Notes under the pieces: model-generated
The model's input: the letters and a program-made list of their open reading frames with translations, nothing else
Told to the model about the DNA's origin: nothing
Databases searched by the model: none
Assembly (NCBI GenBank): GCA_038993745.2
Contig: CP160629.1
Location: forward strand, 1,550,001 to 1,614,000
Origin: Aliivibrio fischeri
GTDB lineage: Bacteria; Pseudomonadota; Gammaproteobacteria; Enterobacterales; Vibrionaceae
Direction: 5' to 3'
Length of the DNA: 64,000 nt
In this document: piece after piece, positions 1 to 64,000 of the stretch
Layout of the letters: each line of letters begins with the position of its first letter
Numbering within the stretch: position 1 is the first letter of the stretch
Position numbers and translations under genes: made by a program

Positions 1-96
1 AAAATTTTTGAATGTTTGCTCTGTTAAATCTTCAAGTAAACGGCCAATACGTTTTTCTTCATTTAAAGTAATAATAACAATGCTTAATGGGTTCAT
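1..96 (-). CDS. Family 2 glycosyltransferase, N-terminal 32 residues (partial)
   Basis: The reading frame starts at 96 on the minus strand and runs off the left edge. The visible start, MNPLSIVIITLNEEKRIGRL, is the typical first beta strand and nucleotide-binding region of GT-A fold family 2 glycosyltransferases, which transfer sugars from nucleotide-sugar donors in the cytoplasm. A strong ribosome binding site (cttggaggta) sits just upstream of the ATG. The acceptor cannot be inferred from this fragment; a lipopolysaccharide-core WaaE-like enzyme is one possibility. Confidence 0.75.
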   Translation of the reverse strand, partial: MNPLSIVIITLNEEKRIGRLLEDLTEQTFKNF

Positions 97-326
97 AGTG
101 TACCTCCAAGTAAAATGAATTAAGCTACTTGAGGCCATAATAACGAATACTATCTTAACCAATGGTGAGAGGTTTATTCATCTTTGATTCATCCATCGCA
201 GTCAAACTTACTATTTACATATAAATCATCGTTTGTTTTTTATTCAATCTAACATTTCATTTTTAGCTGTAGCACATCATTCTCACCTCATATATTGTTA
301 AATTTGTGTTTAAGAAGGAGAAAGAA

Positions 327-500
327 ATGAAAGTGATAATTCAATACACTCAAACAGGTATGTATAAAGACCATGCATGGGAAGCATCTACAATTAGGAT
401 TCAAGGGCAGTATCATGCAGTTACGCCATCCTATGCCGCTCAACTTATCGAGCAAAATAAAGCACAGTTACATACGATAATAGCAATAATATTGTGTTAG
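327..500 (+). CDS. Small hypothetical protein, possibly frameshifted at its C-terminus
   Basis: Not recognised. The ATG at 327 is preceded by a strong aaggag ribosome binding site at 314-319, so it is preferred to the in-frame GTG at 306. The product is 57 residues with no signal peptide or membrane segment. The last residues (HTIIAIILC) look unlike the hydrophilic body. Adding one base near 475 would give an ending HTDNSNNIVLVD that stops at 508 and looks more natural. The same kind of one-base loss affects several other genes here, so the end is uncertain. Confidence 0.5.
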   Translation: MKVIIQYTQTGMYKDHAWEASTIRIQGQYHAVTPSYAAQLIEQNKAQLHTIIAIILC

Positions 501-571
501 TTGATTGATTTTAAAGATTGAAAATTCGATTGGAATTTGATGATTTATCAATAAGATAAAAAGAGAAAGGA

Positions 572-602
572 AAGCCACACGTCTCAAAATGTGGCTTAAT
601 TT
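572..602. terminator. Hairpin between convergent genes, possible terminator
   Basis: Inverted repeat AAGCCACA / TGTGGCTT (572-579 and 590-597) with a 10-base loop, followed by a short AT-rich stretch. It lies between the small plus-strand ORF and the end of the histidine kinase gene. The T tract is weak. Apart from this hairpin, 501-753 shows no gene. Confidence 0.45.
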
Positions 603-753
603 GGAACTGTTCGGGGTCATAACCGGACGTGTTAACTATCTAATATCACTGACTTAATTTCAACAGTTTTTGTGAACACAATGGTCAGAAAAAGTACAAA
701 TTTTGAAGTTGTTCCGTATTTTGTGAGTCGTGTAACACTAATTAGCTTGCTAC

Positions 754-2796
754 TCAACCTACCAAATTATGATATTGCTGTTCTTCTGTCTTTGTTGGCA
801 AATAGATCGTAAAGACGGTTCCCTTTCCAAGTTGTGATCTCACTTTAATTTCACCACCAGTTTGACTTAATAAACTTTGAGAAACAGATAAACCAAGCCC
901 TGTTCCATCACGCTTTGTTGTATAGAACGGGTCAAAAATTCGATTTAGTTGTTCTCCAGCAATACCACATCCGAAATCTTCTACTTCTATAATCGCACCA
1001 AACTCAACTCCTTCATGACACCAAGTTCGACTACGAATGATAAGTTTACCTTTACTGTTCATTGCATGAATGCCATTCATTTGCAGATTGACTAATACTT
1101 GCAATAAATGATGGCGATTCACTTCCACTCTTGGTGGCTGCTCAAAATCAAACTCAACCTCAATATCTCGTTTGTGAGCCCCTGTACGAACTAAGGTAAC
1201 GCTTTCTTCAATGATTGGATTAATGTATTGCCATGTCACCTCATCTTGAATCCCACCTTGTCGACTGTACTGCAATAAACTACGAGTGATATTACGGATT
1301 CGGTCTATTTGCTCCATAATGGTTTCTAGCTCTTCAGCTATTACGTGGGCCTCTTCACCTAATTCATATTTAATTAATTCTGCATTACCTAGAATAACAG
1401 CTGTAGGATTATTAATTTCATGAGCAATACCGGCAGTCAACTCACCAAGTGATGCCAATTTTTCACTCATTACCAGCTTATCTTGAGCTTGTTTTAGCAA
1501 TTTTATGTATTGCTCTAATTCCACTGTCTTTTCATGCAAACTTGCCGTTCTTGACTTAACTTTTGACTCTAACTCTTTAGATGCCCTTTGGATCTCTAAA
1601 TTTCGTAACTGAAGTTGATCAAGCATATTGTCAAACTGCTGCGCTAAGCTGGCCAGTTCATGACTATTATCCAACCCTAAATCCCCAATTCGAACATCTT
1701 TACCTAATTGGACAGACTTCACTACAAAGTGAATTTTTTCGATCGGTTGAAATAGATCTCGAGCTCCTCGATGCACAAAAAATGTCGACAATAATAACGT
1801 AATAAGAATGGTGATCCCTGCTTCAAGCAAGTTTTGTAAATACTGTTTTAATAACGGCCACTCTAAATAGCCGGTATAAAGCATTCCAATCACATCTCCA
1901 TTCATATCTTTAATCGGTTGATATGCTGAAATGTACCAATCATTGTAAACATAAGCTCTATTTACCCATCGCTCTCCAGCACCAATAACTTGTGCTTTCA
2001 CTTCTGGAGATACTTTGGTTCCAATAGCACGGCCTTGGTTTAACTCTTTATTTGCAAAATCAGTATGCAGTGGAACGTTGGTACTAATACGAAGTCCATC
2101 TAAAAATAACGTTACTGTCCCTATATTATTGGACGGTAAATCACCTGATGGATAGATCAAATCACGGATTCTATCGACAAGTAATGTGCTGTTATTTAAT
2201 ATAATTCCGCTATCAACAATCCAAGTTAATTTCCCTTTATTATCAAAAATTGGTATTAACGTTCGGCTAATCAAACCACGCTTTTCTATACTTCTATCTT
2301 CTTTGTTAGTCACCCAAACCTGTTGTTTCAGTTTAGGATTAATATCCGCTAACTCTTTTTCAGACATGACTTGAAAGAAGGTTCGTGACATACCAATCTT
2401 CATATCATTGACTAAAGAAGAAGGCAGCTCATTCATATAAGAAACTGGATGTAACGCAATAAAATCAGAGTTGTATTTACCCGCTTGTTGCGAAACCCAC
2501 GACTCAAAATCAGGCGCTTTATTTTCAAACTTTTTTTGAAAATAATACGATTCTACAAAGCCTCTCAATTCCGCGCTTTGCTCTCGCTGTAAAAAATCAA
2601 TACTGTTATTGGCAACAGATAATTTACTGCCAACATCATTCAGTGCATTTTGCCAAGTATAATGTGTAGACCAAAATGCTGTAATGATCACTAGAGCTAA
2701 TAGGGTTAAGAATAATGGAACCGAGTTCAACCAAAGTAAGCGGTAACGCACCATGGTTTTAATGCGTTTTTTCCAAACCGTCGGAGATAGCGTCAT
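754..2796 (-). CDS. Membrane sensor histidine kinase with periplasmic Cache-like domain
   Basis: Sensor of the two-component system whose regulator is encoded just upstream. One membrane segment lies near residues 20-42 and a second near 330-350. They bracket a periplasmic region of about 280 residues with Cache-like character. A HAMP-like linker and coiled coil follow, then the HisKA box (GELTAGIAHEINNP, phospho-acceptor His) and an ATPase domain with an N box (NGIHAM), G1 (DFGCGI) and G2 (GTGLGLSVSQ). The ATG at 2796 overlaps the TGA of the regulator gene as ATGA, so it is preferred to the GTG at 2814; the product is 680 residues. The ligand is unknown. Divergence from the tungstate operon suggests an oxyanion or molybdoenzyme-linked cue, which is inference. 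Confidence 0.85.
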   Translation of the reverse strand: MTLSPTVWKKRIKTMVRYRLLWLNSVPLFLTLLALVIITAFWSTHYTWQNALNDVGSKLSVANNSIDFLQREQSAELRGFVESYYFQKKFENKAPDFESWVSQQAGKYNSDFIALHPVSYMNELPSSLVNDMKIGMSRTFFQVMSEKELADINPKLKQQVWVTNKEDRSIEKRGLISRTLIPIFDNKGKLTWIVDSGIILNNSTLLVDRIRDLIYPSGDLPSNNIGTVTLFLDGLRISTNVPLHTDFANKELNQGRAIGTKVSPEVKAQVIGAGERWVNRAYVYNDWYISAYQPIKDMNGDVIGMLYTGYLEWPLLKQYLQNLLEAGITILITLLLSTFFVHRGARDLFQPIEKIHFVVKSVQLGKDVRIGDLGLDNSHELASLAQQFDNMLDQLQLRNLEIQRASKELESKVKSRTASLHEKTVELEQYIKLLKQAQDKLVMSEKLASLGELTAGIAHEINNPTAVILGNAELIKYELGEEAHVIAEELETIMEQIDRIRNITRSLLQYSRQGGIQDEVTWQYINPIIEESVTLVRTGAHKRDIEVEFDFEQPPRVEVNRHHLLQVLVNLQMNGIHAMNSKGKLIIRSRTWCHEGVEFGAIIEVEDFGCGIAGEQLNRIFDPFYTTKRDGTGLGLSVSQSLLSQTGGEIKVRSQLGKGTVFTIYLPTKTEEQQYHNLVG

Positions 2797-4220
2797 GCGT
2801 TTTCTTCGCTCCACTCTTTAAACTTACGCTCTAAAGTTTTACGAGCAACCCCCAACTGCCTTGCAGCTGCAGATTTATTACCATCATGAAGATCCACGAC
2901 AGTGATGATGTGTGATTTTTCCACTTCTTTTAATGTCCATTTTTCTGGGTAAGTATCTAAGATAGGCATACAAGTACACTCGCCTTCTTTATTCCTTGAT
3001 GCGTCATCATTTTTATTCTGTTCTTCGTCTTGATGAATTGGCTCATCACCTTGTAATTCAGCCCAATGTTCAACAGGTGGCTTGCCTAATAAAATACAAC
3101 GTTCAATCATATTTTTAAGCTCACGGATATTACCCGGCCAATCGTAATTTGCCATTGCGACGATATCTTCATGAGCCCAATGCACAGGTTTTACTCCCAT
3201 TTCACTCGCAATCATTTGCGAAAAATGCTCAGTTAAACATGCAAGATCCGCTTTTCGCTCTCGTAATGCTGGTAGAGAAACCGTCAAAACATTTAAACGA
3301 TAAAATAAATCTTTTCTGAAATTTCCTTTTTCCACTTCTTCTAATAAATTACGGTTAGTAGCAGCAACAATACGAACATCAACAGGAATTTCTTTTTCAG
3401 AGCCTACAGGTCTAATGGCTTTTTGCTCTAACGCTCGCAGCAACGATGATTGCATTCCAATTGGCATTTCACCTATTTCATCTAAAAACAGTGTCCCACC
3501 ATTCGCTACTCTGAATAAACCCTCACGCCCTTTCTTAGCACCAGTAAACGCACCAGAAGTATGCCCAAACAATTCACTTTCAAGTAAGTCAGGAGCAATA
3601 GCCCCGCAGTTTAATGGTACAAACGGCCCTTTGCGTTCACTTAATTGGTGCAAACCACGAGCAACTAACTCTTTACCTGTTCCTGATTCACCTTCAATTA
3701 ATACAGCTGCATTAGATGGAGCAAGTTGAGCTACCATTTTCTTTAACTGTAACGTTTTCTCTGCATTACCGATGATCTCAATCGGATTCTTCTTCTCAAC
3801 TTCTCTTTTTAAAGCAAAGTTGGTTCGCTCAACTAAACGACGATCCATGCATCGTTTAACTGCTTGTAGCATGTTTTCAAGATTAAACGGCTTTAAAATA
3901 AAATCAGATGCGCCAAGTCGAAGCGCTTGAATCGCCGTATCTAACTCCGCATAACCTGTCATGAAAATCACATCGTAATTACGCGCATCACATGCAACGC
4001 TTTCTTGCCACTCTAAACCTGTTTGACCTGGTAAGTTAATATCAAGAATGATTAAATCAAGATGGTGAGATTGTCGAATTTCTTCTGCTTCTTCAATCGT
4101 ACCTGCGGTATGCACTTGTCCAAATTGTTTACTTAATGCTTTTTTTAGTATGGTTTGCATACCAATTTCATCATCAACAACAAGAACTGAAAACGCATTC
4201 CAATCTGATTTTACAACCAT
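2793..4220 (-). CDS. NtrC-family sigma54-dependent response regulator
   Basis: 475 residues in three domains. The receiver (about 10-125) has acidic VDDE, phospho-acceptor Asp in LILDINLPG and the conserved Lys in ILKPF. The AAA+ sigma54-interaction domain (about 145-375) has Walker A GESGTGKE, the diagnostic GAFTGA loop and Walker B GTLFLDEIGEMP. A C-terminal Fis-type helix-turn-helix contains GNKSAAARQLGVARKTLERK. Such proteins activate RNA polymerase carrying sigma54 from upstream enhancer sites when phosphorylated. The gene is first in a two-gene operon with the kinase and divergent from tupA, whose upstream region contains a sigma54 promoter. It is therefore the likely activator of the tungstate/molybdenum-cofactor operon. 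Confidence 0.9.
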   Translation of the reverse strand: MVVKSDWNAFSVLVVDDEIGMQTILKKALSKQFGQVHTAGTIEEAEEIRQSHHLDLIILDINLPGQTGLEWQESVACDARNYDVIFMTGYAELDTAIQALRLGASDFILKPFNLENMLQAVKRCMDRRLVERTNFALKREVEKKNPIEIIGNAEKTLQLKKMVAQLAPSNAAVLIEGESGTGKELVARGLHQLSERKGPFVPLNCGAIAPDLLESELFGHTSGAFTGAKKGREGLFRVANGGTLFLDEIGEMPIGMQSSLLRALEQKAIRPVGSEKEIPVDVRIVAATNRNLLEEVEKGNFRKDLFYRLNVLTVSLPALRERKADLACLTEHFSQMIASEMGVKPVHWAHEDIVAMANYDWPGNIRELKNMIERCILLGKPPVEHWAELQGDEPIHQDEEQNKNDDASRNKEGECTCMPILDTYPEKWTLKEVEKSHIITVVDLHDGNKSAAARQLGVARKTLERKFKEWSEENA

Positions 4221-4252
4221 ATTTATTCCTAATAAGATCTAAAGAGTTATGT

Positions 4253-4323
4253 GGGTCAAAATGTCCTAATTATTCTAACCTGTTATTCGCAAAATGTATC
4301 CTTTCTATTGCGACATTTTGTCC
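4253..4323. promoter_or_regulatory. Three repeated CAAAATGT sites, candidate enhancer for the response regulator
   Basis: Three related sites lie in the regulator-tupA gap. GGGTCAAAATGTCC is at 4253-4266 and CGCAAAATGTATCC at 4288-4301. The third, at 4310-4323 in opposite orientation, contains the perfect dyad GACA-TTT-TGTC. All share CAAAATGT, and two fit GNCA-N3-TGTC. They lie about 90-160 bases upstream of the sigma54 promoter, the usual distance for NtrC-type enhancers. Binding by the neighbouring regulator is inferred, not shown. Confidence 0.6.
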
Positions 4324-4413
4324 TAATCACATTTTTTATAAGGTTTTTATGTAAGAATCCAATTCAACCACTTAAATATCATTACGTTAAGTGTGTGTTT
4401 AAAGGCATTATAC

Positions 4414-4430
4414 TTGGCATAGTGATTGCT
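4414..4430 (+). promoter_or_regulatory. Sigma54 (-24/-12) promoter of the tup-mob-moe operon
   Basis: TTGGCATAGTGATTGCT has the GG and GC doublets separated by exactly 10 bases, as in the sigma54 consensus TGGCAC-N5-TTGC. It lies about 70 bases upstream of the tupA ATG, on the correct strand, with an NtrC-type activator encoded divergently next door. Confidence 0.75.
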
Positions 4431-4501
4431 TTAGTGGGTACGAGTCTATTCACTTCAGAGCATTATGCTTTGCAAGTTAAACTTCATTACATGGATATAA
4501 C

Positions 4502-5323
4502 ATGAACAATAAAATTAAGACATTTTCTGCAGTTGCTGCACTGGCTTTAGGTTCTTTCTCTGCGACTGACGTATACGCTAATGACGCAAACGTTGTACGT
4601 TTAGCAACGACAACAAGTACTTACCACTCAGGCTTATTAGATTACCTTCTTCCAGAATTCCAAAAAGATTCAGGCTACGAAGTTCAAGTTCTTGCTGCTG
4701 GTACTGGTAAAGCATTGAAAATGGGCGAAAATGGCGATGTTGATTTAGTAATGACTCACGCACCAAAAGCTGAAGCAAACTTTGTTGAAAAAGGCTACGG
4801 TGTTGAGCCAAAATCACTGATGTACAATGACTTTGTGCTAGTAGGTCCTAAAGCTGACCCTGCTCATATTCACGGTATGAAAGACGTTACTGCAGCATTC
4901 AAAAAAATGGCTGAATCTGACGTAACTTTCGTATCACGTGGCGATGATTCTGGTACAAACAAAAAAGAATTGAATCTTTGGGCTCAAACTAAAATTGAAC
5001 CAAACTTCGGTGGTTATAAAGCAGTTGGTCAAGGTATGGGTCCAACACTAAACATGACTTCTGAACTACAAGCTTATACCTTAACAGACCGTGGTACTTG
5101 GTTAGCTTACCAGAACAAACTTGATCTTGAGATCATGGTTGAAGGTGATAAACGTCTATTCAACCCTTACCAAGTAATTCTAATTAACCCTGAGCGTTAC
5201 AAAAACCTAAACACAAAAGGTGCGCAAGCATTCAGTGATTGGTTAGTAAGCGATAAAGGTCAGGCAATGATTAATAGCTTCAAACTGAATGGTAAACAAC
5301 TGTTCACAGCGGACGCTAAATAA
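4502..5323 (+). CDS. tupA: Tungstate ABC transporter, periplasmic substrate-binding protein
   Basis: 273 residues with a Sec signal peptide (about 1-26, ending DVYA) and the TupA-type oxyanion-binding signature. TTTS sits just after the signal peptide, an AAGTGKAL loop near residue 65, and SRGDDSGT near residue 145. TupA proteins bind tungstate tightly and sometimes molybdate, and deliver it to TupB/TupC. The gene starts the operon tupABC-mobA-mobB/moeA, so imported metal feeds directly into molybdopterin cofactor synthesis. The leader is long (about 70 bases from the sigma54 promoter) and the ribosome binding site is weak (ggat). Molybdate as an alternative substrate cannot be excluded from sequence alone. 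Confidence 0.9.
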   Translation: MNNKIKTFSAVAALALGSFSATDVYANDANVVRLATTTSTYHSGLLDYLLPEFQKDSGYEVQVLAAGTGKALKMGENGDVDLVMTHAPKAEANFVEKGYGVEPKSLMYNDFVLVGPKADPAHIHGMKDVTAAFKKMAESDVTFVSRGDDSGTNKKELNLWAQTKIEPNFGGYKAVGQGMGPTLNMTSELQAYTLTDRGTWLAYQNKLDLEIMVEGDKRLFNPYQVILINPERYKNLNTKGAQAFSDWLVSDKGQAMINSFKLNGKQLFTADAK

Positions 5324-5326
5324 TAC

Positions 5327-6025
5327 ATGACTATTTTAGCCACCTCTCAAGAGGCAATTCAATTACTGTTTAGTGGTGATACTGCATTATGGAGCATCGT
5401 AGGTGTTTCATTTTCTGTATCCCTATTTGCAATGGCAGTTGTATTATTACCTGCTCTTTTGTTGGCATTTGCGCTTGCTTATGGATCTTTTCCTGGGCGG
5501 TGGCTATTACTTTCTATTATGAATACATTGCAATCCGTGCCCACCGTTGTTATTGGGTTGCTACTGTATATGATGCTTTCTCGTGCTGGCCCATTAGGTG
5601 ACTGGCAACTACTCTTTACCCAAGAAGCAATGGTTATTGGACAGATATTTATCTGTTTTCCAATTATGGTCGCTATGATGCATGGTGCATTTCAGCACAG
5701 TGACCGTCGTGTTTGGGAAACCTCATTCACGCTTGGTGCTTCACTTCCACGCGCATTTGGCAGCTTAATTTGGGAGACTCGCTTCCCTATTTTAGCCGCT
5801 GTAATCGCTGGATTTTCTCGTATAATTACTGAAGTAGGTTGTTCAATGATGGTTGGTGGTAACATCTTCAACTCTACTCGAAATATTCCAACTGCGATTG
5901 CAATGGAAAGCCAAAAAGGCGCATTTGCACAGGGTGTTGCTCTTGGTATGGTGTTATTAGTTTTAGCACTCGTTTTAAACTTTTTACTCTCTATCACTCG
6001 TGGTAAAGGGTATTTACGTACTTAG
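5327..6025 (+). CDS. tupB: Tungstate ABC transporter permease
   Basis: 232 residues, strongly hydrophobic, with about five or six transmembrane segments. It carries the binding-protein-dependent permease signature (ETSFTLGASLPRAFGSLIWE, the EAA loop that contacts the ATPase). The start lies three bases after the tupA stop codon. It forms the inner-membrane channel for the oxyanion delivered by TupA. The ABC ATPase gene follows immediately. Confidence 0.88.
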   Translation: MTILATSQEAIQLLFSGDTALWSIVGVSFSVSLFAMAVVLLPALLLAFALAYGSFPGRWLLLSIMNTLQSVPTVVIGLLLYMMLSRAGPLGDWQLLFTQEAMVIGQIFICFPIMVAMMHGAFQHSDRRVWETSFTLGASLPRAFGSLIWETRFPILAAVIAGFSRIITEVGCSMMVGGNIFNSTRNIPTAIAMESQKGAFAQGVALGMVLLVLALVLNFLLSITRGKGYLRT

Positions 6026-6038
6026 TAGGCATATAACG

Positions 6039-6746
6039 ATGACAATTAGAATAACTGCCGATAATCTATCTATGCGATTTAACGATCGTGTGCTTTTTCA
6101 TATCCCTCATTTATCTCTTGGGCCAAAAGAATCTGTTTATTTACGTGGCGCAAATGGCGTAGGTAAAACCACTCTACTCAAAATCTTATCGGGTCTGCAA
6201 ACCGCGACAACGGGTAAGATCAACCTTGATCAACCTCACTGGTCTGTTCGTTTACTAGGCCGTTCAGGTAACAACCAAATCGTTTATTTGCATCAGAATC
6301 CATTTCTTTTTGATGGTACGGTTTATGACAATGTCATTTACGGTGTTAAATACACAGCAATGAGCAAGCAAAACAAACGTAATATGGTGATCAACGCCTT
6401 ACGTATGGTTGGACTTGAGACATTAGCTGACGAACATATTTCTGTTTTATCTGGTGGTGAAAAACAACGTGTCGCTATGGCTCGAGCTTGGGTATTAAAA
6501 CCGTCTATTTTACTAATGGACGAACCAAGTGCCAGTGTTGACCAAGAGTCCATCGATTTATTAGTAATTATGGCTAAAGATCTACTTGATCGTGGCTCTA
6601 GTATTGTCGTTACCAGCCACCAAACCAATGCCTTAACTGAAATTTGTCATCGTCAATGGACCATTTCAGATGCAAAGCTGATAGAATCAACCCCATTAAA
6701 AGTGATTGTTAGCAAGGATAAGTATGCTCCAGCCAAAGCAAACTAG
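6039..6746 (+). CDS. tupC: Tungstate ABC transporter ATP-binding protein
   Basis: ABC ATPase with Walker [11 protein letters not shown]-loop LHQNPFLF, signature LSGGEKQR, Walker [10 protein letters not shown] and an H-loop in VVTSHQ. An in-frame GTG at 6000 lies inside the end of tupB. The ATG at 6039 ([14 protein letters not shown]) gives a normal family N-terminus and 235 residues, so it is used here. It energises oxyanion import through TupB. The 3' end overlaps mobA by 23 bases, indicating translational coupling of uptake and cofactor genes. Confidence 0.88.
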
Positions 6747-7308
6747 TTGGGTAATTTTAGCGGGTGGGCAAGCTCGTCGTATGGGTGGAAAAGATAAAGG
6801 GTTTGTTTTATTTCAAGATAAACCACTCATCGAGCACGCTCTAGACACATTGACATCTCAAACTGATCAAATTGCCATTAATGCTAATCGCAGTATTGAA
6901 GAATACTCACGTTACGCCGTCACCTTTCCTGACCAATTTAGTGAATACCCAGGGCCTTTAGCAGGTATGCATTCTGGTCTTGTAAATATGAATTCTGACT
7001 GGGTTGGGTTTATTCCATGTGATTCCCCTAACCTACCAAACAATTTAGTTTCTTTGCTTTGTAATGCCGTCAAAGAAGATACTGATATTGTGGTGGCTCA
7101 CGATGGTGAGTACATGCAACCTGTTGTCACTTTAATGCACAAACGTATTATTCCAAAAATTGATGCCTTTTTAACGCGTGGAGACAGAAAAATCATCCTA
7201 TTATACAAAGAGTGTAATACTGTATTTGCTGATTTTTCTGACTATCCTAACGCGTTTATCAATTTGAATAGTCCTCAAGAACTTGAACAATTTGGAACTT
7301 TATTATGA
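6724..7308 (+). CDS. mobA: Molybdenum cofactor guanylyltransferase
   Basis: 194 residues starting at an ATG preceded by aaggataagt, inside the end of tupC. The N-terminal signature [17 protein letters not shown] is the nucleotidyltransferase motif of MobA, which joins GMP from GTP to Mo-molybdopterin to give the bis-MGD precursor used by DMSO-reductase-family enzymes. [10 protein letters not shown], the metal-binding region, follows near residue 100. Its stop overlaps the next start as ATGA. Placement behind a tungstate transporter suggests it supplies cofactor to enzymes such as formate dehydrogenases (inference). Confidence 0.92.
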
Positions 7309-9086
7309 GCTTAACGTCTGCGTCTATCCCTTTATTGGGTTTTGCTGCTTATAGCGGCACAGGTAAAACAACATTACTTGAAAAACTGCTGCCTAAACTG
7401 ACTGATATGGGACTAAAAGTCGCAGTCATTAAACACGCTCATCATAATTTTGATATCGACCAAGAAGGTAAAGACAGTTACCGCTTACGTAAAGCGGGCG
7501 CTAGCCAAATGTTGATCAGTTCACGCTTTCGCAATGCCTTGATCACTGAAACACCCGATGAAGAAACAACGTGTCAGCAGTTAATCAATAAACTCGATCA
7601 AACTGAATTAGACTTAATTCTTATTGAAGGGTTTAAACAACTGCCATACACCAAGATTGAATTGCATCGTGATGAAATCGGCAAGCCTTGGATTTTCCCA
7701 GAAGATGAGAACATCATTGCGATTGCCTCTGATTCAAAAGCCGAATCTGAACTGCCTCAAATGGACATCAATGATACCGATTCAATCACTTCGTTCATTG
7801 TTGACTACGTCAAACAACATCAGCATAAACAGCAAAGTGACCTATCCGCTAACTGTGATGAGTTATCTCCTGCGTTTTTATCTGTTAGCCAAGGCAGAGC
7901 AAAGATTTTAGAGGCGATTACTCCACTAAATTCACAAAGTAATGTTTCTTTAGTTGAGTCGATTAATGCATTAGCCGCTCAAGATATTTTATCACCGATT
8001 AATGTTCCCCAACATAACAATTCAGCAATGGATGGCTATGTGATTTGTGGTGATGATTTAGAGCGTGAAAGCTATACGATCGTTGCCGAAATCATGGCAG
8101 GTCACAGCTATGATCGCCCTCTTCAACATGGTGAAGCAGCAAAAATCATGACGGGTGCGCCAGTACCTGAAAATGGTCATGCCGTGATCATGCGAGAACA
8201 AGCGACTCAAGAAGATGATCAAGTACGCTTCGATGCGGGTAAATCAGGCATTCGTAAAGGCCAAAACGTTCGTCTAGCCGGTGAAGATCTGGCTATCAAT
8301 CAGATCTGTGTGGCTAAAGGTTCACGTATTACCGCACCTGAAGTAGGTATGCTTGCGTCTTTAGGCATTGCTTCTGTTCCTGTTATCGCTAAAACAAAAG
8401 TGGCTATTTTCTCGACTGGCGATGAAGTTCAAGCACCGGGTGAAGCACAGAAAGCCAACTCTATTTACGACTCAAACCGTTTTACTTTAACGGCATTACT
8501 GCAAAAATTAGGCTGTGAAGTAATTGATTTCGGTATCATTGAAGACAGTGAAGCTGCTTTAGAGTCAACGCTTTCTCAAGCATCACAACAAGCAGATATG
8601 ATTTTATCTTCTGGTGGTGTATCGGTTGGTGATGCAGACTACATCAAAACGATTTTAGACAAACTGGGCAATATTAATTTCTGGCGTATCAATATGCGCC
8701 CGGGTCGCCCTCTTGCCTTTGGTCATATTGGCGATACTCCATTCTTCGGTTTACCAGGTAACCCTGTAGCAGTAATGGTGGCGTTCTTACAGTTTGTTGA
8801 GCCTGCACTTCGCAAACTTCAAGGCGAAGATAATTGGCAGCCTGAAACCTTTACTGCAATTGCAAAAGAGTTTATTCGTTCTCGCACTGGCCGAACTGAA
8901 TACAGCCGTGGTATTTACTCTATTAACCAAAATGGTCAAATGGAAGTCGTAACCACAGGTAAGCAAGGCTCAGGTATTTTACGTTCAATGAGTGAAGCCA
9001 ATTGCTTAATCGAAGTGCAACCAGAAGTAGAGTCGGTAGATATTGGTCAGAAAGTGACGATCATTCCGTTGAGTTCGAGAGTGTAA
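7305..9086 (+). CDS. moeA: MobB-MoeA fusion: MGD adaptor GTPase and molybdopterin molybdotransferase
   Basis: 593 residues combining two Moco proteins. Residues 1 to about 170 are MobB: P-loop [27 protein letters not shown], and LILIEGFKQ. Residues about 185-593 are Moe[38 protein letters not shown] and GLPGNPVAV. MoeA ligates the metal into adenylylated molybdopterin; MobB is a GTP-binding partner of MobA. The fusion puts the metal-insertion and nucleotide-attachment steps in one polypeptide. Separate proteins are usual in enterobacteria, and similar fusions are known to be annotated in other bacteria. It is last in the operon and followed by a terminator. Confidence 0.92.
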
Positions 9087-9131
9087 ACATTCAATATAAA
9101 GCTAGCTCATAACAAACAGCTTACCATTCTA

Positions 9132-9158
9132 TGCCCCTACTCTTTAGGGGCATTTTTT
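9132..9158 (+). terminator. Rho-independent terminator of the tup-mob-moe operon
   Basis: Stem TGCCCCT / AGGGGCA followed by TTTTTT, about 45 bases after the moeA stop. It marks the end of the operon and the left side of the restriction island. Confidence 0.85.
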
Positions 9159-9263
9159 ACCTACAAACGCTATAAAAAAACACCGCAATCACGTATTATA
9201 TCCCCATATTTCATTCGCTTAATTAGCAACAAATAAGCGTGACACATAACAGCTAGGTAACTC

Positions 9264-10793
9264 ATGCCACATACCCAAATCAACCAAGACGACATCAACA
9301 AAGCCGTATGGTCTGCTTGCGATACTTTCCGCGGCACCGTCGACCCATCTATCTACAAAGACTTCATCCTTACCATGTTGTTCTTAAAATACATCTCAGA
9401 TGTACGCCAAGACAAAGTCGAAGAACTAACTAAACAGTTCGGTGACAACAAAGAGATGGTTGAAGCCATGCTTGCCAGCCAATCATTCAAGATCCCAACA
9501 GGTTCAACCTTCTGGGATTTGTACGATGCACGTAATACCGCAGGTAACGGTACTCGCATTGACCAAGCGCTGCACGCGATTGAAGAAGCCAACGGCACCA
9601 AGCTAAAAGGCGTGTTCCAAGACATCAGCTTTAACACCGATAAATTGGGTGATGAGAAGCAAAAGAACGACATCCTACGCCACCTATTAGAAGACTTTGG
9701 TAAGCCAACCCTAAACCTACGTCCAAGCCGTGTTGGTTCGCTGGATGTGATTGGTAACGCTTACGAATACCTGATCAAACACTTTGCCGCAAGTAGCGGA
9801 AAATCGGCAGGCGAATTCTATACCCCGCCAGAGGTATCAGATCTGCTTTCTATCATTCTAGAGCCACAACAAGGTGACAGCATTTGTGACCCAGCGTGTG
9901 GTTCAGGCTCACTATTGATGAAGTGTGGTAAGCAAGTTCAAAAAAACTTTGGCGGCTCTAAGCAGTACGCTCTGTTTGGTCAAGAAGCGATTGGCTCAAC
10001 ATGGTCATTAGCAAAAATGAACATGTTCCTGCACGGTGAAGACAACCACCGTATTGAATGGGGTGACACCATTCGTAACCCTAAGCTTCAGGATACTGAA
10101 GGCGGTCTACTGCACTTTGATGTCGTAACAGCCAACCCTCCATTCTCATTAGATAAATGGGGCCATGAAGATGCAGAAAGCGATCATTTTGGTCGTTTCC
10201 GTCGTGGCGTGCCACCAAAAACCAAAGGCGACTACGCTTTCATCTCGCACATGATTGAAACCCTAAAGCCTGCTACTCCAACAAGCAAGGGCGGTCGAAT
10301 GGGCGTGGTTGTGCCTCATGGTGTGCTATTCCGTGCATCAAGCGAGGGCAAAATCCGTCAACAACTGATCGAAGAAAACCTATTGGATGCCGTGATCGGT
10401 TTGCCTGAAAAACTGTTCTTTGGCACGGGTATTCCAGCGGCAATCTTGATCTTTAAGAAGAAGAAAGACACCAAGGATGTGATGTTCATTGATGCGTCGC
10501 GTGAGTTCAAATCTGGCAAAAACCAAAACGTTCTAACAGTAGAAAACATCGACAAGATCGTGAAGACCTACCGCAGCGGCGACAACGTGGATAAATACGC
10601 GTATGTGGCAACGCTCGATGAGATCCGTGAGAACGACTACAACCTGAATATTCCTCGTTACGTCGATACGTTTGAAGAAGAAGCGGAGATCGATTTGATG
10701 GCAGTGCGCAGTGAGCGTTTGGCGCTGCAAACTGAACTAGCCGATCTAGAAGCAGAAATGGCGGGCTACCTAGAGGAGTTGGGTTATGAATAG
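9264..10793 (+). CDS. hsdM: Type I restriction-modification methyltransferase subunit
   Basis: 509 residues. An N-terminal helical HsdM_N domain (about 10-140) precedes an N6-adenine methyltransferase domain. That domain has AdoMet motif I (DPACGSGSLL, near residue 210) and catalytic NPPF (near 290), followed by a helical tail. In complex with HsdS it methylates adenine at the recognition site and protects host DNA from the HsdR complex. hsdS begins inside its last codons (8-base overlap). Its base composition looks richer in G and C than the flanking housekeeping genes, consistent with acquisition, although I did not compute it. Confidence 0.93.
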   Translation: MPHTQINQDDINKAVWSACDTFRGTVDPSIYKDFILTMLFLKYISDVRQDKVEELTKQFGDNKEMVEAMLASQSFKIPTGSTFWDLYDARNTAGNGTRIDQALHAIEEANGTKLKGVFQDISFNTDKLGDEKQKNDILRHLLEDFGKPTLNLRPSRVGSLDVIGNAYEYLIKHFAASSGKSAGEFYTPPEVSDLLSIILEPQQGDSICDPACGSGSLLMKCGKQVQKNFGGSKQYALFGQEAIGSTWSLAKMNMFLHGEDNHRIEWGDTIRNPKLQDTEGGLLHFDVVTANPPFSLDKWGHEDAESDHFGRFRRGVPPKTKGDYAFISHMIETLKPATPTSKGGRMGVVVPHGVLFRASSEGKIRQQLIEENLLDAVIGLPEKLFFGTGIPAAILIFKKKKDTKDVMFIDASREFKSGKNQNVLTVENIDKIVKTYRSGDNVDKYAYVATLDEIRENDYNLNIPRYVDTFEEEAEIDLMAVRSERLALQTELADLEAEMAGYLEELGYE

Positions 10794-11990
10794 TGCTTTT
10801 GAAAGGCATACCCTATCGTCCTTAGTTGATATTGATAAAAAATCTTTAGGGAAAAAAACTCCTGGTGATTACGAATTTTCCTACATTTCATTATCTAACG
10901 TATCAAAGGGACAAATTGAACGTAATCTAGAACGCTGTATCTTTAGTTCAGCACCTTCAAGGGCAAGAAGAGTGCTGCAAACTGGGGATATATTACTCGC
11001 AACAGTAAGACCAAATCTTCAAAATTTCGCTAGGGTAACTGGCTCTTTTAGTGATTGTATTGCATCCACAGGCTTTGCGGTGCTAACTCCAAAAACAAAT
11101 GTTTCAGGAGGGTTCGTATATCAAACACTATTTAGTCACCAAGTTACACAACAGATTGAATCTTTAGTTGTAGGTTCTAATTACCCAGCTATCAATTCAT
11201 CTGAAGTCGCTGGTTTACATATTAATGTCCCCCGTACCCAGAACAACGCAAAATTGCCAAAATCCTCTCAACATGGGACAAAGCGATTAGCACCACTGAA
11301 AAGCTGATTGAAACCAGCAAGCAGCAGAAAAAAGCCTTGATGCAGCAGCTTTTGACGGGTAAGACGCGTTTGGTGAACCCTGAAACGGGTAAGGCGTTTG
11401 AGGGGGAGTGGGCTTATGTTCAAGCAGGCAGTATATTTGCGACAAGGTCTAATAAAAAACATAACTCAGATCTACCTATACTTGCGATCACGCAAGATCA
11501 AGGTGCTGTTCCAAGAGAACTGATTGATTACAATGTTTCAGTGACTCAGGGCAGTATTGCAGGCTACAAAGTTGTTGAGATAGGAGACTTCATTATTAGT
11601 TTAAGAAGCTTCCAAGGTGGTATTGAATATTCTAAATACAAAGGTATTTGTAGCCCCGCTTATGTGATTTTATATCCGAAAATAGAAGTAAGTGATAACT
11701 TTTACAAATATCATTTAAAGTCTTTTTCTTTTATTCAAGCAATGAAGAGTCGACTTGAAGGTATTCGTGATGGAAAGATCATTAGTTATAAATATTTTTC
11801 AGAAATCAAATTACCTCAACCATCACTAAAAGAGCAGGAAAAAATCGCCTCAGTTCTAACCGCTGCCGACAAAGATATCGAGTTGTTAGAAGCCAAGCTT
11901 TTGCATTTCAAGCAAGAGAAAAAGGCGCTGATGCAGCAGTTGTTGACTGGTAAGCGTCGCGTGAAGGTTCCTGAAACCGAAGTCGCATAA
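10786..11990 (+). pseudogene. hsdS: Type I restriction specificity subunit, frameshifted at a C5 run
   Basis: The gene should encode about 401 residues with two target-recognition domains. The first frame (10786-11307) carries TRD1, then shifts at the CCCCC run 11229-11233. Adding one C restores PPYPEQRKIAKIL, the conserved link into the central helix, and continues without a break to 11990. The two conserved coiled segments are present (KKALMQQLLTGKTRL centrally and KKALMQQLLTGKRRV at the end). As written, the complex would have only half a specificity subunit. Three explanations fit: a sequencing error, a true null allele, or slippage-based switching. The run is short for phase variation. 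Confidence 0.88.
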
Positions 11991-12069
11991 CAAGCGCATC
12001 TTTTGACAACCAATACAGGGCTTGTTTACAAGCCCTGATAAACAATAAGAACAACGTCATAGGCTAAGT

Positions 12070-15000
12070 ATGGAACCATTATCTCCTAGTGAACCTAAGC
12101 ACCACACTCCCAACTTTAAAGAAGAGCAAAGCGCAAAAATCCCCGCGTTAACTTTGCTCACTAACCTTGGCTACCAATTCATTCCACCGAGTGAATGCAT
12201 GATAATGCGTGGCAACAAAACCACGGTGATCTTGCCGCAAATCTTACGTAAGGTTCTGAGCTTTAAAACCTATTCTTTCATGGGTAAAGAGCGACATTTA
12301 TCGCAAGCGGCAATTGATAAAATCGTGCAAGAGCTTGCCAACCCTGCGATGAATGAAGGACTTAAAGCCGCCAATGAAAAGCTCTATAACGCCTTAACCT
12401 ACGGCATTAGCGTCACTGAGTTTGTCGATGGTAAAAAAGCCAACCCAACCATTCAAATCATCGATTGGGATACGCCAGAAAACAACCAATTCCATTTCAC
12501 CGAAGAGATGGAAGTCGAGAACGCTCGTGGTACAGGTAAACGCATTCCTGATGTGGTCTGTTTCGTTAATGGCTTGCCGTGGGTCGTGATAGAAGCAAAA
12601 CGCCCTGACAGCAGCATCAACGGCAAACCAACCATTGTTGAGGGTATTTCGCAAAACATTCGCAACCAAAAAGTGGATGAAATTCCTCATCTGTTTGCTT
12701 ACAGCCAACTGTTGTTATCCATCAATGGTCATGATGGTTTATACGGTACGTGCGGCACACCTGAGAAATTCTGGGCGAAATGGAAAGAAGAAGAAATTAC
12801 TGAAAGCACCTTTGAACGCCTTAAGAACACCCCTCTGAATGACGCGCAACTGAATGCGATTTTCAGCCATCGCACGCCAGCAATCAAAGACGAATACCTA
12901 TCACTGATTGCAGGCGGTGATTTGGTGGTGACAGACCAAGATCGCTTATTGGTATCCTTACTGCGCCATGACCGACTACTAGAGCTAACCCGTTTATTTA
13001 CCCTGTTTGATAAAAAAGCAGGCAAGATTGTAGCTCGTTATCAGCAAGTATTTGGCATTAAAGCTTTAGTGGAACGCATCACCTCTTTTGATGACAAAGG
13101 CGCACGTAATGGCGGTGTGATTTGGCATACCACAGGTTCGGGCAAGTCTTTTACGATGGTGTTTCTGTCAAAAGCGCTGATTTGGCTAAAAGCGTTAGCG
13201 AAATGCCGCGTTGTGGTTGTGACTGACCGTGTGGATTTAGAAGATCAGCTTGCTCGCACCTTTGCCTCTGGCGGCGCACTGTCAGATAAAGATAAAAAAG
13301 AGGCAATGGCAACCACAGGTAAACGCCTTGCCGAGCAAATTGGTAAAGGCAATGAACGTATCATCTTCTCGATCATCAACAAGTTTGGTACAGCGATTAA
13401 CCTACCTGAATGCTACAACGATAGCCCAGACATTATCGTATTAGTGGATGAGGGGCACCGTAGCCAAAACGGTGAGAACAACATCCGAATGCAGCAAGCC
13501 TTGCCGAAAGCCGCTTACATCGGTTTCACTGGTACACCTCTGCTGCAAGATGATAAAACCGAGAACAAGTTCGGTAAGATCATTCACTCTTACACCATGC
13601 AGCAAGCCGTCGAAGATGGCACCGTTACGCCGTTGTTGTACGAAGAACGCAAACCTGATTTGAGCACCAACGACAAAGCCATTGATGCATGGTTCGACCG
13701 CATTACCGATACCCTATCGGAAAAGCAACGCAGCGATCTAAAACGCAAGTTCGCACAAAAAGGTCAGATCTACCAAACCGAAGGGCGTTTAGAGTTAATC
13801 GCGCACGACATTTCTGATCACTTCCAAAACTTTAAGCAGCAAGGTTTGAAAGGTCAACTGGCTTGCGACTCCAAAGCCTCTGCGATCCGCTATAAGAAGC
13901 TTCTCGATCAAATCGGTAAAGTCACTTCAGTGGTTGCGATGTCGCCACCAGATACTCGTGAGGGACACGATAACGTCGATAATGAAAGCACTGATTTAGT
14001 GCAAAATTGGTGGAAAGAAAACGTCGCACAGAAAGGCTGGAGCGATGAAAAAGCCTACACCAAGCACATCATTGCAGAATTTGAAAAGGATGAAGGTCCC
14101 GACATTATGATCGTGGTCGATAAGCTGTTAACGGGCTTTGATGAGCCTAAAAACACCGTGCTCTATATCGACAAGCCGTTAAAGCAGCACAACCTTATTC
14201 AAGCCATTGCACGGGTTAACCGCCTGCACAGTAAAAAGCAGTTCGGTTATTTGATTGATTACCGTGGCATCCTCAAAGAGCTGGATATCACCATTGAAAA
14301 GTACCAAGACTTGGCTGAACGCACCCAAGGCGGCTTTGATATCGATGATCTCAAAGGCTTGTATAACCGCATGGATACCGAGTACAAGAAGTTGCCAGGT
14401 TTGTATGATGACCTTTGGGCAATTTTTTCTTGTGTGAAGAATAAGCAAGATGGACAAGCACTGCGTCAGGCTTTGGCACCTAAAATTGATACCATTGATG
14501 GTCAATTAACGGATACCAACTTAAAGCTGCGTAATGATTTTTATGATGCGCTGACCGCGTTTGCTAACTGCCTAAAGGTTGCCCTGCAATCGGCGACCTA
14601 CTTTGAAGATAAGAGTTTCGACAATAAGCGAGATTTATACAAGAGCACGCTGAAATCCATGAGCCAACTGCGCCAACAAGTACGCGCAGATGCAGAAGAA
14701 ACCGTGGACTACGACGAGTATTCGGAAAATATTCGCGCCATGTTAGATAAGCACATTGCAGGTGTGTCGATTGAAGAGCCAGAAGGCGCTTATCTGGTTG
14801 GTAACATGGGTAAAGATGCCAAACCAGAGCAAATGACCGATGATGAGGCCAAAAACAAAAAGGATGTCATCACAGGTCGTGTAACCAAGATGATTGAGCA
14901 AGATTTGGCGGATGATCCGTATGCCCAAGAGTATTTCTCAAACTTGTTAAAGCAAGCTATTGAGAAAACCAAGGAGATGTTTGATAGCCCCGTTAAACAG

Positions 15001-15396
15001 TATCTTCTATTTGCGGATTTCGAGCAGCAGGTCAGAGACCGCGATGTGGCAGGATTACCAACGGATCGCTTTGCAGAGCTTGACCCTAAAATCAAACGTC
15101 ATGTTCAAGCCTACTTTGGGCTGTTTCGGAAAGTGCTAGGCGAACCATCACCACTAACGGAAGACCCCGCTCTTGAAGATAAATACTTTCAGTATGCGTT
15201 AGACATTGATGGAATTGTGCGTAAAGCGGTTGCCGAGTTTTCAATTAACCCATCAGAAATTGAAAACCAGATCCGTTTGGGGCTACTGCCACTGCTGTTC
15301 GCTGATGTGGGTATCGATAAGGCACAAGCCATTATCACGGATGTCATTCAAATCACCCGATTTGGCCTCTCTGGTTACAATAAGTCAGGTCACTAA
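12070..15396 (+). CDS. hsdR: Type I restriction endonuclease motor subunit
   Basis: 1108 residues. The N-terminal nuclease domain has a PD-(D/E)xK core (IPDVVCFVNG followed by VVIEAKRPDS, about residues 160-180). The SF2 translocase has Walker A HTTGSGKS, the DEGH box and GFTGTPL, and a helicase C lobe ends in the Q(A)IARVNR motif. A long C-terminal helical domain binds the methyltransferase core. It translocates and cuts unmethylated DNA when assembled with HsdM and HsdS. It lies 79 bases downstream of hsdS and three bases before the next gene. Confidence 0.93.
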   Translation: MEPLSPSEPKHHTPNFKEEQSAKIPALTLLTNLGYQFIPPSECMIMRGNKTTVILPQILRKVLSFKTYSFMGKERHLSQAAIDKIVQELANPAMNEGLKAANEKLYNALTYGISVTEFVDGKKANPTIQIIDWDTPENNQFHFTEEMEVENARGTGKRIPDVVCFVNGLPWVVIEAKRPDSSINGKPTIVEGISQNIRNQKVDEIPHLFAYSQLLLSINGHDGLYGTCGTPEKFWAKWKEEEITESTFERLKNTPLNDAQLNAIFSHRTPAIKDEYLSLIAGGDLVVTDQDRLLVSLLRHDRLLELTRLFTLFDKKAGKIVARYQQVFGIKALVERITSFDDKGARNGGVIWHTTGSGKSFTMVFLSKALIWLKALAKCRVVVVTDRVDLEDQLARTFASGGALSDKDKKEAMATTGKRLAEQIGKGNERIIFSIINKFGTAINLPECYNDSPDIIVLVDEGHRSQNGENNIRMQQALPKAAYIGFTGTPLLQDDKTENKFGKIIHSYTMQQAVEDGTVTPLLYEERKPDLSTNDKAIDAWFDRITDTLSEKQRSDLKRKFAQKGQIYQTEGRLELIAHDISDHFQNFKQQGLKGQLACDSKASAIRYKKLLDQIGKVTSVVAMSPPDTREGHDNVDNESTDLVQNWWKENVAQKGWSDEKAYTKHIIAEFEKDEGPDIMIVVDKLLTGFDEPKNTVLYIDKPLKQHNLIQAIARVNRLHSKKQFGYLIDYRGILKELDITIEKYQDLAERTQGGFDIDDLKGLYNRMDTEYKKLPGLYDDLWAIFSCVKNKQDGQALRQALAPKIDTIDGQLTDTNLKLRNDFYDALTAFANCLKVALQSATYFEDKSFDNKRDLYKSTLKSMSQLRQQVRADAEETVDYDEYSENIRAMLDKHIAGVSIEEPEGAYLVGNMGKDAKPEQMTDDEAKNKKDVITGRVTKMIEQDLADDPYAQEYFSNLLKQAIEKTKEMFDSPVKQYLLFADFEQQVRDRDVAGLPTDRFAELDPKIKRHVQAYFGLFRKVLGEPSPLTEDPALEDKYFQYALDIDGIVRKAVAEFSINPSEIENQIRLGLLPLLFADVGIDKAQAIITDVIQITRFGLSGYNKSGH

Positions 15397-15398
15397 GC

Positions 15399-16190
15399 AT
15401 GACTTCGGTTAACCATAAAGAAGGCAACACCGAAGAGTACAGCTTCATCTATGGTGATGAAGCAGTTACCTATGAGGTGATCCGCAAGGTATTTGCTTTA
15501 GATAAAAACGGGAAAGCTAAGAAAAAGAAAATCACCATCCGAGTGCATCCAGATTGTCGAGTCGCTGTGACTGCGCCTCAAGATACTGAAAAATCAGCAA
15601 TCCATGAGGCGGTCATGCAACGCGCTCAATGGATTTGGAATGCCCTGACGGAATTTCGAAGCCATTTAGAATATGTACAAACCAAGCACTACGTGAGTGG
15701 TGAGATGCAATTCTATCTAGGCCGCCGCTATGTGTTAAAGGTGGTTGAAGACAGAGATGCCATTTCCAAAGTGAAGATGGAGCGAGGCAAGTTGTTAGTT
15801 ACTCTCAACCGCTTTAACGAAGATAAGCCCAAGCTCGTTAAAGCACTGGTGTCTGGTTGGTATGGCGTTCGCGCAGAGCGCATATTCCATGAACGTTTAG
15901 CTGCGCTTTTGCCGCAGGCAACGTGGGTAGAAGGTATTCCTTCATTTCGCATTATGCCGATGCAAAAACAATGGGGAAGCTGCTCAGCCAAAGGTACGCT
16001 GATGCTCAACCCTCACCTGATCAAAGCGCCTAAAGAGTGCATTGATTACGTGATCTTACATGAGCTTTGCCACATCGCAGAATACAACCACAGTGAACGT
16101 TTCTGGCGCTTATTAACCAGTGTAATGCCGAACTGGAAAGAAGTAAAAAGCAAACTCGATGGCATGGCAGAGTTATATTTAAATGAATAG
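15399..16190 (+). CDS. YgjP-like (DUF45) zinc metallopeptidase linked to the hsd operon
   Basis: 263 residues. The C-terminal half has the zincin motif HELCHIAEYNHSERFW with HExxH zinc ligands and a downstream His/Glu region, preceded by KQWGSCSAKGTLMLNP, characteristic of the YgjP/M48-like DUF45 family. The gene starts three bases after hsdR, so it is co-transcribed. DUF45 proteins are commonly found directly behind type I hsdR genes, but their role is not established. The last 184 bases occur again at 20268-20450 as an imperfect copy. Confidence 0.85.
   Translation: MTSVNHKEGNTEEYSFIYGDEAVTYEVIRKVFALDKNGKAKKKKITIRVHPDCRVAVTAPQDTEKSAIHEAVMQRAQWIWNALTEFRSHLEYVQTKHYVSGEMQFYLGRRYVLKVVEDRDAISKVKMERGKLLVTLNRFNEDKPKLVKALVSGWYGVRAERIFHERLAALLPQATWVEGIPSFRIMPMQKQWGSCSAKGTLMLNPHLIKAPKECIDYVILHELCHIAEYNHSERFWRLLTSVMPNWKEVKSKLDGMAELYLNE
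16007..16190 (+). repeat. Direct repeat, left copy: 3' end of the YgjP-like gene
   Basis: These 184 bases match 20268-20450 with about 12 substitutions and one missing base in the right copy. Nearly all substitutions are at synonymous third positions, including the stop codon (TAG versus TAA). Confidence 0.9.
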
Positions 16191-16201
16191 GGATTAATAC
16201 A

Positions 16202-16900
16202 ATGAGTTTACTCGATCAGTTAGTATTTCCAACAATATCAAAACCTCTGTATTCATTTGGTTTTACTTACAACCTAATGCGTGCATTTATCAACCACACA
16301 GAAGAAGCCATTGATACCAGTATTACAGCTTATAAGAAAGCAGGTCCATCCGTTGAAAAAATAGAAATTTGTCCTGTAGAAGGGATTTATCAATACATCA
16401 ACCATTATCAAGGACTCTATGAGCACATTGATGATGTAATCTTGGATGATGTCGCTGAAAACTATTTCCCAAGTCTTCAGAGACGTTCTGCTTTGCTGAC
16501 ACTAATTGCAACTTATGAGCACGAACTAGAAAAATTTTGTTCTTTTTATTCCCAAGAACATAAAACACCAGTGAAACTAAACGACTTGAAAGGCAGTGGT
16601 TTAGAGCGTGTTCATCTGTTTATGACAACATTGATTGGTTTGGAAAATTCTCAATCATTTCCAATGATTAAAAAACTCATCAAGTTAAGAAATAGTTGCG
16701 CTCATAATGACGCAAAAATCACTACAAATGATGGGCAACCGATAAAAGAAATCAAATATCTCATCGACGACGGTTCAATAAAAGTACGTCAAGATGGCCA
16801 GTATGTTCGCATCGATAAAGGATTTTTATCTGATGTATTGGAAGAGTTGAACTCTTACATTTCAGAGATTCAGAAAGTAATTGAGAAAGGTAAATCGTAG
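16202..16900 (+). CDS. Uncharacterised HEPN-like protein at the end of the hsd operon
   Basis: 232 residues, largely helical, no signal peptide. It contains RNSCAH (near residue 164), a match to the Rx4H motif of HEPN domains, many of which are RNases in defence and toxin systems. The surrounding LIKLRNSCAHNDAKI is typical of the HEPN catalytic helix. It begins 11 bases after the YgjP-like gene and is probably co-transcribed with hsdMSR. A restriction-linked backup nuclease or regulator is possible. The family call rests on one motif and the helical pattern. Confidence 0.55.
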   Translation: MSLLDQLVFPTISKPLYSFGFTYNLMRAFINHTEEAIDTSITAYKKAGPSVEKIEICPVEGIYQYINHYQGLYEHIDDVILDDVAENYFPSLQRRSALLTLIATYEHELEKFCSFYSQEHKTPVKLNDLKGSGLERVHLFMTTLIGLENSQSFPMIKKLIKLRNSCAHNDAKITTNDGQPIKEIKYLIDDGSIKVRQDGQYVRIDKGFLSDVLEELNSYISEIQKVIEKGKS

Positions 16901-16959
16901 TAACAGTTTATGCTACCAAAGGAAGGTGGCATTTTGACTGTAAATATGTAGATGGCATT

Positions 16960-17503
16960 ATGTAGAATTGACCACCTTTTTTACCTTCTGCAAGCGCAAA
17001 TTGACCAAGCATGTATTCATATACGTGACCAAGGATATCTTTACAGTTTAGGTCGGCATGAACAAACGGAATGGTAGCGCTCAGGTTGATTCGCTCATTC
17101 AGCTTTGTTTGGTCAATTTTAGCGCTGAGTATGACTTCTTAAGTACACCTTTTAGTTTCGGGTTGTCACGCTCGATGCCATCAAGAGCGTTATCAATCAA
17201 GTGACCAACTGAAGTGATTTTTTTAACTTTACCGTCGTTCTCAAGATCGGCACCACCAATCACACGAGGGCCGTTATCTTATTAGAACTGCCGACTCTTC
17301 TTCTGAGAAGTCGGCTGGATCTAGGTAGTATTCGTGCTCTGGATTAGCGAGGTCTGGTTTGATTTCTTCCTGACGCAGCTTAAACGCATCAGAAACGTAT
17401 TTTAAGGGATGGTTACAGCGTCTAATGTTGAACATAGCTTGTCTACGGCATTCCAAAGCTTACCTTAAAGCTCTTTAAGATATTGTTGTTCATCGTTTTT
17501 CAT
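16960..17503 (-). pseudogene. Remnant of a second hsdM gene, opposite orientation
   Basis: On the minus strand from an ATG at 17503, the fragments MKNDEQQYLKEL, KLWNAVDKL, LKYVSDAFKLRQEEI, NPEHEYYLDPADFSEEESA, VIGGADLEN, LIDNALDGIERDNPKLKGVL, KDILGHVYEYMLGQFALAEG and KKGGQFY appear in order across several frames with internal stops. These are landmarks of the N-terminal half of an HsdM different from the intact one at 9264. The match ends just before the AdoMet-binding motif. The gene is dead, with several frameshifts and a missing 3' half. Confidence 0.8.
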
Positions 17504-17597
17504 GACTGTGTTCTTCTACAAGAAATATTCCGTCAATCATATCATGAGATAGGGCATTGTCTTTGATTTGTGCCTTACTTAAAGTGCATTTTTATGA

Positions 17598-17942
17598 AGT
17601 AAGGGACAGGCAATTCCATACCATTACTACACTACGCTAGTGAACCGTTTGGTAACCAATATTGGGTTAGATAAAACCCAATATGGCACACATTCTCTAC
17701 GTCGAACTAAAGCTTCTTTGAACTACGACAAAACCAAGAATCGTCTAGATATTCAGTTACTTATGGGACATGCTAAACTCGAAAGCACGATTGAATACCT
17801 TGGTGTCGAAATTGAAGATGAACGCATTGAGCCAAACGAAGAGTTCGAGTGCCCTAACTGTGGTGTAATGCTGCGTTACACCATTGATGAGGGTACTTAT
17901 TATGGTGCCCAGCATAAATCTGTTGAAGTGGTTGATGATTGA
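17598..17942 (+). pseudogene. C-terminal fragment of a tyrosine recombinase (integrase)
   Basis: An open frame from about 17598 to the stop at 17942 contains YGTHSLRRTKASL (the HxxR box), LLMGHAKLESTIEYLG (the second His and the catalytic Tyr) and a CPNCG tail. The N-terminal and core domains, including the first catalytic Arg, are missing. An in-frame GTG at 17640 could start a 100-residue peptide, but it would have no recombinase activity. It is a relic of a mobile element and fits the repeat-bounded island in which it sits. Confidence 0.8.
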
Positions 17943-18002
17943 ATACTAAAGTTACGCCCCTTAAACCATCAGTATTGAAAGCCGGCTAACATAAAGGAAA
18001 TA

Positions 18003-18225
18003 ATTAAGCCTAATTGATCTTATCAGACTTAATTATTTCACGAATGAGTCTACCCGTTTATGTGGTGAGGTTTTACAGTCATCAACATCTACCAAGGTCT
18101 CAGACTCACAATATGTCTACACGATTGCCATCCCAATAGTTGATAGAGAGCTAGATGTAGACCTGTTTAATGAACGGCTACAAGACCTGTGTATTAAGTT
18201 CAAAAAATACAATTTAAGATTCTAA
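18003..18225 (+). other. Open frame without a clear start, probable gene tail
   Basis: About 73 open codons ending at TAA 18225, with no convincing start codon or ribosome binding site. The peptide includes STRLCGEVLQSS and TIAIPIVDRELDVDLFNERL, and looks like coding sequence. I do not recognise it confidently; an RraB-like tail was considered. The end overlaps the convergent gene at 18214 by 12 bases. Probably a truncated relic in the decayed part of the island. Confidence 0.35.
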
Positions 18226-19416
18226 ACTATCTAGCATGTCGATATGTATATCTTTGCCATCATATCGTACACCATTGAATAATATAGTTTTTTTATAACT
18301 CATAAGATTTTCGACTCCGACTTTACTTTCAGATGTCAATAACTGCTCAAAAGATATGCATCGTACTAAATTTTGAATATCAACGGTCGCATTCAAACGT
18401 AACTTTTTCTTGGGAACGTTAAACTCAAGTTTCACCTTACCCTCTGGTAATTTAGATAGCGAAATGAACTCTAGTTGTTCAACCTGACTCTCCTGATCTC
18501 TGCTTTCAGATTTCCGAAATAATTGTTCAATATGAACACCTGTTTTCGGGTCAACAACATATACACGAAAATGGCGTTTTTTCTTCGTGTCTTCAACCCA
18601 TGCATCTAAGTGTTCACTACCCTTTAATAACCATTGGTTGATCGCTTTTTTAGCACTACGGATAAATTGAATATCCTGTCCATCATATGAAAGTGATATA
18701 TGAACACGTTTGTCTTCAATGTTAAGATAAAATGGGATCTTTAACTTGCCGAGTGGGTCAAAGATTTTTTTCTCTTGCACTGTCGTAGTTTGGGAAACTT
18801 TGGTCTCATTTACTTGCTCCACCAGTTCCCCTAGCATTGTCCATGACTGAAGCCCGCTTGTAAGCGCAATTTCTACCTTAGGTCGAATTTTGTCTTCGGT
18901 CTTTCTTGACAGCATAATTAGCTGTTCTATATCATCCCCACTGCAAAATTTTTGCTTCAACAACTGATTTTTTAAAAGGAATCTAACAGAATATTCACTA
19001 GTCTTTGCTTGTACCCTAACCCCCTCTCCATTAGCGAGCTTTACTTTTTTTTCTAAAATTAGCGGCTTCCAATAACTACTCATCCAATTAGCCGAAACTG
19101 GCTTATTTTTCGAAATTTTGTGCTTAGTGGAAGTACGACGCTCGATTACACAAGGGTGTTTCGGCCATGGTGGTCCTAACTCATCAAAATATACTTTTGC
19201 CCCATTTGGATGCTCATAATAAAAAACATTATCACCACAATTTGGACACTTTGCATTTGGAACCGTAAAGGCCTGAACTGAATTATATTGTTTTGAGTTA
19301 GATTTAAAACCTGTTGGTTTCTTAACATTTAATAATGTTGTAGCGTTTCTTGTTGTTTTTCTATTCACCGAAATTGGACGCACAATCCCGTCAATAGTCA
19401 CAAATTTAATAGACAT
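18214..19416 (-). CDS. Unknown 400-residue protein with N-terminal zinc-finger-like motif
   Basis: Not assigned to a function. Residues about 56-90 hold CPNCGDNVFYYEHPNG and then VYFDELGPPWPKHPC, a compact Cys/His pattern that looks like a metal-binding element. The rest is basic and rich in beta strands, with a module containing KRVHISLSYDGQDIQF in the middle. There is no signal peptide or membrane segment. The gene is intact and alone on the minus strand within an otherwise decayed island next to a type I system, which suggests a defence or cargo function (inference). The 173 bases upstream (19417-19589) hold no gene. Confidence 0.6.
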   Translation of the reverse strand: MSIKFVTIDGIVRPISVNRKTTRNATTLLNVKKPTGFKSNSKQYNSVQAFTVPNAKCPNCGDNVFYYEHPNGAKVYFDELGPPWPKHPCVIERRTSTKHKISKNKPVSANWMSSYWKPLILEKKVKLANGEGVRVQAKTSEYSVRFLLKNQLLKQKFCSGDDIEQLIMLSRKTEDKIRPKVEIALTSGLQSWTMLGELVEQVNETKVSQTTTVQEKKIFDPLGKLKIPFYLNIEDKRVHISLSYDGQDIQFIRSAKKAINQWLLKGSEHLDAWVEDTKKKRHFRVYVVDPKTGVHIEQLFRKSESRDQESQVEQLEFISLSKLPEGKVKLEFNVPKKKLRLNATVDIQNLVRCISFEQLLTSESKVGVENLMSYKKTILFNGVRYDGKDIHIDMLDSLES

Positions 19417-19589
19417 AAAATTAACCTTACGAGCCTCTACAAACTTCTCTCACTGCATGGTGTATTTTAAACTAATGCTCAAGGAACACTCTTGCTATCA
19501 ATCAAAATATGATTTGTACACATAGCATATCTCTGGACAATACTAGTTCCGAAAGTCGTAATTAGTATTCTTCCTGACATACCTCTGAA

Positions 19590-20072
19590 CTAGTAGTTAC
19601 TCTGTTTCAGAAAAAAAGTTACTAGTTTAACCAGATCTTGGCTGCTGCACTTGGTAAGTAGAAATCTGCACTTTTCTGCAAACTCTTCATTCTGGATAGT
19701 CACACCAGAACAAATGACCGCATGTACCTTGTCATAATCTTCATTATGAATAGATAATAGCAATTGAGACTCCCAAGGACCTGAGACTTGTTCTTGCTGT
19801 TCCATTGCTCGTTCTATATCTCTCTTCGCTTCTTTACGAGCAACTATTTCACGAGCCTCGTTAAGAATCTTCGCTTCATCAACAATCGACTCCGCTCTGA
19901 GCTGTATATAAATGCTCTCACATTTATTTTTATCACCTTCAGACAATCCACGAGCTTTGGTCCACAAGCCTCTGCGTATTTCTCCAACACTCAGTTCATC
20001 AGCAACACGTTCATATACCCACTCTTCAATTATTCTCTTCTTCGAACTTCTATTCTTAGTAAAAAATCGCAT
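19590..20072 (-). CDS. Unknown 160-residue island protein
   Basis: Not recognised by function. Residues about 15-60 (EWVYERVADELSVGEIRRGL onward, then KARGLSEGDKNKCESIYIQL) resemble a short N-terminal module that I recall at the start of many small uncharacterised or repeat-containing proteins. A highly charged helix (about 65-95) and a helical C-terminal part follow. There is no signal peptide or membrane segment. It is in tandem with the 400-residue gene, with 173 bases between them. The ATG at 20072 lacks a strong ribosome binding site. Confidence 0.5.
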   Translation of the reverse strand: MRFFTKNRSSKKRIIEEWVYERVADELSVGEIRRGLWTKARGLSEGDKNKCESIYIQLRAESIVDEAKILNEAREIVARKEAKRDIERAMEQQEQVSGPWESQLLLSIHNEDYDKVHAVICSGVTIQNEEFAEKCRFLLTKCSSQDLVKLVTFFLKQSNY

Positions 20073-20267
20073 TGCTCTCGTACGTCCATCCTAGTTCTTA
20101 ATTTCGTAATTTTATCAATGCCAATCATCTGAATCCACCATAAGAGTCAAACCTGTTTGAAAACACCTAACATTATGCCAAACACGCATCTCGCTTCTGT
20201 CCCAAAGCCCTCACGACACCGCCCACGCTGCGCCAATAAAAAACACCGAATAAACCCAAAGTAATCA

Positions 20268-20450
20268 CAACCCTCACCTGATCAAAGCCCTAAAGAGTGC
20301 ATTGATTACGTGATCTTACATGAACTTTGCCACATCGCAGAATACAACCACAGTGAACGTTTCTGGCGCTTATTAACCAGCGTGATGCCAAACTGGAAAG
20401 AAGTAAAAAGCAAACTCGATGGGATGGCGGAACTGTATTTGAATGAGTAA
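20268..20450 (+). repeat. Direct repeat, right copy: truncated 3' end of a YgjP-like gene
   Basis: 183 bases encoding the zincin helix and C-terminus of a YgjP-like protein, ending in TAA at 20450. There is no 5' part, and one base is lost near 20289, so it is a dead fragment. No intact gene lies between 20073 and 20543. This copy marks the right edge of the restriction island. Confidence 0.88.
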
Positions 20451-20543
20451 ATCAAGATTACTTTTTTTTAAACTTTATCACTCCACCTGTTTATAGTATA
20501 AACATGCCTAAAATACTGTGTTCTAAAATTATAAGGCTCCAAG

Positions 20544-20876
20544 ATGTCTAAAATGTTCTTCAAAGGTCGTATCGAGACTCGTCAAAACCACGTTCTTTCT
20601 GGTTACAACACTAAGCGTGACGTTAAGTTAGGTACTGAAGAAGCACCATTAACTCTAGTTGTTCAAACAGAAGAGCGTAAAATCGAAGTTGAAGCCCAAG
20701 TTGCTGAGCATAAATTGTTTGCTAACATTGAAGTGAATGCAGAGAAAGAAGAAAATATTCTTGAGCTTGAAGGCGTATTAAACAAGCCTAAGACAACTCG
20801 CTTTGAGAAAACACCTAACCGCAACGATCCTTGTTCTTGTGGTAGCGGTAAGAAATACAAAAAATGCTGTGCTTAA
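20544..20876 (+). CDS. SEC-C/SWIM metal-binding motif protein, PBPRA1643 family
   Basis: 110 residues. The C-terminus carries the SEC-C zinc motif NDPCSCGSGKKYKKCC (CxCx(n)CC), also found at the end of SecA. The N-terminal part matches, from memory, the small marine gammaproteobacterial family named after PBPRA1643. Its function is unknown. It is monocistronic, with aagg before the ATG and a strong hairpin terminator after it. It is the first backbone gene after the restriction island. Confidence 0.85.
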   Translation: MSKMFFKGRIETRQNHVLSGYNTKRDVKLGTEEAPLTLVVQTEERKIEVEAQVAEHKLFANIEVNAEKEENILELEGVLNKPKTTRFEKTPNRNDPCSCGSGKKYKKCCA

Positions 20877-20922
20877 TAGCTAATTAACGTTAAGTTACTT
20901 AATTAAATCTAAACGCATTACA

Positions 20923-20976
20923 AAAAAGAGCCTCTGTTTATCTGTTAGTAATAACAAACAACATGAGGCTCTTTTT
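20923..20976. terminator. Bidirectional terminator
   Basis: AAAAAGAGCCTC and GAGGCTCTTTTT are perfect complementary arms with A and T tracts on opposite sides, between convergent genes. It serves both the SEC-C gene and nagK. Confidence 0.85.
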
Positions 20977-21008
20977 GTATCTAAATTTCTATCTTATTTT
21001 CGTAGAAC

Positions 21009-21920
21009 TTAGTCTTTAATATTCAAGAATGCTGCACCACGCACACCACCAGAATCACCGTGTTTCGCTTTAATAATACGAGGAACGCGACCTACTGATA
21101 ATAAATGTTTTGGTAAACGCTTTGGTAGCTCTTCGTAAATCAACTCAAAGTTAGATAAACCACCACCAAGAGCGACAACGTGTGGGTCAAAACAAGTAAA
21201 TAAATTAGCGAAACAGATTGCTAAGAGCTCCATGAAACGATCAACATGTTCTACTGCATTCGCATCACCTTCAGCATGAGCTTTAATAATATCAATCGCT
21301 TTCTTTTGCTCACCATAGTAATGCGCGTAAAGCAGCTCAAAGCCACGTCCAGAAAGGTAGTTATCAATACAGCCTTTGTTACCACAGCCACATTCAAGTA
21401 ATGGTGCGTTTTCACCTAAATGAAACCATGCATCAATAGGTAAACGTGAATGACCTAATTCACCAGCAACATGGCTGTAACCCGAGAAGGCCTTACCATC
21501 AAAAATTAAACCACCACCAAAACCAGTCCCTAGAATTAATCCCATCACTGATGGTGAATCTTTTAACTCTTCATCCCATGCTTCTGATAATGCAAAACAG
21601 TTAGCATCGTTATCAATTTTTACTGAACGACCAATTTTTGCTTCTAAATCTTTACGTAAAAATTGCCCTTTTGCTGCCGGAACATTACTTGTTAATAAAG
21701 CACCAGTTTCAGCATCTTCCATTCCCGGAATACCTAAACCGACTTTACCTTCAACGCCAAACTCTGCATCATACTTTGCAATCAATGATGCAATATCATC
21801 AACTAATAACGAGTAATTTTCAGTTTGTGTTGGAATTCGCTCAGTTGCGACACGCTCAAGTTTTTCATTAAACGCACCAAACTCAATCTTGGTTCCACCC
21901 ACATCAAAACCGTAGTACAT
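21009..21920 (-). CDS. nagK: N-acetyl-D-glucosamine kinase (ROK family)
   Basis: 303 residues, the same length as E. coli NagK. It has the N-terminal phosphate motif [11 protein letters not shown], catalytic region [32 protein letters not shown] and the ROK zinc cluster [17 protein letters not shown]. It phosphorylates GlcNAc released from peptidoglycan or chitin turnover to GlcNAc-6-P in the cytoplasm. The start has a good aagga ribosome binding site. It is monocistronic between convergent and tandem neighbours. Other ROK sugar kinases are the main alternative. Confidence 0.85.
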
Positions 21921-22045
21921 AAGGTATCCTTGTCCTAATCTATTCTAAATTTTTATGGTGTTATCTTACCTAATTTTTAGCTATACAGACTGTGACCTAT
22001 CCGATATTCATCGGTTTTTAGTGTGAATTGAACCTCAAACTGGTA

Positions 22046-22789
22046 TTAGATTTCGTTATTTACTTTCAGATTTGTACGAAATTCAATCAAACGTTTTAAC
22101 CCCATACCTCGTTCTGCACCTTTTACTGGTCGCTTACTATAAAGGTAATGCTCTCGGAACAATTCAAACCAGTGCTCTAAATGTCTTGCGTTCTGTTGTT
22201 CACCAAACAGATCAAGTACCAAGCTGGCAACTTCTGCAGTAGCAAGCTGATGATCTTTTGAAGCTTTACGCATAATGTAATTAGAAAGTTGCTCACTCTT
22301 AAAAGAAAGAACGGGTAACTGATGTAAATATGGGCTTTTACGATACATTCTTCCTGCTTCACGCCAGCTACCGTCTAATAAGATAAATAGTGGTGTTTTC
22401 CCTTCTTCCATAATCACTTCGTTACGCACTAATGACTTATCTTCAATTTGCTCTTCTGGGAAAACCACAAAAGGCTGATAAGCTTCATTATTTAACAATG
22501 CTAACATTTCTTCACTTGGCTCAGTACGCGACCAAAGATAGGCGTGCGTTTCTGGGATCACATCAGCAATCAATTTGCCTGTATTACTTGGTTTTAATAC
22601 CTCTGTATCAAACATAATAAGTAAGAAAGCAGCATCTGATGTGGTTTCTGGTTGATATTCACAGATACAGTGGTCTTTATGAACTTGGCAAAATTCACAG
22701 CGATTCACATTCGCCCCTCTTGCATTAAAAGGTTTAGAAGAACGAGCTAATCTTTCTTTATGTAACTGGTGAACTTTATGAATGCGCAT
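22046..22789 (-). CDS. tapT: tRNA-uridine aminocarboxypropyltransferase (DTW domain)
   Basis: 247 residues from the ATG at 22789, which aligns with the usual TapT/YfiP N-terminus (MRIHKVHQLHKERLARSSKP). A longer frame extends to 22990 but would run into the divergent gene. A zinc-binding CEFCQVHKDHCICEY is followed by the DTW core, here ILLDGSWREAGRMYRKSP, and SNYIMRKA. TapT makes acp3U at position 47 of tRNAs. The motif reads DGSW rather than the classical DxTW, a conservative change. Confidence 0.85.
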   Translation of the reverse strand: MRIHKVHQLHKERLARSSKPFNARGANVNRCEFCQVHKDHCICEYQPETTSDAAFLLIMFDTEVLKPSNTGKLIADVIPETHAYLWSRTEPSEEMLALLNNEAYQPFVVFPEEQIEDKSLVRNEVIMEEGKTPLFILLDGSWREAGRMYRKSPYLHQLPVLSFKSEQLSNYIMRKASKDHQLATAEVASLVLDLFGEQQNARHLEHWFELFREHYLYSKRPVKGAERGMGLKRLIEFRTNLKVNNEI

Positions 22790-22880
22790 GAACAACAACC
22801 AAGCAATTTTATTTATATGGAAAAAAAAGCGCATTTTACTTACAGTATGAGTAATAACAAGTTCTAAAGAGAAATTCCTA

Positions 22881-23684
22881 ATGGAAAATAATTGGATTGA
22901 ATACAGTGACACGTTACGTTTTGGATTTTTTGTTACTGCTTTCATCATTTTTGCTTTGGCTGAATACAAATGGCCTCGTAAAGCACTCACTCAAAATAAA
23001 CAGTTCCGTTGGTTAAACAATATAGGCTTAATTTTTTTCAACAGTATCGTCCTTCGTTTAACCTTACCGTTATTAGCCGTTGATGCTGCTCTTATCGCAA
23101 ATCAGGAACAATTTGGTTTATTTAATTACCTCAATACGCCTACTTTCTTAACGATTCTCTTATCCATTTTATTATTGGATTGGCTGATTTATTGGCAGCA
23201 TCGAGCGTTTCACCGCATTCCTTTACTGTGGCGATTACATCGTATGCATCACTCAGATCAAGATATTGATGTCACGACAGGAACACGCTTTCACCCCATT
23301 GAAATTATTCTCTCTATGTTGATTAAAATCGCAGCGATAGGGTTACTTGGTATTCCAGTTGAAGCCGTCATTATTTTTGAAATTGTTTTGAACGTCAGTG
23401 CGATGTTTAATCACAGTAATTTATTTATTCCACGTACACTTGATCGATACATTCGAGGGTTATTCGTTACTCCTGATTTTCATCGAGTGCACCACTCTGT
23501 TCACATCTCTGAAATGCATAATAATTATGGTTTCTTTTTATCTATTTGGGACCGAATTGGAAATACTTATTTAGTAAAGCCCATTGATGGTCATCAGGAT
23601 ATGAAGATTGGATTGGGATTTTTCAGAAAAGAAAGAGAACAACGCTTAGATAAAATGCTGACTCAACCCTTTAGGAAGAAATAA
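22881..23684 (+). CDS. Sterol desaturase/fatty acid hydroxylase family membrane protein
   Basis: 267 residues with four or more transmembrane segments and the eight-histidine di-iron pattern: HRAFH, HRMHH and HRVHHS, plus further His residues (FNHSN, MHNN). The family uses O2 to hydroxylate or desaturate lipids at the inner membrane. The substrate is unknown. It is divergent from tapT and followed by a strong terminator. Confidence 0.85.
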   Translation: MENNWIEYSDTLRFGFFVTAFIIFALAEYKWPRKALTQNKQFRWLNNIGLIFFNSIVLRLTLPLLAVDAALIANQEQFGLFNYLNTPTFLTILLSILLLDWLIYWQHRAFHRIPLLWRLHRMHHSDQDIDVTTGTRFHPIEIILSMLIKIAAIGLLGIPVEAVIIFEIVLNVSAMFNHSNLFIPRTLDRYIRGLFVTPDFHRVHHSVHISEMHNNYGFFLSIWDRIGNTYLVKPIDGHQDMKIGLGFFRKEREQRLDKMLTQPFRKK

Positions 23685-23713
23685 AAAAAGGCGATCCAAA
23701 GATCGCCTTTTTT
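23685..23713. terminator. Bidirectional terminator
   Basis: GGCGATC / GATCGCC with an A run on the left and a T run on the right, directly after the stop codon of the hydroxylase gene and before the convergent AbgT gene. Confidence 0.88.
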
Positions 23714-23753
23714 ATTTATAGATTATGTATTTCTCGCTAAATTTCTATATTAA

Positions 23754-25334
23754 TTATGGTGTATAGAACGTAGCTGCACCAGGACCAACTGGTAGACCAA
23801 ATACAAATACCCACACGTAAAACAGAACACTCCAACCAAACATAAAGCAGATTGAATAAGGTAGCATAGTTGCAATCAGAGTACCGATACCTAGATTCTT
23901 CATGTAACGTGTTGCTACAGCAAGAATAAGACCGAAGTAGCTCATCATTGGTGTAATGATGTTCGTCGTTGAATCACCAATACGGTATGCAGCTTGAATT
24001 GTTTCAGGCGCATAACCTACTAGCATTAACATTGGAACAAAGATTGGTGCGGTTACTGCCCATTGTGCAGACGCTGAACCGATCATTAAGTTAATGAAGC
24101 CACACATTAAGATAAATGCGAAGAATAACATAGGACCAGTAAGACCAACGTCTTGTAAGAAGCTCGCCCCACCAACCGCAATCACTTGACCAAAGTTAGT
24201 CCACTTAAAGAAAGCAACAAACTGCGCAGCAAAGAATACAAGAACAATGTACATGCCCATTGACGACATTGATGTAGCCATTGCATTGATGACATCACGA
24301 TCATTCTTCATTGAACCAGTCACTTTACCGTAAACAAAGCCTGGAATAGCAAAGAATACAAAAATAAAGGCAACGATACTCTTAAGGAATGGTGAACCAG
24401 CGACGGTACCAGTAGCTGAACGTAAAACACCATCTTCAGGAACAATTGTCCATGCAAGTAATGCACTCACGACTAGAACAGCTATACCAGCTAATTTAAG
24501 ACCTTTCTTTTCAACATCCGTAAGTTTACCCATCGAATCATTAGACAGATCTTCAGATGCTTCTTCATCATTGTATTTACCCAGTTTCGGCTCAACAATT
24601 TTCTCTGTTACAAATGCACCAGTGATAGCAATAAAGAAAGTAGAAACAAACATAAAGTACCAGTTTGCTTCAGGACCAACAGTATAAGTTGGGTCAATCA
24701 TTTGCGCTGCAGTTTCAGTAATACCTGAAAGCAGTGGATCAACCGTACCAATAAGAAGGTTTGCAGAATAACCACCTGATACACCCGCAAACGCAGCAGC
24801 AAGACCGGCTAATGGGTGACGACCCAATGAGTGGAAAAGCATAGCAGCAAGGGGAATAAGTACAACATAACCAAGCTCTGATGCTGTATTTGAAATAATA
24901 CCAGCAAAAACAACGGTTACAGTAACCATACGCTTAGACGCACCCATTACCATACCACGCATTGCCGCTGATAATAGACCTGAATGTTCTGCAATAGCAA
25001 CACCAAGCATCGCTACAAGTACGGTACCTAATGGAGCAAAACCAACAAAGTTTTTCACTAAGTTAGTTACGATTAATTGTAAGCCTTCTGCATTAAACAG
25101 GCTTACTACGTGGATCATCCCATCAGCGGCACGTCCTTTCGCTCCTTCTGGGCGAGGATCCATAACTGATAGCTCAAAATAACCTGCGATACCGGATAAA
25201 ACGAGAATGGCCACACAAAAGATTGCGAAAAGAGTAATTGGGTGTGGTAGTAAGTTTCCTAGGTATTCAACAGAATCAAGAAAGCGAGTAAATAAAGGCC
25301 TTTTAGGCTGTTGTTGTGATGCAGACGAACTCAT
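23754..25334 (-). CDS. AbgT-family transporter
   Basis: 526 residues with about a dozen hydrophobic segments. Family landmarks include NLLPHPITLFAIFC at the start, NFVGFAPLGTVLVAMLGVAIAE and GVSGGYSANLLIGTVDPLLSG. AbgT proteins were first described as p-aminobenzoyl-glutamate importers; some members export sulfonamide antimetabolites. The direction and substrate here are open. An aaggag ribosome binding site precedes the ATG. The gene stands alone. Confidence 0.85.
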   Translation of the reverse strand: MSSSASQQQPKRPLFTRFLDSVEYLGNLLPHPITLFAIFCVAILVLSGIAGYFELSVMDPRPEGAKGRAADGMIHVVSLFNAEGLQLIVTNLVKNFVGFAPLGTVLVAMLGVAIAEHSGLLSAAMRGMVMGASKRMVTVTVVFAGIISNTASELGYVVLIPLAAMLFHSLGRHPLAGLAAAFAGVSGGYSANLLIGTVDPLLSGITETAAQMIDPTYTVGPEANWYFMFVSTFFIAITGAFVTEKIVEPKLGKYNDEEASEDLSNDSMGKLTDVEKKGLKLAGIAVLVVSALLAWTIVPEDGVLRSATGTVAGSPFLKSIVAFIFVFFAIPGFVYGKVTGSMKNDRDVINAMATSMSSMGMYIVLVFFAAQFVAFFKWTNFGQVIAVGGASFLQDVGLTGPMLFFAFILMCGFINLMIGSASAQWAVTAPIFVPMLMLVGYAPETIQAAYRIGDSTTNIITPMMSYFGLILAVATRYMKNLGIGTLIATMLPYSICFMFGWSVLFYVWVFVFGLPVGPGAATFYTP

Positions 25335-25691
25335 CTGTAACTCCTTGTTTTTGACCTACCTTAAACAAATCATATTAAACGTTAGAAACAATGAACAATA
25401 TTGTGTGATTTAGTTAAAAGTAAGTACATCCAAAATTCACAGAAAGGTTACTTGATTGTTACAATCATTAAAAGAGCAAAATGTCACAAAGTATTTCAAA
25501 TGTAGTTAATTTAACCAGTTTAACATCACAAAACAAAACTTTTAATTAACAATCAATCAGTTTATTTCACATAAAAGTCGAGATGAAAAATGAGAAAGTA
25601 CTATAATTAGCTTTCAATATTCTCTATTTTGATGTTAATTCCCGTGAAATTCATTCAAAATAGTTATCTGCATTTTTTATATAGGCTTGTT
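25335..25691. other. AT-rich divergent intergenic region
   Basis: 357 bases between the AbgT gene and the NlpC/P60 gene. It is very AT-rich and must hold both promoters. I see no gene, conserved RNA or convincing palindrome. Confidence 0.5.
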
Positions 25692-26171
25692 ATGTTTCGT
25701 CACCTTTTCGCTATATTTACTGTTGTTGGCTTATTGGGGTGCTCCTCAACTCCTCCAGTGGCAGAGTTATCAAAACAAGAGATCACCACTCAACATCCAC
25801 AGCTCTCATCATCAGATGCTTATCAAGATTATTTTTATCAATGGCAAGGAGTTCCGTATAAATACGGGGGTACTTCTAAGAATGGCGTTGATTGTTCTGC
25901 ATTTACTCAAAACGCATTTGATGTTTTACATCGTTTATCGCTGCCAAGAACTACAGAGTATCAAGCAACTTCTGGCACTCAAATCGCATTAGCTAATGCT
26001 AAAAAAGGCGATTTAATCTTTTTCAAAACCAGTGTAAAAGTAAGGCATGTTGGTGTTTATATTGGAAATAGAGAATTTATGCATGCATCTACATCCAAAG
26101 GCGTGATTATCTCTAGCTTAGATAATCCTTATTGGAAAAAAGCATTCTGGCAAGTTCGAAGAGTGTTATAA
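25692..26171 (+). CDS. NlpC/P60 family lipoprotein, peptidoglycan endopeptidase
   Basis: 159 residues from the ATG at 25692; an in-frame upstream start at 25629 would bury the signal. The lipobox is VVGLLGCSS. The NlpC/P60 catalytic Cys is in YGGTSKNGVDCSAFTQ and the catalytic His in RHVGVYIGNREFMHAS, with a third polar residue downstream. Such enzymes (Spr/MepS, NlpC) cleave peptide cross-links of murein from the outer membrane. Its short linker makes it closer to NlpC or MepS than to multidomain relatives. Confidence 0.85.
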   Translation: MFRHLFAIFTVVGLLGCSSTPPVAELSKQEITTQHPQLSSSDAYQDYFYQWQGVPYKYGGTSKNGVDCSAFTQNAFDVLHRLSLPRTTEYQATSGTQIALANAKKGDLIFFKTSVKVRHVGVYIGNREFMHASTSKGVIISSLDNPYWKKAFWQVRRVL

Positions 26172-26172
26172 A

Positions 26173-26211
26173 CAAAAAAGCTAAGTGAAATACCCCTACT
26201 TCACTTAGCTT
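26173..26211 (-). terminator. Strong hairpin terminator between convergent genes
   Basis: A perfect 12-bp stem AAGCTAAGTGAA / TTCACTTAGCTT (26179-26190, 26200-26211). The T tract is on the minus strand, so it mainly terminates the DUF3802 gene. It may also stop the NlpC/P60 transcript. Confidence 0.8.
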
Positions 26212-26239
26212 CACGATCTTTCGTTCTTTATGATATGAA

Positions 26240-26575
26240 TTACTTAAATGCGCTATCAAATAAGTTTTTAATTAGACCAATATAATCATCTAAAAACATT
26301 ACTTGTTCATTTGTCGCTTTTTGAACCCATGCTCCAGCTAACACTTCCCCTAAGTCATCAACAACAGCATCAGCTTCTCTTAGCAGTGTAAATCTAACAT
26401 CAGGATCCAATTCAGGATTTTGCTGAAAAACGACCATCAAATTTGAAGCAACAAGATCATTAACGATATCTTCAACCGTCTCTTCTCCTGTATCACCTTG
26501 TTGGTTTGCAAAAATTGAAAGGTGTTCAGTCAAATATTCAATTAATGCGTGGTATCCATCAGTGTTGACAATCAT
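26240..26575 (-). CDS. DUF3802 family protein
   Basis: 111 residues from the ATG at 26575 (MIVNTDGYHALIEYL); a longer frame to 26641 has an unlikely hydrophobic extension. It is acidic and helical with no signal peptide, and similar to the small DUF3802 family that I associate with Vibrionaceae and relatives. Function unknown. It is monocistronic, convergent with the NlpC/P60 gene and divergent from the fructosamine kinase gene. Confidence 0.7.
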   Translation of the reverse strand: MIVNTDGYHALIEYLTEHLSIFANQQGDTGEETVEDIVNDLVASNLMVVFQQNPELDPDVRFTLLREADAVVDDLGEVLAGAWVQKATNEQVMFLDDYIGLIKNLFDSAFK

Positions 26576-26831
26576 ATTCTGTCCATTTAGTTGTAATTTA
26601 TTATTAACTAACCAGTAATTTATCAAAATTGAGATCGACACTCAAACGCTTTCCATTAAGCTTGACAGATAGATCAACTCTTTAATTGATTTTCTTCACG
26701 CTTATTACTTCCTTTTTACGAATTGCTTATAAGCTTTTCACATTGAGGTGTTTTTTAGTCTTACCTCACAGATATTTATCTCAAATATACTATGCTTAGT
26801 GTCTGTTTATCAGATATTGTGAGGTAATATT

Positions 26832-27698
26832 ATGTGGCAAGCTATTGCAAAACAAATCTCTGAAGTAACTCAACAACCTTTCAGTATCTCAGAACGTGAG
26901 AGTGTGAATGGTGGCGAAATAAATGACTGCTACATGATAAGTAATGGAAGTCAGCGTTATTTTGTCAAAATTAATGAAAAAGCAGAACTTCCTATATTTG
27001 AAACTGAAATAGAAAGCCTCACTCAACTTGATAAATCAGATCATATCTTTGTCCCCTCCCCAATCCATATAGGAACAACCAAAGAACATTCATTTTTAGT
27101 TCTTAATTACCTCCCAACCAAAAGTATGGATAAAGACGCTTTTTATGAATTAGGTGTCAGTCTTGCGAATCACCATCTATGGGGTGACCAACTCGAATAC
27201 GGTTTTGACTGTGATAATTATCTTGGAAATGTATTACAAGTAAATACTTGGCACCGTCGTTGGGATTGTTTTTTTGCAGAGCAGCGCATTGGCTGGCAAC
27301 TTCAACTACTCAAAGAAAAAGGGATGGTCCTTGGGGATATCGATACCCTAGTTAAAAATAGTAAATTAATTCTTCATAACCACCAACCCAAACCGGCATT
27401 ACTGCATGGTGATTTATGGCATGGCAATATTGCTTTAAGTGTTAAGGGACCAATAAGTTACGATCCCGCATCTTATTGGGGAGATGCTGAATGTGATTTA
27501 GCAATGGTTGAACTGTTTGGAGGGATTCAAGACAGTTTCTTTGAAGGTTATGAATCCATATCCCCTATTTCTGAAGGCTTTGAGACTCGTCAGCACTTAT
27601 ATAGCCTTTATCATGTATTAAATCATTGCAATATGTTTGGTGGTGAATACATGTTCCATGCACAACAACTGATCGATAAGCTAAATTTAAATGAATGA
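26832..27698 (+). CDS. Fructosamine kinase family protein
   Basis: 288 residues with the aminoglycoside-phosphotransferase-like kinase fold. It has a G-rich N-lobe (SVNGGEINDCYMI), catalytic Lys in YFVKINEK, catalytic loop LLHGDLWHGN and metal-binding YDPASYWGDAECDLAM. Bacterial relatives (YniA) phosphorylate protein-bound ketosamines or ribulosamines, helping deglycation. The natural substrate here is unproven. A gaggt ribosome binding site precedes the ATG. Confidence 0.88.
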   Translation: MWQAIAKQISEVTQQPFSISERESVNGGEINDCYMISNGSQRYFVKINEKAELPIFETEIESLTQLDKSDHIFVPSPIHIGTTKEHSFLVLNYLPTKSMDKDAFYELGVSLANHHLWGDQLEYGFDCDNYLGNVLQVNTWHRRWDCFFAEQRIGWQLQLLKEKGMVLGDIDTLVKNSKLILHNHQPKPALLHGDLWHGNIALSVKGPISYDPASYWGDAECDLAMVELFGGIQDSFFEGYESISPISEGFETRQHLYSLYHVLNHCNMFGGEYMFHAQQLIDKLNLNE

Positions 27699-27724
27699 CA
27701 ATAGGTATTCACCTAGCAAATACA

Positions 27725-27754
27725 ATGAGATGGTACTTGCCATCTCATTTTTTG
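27725..27754 (+). terminator. Rho-independent terminator
   Basis: Stem ATGAGATGG / CCATCTCAT with a TACTTG loop, followed by TTTTTT, 27 bases after the fructosamine kinase gene. The remaining 180 bases before the next gene hold no ORF I can support. Confidence 0.85.
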
Positions 27755-27933
27755 TTTAATGTTAAACTCTTTGGCTTAAAACATCGCATCAATCAACTTT
27801 TTTACTTAATTCACTGCAGAAACAAACTCTTTTTTCTACTATTAAATGGATATTCATTAATGCGTTATGCCAATTCTATAAAAGTTAATTAAAACTGGCA
27901 TTTACGATTACAGGACAGTAAAAGGAGTTTGTT

Positions 27934-28137
27934 GTGAATAATTACATTAATAAAAATATCCAGTGCCCTAACTGCCATCACTCAATTGATATGGTTATCG
28001 ACCAATCTCAATCAAATAAAAAAGTATACGATGACTGTCCATCTTGTCATCGTGCCATTGAATTTAACATGGAGATTAACCCATATACTCAATCGGTAAG
28101 TCTTTCTATCAATAATGATGAAGATGGATTGTTTTAG
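27934..28137 (+). CDS. CPXCG-motif cysteine-rich small protein
   Basis: 67 residues with two Cys pairs, CPNCHH near residue 11 and CPSCHR near residue 37, forming a probable zinc ribbon of the Cys_rich_CPXG type. It starts at GTG, supported by an ideal aaaggag ribosome binding site at 27920-27927. The C-terminal part is acidic. Function unknown. It converges with riboflavin synthase, with only six bases between the ends. Confidence 0.75.
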   Translation: MNNYINKNIQCPNCHHSIDMVIDQSQSNKKVYDDCPSCHRAIEFNMEINPYTQSVSLSINNDEDGLF

Positions 28138-28143
28138 CTGATC

Positions 28144-28752
28144 TTATTGTTGGTTCGCTAACACTCGCTCAACAGTATCTACAATCGCTTGTGTTTGCGG
28201 ATCAATCTCTAGATTAATTTTATCGCCAATTATTCTAGTACTTAAATTGGTACGCTCTAGAGTTTCAGGGATTAAATTTACATTAAATCCTTTTTCATCG
28301 ACATCACCAATCGTCAAACTGATCCCATCAACCCCAATATAGCCTTTATGTAAAATGTATTTTGTCCATTGTGCAGGAACATCAAACCATATTTGGCAAT
28401 TCTCACTGGTTTTATTAATTTCACGTACAACCATTACATCAACGATATGGCCAGACATTGAGTGCCCACCAATCTCATCTCCAAAGCGAGCTGCACGTTC
28501 AATATTAACCTCTTGCCCTACTTCTAATAAACCAAGATTCGTTAAACGTAACGTTTCCTCGATAAGGTCAAAGTGCGCTTGTTGGCCTTCAATCTTAGTT
28601 ACGGTCAAACAACAACCATTATGAGCAACTGAAGCACCAATTTCTAAACCTTGATGGTACGGAGTAGGAATTTCAATAATATGAGTTTGAAACTTGTCTT
28701 TTTTTACAATATTAACGACTTTTGCAGTGGTCGCGACAATACCTGTAAACAT
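28144..28752 (-). CDS. ribE: Riboflavin synthase alpha subunit
   Basis: 202 residues from the ATG at 28752 (MFTGIVATTAKVV, the family's invariant start), with ggag upstream. Two lumazine-binding repeats are present, with GCCLTV in the first and VDGISLTI in the second, and HSMSGHIVDV near the middle. It dismutates two 6,7-dimethyl-8-ribityllumazine molecules to riboflavin. The gene is monocistronic, and no FMN-riboswitch-like sequence is evident in the 258-base gap to norM. Confidence 0.93.
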   Translation of the reverse strand: MFTGIVATTAKVVNIVKKDKFQTHIIEIPTPYHQGLEIGASVAHNGCCLTVTKIEGQQAHFDLIEETLRLTNLGLLEVGQEVNIERAARFGDEIGGHSMSGHIVDVMVVREINKTSENCQIWFDVPAQWTKYILHKGYIGVDGISLTIGDVDEKGFNVNLIPETLERTNLSTRIIGDKINLEIDPQTQAIVDTVERVLANQQ

Positions 28753-29010
28753 TTGCTTCTCCAATAATCTTTTATCAAGCATTTGAACTATAAATAATTA
28801 ACTCAACTTTATTACAATAATCTACAATACTTGGAATATTTCATTTTGTGAAGCTCACTGTTTTCTATATAATGACGCCTTTCTGCTTACCTTTAACAGT
28901 TCCTCTGTTCAAAGCACTCAATCAGACCTTTTTTCTTCATTACATCCTTATGTGATGATGAATCGATAAATTAAACTCCTTATTTACAAATATATTGATA
29001 CGGTGACGCA

Positions 29011-30393
29011 GTGCACAGATACCAAAAAGAAATCGTTCGTTTAATTAAACTCTCTACACCTGTATTAATTGCAAGTGTGGCACAAACAGGCATGGGCTTT
29101 GTTGATACAGTAATGGCTGGTGGCGTAAGCGCAACTGACATGGCTGCTGTAGCCATTGCTGCAAGTGTGTGGCTACCTTCTGTATTGTTTGGTGTTGGTC
29201 TACTTATGGCCCTTGTGCCTGTTGTAGCTCAACTAAACGGTTCAGGAAAATCAAAAAAAGTACCATTTGAGATCCACCAAGGTGTTTACCTTGCTTTATT
29301 AACCTCAATTCCAATTATGCTGGTGTTATATAATGCTGGCTTTATTATTGCCGCAATGGATGTAGAACCTGAGCTATACGAAAAAACTCAAGGCTATTTA
29401 CATGCTGTATTGTGGGCTGCGCCAGCATTTTTATTATTCCAAACTCTGCGTAGTTTTTGTGAAGGTTTATCTCTAACCACTCCAGCAATGATTATCGGCT
29501 TCATTGGTCTTGCTGCTAACGTTCCATTAAACTGGATGTTTGTTTACGGTGAGCTTGGCGCTCCTGCTCTTGGCGGTGTTGGTTGTGGTGTTGCTACTGC
29601 TATCGTTTATTGGTTGATGTTCTTAACCATGACTTTGTATACGTTTATCGCTCCGAAACTGCGTCGCGTAAACCTATATGAAAACTGGAATAAACCACAA
29701 AGAAAAGAGATCTATCGCCTTTTCAAACTGGGCCTTCCTGTTGCTTTGTCTATTTTCTTTGAGGTGACCCTATTTGCAGCTGTTGCATTACTGGTTTCTC
29801 CGTTAGGCTCTACGGTAGTTGCCGCTCACCAAGTTGCGATTAACTTTTCATCATTAATTTTTATGATCCCGATGAGTATCGCTGTTGCGGTAAGTATTCG
29901 AGTTGGTCATAAATTAGGTGAGAAAGATCTCGATGGAGCAAAAGTAGCAAGTTATTGCGGTCTAGCTTTTGGTTTGTTGATGGCATGTTGTACAGCTATT
30001 CTAACTCTTATTTTCAGAGAACAAATTGCTTATTTGTATTCAGATAACCAAGAAGTAATTACCTTAGCGGTAAGTTTAATGCTATTAGCTGCTATTTATC
30101 AATGTACTGATGCCGTGCAAGTTGTTGCAGCTGGTGCCCTACGTGGTTATAAAGACATGAATGCCATCTTTAAGTGTACTTTTGTCTCTTACTGGATAGT
30201 TGGTCTGCCTTCAGGTTATGTTCTTGGCATGACAGATTGGATTAGAGAACCAATGGGCGTTTATGGTTTTTGGTTTGGCTTTATTGGTGGCTTAACGACA
30301 TCTGCAATCCTACTAACTTGTCGCCTACTGTGGCTTCAACGTAATCCTACTCGTATCGATATGGAAGTAGATGAACTGCAAATCATGCACTAA
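29011..30393 (+). CDS. norM: MATE-family Na+-driven multidrug efflux pump
   Basis: 460 residues and about 12 transmembrane segments. The sequence follows the Vibrio NorM pattern, including LIKLSTPVLIASVAQTGMGF at the start, LLMALVPVVAQLNG, the VPLNWMFVYGELGAP segment, and VAAGALRGYKDM. It exports cationic drugs and dyes in exchange for Na+ at the inner membrane. The start is a GTG (gtgcacag), equivalent to the VHRY region of Vibrio NorM. A bidirectional hairpin follows the stop. Confidence 0.92.
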   Translation: MHRYQKEIVRLIKLSTPVLIASVAQTGMGFVDTVMAGGVSATDMAAVAIAASVWLPSVLFGVGLLMALVPVVAQLNGSGKSKKVPFEIHQGVYLALLTSIPIMLVLYNAGFIIAAMDVEPELYEKTQGYLHAVLWAAPAFLLFQTLRSFCEGLSLTTPAMIIGFIGLAANVPLNWMFVYGELGAPALGGVGCGVATAIVYWLMFLTMTLYTFIAPKLRRVNLYENWNKPQRKEIYRLFKLGLPVALSIFFEVTLFAAVALLVSPLGSTVVAAHQVAINFSSLIFMIPMSIAVAVSIRVGHKLGEKDLDGAKVASYCGLAFGLLMACCTAILTLIFREQIAYLYSDNQEVITLAVSLMLLAAIYQCTDAVQVVAAGALRGYKDMNAIFKCTFVSYWIVGLPSGYVLGMTDWIREPMGVYGFWFGFIGGLTTSAILLTCRLLWLQRNPTRIDMEVDELQIMH

Positions 30394-30412
30394 CTTTCCA
30401 TTCTAAAATAAT

Positions 30413-30453
30413 AAAAAAGCCGAACATATTAGATATGTTCGACTTTTTTATTT
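30413..30453. terminator. Bidirectional terminator
   Basis: CGAACATAT / ATATGTTCG with a TAG loop, with A-rich and T-rich flanks on both sides, between norM and the convergent HEAT/TPR gene. Confidence 0.85.
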
Positions 30454-30470
30454 TTAATCAAATACTTATA

Positions 30471-31483
30471 TTAATTGTTATTACTTACGTTTCTCTTTAA
30501 TTGTTCAATTACATATTCAGGCGCTACCTTTGCTAGCTCTTCTAAACAAGCATCTGTTTTTTCATTTCCATAGCGTACATAAATATCACATACTGCATAT
30601 AACTGCTCTGGCGAACCAGAAATTAAATACGCCTTTTCAAACGATTCAGTCGCTAATTTCACATCAATACTTTCTTGTAGAACACCATTCAAATACCAAT
30701 AATAACTATTATTATCCGCTAATGTTGCTGCTGTCTGAATCGATTTAGCGGCGTCTTCTTTTTGATTTAAACGCACTTGAGTTAATGCTTTTGAATAAAA
30801 TAAGCTCGGTTCTTTAGGTAATTGCTTTATACCTTGATTTAGCGTAACTAGCGCTTGTTCATCTTGATTTTGGCCACGGAAATTATCAGATAAATTCAAC
30901 CATACTTCTGCATTTTCAGGTTCGGATTTAACTAATTTTTGATAAATAACATCGGCTTTAGTCCACTCACCATGCCAGCGGTATATGTCTGCTAATTGCA
31001 GTTGAGTATCCTGTCTATTTTGCGATGTTAGAGTATCAACTAACTCTTTATATACAGGTTCCATTTGAACCTGTTGTTCTGCCGTCATAGAACGATATTC
31101 ACGCATTAAATTAATACCAGCAGCGAGACGAACACTCATTTCAGAATCACTCAATAACGGTGAAATCATTCTCCAACGATGAGATAACTTGTATAACTCT
31201 GATCCTGTAATTGCCGCTTCTCGGATAACCGGATTTGGATCTTTTAGCCCTCTAGCGACCGCAACCAAACTGTTTTGGTTAGGAAATCGAGCTAATTGGC
31301 GTAATGCATCTGCTCTATTTTCTATCGTTTCATTTTTATTTTGAGCCCTATACGCTAATTCTTGCTCAGGGCTCATCTTTTGTGCTTGATTCACTGTCGG
31401 AGCTTGCTGAACACTGTCACTAGCAAATGAAGGCGCAGAAAATCCCAATATGGATAACAAACTAATGCAGACTATTTTTTCAT
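30471..31483 (-). pseudogene. Exported HEAT/TPR-repeat protein, haem-less paralogue of the neighbouring cytochrome (start frameshifted)
   Basis: About 337 residues: signal peptide (ISLLSILGFSAPSFA), two HEAT-like repeats (about 55-130) and TPR units (about 170-320). The whole matches, segment by segment, the C-terminal half of the octahaem cytochrome at 41546 (LARFPNQNSLVAVARGLK versus LSAFPSKNTLVALGRAVK; RMISPLLSD versus QIISPLLTD). No CxxCH is present. The best start, ATG at 31483, runs into a stop after two Lys codons. Adding one A to the A6 run at 31475-31480 gives MKKIVCISLL. As written, only a poor upstream start is available. It lies 53 bases downstream of anSME, in the same operon. 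Confidence 0.7.
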
Positions 31484-31536
31484 AAGGTACTCTTAAACGT
31501 ACGATCTTAAAGATTAAATAATTAAAACTTAGATTA

Positions 31537-32851
31537 TTAAAACTTAGTAGGAAAAGCATTTTGGTGAACTTGCTGCATCTTCGCGTCACTGTATTTACCG
31601 TGCTGAACAGGATTCCCTAGCATTTTCAATATATAAGCGATTGATTTATCAGCATGAGCAAAAAACTTCTTCCAACCTGCACACAGATAATTTAATCCTG
31701 GCTCACCATCACGTGTTTTAATAAAACGGTTTTTAGGACATTCACCATGACACGCAAATTTGTATTCACACTTCTGACATTGAGTCGTTAACGTTTTTGA
31801 TTTGGCAAAACCAAACTCTTGTTGCTTTCGGCTAAACGCTAATGTATCCAGCTCTTCATTATGAATATTTCCGATTTTATATTCAGGGTACACATAATGG
31901 TCACAAGCAAACACATCTCCATTGTGTTCCATTGCTAAGCCTTTTCCGCAAATCTCACCTAATGTACATAATGGGTTTTTACGCCCCATCCATGTTTCAA
32001 CACTGGCTTCAAAATACTGAACAAATACTTTACCTAGGTCATGCTGAGTCCATTCATCAAATACAGCAATTAAGAAATTACCCCACGCTTCATCTGAAAC
32101 ACACCAAGGTTCCATAATGGATTCTTTATTACCTGGAATTAAACGTTTATCGCCTTGACGTAACTGTGCTGCAATTTGCTCAGTTTGAGGTGCAACTGTT
32201 CTAAACGTTTTTTGCTCAACGATTGGGATAAACTGCATTTGTGGCGATTTCACCACATCACGTAAGAATCGATATACCTCAAGAGGGTTTCGGCTCGTTA
32301 AATTATTCACACACGTTAACGTGGCAAATTTCACATTATGTTTATGGAGTAATTCAACGGCATTCATCACCTGCTTAAACGTACCGCGCCCCGCTTTGTT
32401 GGTGCGATAAGCATTGTGTAGCATTTCAGGTCCATCAATACTCAAACCAACTAAAAAATTGTTTTCAGCAAGAAACTCACACCATTTATCGGTTAATAAC
32501 GTACCGTTTGTCTGTAAATCATTAGAAATCAAGATCCCTTCAGGCTGATATTTTTTTGAAATTCAACAATTTTTTTAAAGTAATCAAGACCTAATAACGT
32601 CGGTTCACCACCTTGCCATGAGAAGATAATCTCTGGCGTGTTTTGTCCTTCAATATATTGACGAATATAAGTTTCAAGCGTTTCGTCATCCATTTGTGGT
32701 GAACACCCTTTTTATACTCAAGTAAATCTTCTTTACTTAAGTAATAACAATAAGAACAATCAATATTACATACAGCACCAATAGGCTTGGCCATAACATG
32801 TAATCGTTTTGATGCTTTACCTTGAAATTGTGGGCCTTGAGTAATGATCAT
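31537..32851 (-). pseudogene. Anaerobic sulfatase-maturating enzyme (radical SAM, anSME), two frameshifts
   Basis: The intact product would be about 438 residues. It has the radical-SAM cluster CNIDCSYCYY, then FSWQGGEPTLLG, then SPASM-domain cysteines (CTLGEICGKG, CDHYVYP, CQKCEYKFACHGECPKNRF), typical of anSME. These enzymes oxidise the sulfatase active-site Cys or Ser to formylglycine in the cytoplasm. Three Cys-type sulfatases nearby are obvious clients. Two one-base losses break it: at the T5 run 32709-32713 (repair gives KKGCSPQMDDE) and at the T7 run 32551-32557 (repair gives FQKKYQPEGILI). The start at 32851 has a good ribosome binding site. Confidence 0.85.
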
Positions 32852-33052
32852 ATTGATTCCTATTATTTTACGAATTTGGTTAAGTAGAACTTACCTAGCC
32901 AAAGAGAAAACCACCCTTATAGTTTTGCTGCTAAGTAAGTTCTAACTCTATAATAAACAAAAAGAACTACTCTATTAGTTATATACGTTATTCCAATTTG
33001 GAATGTTAAGTTACTGTATGATAAACGTACAAAAATAACTGTTGAGGATGTC

Positions 33053-33846
33053 ATGTTTAACGTCTCTTTTTTACAAAAAACAAAACTTTTTTATCTATTT
33101 CACTCCTCTGCTTTGCTTTATTGGGATGTACAAACACACCTCCACATCCTATCACTCAAAAAATTGAGCAAAACATGGTGTCCGTTCAAGGTGGAGAGTT
33201 TCAAATGGGCTCTAACGCCCCTGAAGCGAAAAAATCCGAAAAGCCAGAACATTCTGTATTTGTTGATGATTTCTATATTTCTAAGTTCGAAGTTACTCAA
33301 GAAATTTTTGAATCAGTAATGGGCTCTTCTCTTAGCTATTTCCAAGATCCTAATGTTCCAGTTAATAACTTAAGCTGGCAGCAGGCTAATTTTTTCATTC
33401 AAAAATTAAATGAGCTGACAGGTGAAACTTATCGACTACCAACCGAAGCTGAATGGGAATACGCTGCTCGTGGAGGAAATTTAAGTAAAGGTTATATCTA
33501 TAGTGGTTCAAACAATATTGATGATGTGGCTTGGTACTCTAAAAACGCCAATAACCGTGCGCATCCAGTTGGAATGAAACAACCAAATGAACTAGGCTTG
33601 TATGATATGACGGGGAACGTTGGTGAGTTTGTAAGTGACGCCTATGATGATAATTTTTATCGCGTTTCACCAAAAAATAACCCTAACAACGCACGTGATG
33701 AAGCAAGTGGTTTAGTACATAAATCAGTTCGCGGCAGTAGCTTTTCTTACGATGCAGATGAATCAGAAAACTATCGACGTGATTTTGCCAGTCAGTCTAT
33801 TATCATGTCGGATATGGGATTACGTTTAGTAAGAGATAAAAACTAA
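33053..33846 (+). pseudogene. SUMF1/FGE-fold lipoprotein lacking catalytic cysteines (frameshifted signal peptide)
   Basis: The ATG at 33053 has a gagg ribosome binding site. Adding one T to the T6 run 33087-33092 gives a lipoprotein signal ending FALLGCTN; unrepaired, the reading frame and signal are separated. The mature part is a formylglycine-generating-enzyme-like domain: VSVQGGEFQMGSN, YRLPTEAEWEYAARGG, ELGLYDMTGNVGEF and a GLRLV end. In true aerobic FGE the end reads GFRC and two Cys bind copper; here the only Cys is the lipobox. It is therefore unlikely to make formylglycine, and a binding or structural role is more likely. It is divergent from anSME. Confidence 0.75.
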
Positions 33847-33888
33847 ACTAACTAAAAGTCTTCATTCAAAATTAATTCTTCACAAATA

Positions 33889-33922
33889 AAAACAGCGCCG
33901 AAAATTCAGCGCTGTTTGTTTA
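33889..33922. terminator. Bidirectional terminator
   Basis: AAACAGCGC / GCGCTGTTT with T-rich flanks on both strands, between the convergent SUMF1-like and LysR genes. Confidence 0.8.
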
Positions 33923-34822
33923 AAAGACATTTTTAGCTGCTTTTTGAATTTGTTGTCGCAACCAACGATGGCCACTATCATTACTTCGACTTGGATGCCA
34001 AATGCTACATAAATCGTGTTGTTGACGATTCAAAGGTAAATCTAAAGATTTCAAATTGTAGTAATCGCCTAAATCATCAATAGATGACTGAGGTAACATC
34101 CCAATCATCTCAGTAGACCCAATAATTGGCATCATTTCAAAGGCACCAGCTGCTCGAATAACAATATTACGAGCTTCTAATTCTCCAATATCTTCAGCAT
34201 TCAATAAGCTGCTTCGGCTATGCCAACGAGACGCGGCAACATGCTCTTCACTTAAGAATTGTTCAAGGCTAATTGAATCCCCTATTCTTGGGTGATCTTT
34301 ACTGCATACGACTCTTAATCTTTCAGTATAAACTACCTCAGATTTTAAAATAGTGCGTCCACGAATAGCCATATCAATCACCAGATCGTAACGCTGTAAA
34401 CGTAAGTCTGACTCTAGATCTTCAGTAAATTGAGGATGTATTTCTAACGAAATATTAGGTGCAGATGAACGAAGCTGTTTCACCAATTTTGGTATTAATG
34501 AATAATTCACCGTAGACACAACCGCAATTGAGAAAATTCGATTGGATGTCTTAGGATCAAATTCTCTTGATGCTGACAACGTAGAAGTAAAATTCTTAAG
34601 TGCTGCAGACATTGCGGGGTAAATATCTGAAGCAAAAACGGTGGGTTCTACTCCCGTCGTATTTCGATGAAAAAGTGCATCATCATAGATTTCTCGTAGA
34701 CGTTTTAATGCTTTACTCACCGCAGGTTGGCTAATATTCATTCTTATTGCCGCCTTTGAGAGGTTTTTCTCTTCATAGATGGCGACAAAAATAGGGATCA
34801 AGTTTAGTTCTGTGCTTTTCAT
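33920..34822 (-). CDS. LysR-family transcriptional regulator (LeuO-like)
   Basis: 300 residues from the ATG at 34822; a GTG at 34834 would add four residues. The N-terminal winged helix-turn-helix (LSKAAIRMNISQPAVSKALK) is followed by a LysR effector domain. The C-terminal SNDSGHRWLRQQI resembles the LeuO/YbeF subgroup. It sits just downstream of the bat operon, on the same strand but with 90 bases between. Nearby promoters carry ATAAC-N5-GTTAT sites of the LysR T-N11-A type, so it is a candidate regulator of the sulfatase-Bat cluster (inference). Confidence 0.82.
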   Translation of the reverse strand: MKSTELNLIPIFVAIYEEKNLSKAAIRMNISQPAVSKALKRLREIYDDALFHRNTTGVEPTVFASDIYPAMSAALKNFTSTLSASREFDPKTSNRIFSIAVVSTVNYSLIPKLVKQLRSSAPNISLEIHPQFTEDLESDLRLQRYDLVIDMAIRGRTILKSEVVYTERLRVVCSKDHPRIGDSISLEQFLSEEHVAASRWHSRSSLLNAEDIGELEARNIVIRAAGAFEMMPIIGSTEMIGMLPQSSIDDLGDYYNLKSLDLPLNRQQHDLCSIWHPSRSNDSGHRWLRQQIQKAAKNVF

Positions 34823-34912
34823 AATAACCGACACGGCTGATTCATCCTGATTTCACTTTATATAACTGAGCAGATGAAACAAGTGCAGTCCATCAGTTCT
34901 GTGTTGATTATC

Positions 34913-36223
34913 TTACTTTTTCGTTTTGCTTATTCGACACTTATTCAGCTGAGGCAAAGCTTTCTTAAATTTAATTATTTCACCTAATTGATATTTGGCT
35001 GTATCTCTACGATTAATTGCTTTCCACAACCGTTTAGATAGTGACATTGTCACCTTTTCATTTTGAAATTGTGTTGTTTCACTCTGCCATTCTTGCTTGC
35101 TTTCATACGCTTTGAGCTCAACGAGATTATCTGTTTCTCTCAATAAACGATAAAGCAGCATTCTAACCGTTCCCCATTCCTCTTGATTTACCGCTCTAGA
35201 ATATACGAGCCATGCAGGAAGTGGATGAGTTTGATAATAACGCAGTGTTTTAATCGCTGCGACAATTAGAATTAGAAGAATGAATACACAAGCTGCGAAT
35301 GGTTTCCAATATTCAATAAACCAAGAACGCAAAGTATGTGATACCGCAAAAGTTTCGCCCTCAATATTAATCGTTTTTAATTCCCCTGCATCAACATCCC
35401 ACCAAACTAGCTCAAGAGCCGGAAACGTAACTTCTCCACCAGTTTGTAATACATAAACTGAAGATTCTTCTCGTTGAGATAAATAGTCACCTCGAGTTTG
35501 TGTATCACTCAATTTAGGTGGTTGATTATAGGTTTGATAGTGCGTGCTTGATGTCGCTGGCAAAATCTCAGGGATCAACATTGCAAGTGTATCAGCCCCT
35601 TTAATCGTAATCGTACGAGTTATCGAATCGCCAGCTTCGAGTTCTGAATTAGACGTATCCCATTTTTGTTGCACGGTAAAATCTAAACCAGACACCCATT
35701 GTTGTTTATCATCAAGTAACCCAGACGGTTTAATTACTTTAAATGTTTGAGCTTGGGTATAAATGGTTCCTGAGACATTACCTACACCTTCTTTTGATAC
35801 TTGCACTTTTACCGCCGTAGGAGGAATAACATAAGTACCTGCTTTTTGAGGATATAATGTCACTTCCCAGCGTTGGTGTGTCCAAGTTACTCCGTTTTTA
35901 CGTTCTGTAAAATTAGTCGCAAGCTGATTACGTTGTTTAACTGCAACGTTGGGAATATCAATTGCAGCAATGCGAGTACCGCCTGTAAACCACCTTGGAG
36001 TAACCACTTCTATATACAAAATAATTTGTTGATTAATGGCATATGCTCTCTGCTCTTCATCTGTTTTTGATGGTTCACTTAACCACGTTTTAATCGAGAC
36101 ATTATCAGCACTTTCAAGTTTGTTCGCTGCATTGGATCTTGCACTAAAACTTACCGTAATAAGCAGTACTATCATAAACACAAGAAGGTGTATTAAACGT
36201 CGTTTATCATTATGCTGAGACAT
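34913..36223 (-). CDS. batD: BatD-like membrane protein
   Basis: 436 residues: signal peptide (about 10-33), a long beta-rich periplasmic region (about 35-305) and one transmembrane helix (FAACVFILLILIVAAI), then a basic cytoplasmic tail. This matches BatD (oxygen-tolerance) proteins in the last position of MoxR-Bat operons. The start overlaps the stop of batB as TAATG, so they are translationally coupled. The Bat complex is thought to assist folding or assembly of periplasmic proteins; its molecular role is not settled. Confidence 0.8.
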   Translation of the reverse strand: MSQHNDKRRLIHLLVFMIVLLITVSFSARSNAANKLESADNVSIKTWLSEPSKTDEEQRAYAINQQIILYIEVVTPRWFTGGTRIAAIDIPNVAVKQRNQLATNFTERKNGVTWTHQRWEVTLYPQKAGTYVIPPTAVKVQVSKEGVGNVSGTIYTQAQTFKVIKPSGLLDDKQQWVSGLDFTVQQKWDTSNSELEAGDSITRTITIKGADTLAMLIPEILPATSSTHYQTYNQPPKLSDTQTRGDYLSQREESSVYVLQTGGEVTFPALELVWWDVDAGELKTINIEGETFAVSHTLRSWFIEYWKPFAACVFILLILIVAAIKTLRYYQTHPLPAWLVYSRAVNQEEWGTVRMLLYRLLRETDNLVELKAYESKQEWQSETTQFQNEKVTMSLSKRLWKAINRRDTAKYQLGEIIKFKKALPQLNKCRISKTKK

Positions 36224-37919
36224 TATTTCACCTCTTCATTTTGCATTTGTGTATTACTTGTTTGTTCACGAAGTTGTAATTGAAACTTGGCACGCAAGAA
36301 ATATTTTGGGTCAGCCTCAACACGACGAAGCCATTTGTCTGCCAACTCTTGACTTCCTAAGATCTCATTTGCATTTAAACTTTCTTTCGTCATTAAAGAA
36401 GAGTCCACTTCTTCATCTGCACCATCACCGGTTCTAGGCTTATCATCACCCAGTTCAAATGACTCTTCTGGGCCATCTGTTGTGCCTTTTTGGCTTTCAC
36501 TCATCCGGTTGACCTCATCAACAATGCCTTGCATGACGTTTAAATTATTCTGCGTTTTTTCTTTTAAATCAGGATCGAGATCTTTCTTTAACAACATACG
36601 ATAGATGTCTCTCGCAGCAACATATTCTCTTTGTCGAGCCAACGCATTTGCAGCATTAAACATTCCTAAATCAGATTTTACAGCAATAAAAGCACTGTGA
36701 GCTAACTTATACTCACCTGCATAATAATACGCAGTACCCTTCATTAATGGGTCTTGATAACTTTTTGCTGCTTTTAAATATTCTGATTTATCAAAATACC
36801 ATTGCCCTTGTTGATCGGGGTTAACCACAAATCCATCCACCAATCTGTCGTTTTTTCCCATAAAGTCACTTCTTTAACAGGTTCTTGAGTTTTCGCTTTT
36901 AAACTTACGGTTTCTGCATACGTTGGCACTGAATAAAATGTAGGGGAAACCAATACCACCACAAAGCACCATTTCACTAACCACCCCTTTCTGAACCATG
37001 ACAACATAAGTAATGAAACAGGAAATAGTAGGTAGTAACCCATGTCTTTCCACGGCATAGCTGATTCATTATTTAATTGCATATGTCGCTCGACTTTACT
37101 GTTTAAGCTACGAACATCGCTATCATCCACAGTAACGCTTATAACGCTTCCACCACTTTTACTTGCTAATTTTTTTAATGAGGCATAATCCATCGGATTG
37201 TCACTCGCTCTGTTTTCATTGCCGGCAGCAAGCACAAGCAGCTGATGACGACTCTTAGAAAAGTATTTCTCATAAGCCGCGATGGTTTCAGGGTTAGCGC
37301 CATCCGTAATTAATAACACGGTTCCCGCACTCTCTGTCCCTAATTGAGGCTCAATGAGTGGTAATGCACTTTCTGCATTCTTCCCTTCTATAGGCATGAT
37401 ATCTGGCTGAATCGCCGCTAAGAATGGCGCAAAAACGGAGTTATCTTTGGTTAACGGCATAGCCAAGTGTGAAGTTCCCGAAAAGACAACAAGCCCTGTT
37501 TTCCCACCTTTACGTAATGCAATCAAATCTCGAATTTTTTGCTTAGAGCGCTCTAATCGATTCGGAGCTAGATCCTTTTGCAACATGGATTCACTATTAT
37601 CTAATACAATAAGCAATGCGGCTTTATCTTCACCAAATGGCGAAGCCTCACGCTCCCATGTAGGACCAGCACAAACCACAATGGCTACGAGCATAGAAAC
37701 AGCCAATAATTTTAGTGGTAGTTGTTTTTTCCAACCAACATCATTGACCGTTAGCACTGAACGAAGGTGTTTTGGTAATTCTTGTTGCCACTCATTTTTA
37801 CTGTCTTGTTTCCAACGTAAATAAATAACAATACTTAATGGAATCAAGGCCAATATCCATAGTGGACGAATAAAATGAAATTCATTGACAATTTGTTGCC
37901 ACATCAGAAGATCAAACAT
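36223..37919 (-). pseudogene. batB: BatB/BatC-like protein: VWA domain with C-terminal TPR, frameshifted
   Basis: The start at 37919 has an aggagaaaagc ribosome binding site and overlaps batA by eight bases. The N-terminal part has two membrane segments and a VWA domain with MIDAS DNSES (VLDNSESM) and a TDGAN loop, followed by another membrane helix. At the G4 run 36817-36820 one base is missing. Adding it joins LWLTP to DQQGQWYFDKSEYLKAAK and continues into a TPR region (BatC-like) and an acidic tail, for about 565 residues. In the given sequence the two halves are separate frames overlapping by 88 bases. Confidence 0.82.
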
Positions 37920-38982
37920 GCTTTTCTCCTGCTTTTTTTGAAGACGATGAAAAATGACGTCTAATAGTGGCGAAACCAAAGGCAAACAAATACATCGCAA
38001 CAATTAGCATTGCTGGGTATTGGTGAATTGACTGCTTTGGTCGGTAAGTCGTACTTTCATAAAGCTGAGGTTCTAACTCACCAATTTCATCATAAGCTTG
38101 TTCTAATTCATCACGGTTAATCGCTTGGAATGCTTTACCTCCAGACTCTTTAGCAACACGATTAATGATGTTCATATCCAATGCTTGTTCACCCACAGTT
38201 CGTGGATCACCCATTGCAATCATATGTATACGCACGCCTTTCGCTGCTGCAACTTTTGCGGCATCAATAGGTTCAACATAACTGCCAGTGTCGTTACCAT
38301 CCGTTAAGACAATCGCGACTTTTTCTCGTGGTTTTGCATTTTCTTCTGCTGACGCTTTATCTTCGCTGCTCTGCTCAAACACTTTAATCGCAAGGCCGAT
38401 AGCGTCACCTAGATGGGTACTTTGCCCTGCCATTGCAACGTCTGTTTGATTCAACAATTCAAGCCAAACGGATTGATCAGCCGTGAATGGCGTTTGTACA
38501 AAGGCGGCATCACCAAATAAAATAAGTCCTAAACGATCCCCTTTACGTGTCTTAACAAAATCGGCTAATACTTCCTTTGTTGCTTCTAGACGTGAAATCT
38601 TCTTTACTGCGCCTGAATCTGATGATTGCTTAGAGACAAAATCTTGCTCAGCCATTGAACCAGATAAATCCACCACAACCATGACATCACGACCTAAACT
38701 TTCACGGGTTTGTGGCTCTCCTAATATCGTAGGCTTTGTTAAAGCAAAAATAAGCAGACACCACGACACAACCAAAAATGTTTTTTGCCATAAACTTGCA
38801 CTTAATTGACTCGCACCTTCTGATGGTTCCTCATCTAACGCTTTAACCAATACATCAAAAAATGGCACTTTAATCGCTGATTGACGTGTTCGATATGCAG
38901 GTATAAACCAATATATTATCAGTGGTAAAGGAAGCATCCATAACCAATATGGATTTGCTAATTCAAGTTGATCAAACGGCAT
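37912..38982 (-). CDS. batA: BatA-like VWA-domain membrane protein
   Basis: 356 residues. Two N-terminal transmembrane segments (about 10-30 and 65-85) precede a VWA domain with a complete MIDAS: DLSGSMAEQD, the Thr of GQSTHLGDAI and LTDGNDTGS. A C-terminal membrane helix (PAMLIVAMYLFAFGFA) follows. The VWA domain faces the periplasm by the usual topology and binds protein partners through a metal. It is intact and overlaps both neighbours (DUF4381 upstream, batB downstream). Confidence 0.88.
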   Translation of the reverse strand: MPFDQLELANPYWLWMLPLPLIIYWFIPAYRTRQSAIKVPFFDVLVKALDEEPSEGASQLSASLWQKTFLVVSWCLLIFALTKPTILGEPQTRESLGRDVMVVVDLSGSMAEQDFVSKQSSDSGAVKKISRLEATKEVLADFVKTRKGDRLGLILFGDAAFVQTPFTADQSVWLELLNQTDVAMAGQSTHLGDAIGLAIKVFEQSSEDKASAEENAKPREKVAIVLTDGNDTGSYVEPIDAAKVAAAKGVRIHMIAMGDPRTVGEQALDMNIINRVAKESGGKAFQAINRDELEQAYDEIGELEPQLYESTTYRPKQSIHQYPAMLIVAMYLFAFGFATIRRHFSSSSKKAGEKHV

Positions 38983-39510
38983 AATCCTCTCCTTTTTTAA
39001 TATCTTGGCTCGCCGTTTTTATATCTTTGTGACTTTCTAACCAATCGATACACAACGCAAATAAGGCTGCAATTTCTTGTTCATTTAATGCTTTTTGTGA
39101 TTGAACTAATGAGCGCATCCATTTTTCACCTAATTCTGAATGAAATGTCTCTTTGTCATCTCTTCCATATGAATCAAGTGCCTTCAAAAAAGTATCTCCA
39201 AATTGATTAGAGCGACTCGGGTCGATATACACTAATACCGCTTTCATCACTTCAAATATTTCATAACTGATAGATTGATTAGGTACTTGTGAATCTCGCA
39301 GTAATAAAATCACATCCAATGCTTCACGACGATAACGATTTGTCCACCATCGTTTTAGCCATAGCACACTTTTGTAGACAATAAATGCAAGCAATACAAA
39401 TGCGAGAATTTTCCATCCAATGGTCTGAGGAAACCAACTGACGTGTTCAGGAACTGTAACTTCACTTAATTTTTTAATATATAACTGCTAGGTGGCTGAT
39501 GTACGCTCAT
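38972..39510 (-). pseudogene. DUF4381 membrane protein, N-terminal frameshift
   Basis: The start at 39510 overlaps the DUF58 stop as ATGA, the normal coupling in this operon. The frame runs MSVHQPPSSYILKN and stops. Adding one A at the A6 run (39470-39475) gives ILKKLSEVTVPEHVSWFPQT, a membrane helix (ILAFVLLAFIVYKSVL) and an uninterrupted cytoplasmic domain to 38972, about 179 residues. DUF4381 proteins occupy this position in MoxR-DUF58-Bat operons and are thought to be a membrane partner of the VWA proteins. Confidence 0.8.
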
Positions 39511-40447
39511 CGACGTCCTCCTATTGCACGCTTGAACTGCTCAATATGAGATCCTGACGTATCCACTTCTATAGTAGGAAGTCCTTTTGCTGCCATTAAT
39601 TGAATAAGTTGTTCTTTTTTCAATGACTGATGCTCAGCAAGTCCTTTGTTCGCTAAATCAAACTTTTTGGCATCATTTAGGTTAATTTGAAAATCCCCAT
39701 CACCAACAACCCATTCATTATTTAATGAAGGAAACATTGATTCGAAAGGATCAGAGATAAGAACACCAAGCACATCATTATGCTTTTGAAGGTGTTTTAA
39801 ATGAGTAACATCATCAGGAATTGCACCACTCCAATCACTCAAAATAATAATCGTGGCTTCTTTTAGTTTTAAACGACCAAGCAGGGTGACAAATTGTGTA
39901 AAACTAACGGAATCAACATCGGTACTCGTCACATTTAAAGATTGATTCGAACTTGCTAACAATTGTAATCGATGGAGTAAATCACCTTGAGAACGTTTTG
40001 GCGTCAACCAATGTAATTTCTCGGTTGCATTAATAACAAAACCAACACGATCACTGTCTTGTAAAATGCGCCATGCTGTTAAAGCGGCTAATTCCGCCGC
40101 GACAACCGATTTCATCGTATCGACCGATGAAAAAAACATACTACTGCGTTGATCAACACAGATAATAAAATTTCGATCTTTCTCTTCGGTATAGGAACGA
40201 ACATGAGGTTTGCCTGTTCGCATGGTCACTTTCCAATCAAGATTTCGAATATCATCCCCTAATTGTAGTGCCTTAACTCTTCAAAATTTAATCCGCGTCC
40301 ACGAAATACTGAAGAGTGACGACCAGACAATGCCGTCCCTGATTTTAGGTTAGGAAGCAAACTAAAAAAACCAGCTTGAGACTGTAATTTTACCAGTTTG
40401 CTATATTCACAGTGTATGCGTGCGTCTGTGCTTTTCTCTGTCATCAA
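39507..40447 (-). pseudogene. DUF58 protein, frameshifted
   Basis: About 313 residues if repaired. The N-terminal frame carries HSSVFRGRGLNFEELRHY, the family signature, and then hits a stop. Adding one base at 40265 (GTAG to GGTAG on the plus strand) gives HYQLGDDIRNLDWKVTMRTG and joins the downstream frame, which has the VWA-like core VDQRSSMFF and IIILSDWSG. DUF58 proteins are standard partners of MoxR ATPases. The start is five bases after the moxR stop. Confidence 0.82.
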
Positions 40448-40452
40448 AAGCC

Positions 40453-41465
40453 CTACCCAATAACAACGTGATCCAATAATTCATTTATCACTTGCTCTTG
40501 TGTCACTCCATCCGCTAAAGCGTCATAACTTAACGTAACACGATGACCGAGAACTGAGTGTGCCATTGCTCGAATATCATCGGGCTCTACATAATCTCGG
40601 CCCTGTAACCAAGCATAAGCACGGGCACATTTATCTAATGCAATAGATGCTCGTGGACTTGAACCAACTTCAACCCAACGAGATAAATTAGATTCTGCGT
40701 AACGCTCAGGCTTACGTGTCGCCATCACTAACGCCACAATATAACGCTCACTGATTTCTGAAACTTCAATTTTGGACAGCTCAGCTCTCGCTTGCATAAC
40801 TACCGACGGATCTAATTGAATAGCATCAGGCTTAGGAGTCGTATCATTTTCTAAACACTCTTTATCCGATGGTTTGTTATCAAGATTTTCTTCGCTTCTT
40901 ACTAAACGAATAATATCTAGCTCTGCATCATCATCAGGATAATCAACGATACTTTCATAATAAAGCGGTCCATTTGCGCTTCTGGTAATGGGTATGTCCC
41001 TTCTTGCTCTACGGGGTTTTGTGTTGCTAATACCATGAACAAATCAGGCAAAGTATGTGTTCTATCACCAACGGTGATCGTTCCTTCAGCCATTGCCTCT
41101 AAAAGCGCTGCTTGAACTTTCGCAGGCGCCCTATTGATTTCGTCCGCTAGAACGATACTGTTAAAAATCGGGCCAGGCTGGAAATTCAATTGGGGTTTAC
41201 CATTTTGCTCTTGATAAACCTCAGTACCGGTAACATCAGAAGGCAAAAGATCTGGAGTAAACTGAATACGACCAAATGATGTATGTAAATTATCAGCCAA
41301 CGATTTTACTGAGCGTGTTTTTGCCGTACCAGGCAAACCTTCAAGCAAAACATGACCTTGAGTAAGTAACCCAATAACTAATGAACGAACAACATGAGCT
41401 TGACCAATAACTGATTGCTCAACCTGTGACATAAGTGTATTTATTGCTTGTTGCGTTTGGTTCAT
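40453..41465 (-). pseudogene. MoxR-family AAA+ ATPase, frameshifted
   Basis: About 337 residues if repaired. The first frame has Walker [10 protein letters not shown], Walker [11 protein letters not shown], sensor region [19 protein letters not shown] and DRFIMKVS, then shifts near 40944. Adding one base gives [11 protein letters not shown] and continues into the lid domain (SPRASIALDKCARAYA) to 40453. MoxR ATPases act as chaperones that, with VWA proteins, insert cofactors or mature target complexes. A strong aggaggaaac ribosome binding site precedes the ATG, and a LysR-type palindrome lies 57-73 bases upstream. Confidence 0.85.
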
Positions 41466-41521
41466 GTTTCCTCCTAAACCCGATACGATTCGTTATCCAT
41501 ATTCATTGTAAGTAAATTAAC

Positions 41522-41538
41522 TATAACTATTGGTTATA
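41522..41538. promoter_or_regulatory. ATAAC-N5-GTTAT palindrome upstream of moxR
   Basis: TATAACTATTGGTTATA is a dyad with T-N11-A spacing, the usual form of a LysR-type binding box. It lies in the 80-base gap between the cytochrome gene and moxR. The same pattern occurs at 45676-45690 and 48401-48415, and with one mismatch at 43872-43886. Confidence 0.5.
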
Positions 41539-41545
41539 CACATCA

Positions 41546-43822
41546 TTAATGGGTGCTCACCTGATTAAGACGTTGGTTTAATGAATTAATCACATTCGCA
41601 GGGGCGTATTTCTGTAGTTCATTAATACATGCTTTTGCTTTATTTGACTGATATTTCAATAACATGTCACATTGTGCGAATAAGTGCTGAGGGTTACCAC
41701 TAATGGTAAAAGCACGCCCCAATGCATCGGCCGCTTGCTTACCATTAAAGGATTCCATTGATAACCCATAAACATACCAATATTGGGCATTTTGTTTTTC
41801 TATCTGAGTCGCTTGCTTAAATCGCTCTGCTGCTTCCGCTTTTTGATTCAAACGTAAAAGTGATAATCCTGCACTATAACGAAGTGCTCCTGAATTAGGT
41901 TGCGCTTTAATGCCCTTTCTTAATATCTCGTATCCCTTATTTTCATTACCTTGAGAACGATATAAATCAGCAAGATTGACGTAACTATTCACAAAATACG
42001 GTTCTATCTCGATTGCGCCTAAATAAGCGTCTTCTGCTTTAGTTAGCTCTCCCTGAGCACGGTACACATTACCTAAGTTTGTTCGACCAAAGCCCCTGTC
42101 AGAATTAAATTTTTGAATCTCGATGTATTCATCTAGTACAGGTGCCAACTGCTCTCTTTGTAATGGATTCAATTCAGGCCAATAAGCCGCTAAAGCGCCT
42201 GCTGTCTCCGTTCTAATCGCTAATACAGGATCGGTTAATAAAGGAGAGATAATTTGCCAACGATCAAATGCCTCATAGCCAGCAGACCCTTGAATGGCTC
42301 CTAGCCTTATTAGCTCATCATTATTTTTAACCGCTCGTCCTAAAGCTACTAAGGTATTTTTACTTGGGAAAGCGCTTAGTCTCTGTAAAGCAGAGCCTCT
42401 GATTATTCCTGCTTGTTTCGCATCTTGAGCGGTATAAGACAATGCATCACCGGCTCCTCTATAATGAATATCTGATGCATAGAATGCCACGGCAAAGTGT
42501 TGTTGGTTTCTATACGGAGAATCAGGAAACCATTGTCCAACTTGCTCGTCAGCCCAAACATCATCTTTATCTTCATGACATTGAGTGCAAACGTTCGGAG
42601 TACCAATGTTCTTGCTAAGATCTGGTCTTGGTATTTGCCAACTGTGATCACGCCTTGCATCAACTCCCATATAAACCGTTTCAGGCATATGGCACGTCGT
42701 ACATTGAGAGGCTTCCGTATTGGCTAAATGAAAGGTGTGTTTCTCTGGTGTGTATTCTGATGCGATATGACATTGACTGCATATTGCTTCTTCTGGGATG
42801 CTTAATTTTGTCGTGTGTGGGTCATGACAATTTGTACATGTCACCCCTTTTTTGGCCATTTTTGACTGCATAAATGAACCATAAACATAATCTTCATCAT
42901 AAATTTGACCATCATTATGATAAAGCTCTGGAGTAATTAGACTTGGAAGGTAGCTATCCAGTAATGAACGCTCCTCGAGATCACCTTTTGTATGCGCTTG
43001 CGCCTCATTTAATTGAGTTCTACGACTATGGCACTGAGCACATACAGTAATTTGATCCGTTTTGTTAATGGCTTTTGGTTGAAGAATGGATGAACCTTGT
43101 TTAAATACCCATTCTTTTACTGACTTACTCAGATCACGATCAAAACCATAATGAAGCCCAATAGAACCCTCTTGCTTTTTACTCCATTTAATATGCTCAC
43201 TCGCAGGGCCATGACACGCTTCACAACTAACATTTATTTCTGACCATGAAGTCTCATAACTATTTTTCTCTGAATCGTAATTTTTTTGTACATTGGTTGA
43301 GTGGCAATCCGCGCACATGAAATTCCAATTTTGTCCTGTATTAGTCCAATAAAATTCGTCGGTTTTTTCCATATCAGGGTATAAATGATACCAACGTTGG
43401 CCACCCTGACTTTTGTGTCTTGAATCCCAAGCAAATGGAATTAATTGAATTCGCCCATCTTCAAATTCAACCATGTATTGTTGTAATGGTTCGAAACCAA
43501 ATGTATAACTAATTTTATAATCATGAAATTGGCCATCAGGCCCTTCAATATTGACCCAATACTCTTTGCCTTTTTTGAAAAAGCGGTTAGTTTTGCCTTC
43601 GAACTCAAAAGTAGCATCATTAAAATCGCCAAATACACTACTTTTATCCGCATGCTTCATCGCCATGTCATGATCCGAACCTTGCCAAGCATCAACGGCT
43701 TCTTTATGACAATCAATACAAGATTCGCTACCAACAAAATCAGCAGAAAATACAGCAGGTGAAAACAACATAATATTCACCCACATTACCAAAAATACGT
43801 AGGTAAGTTTTTTCTTAGCCAT
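41546..43822 (-). CDS. Periplasmic octahaem cytochrome c fused to HEAT and TPR repeats
   Basis: 758 residues. A signal peptide (ending AVFSA) precedes eight CxxCH haem sites (CIDCH, CADCH, CEACH, CAQCH, CTNCH, CSQCH, CTTCH, CTQCH) between residues about 37 and 425. HEAT-like repeats (about 470-570) and TPRs (about 580-740) follow. The haem part resembles the broad cytochrome c554-like multihaem group. The repeats suggest a scaffold contacting other proteins. A haem-less paralogue of the repeat half is encoded at 30471. It lies upstream of moxR on the same strand, with 80 bases between. Substrate and redox partner are unknown. The start has a good aagga ribosome binding site. Confidence 0.85.
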   Translation of the reverse strand: MAKKKLTYVFLVMWVNIMLFSPAVFSADFVGSESCIDCHKEAVDAWQGSDHDMAMKHADKSSVFGDFNDATFEFEGKTNRFFKKGKEYWVNIEGPDGQFHDYKISYTFGFEPLQQYMVEFEDGRIQLIPFAWDSRHKSQGGQRWYHLYPDMEKTDEFYWTNTGQNWNFMCADCHSTNVQKNYDSEKNSYETSWSEINVSCEACHGPASEHIKWSKKQEGSIGLHYGFDRDLSKSVKEWVFKQGSSILQPKAINKTDQITVCAQCHSRRTQLNEAQAHTKGDLEERSLLDSYLPSLITPELYHNDGQIYDEDYVYGSFMQSKMAKKGVTCTNCHDPHTTKLSIPEEAICSQCHIASEYTPEKHTFHLANTEASQCTTCHMPETVYMGVDARRDHSWQIPRPDLSKNIGTPNVCTQCHEDKDDVWADEQVGQWFPDSPYRNQQHFAVAFYASDIHYRGAGDALSYTAQDAKQAGIIRGSALQRLSAFPSKNTLVALGRAVKNNDELIRLGAIQGSAGYEAFDRWQIISPLLTDPVLAIRTETAGALAAYWPELNPLQREQLAPVLDEYIEIQKFNSDRGFGRTNLGNVYRAQGELTKAEDAYLGAIEIEPYFVNSYVNLADLYRSQGNENKGYEILRKGIKAQPNSGALRYSAGLSLLRLNQKAEAAERFKQATQIEKQNAQYWYVYGLSMESFNGKQAADALGRAFTISGNPQHLFAQCDMLLKYQSNKAKACINELQKYAPANVINSLNQRLNQVSTH

Positions 43823-43969
43823 ATATATCCTTATACATTTTGACCATTATTCTGATTTCAAAAGTAAACAAATAACAATGAGTTAGATATAGTTCACTTG
43901 TCGCAAACTTTCCATTTAACTCATTGATATTGCGTGTTCCTTCATAATTTCTATTGCAATACACTTATA

Positions 43970-43995
43970 TAAAAAGGGGCTCCGAAGAGCCCTCT
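43970..43995 (-). terminator. Terminator of the first sulfatase gene
   Basis: On the minus strand GGGCTC-TTC-GGAGCCC is followed by CTTTTTAT, about 30 bases after the sulfatase stop at 44024. The 43823-43969 region upstream of the cytochrome gene holds no ORF. At 43872-43886 it contains ATAACAATGAGTTAG, a one-mismatch version of the LysR-type palindrome. Confidence 0.75.
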
Positions 43996-44023
43996 TAATT
44001 AAGAACTGCCATGATAAATTAAG

Positions 44024-45571
44024 TTACTTACTGTGAGGCTGTTGAAGTTTTTCCATTACCTGATCAAGACTAAAGCTTGCTGCTTTTTGACGAGGTGGGA
44101 ATTCTTCAAATGTTTCTAAATATTTTGCTACATAGGCTTGTGCAGGTACAAACATATAAGCGTGGTCTAGCAACCAATCATAATAAGTATTCGACGTTAC
44201 ATCAGCGACTTCATATGGATCCATACGTAAGTTAAACAGTTTAGGCACACGTAATGTTACAAACGGTTCAGCCCAGATTTGAAGCGTACCCTTCACACGT
44301 TGCTCCATAAATACGGCTTTCCACTTGTTATAACGAAGTGCAGCCAAATCACCATCATCCGTGAAGTAGAAAATTTCTTCACGACGGCCTTCTTTTTCTT
44401 TACCCGTTAAATAAGGTAAGAAGTTATAACCATCTAAGTGATTTTTAAAACTCTTATTACCAAGTTTTGTTCCTTTTTTCAGATCATCTTTAATATGATC
44501 GTTACCAGCAGCTGCTGCAAAAGTTGGTAACCAATCCATGTGGTGCATAATTTCATTCGATACTACACCTGGTTCAATTTTTCCTGGCCAACGAACCATT
44601 GCAGGAACACGATATGCCCCTTCCCAGTTTGTATTTTTCTCACTACGGAACGGTGTTGTACCCGCATCCGGCCATGAGTTCATATGAGGGCCATTATCGG
44701 TAGAATAGAAAACAATGGTGTTATCTTTAATACCTAGTTTATCCACTGTTTTTAAAAGTTCACCAACGTGGTTATCGTGCTCAACCATACCATCAGCATA
44801 GTTACTAATGCCTGTTGAGCCTTGTAATTCAGGTTTTACGTGAGTTCTAAAGTGCATACGAGTTGCGTTCCACCATACAAAGAATGGCTTATCCGCTTTT
44901 ACCGCTCGTCCCATAAAATCAATAGCTGCAGAAACCGTTTCATCATCCACCGTTTCCATGCGTTTACGAGTTAGAGGACCTGTATCTTCAATTTTTCCAT
45001 CAGCAAAAGATTTAATTACACCACGAGGGCCAAATTTTTTACGGAATTCAGGATCTTTTGGATAATCAATATTTTCTGGCTCTTCTTCAGCATTTAGGTG
45101 GTAAAGGTTACCAAAAAATTCGTCAAAGCCATGTGCTGTAGGAAGGAATTCGTCTTTATCACCAAGGTGGTTTTTACCAAATTGCCCTGTCATGTATCCC
45201 ATAGGTTTAAGTACTTCAGCGATCGTTGCATCTTCAGCTTGTAGACCGATATCTGCACCAGGTAATCCAACTTTACTTAGACCTGTACGTAGAACACTTT
45301 GTCCTGTGATAAAAGTTGATCGACCAGCGGTACATGATTGCTCACCATAATAATCAGTAAACATCATGCCTTCTTTAGCAATACTATCGATATTTGGTGT
45401 TTTATATCCCATTAAACCAAAAGTATACGCACTGATATTAGACTGACCGATATCATCGCCCCAAATAACCAGAATATTTGGCTTCTCTGCTGCTAATGTA
45501 TACCCCGAAGCTCCCATTAACACTGCACTTAGTATTGTTAATCTACGCTTCGTTCCTTTTTTGACTTCCAT
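44024..45571 (-). CDS. Exported arylsulfatase-type sulfatase 1
   Basis: 515 residues from the ATG at 45571, which follows aggagtttat; the frame extends upstream to 45655 without a good start. A signal peptide (ending GYTLA) is followed by metal-binding ILVIWGDDIG. The sulfatase signature SCTAGRSTFITG carries the Cys that must become formylglycine (CxAxR, recognised by anSME). GKNHLGDKDEFLP and YSTDNGPHMNSW, the second metal site, follow. It hydrolyses sulfate esters outside the cytoplasm; the substrate is unknown. It is divergent from sulfatase 2, with which it shares most sequence blocks. Confidence 0.9.
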   Translation of the reverse strand: MEVKKGTKRRLTILSAVLMGASGYTLAAEKPNILVIWGDDIGQSNISAYTFGLMGYKTPNIDSIAKEGMMFTDYYGEQSCTAGRSTFITGQSVLRTGLSKVGLPGADIGLQAEDATIAEVLKPMGYMTGQFGKNHLGDKDEFLPTAHGFDEFFGNLYHLNAEEEPENIDYPKDPEFRKKFGPRGVIKSFADGKIEDTGPLTRKRMETVDDETVSAAIDFMGRAVKADKPFFVWWNATRMHFRTHVKPELQGSTGISNYADGMVEHDNHVGELLKTVDKLGIKDNTIVFYSTDNGPHMNSWPDAGTTPFRSEKNTNWEGAYRVPAMVRWPGKIEPGVVSNEIMHHMDWLPTFAAAAGNDHIKDDLKKGTKLGNKSFKNHLDGYNFLPYLTGKEKEGRREEIFYFTDDGDLAALRYNKWKAVFMEQRVKGTLQIWAEPFVTLRVPKLFNLRMDPYEVADVTSNTYYDWLLDHAYMFVPAQAYVAKYLETFEEFPPRQKAASFSLDQVMEKLQQPHSK

Positions 45572-45674
45572 ATAAACTCCTGTTTCCATTGATAAAAAGA
45601 GCATCATTAAAGGTATAGTACATAAACCTAAAACTGACAACGGAATATACAACAATAATTTTACTTTTTAACTA

Positions 45675-45691
45675 CATAACCACTAGTTATG
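45675..45691. promoter_or_regulatory. ATAAC-N5-GTTAT palindrome between divergent sulfatase genes
   Basis: CATAACCACTAGTTATG lies in the 224-base gap between sulfatases 1 and 2, so it could control both. It has LysR-type T-N11-A geometry and flanking bases that extend the dyad. It is the best copy of the shared motif in this cluster. Confidence 0.5.
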
Positions 45692-45795
45692 AACTTAATA
45701 ACCAATTTCAGTACATCGTTTTTTCCGTATTTGCAGGATAATGCAGATCCCTTTCCAATATTATCTAGCTGAAATCATTCCTTCAGGAGATAGCG

Positions 45796-47346
45796 ATGAA
45801 CAAAATAGTAAAAAAAACCGCCATTGCAACAGGCATTGCTTTATCAGGGATCCAAGTAGCTTATGCTGCTGCTCAACCGAATATCCTTGTCATTTTTGGT
45901 GATGATATTGGTTACGGAAACATCTCTGCTTATAACCAAGGTATGCTCGGCTACCAAACGCCAAATATCGATAGCATTGCAAATGATGGAGCCCTTTTTA
46001 CGTCTTATTACGGTCAACAATCTTGTACCGCTGGTCGCTCAGCTTTCATCACTGGTCAAATGCCAGTCCGTACAGGTCTAACTAAAGTTGGATTACCAGG
46101 AGCAAAACAGGGTTTACAAGCACAAGACATCACTCTTGCTCAAACTTTAAAAGACCAAGGTTACGTTACTGGTCAATTTGGTAAAAACCACCTTGGTGAC
46201 CGCGATGACATGCTGCCAACCAACCATGGTTTTGATGAATTTTTTGGTAACCTTTACCACCTAAATGCAGAAGAAGAACCAGAAAACGCAGACTACCCTA
46301 AAGACCCAACCTTCCGTAAAAACTTTGGGCCTCGTGGCGTTATTCATTCATACGCAGATGGAAAAATTGAAGATACAGGTCCTCTAACTCGTAAACGCAT
46401 GGAAACGGTTGATGAAGAAACGATGGATGCGGCGATGGACTTTATGACCAGAGCAGTAAAAGCAGACAAACCTTTCTTCACTTGGTACAACGCAACTCGA
46501 ATGCATATCAAAACTCACGTCAAAGCCGAGAATTCAGGAAAAACCGGACTTGGTGATTATGCAGATGGTATGGTTGAACATGACAACATTGTTGGAGACC
46601 TACTTGATAAAGTCGATGATCTAGGCATCAGTGATAACACTGTCATCATTTACACAACCGATAACGGTCCAATGAATGCGACATGGCCTGATGCGGCCTT
46701 CAGTCCATTCCGTGGTGAGAAAAATACAGGTTGGGAAGGCGGTTTCCGTGTACCTGCAGTCATTAAATGGCCGGGACACATCAAACCTGGCACAAAACTT
46801 AATGGCATGTTTGCTGGTGAAGACTGGTTACCAACACTAACAGCAATCGCTGGTAATAAAGACATTAAGCAAGAGCTACTTAAAGGCTACACAGCGGATA
46901 ATGGCAAAACGTATAAAAACCATCTAGACGGTTATAACCAAGTTAACTACCTAACAGGTAAATCAAAAGAAAGTGCTCGCCAAGAGTTCTTCTACTGGTC
47001 TGATGATGGTGAACTACTGGCTATGCGTGACGGCCGCTGGAAAATGCACTTCAAGATCCAAGAAAACCAAGGTTGGAAAGTATGGACTCGTGAATTTACG
47101 AATCTACGTATTCCTATGATTTTCGATCTACAAGTAGATCCATACGAAAAAGCAGATCAAGGATTTGGATATGATTCATGGGTTTTTGATCATGTATTTT
47201 TGCTAGTCCCTACTCAAGCAAAAGTAGCAAAAATGATTGAAAGCTTTAAAGAGTTCCCACCACGTCAAGAAATTCCAAGCTTCTCTGTCGACAAAGTAAT
47301 GGAACAGATGAAAAACATGGAAAAAGTAGCTAACGCTAGTAAATAA
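45796..47346 (+). CDS. Exported arylsulfatase-type sulfatase 2
   Basis: 516 residues with an aggagatagcg ribosome binding site. A signal peptide (ending VAYA) is followed by ILVIFGDDIGYGNISAYN, the Cys-type signature SCTAGRSAFITG, GKNHLGDRDDMLP and YTTDNGPMNATW. The central DEFFGNLYHLNAEEEPEN block is shared with sulfatases 1 and 3, showing a common origin by local duplication. Activity requires formylglycine formation at the signature Cys by anSME, whose local gene is frameshifted in this sequence. The AraC regulator gene follows after a short hairpin. Confidence 0.92.
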   Translation: MNKIVKKTAIATGIALSGIQVAYAAAQPNILVIFGDDIGYGNISAYNQGMLGYQTPNIDSIANDGALFTSYYGQQSCTAGRSAFITGQMPVRTGLTKVGLPGAKQGLQAQDITLAQTLKDQGYVTGQFGKNHLGDRDDMLPTNHGFDEFFGNLYHLNAEEEPENADYPKDPTFRKNFGPRGVIHSYADGKIEDTGPLTRKRMETVDEETMDAAMDFMTRAVKADKPFFTWYNATRMHIKTHVKAENSGKTGLGDYADGMVEHDNIVGDLLDKVDDLGISDNTVIIYTTDNGPMNATWPDAAFSPFRGEKNTGWEGGFRVPAVIKWPGHIKPGTKLNGMFAGEDWLPTLTAIAGNKDIKQELLKGYTADNGKTYKNHLDGYNQVNYLTGKSKESARQEFFYWSDDGELLAMRDGRWKMHFKIQENQGWKVWTREFTNLRIPMIFDLQVDPYEKADQGFGYDSWVFDHVFLLVPTQAKVAKMIESFKEFPPRQEIPSFSVDKVMEQMKNMEKVANASK

Positions 47347-47359
47347 CATGAATAAGATT

Positions 47360-47384
47360 TAGGGCTCATATGGGCCCTATTTTG
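47360..47384 (+). terminator. Terminator after sulfatase 2
   Basis: TAGGGC / GCCCTA stem with an eight-base loop, followed by TTTTG. It may only partly separate the sulfatase from the AraC gene that starts 30 bases later. Confidence 0.65.
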
Positions 47385-47414
47385 CTATTTATAAGATACA
47401 TAAAGGTGAAACCC

Positions 47415-48320
47415 ATGCAGACAAATGCAGACTTTACATTTGATGAGTTCAGTGAAAAATTATGGTCAATATTTCATGGACAAGCATTGATCACAAAATT
47501 TAGTTTTCCATTAAATGACGCCTGTTTCACGTTTAAATCTCTAAAACGAAATAATGTAAATTTTTACCTATTTGAAAGCCCTGATCCATTATCTTTATTC
47601 AGTTTTCACCTTCCTTCTACATCACAGCCAAAAACATTGTTATTACTCGATGTAGATAATGCTGGAATGCTTTTCAATGGAATTCTATGTGAGGAGCATC
47701 AATTTGCGTTAATTTCAGAAAAAAGCCAGCAACCATTTTGTTTACAAATACCAGCTCACAGCCCTATTTTAGTATGTGATATCAATACCGATAACAAACA
47801 GTTTCATCAACTTTGCGGTAGTTTAGTACCTGTTGGGATAGATATAAAATACGCAGAAGAAATAAAAATTGCCGTTCGTAATGCAAATAATATGTTTCCA
47901 AATAATCATTCCAATGTAGGTGCAACCTTATTGATGCATATTGTTGAGCTTTTATCTTTACATCCAATTCCAATGCGTCGCCAAGCATTAATGGGAAGAA
48001 GTCGTTTACCAAGACGCAATTTTATTCCTAAATGCATTGATTATATGATGGAGATGTCCTCAACTGAGGCAATTAAACAACTCTCCAAAGAACGAAATAT
48101 TTCAGAAAAAACCATTAGAAATGCATTTAAAGAAACAACAGGGTTCACCCCTAAAGAGTTTGAACAAATCAGTAAACTTTTTGCATTTCGTCGGGCCTTA
48201 AAGCAACCAGATATTAAAACTGTTTTTGAAGCAGCTATTGCGAGTGATGTGTATCGCTGGTCTCGTTATGCTAGTCGTTATTTTAAGATTTTTAATGAGT
48301 TACCAATTCAAACTCTTTGA
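47415..48320 (+). CDS. AraC-family transcriptional regulator in the sulfatase cluster
   Basis: 301 residues from the ATG at 47415, with aaggtg upstream; the in-frame start at 47370 lies in the terminator. The N-terminal two-thirds is an effector-type domain without a recognised signature. The C-terminal 100 residues form an AraC double helix-turn-helix (LSKERNISEKTIRNAFKETT then GFTPKEFEQISKL). Its position between two sulfatase genes on the same strand suggests it controls their expression in response to a sulfated compound or its product, which is inference. Confidence 0.8.
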   Translation: MQTNADFTFDEFSEKLWSIFHGQALITKFSFPLNDACFTFKSLKRNNVNFYLFESPDPLSLFSFHLPSTSQPKTLLLLDVDNAGMLFNGILCEEHQFALISEKSQQPFCLQIPAHSPILVCDINTDNKQFHQLCGSLVPVGIDIKYAEEIKIAVRNANNMFPNNHSNVGATLLMHIVELLSLHPIPMRRQALMGRSRLPRRNFIPKCIDYMMEMSSTEAIKQLSKERNISEKTIRNAFKETTGFTPKEFEQISKLFAFRRALKQPDIKTVFEAAIASDVYRWSRYASRYFKIFNELPIQTL

Positions 48321-48400
48321 GAAAGCTCTCAATTCACCTGAGTCACAAGCGTGAACAAATAAAGCAAAATACCTATAGATTCAATAAGATAAATAACAAG

Positions 48401-48415
48401 ATAACTTTTGGTTAT
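48401..48415. promoter_or_regulatory. ATAAC-N5-GTTAT palindrome upstream of sulfatase 3
   Basis: ATAACTTTTGGTTAT, 86 bases before the sulfatase 3 ATG. It is the third full copy of the cluster motif with T-N11-A spacing. Confidence 0.45.
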
Positions 48416-48500
48416 AAAGTCTATAAAGCGACGATTTAAAAATATTTATTTATGATCTCCGCGAATTAAACACGACTATAACTATTATTTGGAGTTATTT

Positions 48501-50072
48501 ATGGGTAATCATTTAAGTAAGATTGCTGTTGGAGTTGGTCTGCTTGCAACCTCTAGTGCAGCAATGGCAGCAGCGCAACCTAACATACTTGCTATTTTTG
48601 GTGATGATGTTGGTTATTGGAACATTAGCGCCTACAACCAAGGAATGATGGGTTATAAAACACCTAACATCGATCGTATCGCGAATGAAGGTGCATTGTT
48701 CACTGATCACTATGGCCAACAATCTTGTACTGCTGGACGTGCTGCTTTCATTACAGGTCAAGAACCTTTCCGTACGGGTCTATTAACCATTGGCATGCCA
48801 GGTTCTGATCATGGTATTCCTGATTGGGCTCCAACCATTGCCGATCTTCTTAAAGATCAAGGCTACATGACGGCACAATTTGGTAAAAACCACCTTGGTG
48901 ACCAAGATAAGCATCTTCCAACTAATCATGGTTTTGACGAATTCTTTGGTAACCTTTACCACCTAAATGCCGAAGAAGAACCAGAAACTTACTACTACCC
49001 TAAAGATCCTGAGTTCCGTAAAAATTATGGCCCACGTGGTGTAATTAAATCTTATGCTGATGGTAAGATTGAAGATACGGGTCCAATGACTCGTAAGCGT
49101 ATGGAGCACGCAGATGAAGAGTTCTTAGATTCTTCACTTGCCTTTATGGAAAAAGCGGTAAAAGCAGATAAACCTTTCTTTATCTGGCACAACACAACTC
49201 GCATGCACGTTTGGACTCGTCTACAAGAAAAATACCAAGGTAAATCAGGCGTAAGTATTTATGCTGATGGTATGCTTGAGCACGATGACCAAGTTGGTAT
49301 CCTACTTGATAAACTGGATGAGCTTGGTATAGCTGATAACACGATCGTTATATATTCAACCGATAACGGTGCAGAAACAGTAACATGGCCTGACGGCGGT
49401 GCTACACCATTCTATGGTGAAAAAGGCACAACATGGGAAGGTGGTATGCGTGTACCACAACTTGTTCGTTGGCCGGGAACTATTAAACCTGGAACAAAAA
49501 TCAATGAAATGATGGCGCACCAAGATTGGCTTCCAACTTTACTTGATGCTGCTGGTGTTCCAAACGTAAAAGAAAAACTTGCTAAAGGCTATAAAGCCAA
49601 CGGTAAAGAGTTCAAAGTTCATATCGATGGTTACGATTTCAAACCATTCTTTGAAGGAAAAGTAGATAAAGGTCCTCGTGAATCACTGCTTTACTTCACT
49701 GCAAATGGTGAGTTGAATGCCGTTCGCTGGCAAGATTGGAAACTGAACTTCGCAATAATGGAAGGTAATATTTCTGATGCAGTTCGTTTGTCACCAAACT
49801 GGCCTCAAATCATCCACCTACGTGCGGACCCATTTGAAAAAGCACCGCATGAATCAGGCATGTACTTACGTTGGATGGCAGATAACATGTGGTTATTCGT
49901 ACCAATGCAAGACGTATTAGCGGAGTTCTTTAATACTCTACCTGATTACCCAATGCAAATGAGTACTCAAATGAACCCTGCAGCTATCAGTGCACAATCA
50001 CTTGGCTTAAAAGCGAAAATGCAACAGCTAGATAAGCTTCAAGCTCAAATGAATAAACTAAATGCTAAATAG
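48501..50072 (+). CDS. Exported arylsulfatase-type sulfatase 3
   Basis: 523 residues from the ATG at 48501, preceded by ttggag. A signal peptide (ending AAMA) is followed by ILAIFGDDVGYWNISAYN, the signature SCTAGRAAFITG with the modifiable Cys, GKNHLGDQDKHLP, and YSTDNGAETVTW. Compared with sulfatases 1 and 2 it has a distinct C-terminus with helical AKMQQLDKLQAQMNKLN. It has its own promoter region and a strong terminator. Its substrate may differ from that of its paralogues. Confidence 0.92.
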   Translation: MGNHLSKIAVGVGLLATSSAAMAAAQPNILAIFGDDVGYWNISAYNQGMMGYKTPNIDRIANEGALFTDHYGQQSCTAGRAAFITGQEPFRTGLLTIGMPGSDHGIPDWAPTIADLLKDQGYMTAQFGKNHLGDQDKHLPTNHGFDEFFGNLYHLNAEEEPETYYYPKDPEFRKNYGPRGVIKSYADGKIEDTGPMTRKRMEHADEEFLDSSLAFMEKAVKADKPFFIWHNTTRMHVWTRLQEKYQGKSGVSIYADGMLEHDDQVGILLDKLDELGIADNTIVIYSTDNGAETVTWPDGGATPFYGEKGTTWEGGMRVPQLVRWPGTIKPGTKINEMMAHQDWLPTLLDAAGVPNVKEKLAKGYKANGKEFKVHIDGYDFKPFFEGKVDKGPRESLLYFTANGELNAVRWQDWKLNFAIMEGNISDAVRLSPNWPQIIHLRADPFEKAPHESGMYLRWMADNMWLFVPMQDVLAEFFNTLPDYPMQMSTQMNPAAISAQSLGLKAKMQQLDKLQAQMNKLNAK

Positions 50073-50086
50073 TAATATCTAAAACT

Positions 50087-50127
50087 AAAACGCCCCGAGT
50101 GAATTTTCACTCGGGGCGTTTTTTTAT
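50087..50127. terminator. Strong bidirectional terminator
   Basis: AACGCCCCGAGTGAA / TTCACTCGGGGCGTT with a T7 tract on the plus strand and an A run on the other side, between sulfatase 3 and the convergent NifW-like gene. Confidence 0.92.
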
Positions 50128-50134
50128 CTGAAAT

Positions 50135-50410
50135 CTAGCGACGCTGACAAGTTGTACAACCACGACACGCCGAACGTGTATGTGGGTCTAGCCGCCCTCT
50201 TTGTATTTTACAATACGCATTTTTAAGTGCTCGGCGAGCTGAAAACCAGTCGTCAGGTTTTGCTAAAATCAAGTTGCCATTAAAACGTTTCATTAATGGC
50301 ACTCGATACTCATTAATAAACTTGCTATCGAACTCAATCTCAAAATGCTCAAGTGCTTGTTCAATCGAAGTGAAATTCGCAATCACTTGTTGGATAGTAG
50401 ATTGGTTCAT
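50135..50410 (-). CDS. NifW-like (nitrogenase-stabilising/protective family) small protein
   Basis: 91 residues. The segment FTSIEQALEHFEIEFDSKFI and then RVPLMKRFNGN fits the short helical NifW family, which in diazotrophs protects the MoFe protein from oxygen. The C-terminus has an extra Cys-rich tail, CRGCTTC. No nitrogenase genes are seen here, so the role must be different or relate to other metalloproteins. It is in tandem with a hypothetical gene and next to a NifX-like gene across the divergent promoter. Confidence 0.65.
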   Translation of the reverse strand: MNQSTIQQVIANFTSIEQALEHFEIEFDSKFINEYRVPLMKRFNGNLILAKPDDWFSARRALKNAYCKIQRGRLDPHTRSACRGCTTCQRR

Positions 50411-50417
50411 CGTTTTA

Positions 50418-50762
50418 TTAATGATTAAATGCGTTCATTTCTGCTGCACTTTTTGCTGTTAAATCACCTGTTGGATTTAATAAATGCGGCAAAATTTTTG
50501 GTAGATTTAATACGATGTCTTGATTTTCTACTGGGTAAATAACCTCGTTATACCAGCCTAATAAACCCATTGTTGCGTAACCAATTGCATCATTATCTTC
50601 ACGGTTTTCAATAATGATTTGTAAAAAACGTAAAATCGCTCTGTCATTTGAACCAGCTTGATTACGAGTGTCATCAAAGATAGTTGTCGCTTCTGAAACT
50701 AAGCCTTCAAATTCAGTTTCAATCGATACTTTAAACGAACCACCATCAACAGATATTTTCAT
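50418..50762 (-). CDS. Hypothetical protein upstream of the NifW-like gene
   Basis: Not recognised. 114 residues, acidic, no Cys, no signal peptide. The N-terminal MKISVDGGSFKVSIETEFEG looks like a beta hairpin, followed by helices and a proline-containing stretch. The stop lies seven bases before the NifW-like start, so the two form an operon, divergent from the DUF134-NifX-nqrM operon. The start at 50762 lacks a strong ribosome binding site. Confidence 0.6.
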   Translation of the reverse strand: MKISVDGGSFKVSIETEFEGLVSEATTIFDDTRNQAGSNDRAILRFLQIIIENREDNDAIGYATMGLLGWYNEVIYPVENQDIVLNLPKILPHLLNPTGDLTAKSAAEMNAFNH

Positions 50763-50904
50763 ATTTTATAGCCAATTATTTATTTTAATTGTGGCGATAT
50801 TAACGAATAAATTGCCTCTTGTCGCTACCCTCAGATAAGTGATTTACACAAAAATAAAAAAATGCGTTTCTATGATTGTTTTTTAATCTTCGCTGTCAAG
50901 TTCA

Positions 50905-50939
50905 TGGCATATGCCAAAAATAATTATTGGCATATGCCA
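50905..50939. promoter_or_regulatory. Two identical perfect palindromes, candidate DUF134 operators
   Basis: TGGCATATGCCA at 50905-50916 and again at 50928-50939, with centres 23 bases (about two helical turns) apart, 43 bases upstream of the DUF134 start. Identical perfect 12-bp dyads at this spacing are typical of cooperative repressor binding. The adjacent helix-turn-helix gene is the obvious candidate to bind them. Confidence 0.7.
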
Positions 50940-50981
50940 GTAACAAGCCTATACTTTCATCAAATTTAATGGAGAGCATTG

Positions 50982-51266
50982 ATGGCTAGACCTAAAAAAT
51001 GTCGTCGAATTTGTAGTAGAGCACCATACAGTTGCTTTAAACCTAATGGCGTACCAACAACAGAATTACCTCAAGTTCAATTACTTGCTGAAGAATTAGA
51101 AGCATTACGATTGGCTGATTTTGAAGGCTTAAGTCAACAAGACGCAGCCGCTCAAATGATGGTGTCACGTCAAACCTTCGGCAACATAGTGAAACAAGCA
51201 AGATTTAAAGTAAGCAGTTGTTTAGTTAAAGGTCAGGCTTTAATGCTCCAAGTGGAGACTGAATAA
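50982..51266 (+). CDS. DUF134 (UPF0251) helix-turn-helix DNA-binding protein
   Basis: 94 residues starting at the ATG at 50982, with ggagag upstream. It has the family N-terminus MARPKKCRRIC, then ELEALRLADFEGLSQQDAAA and MMVSRQTFGNIVKQA, a sigma-factor-like helix-turn-helix. DUF134 genes often sit beside NifX/NifB-type iron-molybdenum-cofactor genes, as here. It probably regulates its own operon through the two palindromes upstream (inference). It overlaps the next gene by one base (TAATG). Confidence 0.88.
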   Translation: MARPKKCRRICSRAPYSCFKPNGVPTTELPQVQLLAEELEALRLADFEGLSQQDAAAQMMVSRQTFGNIVKQARFKVSSCLVKGQALMLQVETE

Positions 51267-51706
51267 TGAAATTTGCTATTCCATACCAAAATGGTCGTAT
51301 CGCAGGACACTTTTCTAAAGCAGAATCGTTTCTATTTACGGATCAAGAGCATTCAGAAATAACACCAAACCCTGCACTGAATAGTACGGGCTGCGGTGGA
51401 AAAAAATCACTACTCTCATTATTAAAAAGCCAACAAATTGATGCTCTTGTCGTTCGTAACATTGGACAAAAGATGCTTGGTAACTTACTTCAATCGAACA
51501 TTCGAGTATTTCACGCTAAAGGTAATGCATCATTAAATAACGCTGCATTTACAAATTTGCCTGAATTTACAGATGCGACTCAAGGTCGACCTTGTAAAAA
51601 TACAAAACAAGGTTGTTGTAGCAAAAAACAAAATGTTATGACGCCGAAGTTAACAGCACCCTCACGACTAAAAGAAACATTCACTGTATTAGGATGTAAA
51701 GCATGA
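51266..51706 (+). CDS. NifX/NifB-associated FeMo-cofactor-type binding protein
   Basis: 146 residues. The N-terminal domain (about 1-95) is a dinitrogenase iron-molybdenum-cofactor-type fold: MKFAIPYQNGRIAGHFSKAE, then STGCGGKKSLLSLL and ALVVRNIGQKML. The C-terminal tail has clustered cysteines (GRPCKNTKQGCCSKK) that could bind an iron-sulfur or other metal centre. Non-diazotrophs carry such proteins with unknown roles. Coupling to nqrM suggests involvement in iron delivery, for example to Na+-NQR (inference). Confidence 0.8.
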   Translation: MKFAIPYQNGRIAGHFSKAESFLFTDQEHSEITPNPALNSTGCGGKKSLLSLLKSQQIDALVVRNIGQKMLGNLLQSNIRVFHAKGNASLNNAAFTNLPEFTDATQGRPCKNTKQGCCSKKQNVMTPKLTAPSRLKETFTVLGCKA

Positions 51707-51900
51707 ATACCGTTTTAATTACTTTTGGCGCTTTTGTATTGGTCATTTTACTAATGGCATTAGGTGTGATTTTTGGACGTAAAGAGATCCAAGGAAGTTG
51801 CGGAGGATTAAATAATGTTGGTGTTGATAAAGTATGTAATTGCGAAACAACTTGTGATGAACACAAGCTTTATCAAATTTCAGAACCAACGGACAAATAA
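51703..51900 (+). CDS. nqrM: Na+-NQR maturation protein NqrM
   Basis: 65 residues: one N-terminal membrane helix (TFGAFVLVILLMALGVIFG) and the NqrM cysteine pattern SCGGLNNVG, KVCNCETTCD. NqrM is required to insert the iron centre between NqrD and NqrE of the Na+-pumping NADH:quinone oxidoreductase. It overlaps the NifX-like gene as ATGA. It is usually found after nqrF, so its place behind DUF134-NifX is notable. Confidence 0.9.
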   Translation: MNTVLITFGAFVLVILLMALGVIFGRKEIQGSCGGLNNVGVDKVCNCETTCDEHKLYQISEPTDK

Positions 51901-51934
51901 AAAGTGAAACCAGTTATCTAGTTTCACTTTCTTT
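51899..51934. terminator. Terminator after nqrM
   Basis: AAAGTGAAAC / GTTTCACTTT with an eleven-base loop and a T-rich tail, immediately after the nqrM stop and before the convergent lipoprotein gene. Confidence 0.8.
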
Positions 51935-51947
51935 ACGTGGTAACGCT

Positions 51948-52292
51948 TTATTTCGTTTCTTTTGTATTACATAAATAAGCGTTACCAAACATGGTCACAG
52001 AGCTTGAAAAATCTAAAGACTGGTATAGATACAATGTATCCGCCCCTAACGCCGCAGCTTTGATACGCATTTGGTTTAATGTTCCCCAAACCATATCCTT
52101 ATCAGCATGTAGCCAGTAATCATAAAAATGCCCTTCTGAACCAAAAACGATTCCCAGACGTTGGCAATTCTCAACTACTTTTACTTCATCCCAAATAACC
52201 TCGACCTTTTCAGACTCTTTAGTCGGAAAAGTAACACAGCCCGTTAACAGCGTTGTTAAAGCAAACATTGAGCTAATAACACGTTTTTTCAT
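51948..52292 (-). CDS. DUF4156 family lipoprotein
   Basis: 114 residues with a lipoprotein signal (TTLLTGC at residues about 13-19). The mature domain has NCQRLGIVFGSEGHFYDYW and RIKAAALGADTLYLYQS, typical of DUF4156 small lipoproteins of gammaproteobacteria. Function unknown. The ribosome binding site is weak. It shares a terminator region with nqrM. Confidence 0.75.
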   Translation of the reverse strand: MKKRVISSMFALTTLLTGCVTFPTKESEKVEVIWDEVKVVENCQRLGIVFGSEGHFYDYWLHADKDMVWGTLNQMRIKAAALGADTLYLYQSLDFSSSVTMFGNAYLCNTKETK

Positions 52293-52400
52293 TAAATAAT
52301 CACTACAGAATAAATGTTGCGCGATTTTAGTAAAAAAAGTCTCAATAGCAAGTAATAAGTAACTAGACGATTAATTAAAAAACTTCCCTACCTTATTCTG

Positions 52401-52853
52401 TTATCGCCACTTGCTTGCTTCTGCTTCTCCATTTGCACGACGAGCCGCCGCTGCTACTTCTTTATCTACAATCGTTTGACCAATAGGCGCAATTGAAATT
52501 GCAGCCAATTTTAAGTGTTGAATAGCAAACGGAATACCAATAATAGTAACAAAACACGCAACAGCAGACATAACATGGCCAAGTGCCAACCAGAAGCCAG
52601 CAAAGATAAACCATAAAACATTACCGATAAAACCAAGGCTACCTGTACCAATATCTTCAGAACGTGTTAATTCATCACGGTAAATAGCTTCTTTACCAAA
52701 TGGGAAGAAAGAGAATCCAGCCATAACAAAACACGCTCGTCCCCAAGGAATACCAATAATACTAATAAAGGCTAAGATCCCAAAAAAGCACCATGCTAGC
52801 CCCATAAAAACGCCACCAAAAAGGAACCAAATTAAATTACCAATTGCGCTCAT
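52401..52853 (-). CDS. yccF: YccF-domain inner membrane protein
   Basis: 150 residues with four hydrophobic segments in two related halves, each with an IIGIPWG or IIGIPFA turn (FISIIGIPWGRACF and VTIIGIPFAIQHLKLA). This duplicated arrangement is the YccF (DUF307) family. Function unknown. aagga precedes the ATG. Confidence 0.85.
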   Translation of the reverse strand: MSAIGNLIWFLFGGVFMGLAWCFFGILAFISIIGIPWGRACFVMAGFSFFPFGKEAIYRDELTRSEDIGTGSLGFIGNVLWFIFAGFWLALGHVMSAVACFVTIIGIPFAIQHLKLAAISIAPIGQTIVDKEVAAAARRANGEAEASKWR

Positions 52854-52904
52854 TTTATTTCCTTAACTACAATTCTTACTATAAATAACAAACTCGCAGA
52901 GTGA

Positions 52905-53066
52905 TTAATCACTTGCACCACATTTGGCACATTCATCATATGTTCTATCGCCTTCGCTAATAACGATATATTCTGTGACGCACTTTTCACATAACGCCAG
53001 AATAGGATAAGCTTCTTTTTGTTTTTTGGAAGACGTATTTCCTTCCGTTGTATAAAATTTTCTCAT
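52905..53066 (-). CDS. Small zinc-ribbon-like protein, 53 residues
   Basis: The minus-strand frame from the ATG at 53066 to TAA at 52905 encodes MRKFYTTEGNTSSKKQKEAY, then LCEKCVTEYIVISEGDRTYD and ECAKCGASD. Two CxxC pairs 25 residues apart suggest a zinc or iron ribbon. It lies 51 bases upstream of yccF on the same strand. It is unassigned, supported by the clean Cys spacing and the stop just after the second pair. Confidence 0.5.
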   Translation of the reverse strand: MRKFYTTEGNTSSKKQKEAYPILALCEKCVTEYIVISEGDRTYDECAKCGASD

Positions 53067-53230
53067 TTTGTCTCTATAATCTTTCTTATTCCAAATAGCA
53101 TTATATCGCTATTTACTCAGAAACCTGTCGTTAAATAATAGTTCAATCACTTGTATCAAATTACATACAAAAGTAACATGCCTTGGACAAAGTTATACAC
53201 CAAAGCAATAACTCACTTGGTACAATTATA

Positions 53231-53836
53231 ATGAAAAAACTACTATTAATTTCGCTGCTGTCTGTTCCAGCATTTGCTTCAAGTAATATAGCCAATAATT
53301 TTTCATATATTGGTATTGGTTTTCAATCTGCTAAATACTCTTCCGAAGCTCTATCACCGTATTTTAACGATAAATACAGTAATGATGAGAAAAAAACATT
53401 AGGAGGCCTATATATTGATGTTAACGCAAACCTTGTAGATAAAGTCTTTTTTGATGGATACGCCGATTTCGCAACCAGAATCAGTTCAGATGTTGATACT
53501 TGGAAGGCCGGTCTTGGTTACGCTTTTTACTCAACACCAACATTATCAGTTCCGGCCTCTTGTGGTTGGGTAAACTATCATGCTGAACGTGACTCAAGAT
53601 CATACTCAGAAGGTGCAGGCTACTGTAAAGTCGGAGTAAAAACACAAATAGCAAATCACTGGCTACTGGATGCAACCTATCAACATGAATTTTTAGATGA
53701 ATCTAAAGATACTTTGGGAATTAAAAACGTATTTCAATTTGGGCGTGTTTTTGGATTAGTTGCAGGCTTTAAATATGCAGAACGAATCGAGAGTGAAATC
53801 ACATATCAATTAGGTATGCAGTTCTCTTTCCACTAA
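53231..53836 (+). CDS. Outer-membrane beta-barrel-like protein
   Basis: 201 residues from the ATG at 53231; the longer frame from 53183 would hide the signal peptide. A signal (MKKLLLISLLSVPAFAS) is followed by alternating beta strands such as SYIGIGFQSAKYS, GGLYIDVNANLVDKVFFDGY and AGLGYAFYS. The C-terminal strand ends in aromatic Phe-His (LGMQFSFH), as in small outer-membrane barrels. Two Cys may form a disulfide. No specific family is recognised. Confidence 0.6.
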   Translation: MKKLLLISLLSVPAFASSNIANNFSYIGIGFQSAKYSSEALSPYFNDKYSNDEKKTLGGLYIDVNANLVDKVFFDGYADFATRISSDVDTWKAGLGYAFYSTPTLSVPASCGWVNYHAERDSRSYSEGAGYCKVGVKTQIANHWLLDATYQHEFLDESKDTLGIKNVFQFGRVFGLVAGFKYAERIESEITYQLGMQFSFH

Positions 53837-53913
53837 TTCAATCAGTTATATTGATATTAATGGAAGACATGGAGGTTTACATAGTATTCCTCCATTATCA
53901 AATAGCATGATTA

Positions 53914-54366
53914 TCACTCTAAAATGATTTTTGCATTTTTCTCTTGGTCTTCACTTACCAAACTTTGCACTGATGGATTTCTAGGGTAACTATTACCATC
54001 AAAGCGCATTAATACACTTCCCTTTCCTTTTGACCATACGATTATATCGTTCCATCCACTCGTTTTTGTTTCAGCAATACGTATCGGTGAGCCCGTTACT
54101 GTACTTTTAGATATGAATGTAAAATCCGAACCCGTATTTTGAAAGATTAATACGGTACATCCACCAGAACCACACCAATTCATTCCTTTCAACATTACAA
54201 TTGCATCATCAAATCCATCTGAATTTAAATCAGCATAACCAACATCAAAATTTGGTTTATTTTCTTGAGATATTGATGACACTGCTTGATTAATATCTGG
54301 AATCTCACGGGCTTCTTCATTACAACCAAATAAGAATAATGAAAATAGAATCCACCAGTATTTCAT
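53914..54366 (-). CDS. Lipoprotein with FG-GAP/VCBS-like segment
   Basis: 150 residues with a lipobox (LFLFGC at about 10-15). The segment VGYADLNSDGFDDAIVML is an FG-GAP/VCBS-type calcium-binding loop, followed by WCGSGGCTVLIF, a likely disulfide loop. Similar small lipoproteins are of unknown function. A gagggg ribosome binding site precedes the ATG. Confidence 0.6.
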   Translation of the reverse strand: MKYWWILFSLFLFGCNEEAREIPDINQAVSSISQENKPNFDVGYADLNSDGFDDAIVMLKGMNWCGSGGCTVLIFQNTGSDFTFISKSTVTGSPIRIAETKTSGWNDIIVWSKGKGSVLMRFDGNSYPRNPSVQSLVSEDQEKNAKIILE

Positions 54367-54402
54367 CTTATTCCCCTCTTATAACAACAGAATGATTAAA
54401 AC

Positions 54403-54438
54403 AAAAATACTCGACAAATTAACTGCCGAGTGCTTTTT
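54403..54438 (-). terminator. Terminator of the helicase gene
   Basis: On the minus strand ACTCG / CGAGT with a thirteen-base loop, followed by ATTTTTG, 25 bases after the helicase stop. Confidence 0.65.
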
Positions 54439-54462
54439 ATTTATTCAAATAACTAACTTAAT

Positions 54463-55728
54463 TTACCAGTTATCTTTGTATTTCTTTTTATTCTTTTTAC
54501 CAGTACCTGCTGGCTTAGCAACTGGTTTAATCGCAGCTAAAAGTGCTTCCGTGACCTCTTCATTCACTTCAAACCCTTCAACTTGTTCACGATCAAGACG
54601 AATTTTATTCTTCTTCTCAATGATTTTAAAGTGATGGTAATCTTCATAATCAATCAAAGATAATGCTAGACCAACTTCACCAGCTCGGCCACTTCGACCA
54701 ATACGGTGCATATAATCTGCTGGACTTCTTGGTAAATCAAAATTAATCACAACAGGCAGCTTTTCAATATCCAAACCACGAGCAGCAATATCTGTTGCGA
54801 TCAAAACATCAATCTCACCCGCTTTAAATGCTTCAAGAACACGAGTACGAGCACCTTGACCTTTATCACCATGGAACACTTCCGCTGCAATACCACGTTT
54901 AGCCAGTTTATCAGCTAGATGATTACACGCATTTTTAGCGTTTACAAAGATAAGCGCTTGTCGCCATTGGTTCTTTTGAATCAAATGAGCAAGAACCGAT
55001 GTCTTCTCACCTTTATTCACGGTAAAGACACGTTGTACGACGGTACTTGCATCTGCGCTTTGTAATTGAATTTCTACAGGATTATTCAATAGCGCTTGAG
55101 TTAATGTTTGAACTTCTTCAGGAAACGTTGCTGAAAACAGTAATGTTTGTTTTTGCTTTGGGGCTAATGCTAATAATTCATTAAGCTCTTCAGTAAAGCC
55201 TAAGCTCAGCATTCTATCTGCTTCATCAAGCACTAGCGTTTTCACTTTATCTAGCTTAACTGCATTGCTTGAAATCAAATCAAGTAAGCGTCCTGGAGTA
55301 GCGACCAAAATATCTGCGCCGCCACGTAATGCAAGCATTTGAGTATTTACGGATACACCACCAAAAACAGAAACGGTTTTGATTGCACCATTAAAATGCA
55401 CAGCGTAAGACTTAATGCTATCCGCTACTTGTTTCGCTAACTCACGAGTAGGTACTAATACTAAACCAGTAACAAAGTTCCCTTTGCTCGCTTGTGCTTT
55501 ACCCGATTGAAGTTCAGCAATCTGTTGCAATAAAGGCAAAGCAAACGTTGCAGTTTTACCAGAACCTGTATTTGCTCCTGCAATCAAATCACGTCTAGCA
55601 AGCACGCTTGGGATAGCTTGTGCTTGAATTGGTGTTGGCTGTTGATATTCCAACTCAGTTAAACGAGCTAAAAGAGGCGAAATAAGGCCAAGTTCTGTAA
55701 AATTGGCAGGTGCTGTCGTAGTGGTCAT
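54463..55728 (-). CDS. DEAD-box ATP-dependent RNA helicase
   Basis: 421 residues with all helicase motifs: Q motif (TPIQAQAIP), GANTGSGKT, PTRELA, TPGRLLD, DEAD, SAT, a GDKGQGAR loop, TDIAARGLD and HRIGRSGR. The lysine-rich tail (KKNKKKYKDNW) probably binds RNA. It is closest by length and layout to RhlE-type helicases of marine gammaproteobacteria, involved in ribosome assembly or cold adaptation. The exact subfamily is not certain. Confidence 0.9.
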   Translation of the reverse strand: MTTTTAPANFTELGLISPLLARLTELEYQQPTPIQAQAIPSVLARRDLIAGANTGSGKTATFALPLLQQIAELQSGKAQASKGNFVTGLVLVPTRELAKQVADSIKSYAVHFNGAIKTVSVFGGVSVNTQMLALRGGADILVATPGRLLDLISSNAVKLDKVKTLVLDEADRMLSLGFTEELNELLALAPKQKQTLLFSATFPEEVQTLTQALLNNPVEIQLQSADASTVVQRVFTVNKGEKTSVLAHLIQKNQWRQALIFVNAKNACNHLADKLAKRGIAAEVFHGDKGQGARTRVLEAFKAGEIDVLIATDIAARGLDIEKLPVVINFDLPRSPADYMHRIGRSGRAGEVGLALSLIDYEDYHHFKIIEKKNKIRLDREQVEGFEVNEEVTEALLAAIKPVAKPAGTGKKNKKKYKDNW

Positions 55729-55867
55729 GTATATAAAGAACTCAAAGCTAAAAAATAGCCGATCATTTTAGCCTATTTCGATGCGATTAAGTGAATTAAT
55801 TACGTAATAAATTCTGTAGCTATTCAAAGCAATTGATCTTTCACGACTGCGATATGAATCATTTCTT

Positions 55868-56287
55868 CTATTGTTTTTCAATAAACCATGTACCTCGGCA
55901 CGGTGCGTTTGTTACTTTCCATTCACCTTCAATACGATTATTTCTAGCTAAACCAGTGAAACGATAGCCCCACTTTTGACTATCAGCATACAAGGCTAAC
56001 TCCCCATGATCAGATATCCATCCTTTTAGGGTCGTATTGTTATACACCAGTCTTAACGACACTTTCCCTTCTTGAATGGTACCGACAACACTTGTTTGGC
56101 GACAAATACTATCACCACTAATATCAATACGTTTACCACTCCAATCACCATCAAAATCGTTTGATATATTAAATGAAGGATTATCAGGTAATGGCGTATT
56201 TAATGGAACTCTCTCCGTATTGTTCATATTACTCGTAATAAAAACAAATAAACCAACCGCAATAATACCTAATAATCCTTTTTTCAT
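55868..56287 (-). CDS. Hypothetical membrane-anchored or exported protein
   Basis: 139 residues, not recognised. An N-terminal hydrophobic stretch (GLLGIIAVGLFVFITS) acts as a signal or anchor. The mature domain is beta-rich (DWSGKRIDISGDSICRQ, WKVTNAPCRGTWFIEK) with two Cys that could pair. It is upstream of the DEAD-box gene on the same strand, with a 139-base gap. aaggatataag precedes the ATG. Confidence 0.55.
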   Translation of the reverse strand: MKKGLLGIIAVGLFVFITSNMNNTERVPLNTPLPDNPSFNISNDFDGDWSGKRIDISGDSICRQTSVVGTIQEGKVSLRLVYNNTTLKGWISDHGELALYADSQKWGYRFTGLARNNRIEGEWKVTNAPCRGTWFIEKQ

Positions 56288-56722
56288 CTTATATCCTTAC
56301 ATAAACGATATATCCACTAACAAATACTAAGTTTATATAGGTCTTTTTTCTTCATCATTACTGTTTCTATTTCAAACAATAAATATGCTAAGTCACTCTA
56401 ATAACTTGTCATTGAATATAAAAAATTGAGAGTCACTCAATATATCAATTAAATTCACCACAATTATTTATTGACCCCATAAACACATCAATTCTTTATA
56501 AAAGTTCTGTAATTAGTTACAAAAAAACTTCAAATAAAAACATTAACATATCCATCACTAGGAAAATTACATTTCCTTACAATCGTCACAAAATATTCAA
56601 TGCTTTTTTATATATTTCTGCCGATATAGTGAGCGAATAGTTTTTTTCGATAAAACGACATGAAATAACAATAATTCAACTCAATAAAAAAAATCATTAA
56701 ATTACATTAAGGATGAAGCAAA
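56288..56722. other. AT-rich intergenic region upstream of the chemoreceptor gene
   Basis: 435 bases, very AT-rich, between divergent genes. No ORF or palindrome that I can support. It must contain the chemoreceptor promoter. Confidence 0.5.
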
Positions 56723-58633
56723 TTGATCAAAAAATTAGGATTTAAAAACGCTCTATTAGCAACCACTGGTTTGCTTATGGTGAGCGCTCTAGCTGCACTT
56801 TCAGGGATCAGTTATAACTTATTCGACAACAGTTCTGCACAAAGTGTACGCAATCAATTGGAAGAAATGGCAAATTATGAGGCGGATAACATCTCTGACT
56901 GGCTTCAGATAAAAGCCAAGATGATCGATGCACAAAGTAAAGAATACGATCGTCAAACACTGTTGGATCATGTTGCTTTTGCACATTACACAAAAAATCT
57001 AACTGGATTTAGTGAAATTTTCGTTGGCACAAAATCAGGGACAAGCTACTCAACCATGGGTGACACTGGCGTTTGGCAAAATGGCGTTGTCACTGCTGAC
57101 AAGTTTGACACTCGTACCCGTACTTGGTACCAAACTGGCATGCAAAAAAATACGGTACGATACATACCACCAGAACCTGATGCCACAACGGGAGAGCTAG
57201 TTATCACTATTGCAAAACAATTTTCTGATGGTGTGATCGGCGGTGATATTTCTATGAATTACCTTGTGGAACGCTTAAGCCGAATTGCACAGCGTGAAGG
57301 ACTGCTAGCCGTTTTATACGATCCAAATGCTGATGCATTAGTGTCAACCACACCAAACGTTAAATACGGCGATAGGATTGCTGAAACAAATCCACTAAAA
57401 GATCGTATGTTAATCAACTATATCGATTATGAAGAGTACACAGGACTAGATGGTGTAGAACGCATTGGTATCACTCGTGAAATTGAGCTTTTCGACGACA
57501 CTAAATGGTATATATTTATTGGGTTAGATCGAGATGTAGCTTACAGCAATGTTGATAAAACGGCTGAGTCAATGATATTCACTGTCATCATCGCTATCAT
57601 CATTAGTTGCGTTATTTTTCTACTTGCAATTAACTTCTTGTACAAACCAATTTTACAGCTTAAAGAGGTGATCAGCGATCTTGCTTCAGGTAATGGCGAT
57701 CTAACTCGACGTTTGCCTGTAGAAAACAAAGACGACTTGGGAGAAATTGCTGAAGGTGTAAACACATTTATTGAAAATCTACAGGGCATGATGCTTGACG
57801 TAGAACAAGCAACTCAGAATATCTCCACCAGCATTGATAAATTGAAACATCAAACGGATCACAGTAAAAATACATTAATTGCACACTCAGCAGAAACAGA
57901 GCAAGTGGTAACTGCGATTGAAGAGATGAACGCTACCGCCGCCGATATGGCAAAACTGACGGCGGATGCTGCTTCTCATGCAAGCAAAACCAATGAACAA
58001 GTTGAGCAATCCAGTATTGCGATGGTTTCGACAAGCAATACAGTATCGCAAATGGGACAAGATACGAATTCAACAGCTATTAATCTTGGTCAGATCAACG
58101 GTAACATGCAGGAAATTACCAATATTTTGAAAGTCATTGGGGATATAGCTGACCAAACTAATTTACTAGCACTTAATGCTGCTATTGAGGCTGCGCGAGC
58201 CGGCGAGCAAGGCCGAGGGTTTGCTGTCGTTGCCGATGAGGTAAGAACTCTAGCGTCACGTACACAAATGAGCACAGAAGAGATTGAGCAAACAGTAAGT
58301 CGACTAAATCAAGGTATGACAACCGCCATTAGCGCGATGTCGAATACACAAACATCATGCGATCGAACAACCGAGCAAACTACACTTGTTGCTAATAATC
58401 TTGACGAAATTGGTAATATGGTAAGACTAATCAATGACTTGAACACTCAAGTAGCAACAGCAACTCAAGAACAAAGTGCTGTCACTATTGAAGTTGCTAA
58501 AAATATGTCCTCAATCAGAGAAATCGTTGAGCAACTTGCTCAAAACAGCAATGAAAGTGAGGCTGAGGCTTACTCCTTATCATCTGCAAACCAACAACTA
58601 ACCGCCCTATTAAGTCAGTTCAAACTCAAATAA
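56723..58633 (+). CDS. Methyl-accepting chemotaxis protein with Cache sensor domain
   Basis: 636 residues beginning at a TTG with aaggatg upstream. A transmembrane helix (about 10-33) leads to a periplasmic double-Cache-like domain (about 40-280, with RTWYQTGMQ and [11 protein letters not shown]). A second helix ([20 protein letters not shown]), a HAMP domain and a methyl-accepting domain with the invariant tip [20 protein letters not shown] and [15 protein letters not shown] follow. It reports a small-molecule ligand to CheA/CheW. Cache receptors often sense amino or organic acids; the ligand is unknown. It lies upstream of the ribose operon but is separated by 314 bases. Confidence 0.92.
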
Positions 58634-58866
58634 TACTTCTCAACCAGGTAGCTTTATCTATAAAAGCTATCTGGTTTATTTCTCCTTGACTCCCAAGTCA
58701 CCGTCATACCTATTATCCATTAATATTAATCACATTCACTTAAGCTCATTCCATGAAACTTTGCGCTAGATCTCTTATTCAGTCTTTCATCAATTAGATT
58801 CCTGCGTTTGATCACACTTAGTTACATTCCTAGATGCAATGAGTCAATTCTTGCTCTAAATTCACT

Positions 58867-58894
58867 ATCGAAACGTTTACGCAAACGTTTCGAT
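58867..58894. promoter_or_regulatory. LacI-family operator upstream of rbsD
   Basis: Perfect 12-base arms ATCGAAACGTTT and AAACGTTTCGAT separated by ACGC. It can be read as two overlapping AAACGTTT sites, each with the central CG of LacI-family operators. It lies 53 bases upstream of rbsD and fits RbsR. The right half also resembles a PurR box, so dual control is possible. The rest of 58634-58947 holds no gene. Confidence 0.7.
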
Positions 58895-58947
58895 GAGCAT
58901 AAAACAGACAATAAACGCTCATTGCATTTTTAACTTAAGGTGTCCTC

Positions 58948-59367
58948 ATGAAAAAAAATACGCTGCTAAATTCTGAATTGTCATACGTTATCGCAACACT
59001 TGGTCATACTGATGAGATCACCATTTGTGATGCTGGCCTTCCTATTCCTGACGCTTCACAACGTATTGACCTTGCTCTAATTCAAGGCATACCAACCTTT
59101 ATTGACACCGTAAAAGCAACACTTGCTGAAATGCAAATTGAAGGCGTAATTGTTGCCGAAGAATTTAAAACCGTTAGCCCACAAATGCACGATGAGCTAA
59201 TGACACTCATTGCAGCCGAAGAAGCGCAATGTGGTAAATCAATCACTGTTTCTTACATTCCTCATGAAGAATTCAAAATCCATACTCGTGAGAGTAAAGC
59301 GATCGTTCGAACTGGTGAATGTACCCCTTATGCCAATGTAATTTTTCAATCTGGCGTTGTTTTTTAA
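58948..59367 (+). CDS. rbsD: D-ribose pyranase
   Basis: 139 residues, the same length as E. coli RbsD. It begins MKKNTLLNSELSYVIATLGH, has the catalytic-site CDAGLPIP and ends RTGECTPYANVIFQSGVVF. It converts beta-pyranose to furanose forms of ribose so that RbsK can use it. It is first in rbsDACBK, with an aaggtg ribosome binding site. Operator sites upstream indicate ribose-responsive repression. Confidence 0.95.
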   Translation: MKKNTLLNSELSYVIATLGHTDEITICDAGLPIPDASQRIDLALIQGIPTFIDTVKATLAEMQIEGVIVAEEFKTVSPQMHDELMTLIAAEEAQCGKSITVSYIPHEEFKIHTRESKAIVRTGECTPYANVIFQSGVVF

Positions 59368-59379
59368 GTAGGATACGTT

Positions 59380-60894
59380 ATGACTGAAGCTATCTTAGAA
59401 TTAAACGGCATTGAGAAAGCCTTCCCCGGAGTGAAAGCTCTGGATGGTGCTTGTCTTAATGTCTATCCCGGTAAAGTCATGGCCCTTATGGGTGAAAATG
59501 GCGCGGGTAAATCAACCTTAATGAAGTCACTAACGGGCATCTACGCAATGGATGCTGGTGAAATCCGTTACGAAGGCAAAGCAGTTAACTTTAATGGTCC
59601 TAAACACTCTCAAGAATCTGGTATTAGTATTATTCACCAAGAGTTGAACCTAATTCCTGAATTGACCATTGCAGAAAACATCTTCTTAGGCCGTGAAAAA
59701 ACCAATGCGTTTGGTGGGATCAAATGGTCCGAAATGTACAAAGATGCCGATGCCCTACTTAAACGTTTGAATGTAAAACACCACTCTCGTCAACTATTAG
59801 GTGAACTGAGTTTAGGTGAACAACAAATGGTTGAAATTGCTAAGGCACTGTCGTTCAAATCCAAAGTTATCATCATGGATGAACCGACAGATGCGTTAAC
59901 GGATACCGAAACCGAATCGCTATTTAAAGTAATTAATGAACTACGTGATGAAGGTTGTGGCATTGTTTATATCTCGCACCGTCTAAAAGAAATCTTCGAG
60001 ATCTGCGATGACATCACAGTACTGCGTGATGGTAAATTCATCGGTGAACGTGTCGTTGCGGATATCGATGAAGACACACTAATTGAAATGATGGTAGGCC
60101 GTCGTCTTGATGAGCAATACCCGCGTATTGATGTTCAACATGGTGAAAAATCCCTAGAGCTGTTCGATGTATCAGGTCCTGGTGTTCATAATGTTAGCTT
60201 TTCATTAGACCGCGGGGAAATCCTTGGGATCTCAGGTTTAATGGGCGCAGGCCGTACTGAATTAATGAAAATCATCTACGGTGCACTGCCAATGACTTGT
60301 GGTGCTATCAAGCTAAACAACAAAATGATTAACCCTATTTCACCACGTGATGGATTAGCCAATGGCATCGCCTACATCTCTGAAGACCGTAAAGGTGATG
60401 GACTGGTTCTTGGGTTGTCCGTTAAAGAAAACATGTCGATTTGTTCTTTAGATCAACTATCGAAAGGCATTCAATTAGATCATTATGCGGAAGTCACCGC
60501 CGTTGAAGACTTTATTCGTCTATTCAACATTAAGACCCCTACTCGTGATCAAATCATTGGTAATTTATCTGGTGGTAATCAACAGAAAGTAGCCATCGCT
60601 AAAGGATTAATGACTCGTCCAAAAGTCTTAATTTTAGATGAACCAACACGTGGCGTTGATGTTGGTGCGAAAAAAGAAATCTACCAATTAATTAACCAAT
60701 TTAAAGCGGAAGGCATGAGCATCATTTTAGTCTCATCTGAAATGCCTGAAGTTCTAGGAATGAGTGACCGCATCTTAGTTATGCATGAAGGCCGTATTAG
60801 TGGCGAATTCATGGCAAAAGATGCCGACCAAGAAAAATTATTGGCTTGTGCAGTAGGTAAAACTGTTGAGCAAAATGTAGAGGTAACAGCATGA
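59380..60894 (+). CDS. rbsA: Ribose ABC transporter, double ATP-binding protein
   Basis: 504 residues with two ABC modules. The first has [17 protein letters not shown] and [10 protein letters not shown]; the second has [11 protein letters not shown] (degenerate Walker A), LSGGNQQK and [12 protein letters not shown]. This is the sugar-importer (CUT2) layout, in which one site is degenerate. It powers ribose import with RbsC. The start lies 12 bases after rbsD, and the end overlaps rbsC as ATGA. Confidence 0.95.
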
Positions 60895-61877
60895 GCACCA
60901 AATCAATGACTTCAACTGAAACACAACAAAAGAAAGGCGGCATTTTTTCTAAAGAGTGGCTGATTGAACAAAAATCATTAATCGCGCTACTGCTTTTGAT
61001 TGTCGTGGTCTCTTTTTTGAACGACAACTTTTTTACTGTCGACAATATCTTAAACATCCTGCGTCAAACCTCAGTTAACGCGATTATTGCGGTAGGTATG
61101 ACGTTAGTTATCTTAACGGCAGGTATCGACTTAAGCGTTGGTTCTGTATTAGCCCTTTGTGGTGCTTTTGCGGCAACCATGATTGGCCTTGAAATTCCGG
61201 TAATGATTGCGGTTCCTACAGCACTACTTGCTGGTGCAGCTCTGGGCGCAATCAGCGGTATTATTATCGCAAAAGGTAAAGTTCAAGCCTTCATTGCAAC
61301 GCTAGTAACCATGACGCTACTGCGTGGTGTAACAATGGTTTACACAGAAGGTCGCCCTATCTCTACTGGTTTTACCGATGTTGCTGACAGCTTTGCATGG
61401 TTCGGTACAGGTTACGCACTTGGCATCCCAGTTCCAATTTGGTTAATGGTTATCGTGTTTGCATCGGTATGGTACTTACTAAACCACACACGTTTTGGTC
61501 GCTACGTTTATGCTCTAGGTGGTAACGAATCAGCAACTCGCTTATCTGGTATCAATGTGGATCGCGTTAAGATCGGTGTTTACGCTATCTGTGGTCTACT
61601 TGCTGCACTGGCTGGTTTAATCGTAACCTCTCGTCTTTCTTCAGCTCAACCAACAGCAGGTATGGGCTACGAGCTAGACGCTATCGCAGCGGTTGTACTT
61701 GGTGGTACAAGCCTTGCGGGTGGTAAAGGTCGCATCATGGGTACATTAATTGGTGCGCTTATCATCGGCTTCTTAAACAACGCTCTGAACTTATTAGATG
61801 TTTCTTCTTACTACCAAATGATTGCCAAAGCAGTGGTTATCCTACTGGCAGTATTAGTGGACAATAAAAACAAGTAA
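60891..61877 (+). CDS. rbsC: Ribose ABC transporter permease
   Basis: 328 residues with eight or more membrane segments. Family motifs are [28 protein letters not shown] and [15 protein letters not shown] (the coupling loop region). It forms the inner-membrane ribose channel with RbsA. An N-terminal cytoplasmic stretch of about 28 residues precedes the first helix. Confidence 0.95.
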
Positions 61878-61947
61878 CACCTTATTATTTATACAATAAC
61901 TTATTACGAATACCCCTATAAATTCGTTTGCTGTTAACACAAAAATA

Positions 61948-61981
61948 GGCACAACCAAGCGTACCATGTTTGACTTGTGCC
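61948..61981 (+). other. Hairpin between rbsC and rbsB
   Basis: GGCACAA / TTGTGCC with a 20-base loop in the 131-base gap, with no T tract after it. It probably protects or processes the mRNA so that the binding protein is made in excess, a common arrangement for periplasmic binding-protein genes. The role is inferred. Confidence 0.4.
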
Positions 61982-62008
61982 GCCCTACACCCTTATAAGG
62001 AATATAGA

Positions 62009-62887
62009 ATGAAAAAGTTAGCAACCCTAATCTCTGCAGCCCTACTTTCTACCTCTTTCGCATCAACAGCGGCAGCTCAAGATACGATGGCAATGGTCGT
62101 TTCAACATTGAATAACCCATTTTTTGTGACCATGAAAGAAGGCGCTGAAGCAAAAGCAAAAGACCTAGGCTACAAACTGATTGTTCTTGATTCTCAAAAC
62201 GATCCAAGTAAAGAACTTTCAAACATTGAAGATCTTACGGTTCGTGGCGTAAAAGCAATTCTTATCAACCCAACCGATTCTGATGCCGTTTCAAATGCGA
62301 TTCGTATGGCTAACCGCTCTGGTATTCCTGTATTAACTCTTGACCGTGGTGCGAGCCGTGGTGAAGTAGTTAGTCACATTGCATCTGATAACGTTGCTGG
62401 TGGTGAGATGGCAGGTAAATTCATCATGGAAAAAGTAGGTGAAAAAGCACGCGTTATCCAACTTGAAGGCATCGCTGGTACCTCTGCTGCACGTGAACGT
62501 GGTAAAGGTTTCATGAAAACAGTGGATAATGGTGATCTGACTCTACTTGGTAGCCAACCTGCTGATTTTGACCGTACTAAAGGTCTTAACGTAATGGAAA
62601 ACATGATTGCAGCAAACCCTGATGTTCAAGCGGTATTTGCTCAAAATGATGAAATGGCGTTAGGTGCTCTACGTGCAGTTCAAGCATCAGGTAAAGACGT
62701 ATTAATCGTCGGTTTTGATGGCACAGAAGATGGTATTGCAGCGGTTAATCGTGGTCTACTTGGCGCAACTATCGCACAACAACCAGACCTAATTGGTGCA
62801 CTTGGTGTAGAAACAGCGGCTAAAGTTCTTAAAGGTGAAAAGGTTGAGAAATTCATTCCTGTTGACCTAAAAGTTATTATAAAGTAA
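62009..62887 (+). CDS. rbsB: Ribose ABC transporter, periplasmic binding protein
   Basis: 292 residues from the ATG at 62009, with aagg upstream; the frame extends to 61970 only through a TTG. A signal peptide (ending STAAAQ) is followed by a type I periplasmic-binding fold: [61 protein letters not shown] and VGFDGTEDG. It delivers ribose to RbsC and can also present it to a chemoreceptor. Confidence 0.95.
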
Positions 62888-62910
62888 TCAACTGATAAAG
62901 TAATAAAAGC

Positions 62911-62958
62911 GGAGCATTGATACGCTCACAACAACCAGTATCAGTGCTCCCTCTTTTC
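62911..62958 (+). terminator. Hairpin between rbsB and rbsK, possible attenuating terminator
   Basis: GGAGCATTGATAC pairs with GTATCAGTGCTCC (one mismatch), followed by CTCTTTT. It may reduce read-through from rbsB to rbsK, which has its own 181-base upstream gap. Confidence 0.55.
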
Positions 62959-63068
62959 AAACATTAGAACCCTATAAAACCTATCGTTAAATGTACGAAT
63001 TAATCACGCCCATTTACCCATAAGTTTTAAGACCACATTCCGGTCACAGATAAGAAACAAGGCACATT

Positions 63069-63986
63069 ATGAATAAATTAGTTGTTTTAGGTAGCGTAAA
63101 CGCAGACCACGTTCTTCAAGTTGCATCATTCCCTCGCCCAGGCGAGACGTTACACGGTCACAGCTATTCCGTTATTCCTGGTGGCAAAGGTGCTAACCAA
63201 GCGGTTGCGGCGGCACGTTTAGGTGCTGATATCGCATTTATCGCAAGCGTGGGTGATGACAGTTTTGGTCACCAGATGATTGAAGCTTTTCAGTTTGATG
63301 GCATTAATACCGAAGCGGTAATGATTGAAGAAAACACACCAACCGGCATTGCGATGATCCAAGTAGCTGCAACCGGCGAAAACAGCATCTGTATTTCAGC
63401 AGAAGCAAATGCGCGTTTAACGGCAGATCGTATTGCTCCTCATCACGGATTAATCGAAGCCGCTGATACCCTATTAATGCAACTTGAAACGCCTATTGAA
63501 ACCATAGAAAAAGCAGCAAAAATAGCCAAAGCAGCAGGTACTAAGGTGGTATTAAACCCTGCCCCTGCACATCAATTAAGTGATGACTTATTACAACTTG
63601 TTGATATCATTACACCAAACGAAACAGAAGCCGAACTATTAACTGGCATTCAAGTCACGGATATGGCGAGCGCTCAACAGGCAGCTGATGCTCTTCATGC
63701 AAAAGGCATCGAAACCGTAATGATCACCCTTGGCAGCAAAGGAGTTTGGATAAGCCAAAATGGTTCAGGTCGCCAAGTGGAAGGTTTCAAAGTACAAGCG
63801 ACAGATACAACAGGCGCAGGAGATACGTTCAACGGTGCATTCTTAACAGGATTACAATCCGGCCGTAAATTGGATGAAGCTATCAAGTTTGCCCACGCTG
63901 CTGCCGCAATATCTGTAACTCGAATGGGTGCTCAAACGTCAATACCTTCAATCACTGAAGTCGAGCGTTTTCTCTTAGAGCATTGA
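63069..63986 (+). CDS. rbsK: Ribokinase
   Basis: 305 residues of the PfkB family. It begins LVVLGSVNADHVLQV and has PGGKGANQAVAAARLGA, VLNPAPAH, TPNETEAELLTG and the catalytic/anion-hole motif TTGAGDTFNGAF. It phosphorylates ribose to ribose-5-phosphate. aaggcacatt precedes the ATG. An rbsR repressor gene often follows in this operon and may lie just beyond the right edge. Confidence 0.95.
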   Translation: MNKLVVLGSVNADHVLQVASFPRPGETLHGHSYSVIPGGKGANQAVAAARLGADIAFIASVGDDSFGHQMIEAFQFDGINTEAVMIEENTPTGIAMIQVAATGENSICISAEANARLTADRIAPHHGLIEAADTLLMQLETPIETIEKAAKIAKAAGTKVVLNPAPAHQLSDDLLQLVDIITPNETEAELLTGIQVTDMASAQQAADALHAKGIETVMITLGSKGVWISQNGSGRQVEGFKVQATDTTGAGDTFNGAFLTGLQSGRKLDEAIKFAHAAAAISVTRMGAQTSIPSITEVERFLLEH

Positions 63987-64000
63987 TAATTAAATATCGT

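Follow-up and report, generated by a model that had tools for sequence, protein, structure and literature searches.

Type I sulfatases are fully active only with formylglycine (FGly), for which two enzymes, unrelated to each other, are known as sources: FGE, whose route uses oxygen and copper, and anSME, whose route is a radical SAM one. The hallmark of FGE is a pair of catalytic cysteines, C....C, which in most cases precedes RYR. Benjdia et al. (FEBS Lett 2007) are said to have proposed a further prokaryotic route. Among MoxR-type systems, the mxa genes around methanol dehydrogenase act in Ca insertion. NorQ/NorD are essential for FeB insertion (PMC9976466), a gene table in PMC6414531 lists mxaR, S, A, C, K and L beside mxaF, and PMC6189696 calls the machinery of the further prokaryotic FGly route elusive. 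Among the open-access PMC titles and abstracts listed by our searches, none connected sulfatase activation with MoxR-Bat or with a multihaem cytochrome.

Gene content of the cluster

The window is a stretch of 64,000 nucleotides from Aliivibrio fischeri, and the cluster lies at positions 30471..50072. An intact gene on the reverse strand (41546..43822) encodes a c-type cytochrome of 758 aa; it carries eight haem motifs, all CXXCH, along with a predicted beta domain, and its C-terminal half consists of HEAT/TPR repeats. It adjoins, and shares its strand with, the gene for the sulfatase S1 (44024..45655); S2 (45796..47346) and S3 (48489..50072) are on the forward strand. All three sulfatases are intact, secreted and Cys-type (CTAGR) and matched PF00884 over the Pfam cut-off. 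We also found an AraC-type regulator (47370..48320, forward; HTH_18 under the Pfam cut-off, top NCBIfam relative EutR), a LysR-type regulator in a single frame (33920..34834, reverse) and a haem-less paralogue (30471..31589, reverse) with 35% identity over 293 aa to the HEAT/TPR half of the cytochrome. The initial annotation had named three Cys-type sulfatases, a cytochrome with protein-binding repeats, its haem-less paralogue and two regulators, all of which were confirmed.

It had also named a full MoxR-Bat operon and an anSME. The Bat components are all present on the reverse strand: a MoxR AAA+ ATPase (40456..41474, in two frames, 41474-40944 and 40947-40456), a DUF58 protein (39507..40480, two frames in the present sequence), a DUF4381 protein (38972..39567, in two frames, 39567-39472 and 39478-38984), the BatA-like VWA protein VWA_A (37912..38982, single frame), a BatB-like VWA_B with a BatE-like TPR part (36223..38003, two overlapping frames, one 596-aa frame in Aliivibrio sifiae) and BatD (34913..36223, single frame). 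The anSME, a radical SAM/SPASM sulfatase maturase (31537..32875, reverse), lies in three frames (32875-32705, 32711-32553 and 32556-31540), of which a piece at 31537-32532, only 331 aa long, scored 363.7 bits against the TIGR03942 cut-off of 349.45. Compared with A. sifiae, in which the counterparts are single open frames, there are two frameshifts in anSME and one each in MoxR, DUF58, DUF4381 and VWA_B/TPR. The genes for VWA_A, BatD, LysR, the SUMF1-like protein, the paralogue, the cytochrome, S1-S3 and AraC match A. sifiae in one frame, as do the remaining A. sifiae-matched genes of the window. Because of these frameshifts, neither the "full" Bat operon nor the maturase is intact as sequenced, while the content and coordinates of the cluster stand. 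Among the matches listed by the protein search, no anSME relative was above 86% identity.

The SUMF1-fold lipoprotein (33121..33846, forward) has the annotated fold, and by inspection its only Cys lies within an N-terminal lipobox-type LGC. It lacks the catalytic cysteine pair of FGE, so it is not an FGE and was ruled out as a second maturase. The C....C pair was seen in 42/42 sequences at ≥ 288 bits, as strict C....C.RYR in 37 and as variants in 5.

Distribution of the cytochrome, sulfatases and known maturases

Eight CXXCH motifs were found in 78 of 80 cytochrome loci (spread over three frames in L042) and seven in L048 and L057, the latter ending at a contig end. Across 50 cytochrome sequences the only invariant cysteines are those of the haem motifs. 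A PDB search with the whole-protein model listed TPR-type proteins, so the haem domain was folded alone. Foldseek gave no match for the haem-domain model at E ≤ 0.001; it took the VIA realignment of this model to bring up OcwA, 6qvm and MccA, and sequence comparison supports them. The modelled haem domain appears to resemble those of OcwA and MccA, both of which have reductase activity and in which haem 2 is an active site.

We drew 249 Pseudomonadota genomes evenly and found the cytochrome in 27. Sulfatases were present in 26 of these 27 and in 55 of the 222 others (P = 2e-13), a comparison made for this one multihaem family; sulfatase numbers per genome are lower bounds (≤ 6 candidates scored). 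The exception, G065, had no sulfatase at E ≤ 1e-40. A sulfatase lay within ~10 kb of the cytochrome in 19/27 genomes, against ~2 expected, an upper bound since it was derived from all first-look candidates; none was seen within that distance in the other 8. The neighbour set recurs in Gammaproteobacteria, Alphaproteobacteria and, via MAGs, other phyla, many of the relatives' records being MAG contigs with short flanks. Because it recurs in other families and phyla, the linkage is more than chance. This distribution marks out the cytochrome, across families, as a partner of FGly sulfatases.

We then compared the cytochrome with the known maturases. Genomes with a window-type (S1-type) sulfatase were defined by a best A3 match at E < 1e-150 (next genome, 4e-130). 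Of the 38 such genomes in the even draw, 26 had an anSME or FGE-type match and 12 had neither. The cytochrome was present in 12/12 of the latter, which span eight families, vs 9/26 of the former (P = 2e-4; for this one multihaem family). FGE was first called at PF03781 E ≤ 1e-60, and G123, G206 and G266 were moved to FGE later; among the 16 S1-type genomes scored as having FGE, the cysteine pair was seen in 15, and G117 (219 bits) was counted by score alone. It should be noted that in 9 of the 21 S1-type genomes carrying the cytochrome, FGE or anSME is present as well; the cytochrome may therefore do something else.

Among all sulfatase genomes, the cytochrome was found in 14/25 without a known maturase vs 12/56 with one (P = 0.004), G171 being re-counted as FGE on account of an FGE fragment (L294). 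Before this shift the table read 15/26 vs 11/55 (P = 0.0018). By these searches 11 sulfatase genomes have neither FGE, anSME nor cytochrome, and their sulfatases are more distant from S1; of three that were read, G089 and G157 have CSATR and G190 is without the usual motif. In a further set of 50 cytochrome genomes, chosen from the 80 loci (34 with a sulfatase match in the locus and 16 without), anSME was not over its cut-off in 34. For a separate group of 26 genomes scored as having neither maturase, part of the PF03781 matches were read. The initial annotation had treated anSME as the activator and the cytochrome as a possible client of Bat; the distribution suggests instead that the cytochrome is able to replace either known maturase.

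The Bat genes were found in 14/80 cytochrome loci, 10 of which also have a sulfatase within 5 kb, and their presence changes state ~4 times on the cytochrome tree. One of the 10 loci with a sulfatase is that of Pseudovibrio stylochi, which has its only PF00884 match there. Among 18 even-draw genomes with the surroundings of the cytochrome read (the cytochrome of one, G147, is identical to that of L072), Bat genes were within ~10 kb in 5, with a sulfatase too in 4 of these; in the remaining 13 none was seen near it. The module of sulfatases, cytochrome and MoxR-Bat therefore recurs, but for 66/80 loci the available stretch, in some cases short, showed no Bat gene, and on this count Bat was ruled out as the core. 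The separation that the initial annotation gave as refuting its reading occurs in some relatives only: the Vibrio loci L016, L026 and L042 have no sulfatase in the available stretch, and in G221 the nearest sulfatase among the matches listed is ~95 kb off. The partner tracking the sulfatases is the cytochrome itself.

A possible role in sulfatase activation

We tentatively favour, with somewhat less than even confidence, a reading in which the cytochrome is devoted to exported FGly sulfatases and most likely activates them as an oxidase in the periplasm, a third FGly route; MoxR-Bat would be an accessory that recurs but can be done without. This reading is based on the conserved linkage, the co-occurrence, the FGE/anSME complementarity for S1-type sulfatases, the fold match and the haem-motif pattern; phyletic and neighbourhood evidence indicates that the cytochrome may form FGly. 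We infer from this a reaction, an open haem, an electron path, client binding and a role for Bat. Put forward with slightly more reserve still, this would be a haem-based periplasmic formylglycine-generating system. The Cys-type sulfatases would be exported first and held by the HEAT/TPR arm, and the active-site cysteine would bind or come near an open haem 2. Two electrons would run along the haem chain to periplasmic acceptors and the respiratory chain, and hydrolysis of the thioaldehyde would give formylglycine, with neither O2 nor SAM required. Where present, MoxR-Bat could assist as a chaperone, either of the cytochrome or of the sulfatase, for example in metal loading. In Aliivibrio and Vibrio the cytochrome coexists with anSME, whose clients would include Ser-type sulfatases too. 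Counting against this reading are the 11 sulfatase genomes with none of the three systems, G065 with its cytochrome but no sulfatase, the 8 genomes in which no sulfatase was seen close by, and the nine S1-type carriers with a known maturase. We know of no such cytochrome in E. coli, where FGly is nevertheless formed on Cys sulfatases, so a further system is likely.

The cytochrome could instead carry electrons or do redox chemistry while sulfated compounds are broken down, acting for instance on a desulfated product or on a sulfur oxyanion (cf. MccA on sulfite), and be co-inherited with sulfatases that do not need it for activation. We think this unlikely. Its fold kinship with the reductases MccA and OcwA and the nine S1-type carriers with a known maturase are in its favour. 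However, sulfatases yield sulfate and not sulfite, complementarity with FGE/anSME is not predicted, and the neighbouring sulfatases are of different motif types, with ~9 switches along the cytochrome tree, although most genomes have a single cytochrome. Distinctly less probable is that MoxR-Bat is the sulfatase-maturing part, loading the metal ion of the sulfatase in the manner of NorQ/NorD or mxa, with the cytochrome as another client. Sulfatases do bind a divalent metal, and Bat lies beside cytochrome and sulfatase in several lineages, but the Bat-less loci and genomes described above argue against this, as do the broken Bat genes here beside intact sulfatases.

An equally improbable reading is that the cytochrome only marks a lifestyle, that of bacteria from sea or soil whose large genomes abound in both cytochromes and sulfatases, with another maturase acting in FGE/anSME-less genomes. 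The survey of a single multihaem family leaves room for such an effect of habitat or genome size, and in PMC6189696 E. coli makes FGly on Cys sulfatases by machinery not yet identified, perhaps the one in question. The linkage far over chance and the complementarity in eight families count against it. It is extremely improbable that chance, or the history of one lineage, brought these genes together with no functional unity: the Vibrio loci without a sulfatase in the available stretch would fit, but this reading is largely refuted by neighbours recurring across families and phyla, and a chance cluster was ruled out on that recurrence and the linkage.

If the cytochrome does activate sulfatases, enzymes of this kind would have a third class, present in many Proteobacteria and, judging from MAG records, in other phyla; this would account for Cys-type sulfatases where bacteria have neither FGE nor anSME. 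It would also bear on bacterial glycan desulfation, sulfatase production and the aldehyde tag in protein engineering. The candidate is widespread and testable, with natural hosts where the cytochrome should be the sole one of the three systems, among them Pseudovibrio stylochi, with one sulfatase, and Shewanella fidelis. Should the cytochrome prove not to be a maturase, it would still have to be explained why the genes of an octahaem enzyme with the MccA/OcwA fold track sulfatase genes across families.

Comparison with described systems

OcwA (6i5b), a Gram-positive cell-surface reductase, has nine haems and two open sites. The cytochrome described here has eight CXXCH motifs, by our reading of the alignment without a counterpart of OcwA haem 5, and was ruled out as OcwA proper. 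The octahaem sulfite reductase MccA has an unusual CX15CH haem motif and copper-binding cysteines. Our cytochrome has plain CXXCH motifs only and, in the 50 sequences compared, no further invariant Cys, which rules it out as MccA proper, and unlike MccA it has a C-terminal HEAT/TPR arm and linkage to sulfatases. As for the maturases, anSME (TIGR03942) serves sulfatases and is encoded beside them, with a broken copy in the window, but the cytochrome does not resemble this iron-sulfur enzyme of the radical SAM type. FGE/SUMF1 (PF03781, C....C pair) makes FGly from the sulfatase cysteine, but the cytochrome has another fold, and the SUMF1-fold protein of the window is without the cysteines. NorQ/NorD and mxaRSACKL likewise place a MoxR AAA+ protein with DUF58/VWA proteins next to a redox enzyme; unlike in those systems, MoxR-Bat here lies beside sulfatases and an octahaem cytochrome.

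Gene content and frameshifts of the cluster

The genes named by the initial annotation were all found between 30471 and 50072 of the window, in a genome of 4.35 Mb on two contigs. All three secreted sulfatases carry the Cys-type nucleophile motif CTAGR. The cytochrome, which shows 97% identity to a protein named A. fischeri, has eight CXXCH motifs and a HEAT/TPR half, and a haem-less paralogue of this half (35% identity over 293 residues) is encoded at 30471-31589. Structures of FGE, the SUMF1-type maturase, were among the matches of the SUMF1-fold lipoprotein, and the catalytic FGE cysteines were absent when its sequence was read. Downstream of the cluster lies a PF02579 protein (dinitrogenase iron-molybdenum cofactor-type; 51266-51706).

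The described cluster is real and, in this sequence, partly broken: compared to the A. sifiae counterparts there are six frameshifts in five genes at 31537-41474. The radical-SAM maturase anSME has two shifts and is spread over three frames; MoxR, DUF58, DUF4381 and VWA_B/TPR, the last of which A. sifiae encodes in one frame of 596 aa, have one shift and two frames each. The remaining window genes with an A. sifiae match are in one frame each. Runs of five to seven A were found at or near three of the six shifts, and none was seen near those of MoxR and DUF58. The crowding of the shifts into one stretch hints at true gene decay, with sequencing error as the alternative. Contig C2 of the same genome contains two more anSME-type genes, one full-length in an open frame and one which covers positions 55-362 only and has a stop inside. 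Islands of sulfatases and SPASM-domain genes also lie on C2 at 241-249 kb, 1089-1091 kb and 1181-1198 kb, and contig C1 has a PF00884 gene apparently in two frames (1907139-1907890). Another broken copy is that of Vibrio maritimus (L042:9869-12194), with the cytochrome in three separate frames and MoxR in two.

The cytochrome family and its neighbours

Scanning genome contigs with the cytochrome profile gave at least 402 relatives, of which the best 80 loci were used, many with flanks of limited length. Among these 80 the family is well defined, with eight haem motifs at nearly fixed spacing, and sulfatases were found beside the cytochrome in Vibrio, Photobacterium, Pseudovibrio, Bradyrhizobium, Microbulbifer and Marinobacterium and in MAGs of Thiotrichales, Nitrospirota and Gemmatimonadetes. 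Using a single profile for all sulfatases, we found one within 5 kb of the cytochrome in 29 of the 48 loci whose two flanks each span ≥ 4 kb (37 of 80 overall). By a loose pattern the nucleophile of the sulfatase frames within 5 kb was C in 45, S in 2 and unclear in 6. The motif types among neighbouring sulfatases were CTAGR, CSPTR, CTPSR and CTPGR, with approximately nine changes between CTAGR and the others along a cytochrome tree with many weak forks (FastTree).

MoxR-Bat genes were found in 14 of these best 80 loci. The surroundings of the cytochrome were also fetched for 18 genomes from an even draw (below), 5 of which have such genes nearby; on the same weakly forked tree their presence requires approximately four changes. 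These linkage counts and tree changes indicate that sulfatase and cytochrome are the wide pair and Bat a recurring addition. A PF12710 HAD-type hydrolase lies between sulfatase and cytochrome at L044:1566-2756, and this ORF family was found in 11 of the 80 loci. A Sulfurovum MAG (L079) has Bat genes and the cytochrome, with no sulfatase seen within its 8 kb stretch.

Known maturases and the cytochrome

Of 50 cytochrome-bearing genomes tested, 16 had an anSME over the cut-off and 46 had PF03781 proteins. The FGE cysteine motif was present in 9 of 30 fetched PF03781 matches, every one high-scoring. On a profile made from FGEs that bear the motif, the 42 sequences which reached ≥ 288 bits all had the cysteine pair, an FGE fragment of 155 aa (L294) scored 195 bits and all remaining sequences scored ≤ 139 bits. 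Neither anSME nor a recognised FGE was found in 26 of the 50 genomes, whose PF03781 matches were read in part. In Pseudovibrio stylochi the sole PF00884 match adjoins the cytochrome and Bat genes. A PF03781 search of Shewanella gaetbuli and S. fidelis gave zero matches, and the latter has a CTAGR sulfatase (L151).

To avoid the bias of cytochrome-first sampling, we made an even draw of 249 Pseudomonadota genomes (≥ 97% complete), in which we found sulfatases in 81 (profile A3, E ≤ 1e−40), PF03781 in 56 (E ≤ 1e−60), the cytochrome in 27 (profile A2, E ≤ 1e−60) and anSME in 14. A sulfatase was present in 26 of the 27 cytochrome genomes vs 55 of the 222 others (P = 1.8e−13). The 38 genomes with a sulfatase of the type of S1, one of the three in the window (E < 1e−150), included 10 with anSME, 16 with an FGE-type match, 0 with both and 12 with neither. 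All 12 of the latter had the cytochrome vs 9 of the other 26 (P = 2e−4), or 8 of 8 vs 3 of 11 after collapsing to distinct states per family (P = 0.003). CTAGR sulfatases were read in each of these 12 genomes; their PF03781 matches over the cut-off lacked the FGE motif and reached ≤ 108 bits on the FGE profile, and the best anSME score was 112 bits vs a cut-off of 349. One of them, G215, is a single contig with zero PF03781 and zero anSME matches, in which a CTAGR sulfatase, the cytochrome and MoxR-Bat genes lie together in one cluster.

A candidate activating system

Formylglycine arises from cysteine through a two-electron oxidation and a hydrolysis, with release of sulfide. An open haem of the octahaem cytochrome is a plausible catalyst: it would sit within the octahaem wire, adjoining a possible client-binding arm, and oxidation would take place in the compartment where exported sulfatases end up. 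The cytochrome could instead be a substrate-specific respiratory enzyme. An activator agrees better with the repeat arm, with mostly one copy per genome, with a sulfatase partner that changes and with the complementarity to FGE and anSME.

Several results cut against the activator reading. By these searches, 11 genomes have a sulfatase and none of the cytochrome, anSME and FGE; of three which were read, G089 and G157 have CSATR and G190 has none of the usual motifs. Additional maturation routes may exist, and PMC6189696 describes slow activity of an unmodified Cys sulfatase, choline sulfatase. One genome (G065) has the cytochrome and no sulfatase at E ≤ 1e−40, and a search within approximately 10 kb of the cytochrome showed no sulfatase in 8 of the 27 even-draw genomes that carry it. 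Three of these 27 have two cytochromes.

The initial annotation was right in proposing a sulfatase module, but its main weight belongs on the cytochrome rather than on Bat. Since MoxR-VWA pairs insert cofactors, as PMC9976466 describes for NorQ/NorD, Bat may by analogy load metal into the cytochrome or a sulfatase. In V. owensii an STAGR (Ser-type) sulfatase (L022:13060-14694) directly adjoins anSME inside the cytochrome/Bat cluster, one case in keeping with anSME serving Ser-type sulfatases there. We tentatively regard a third sulfatase-activating system as the best single explanation, at somewhat under an even chance; this candidate, alongside anSME and FGE, is open to direct testing.
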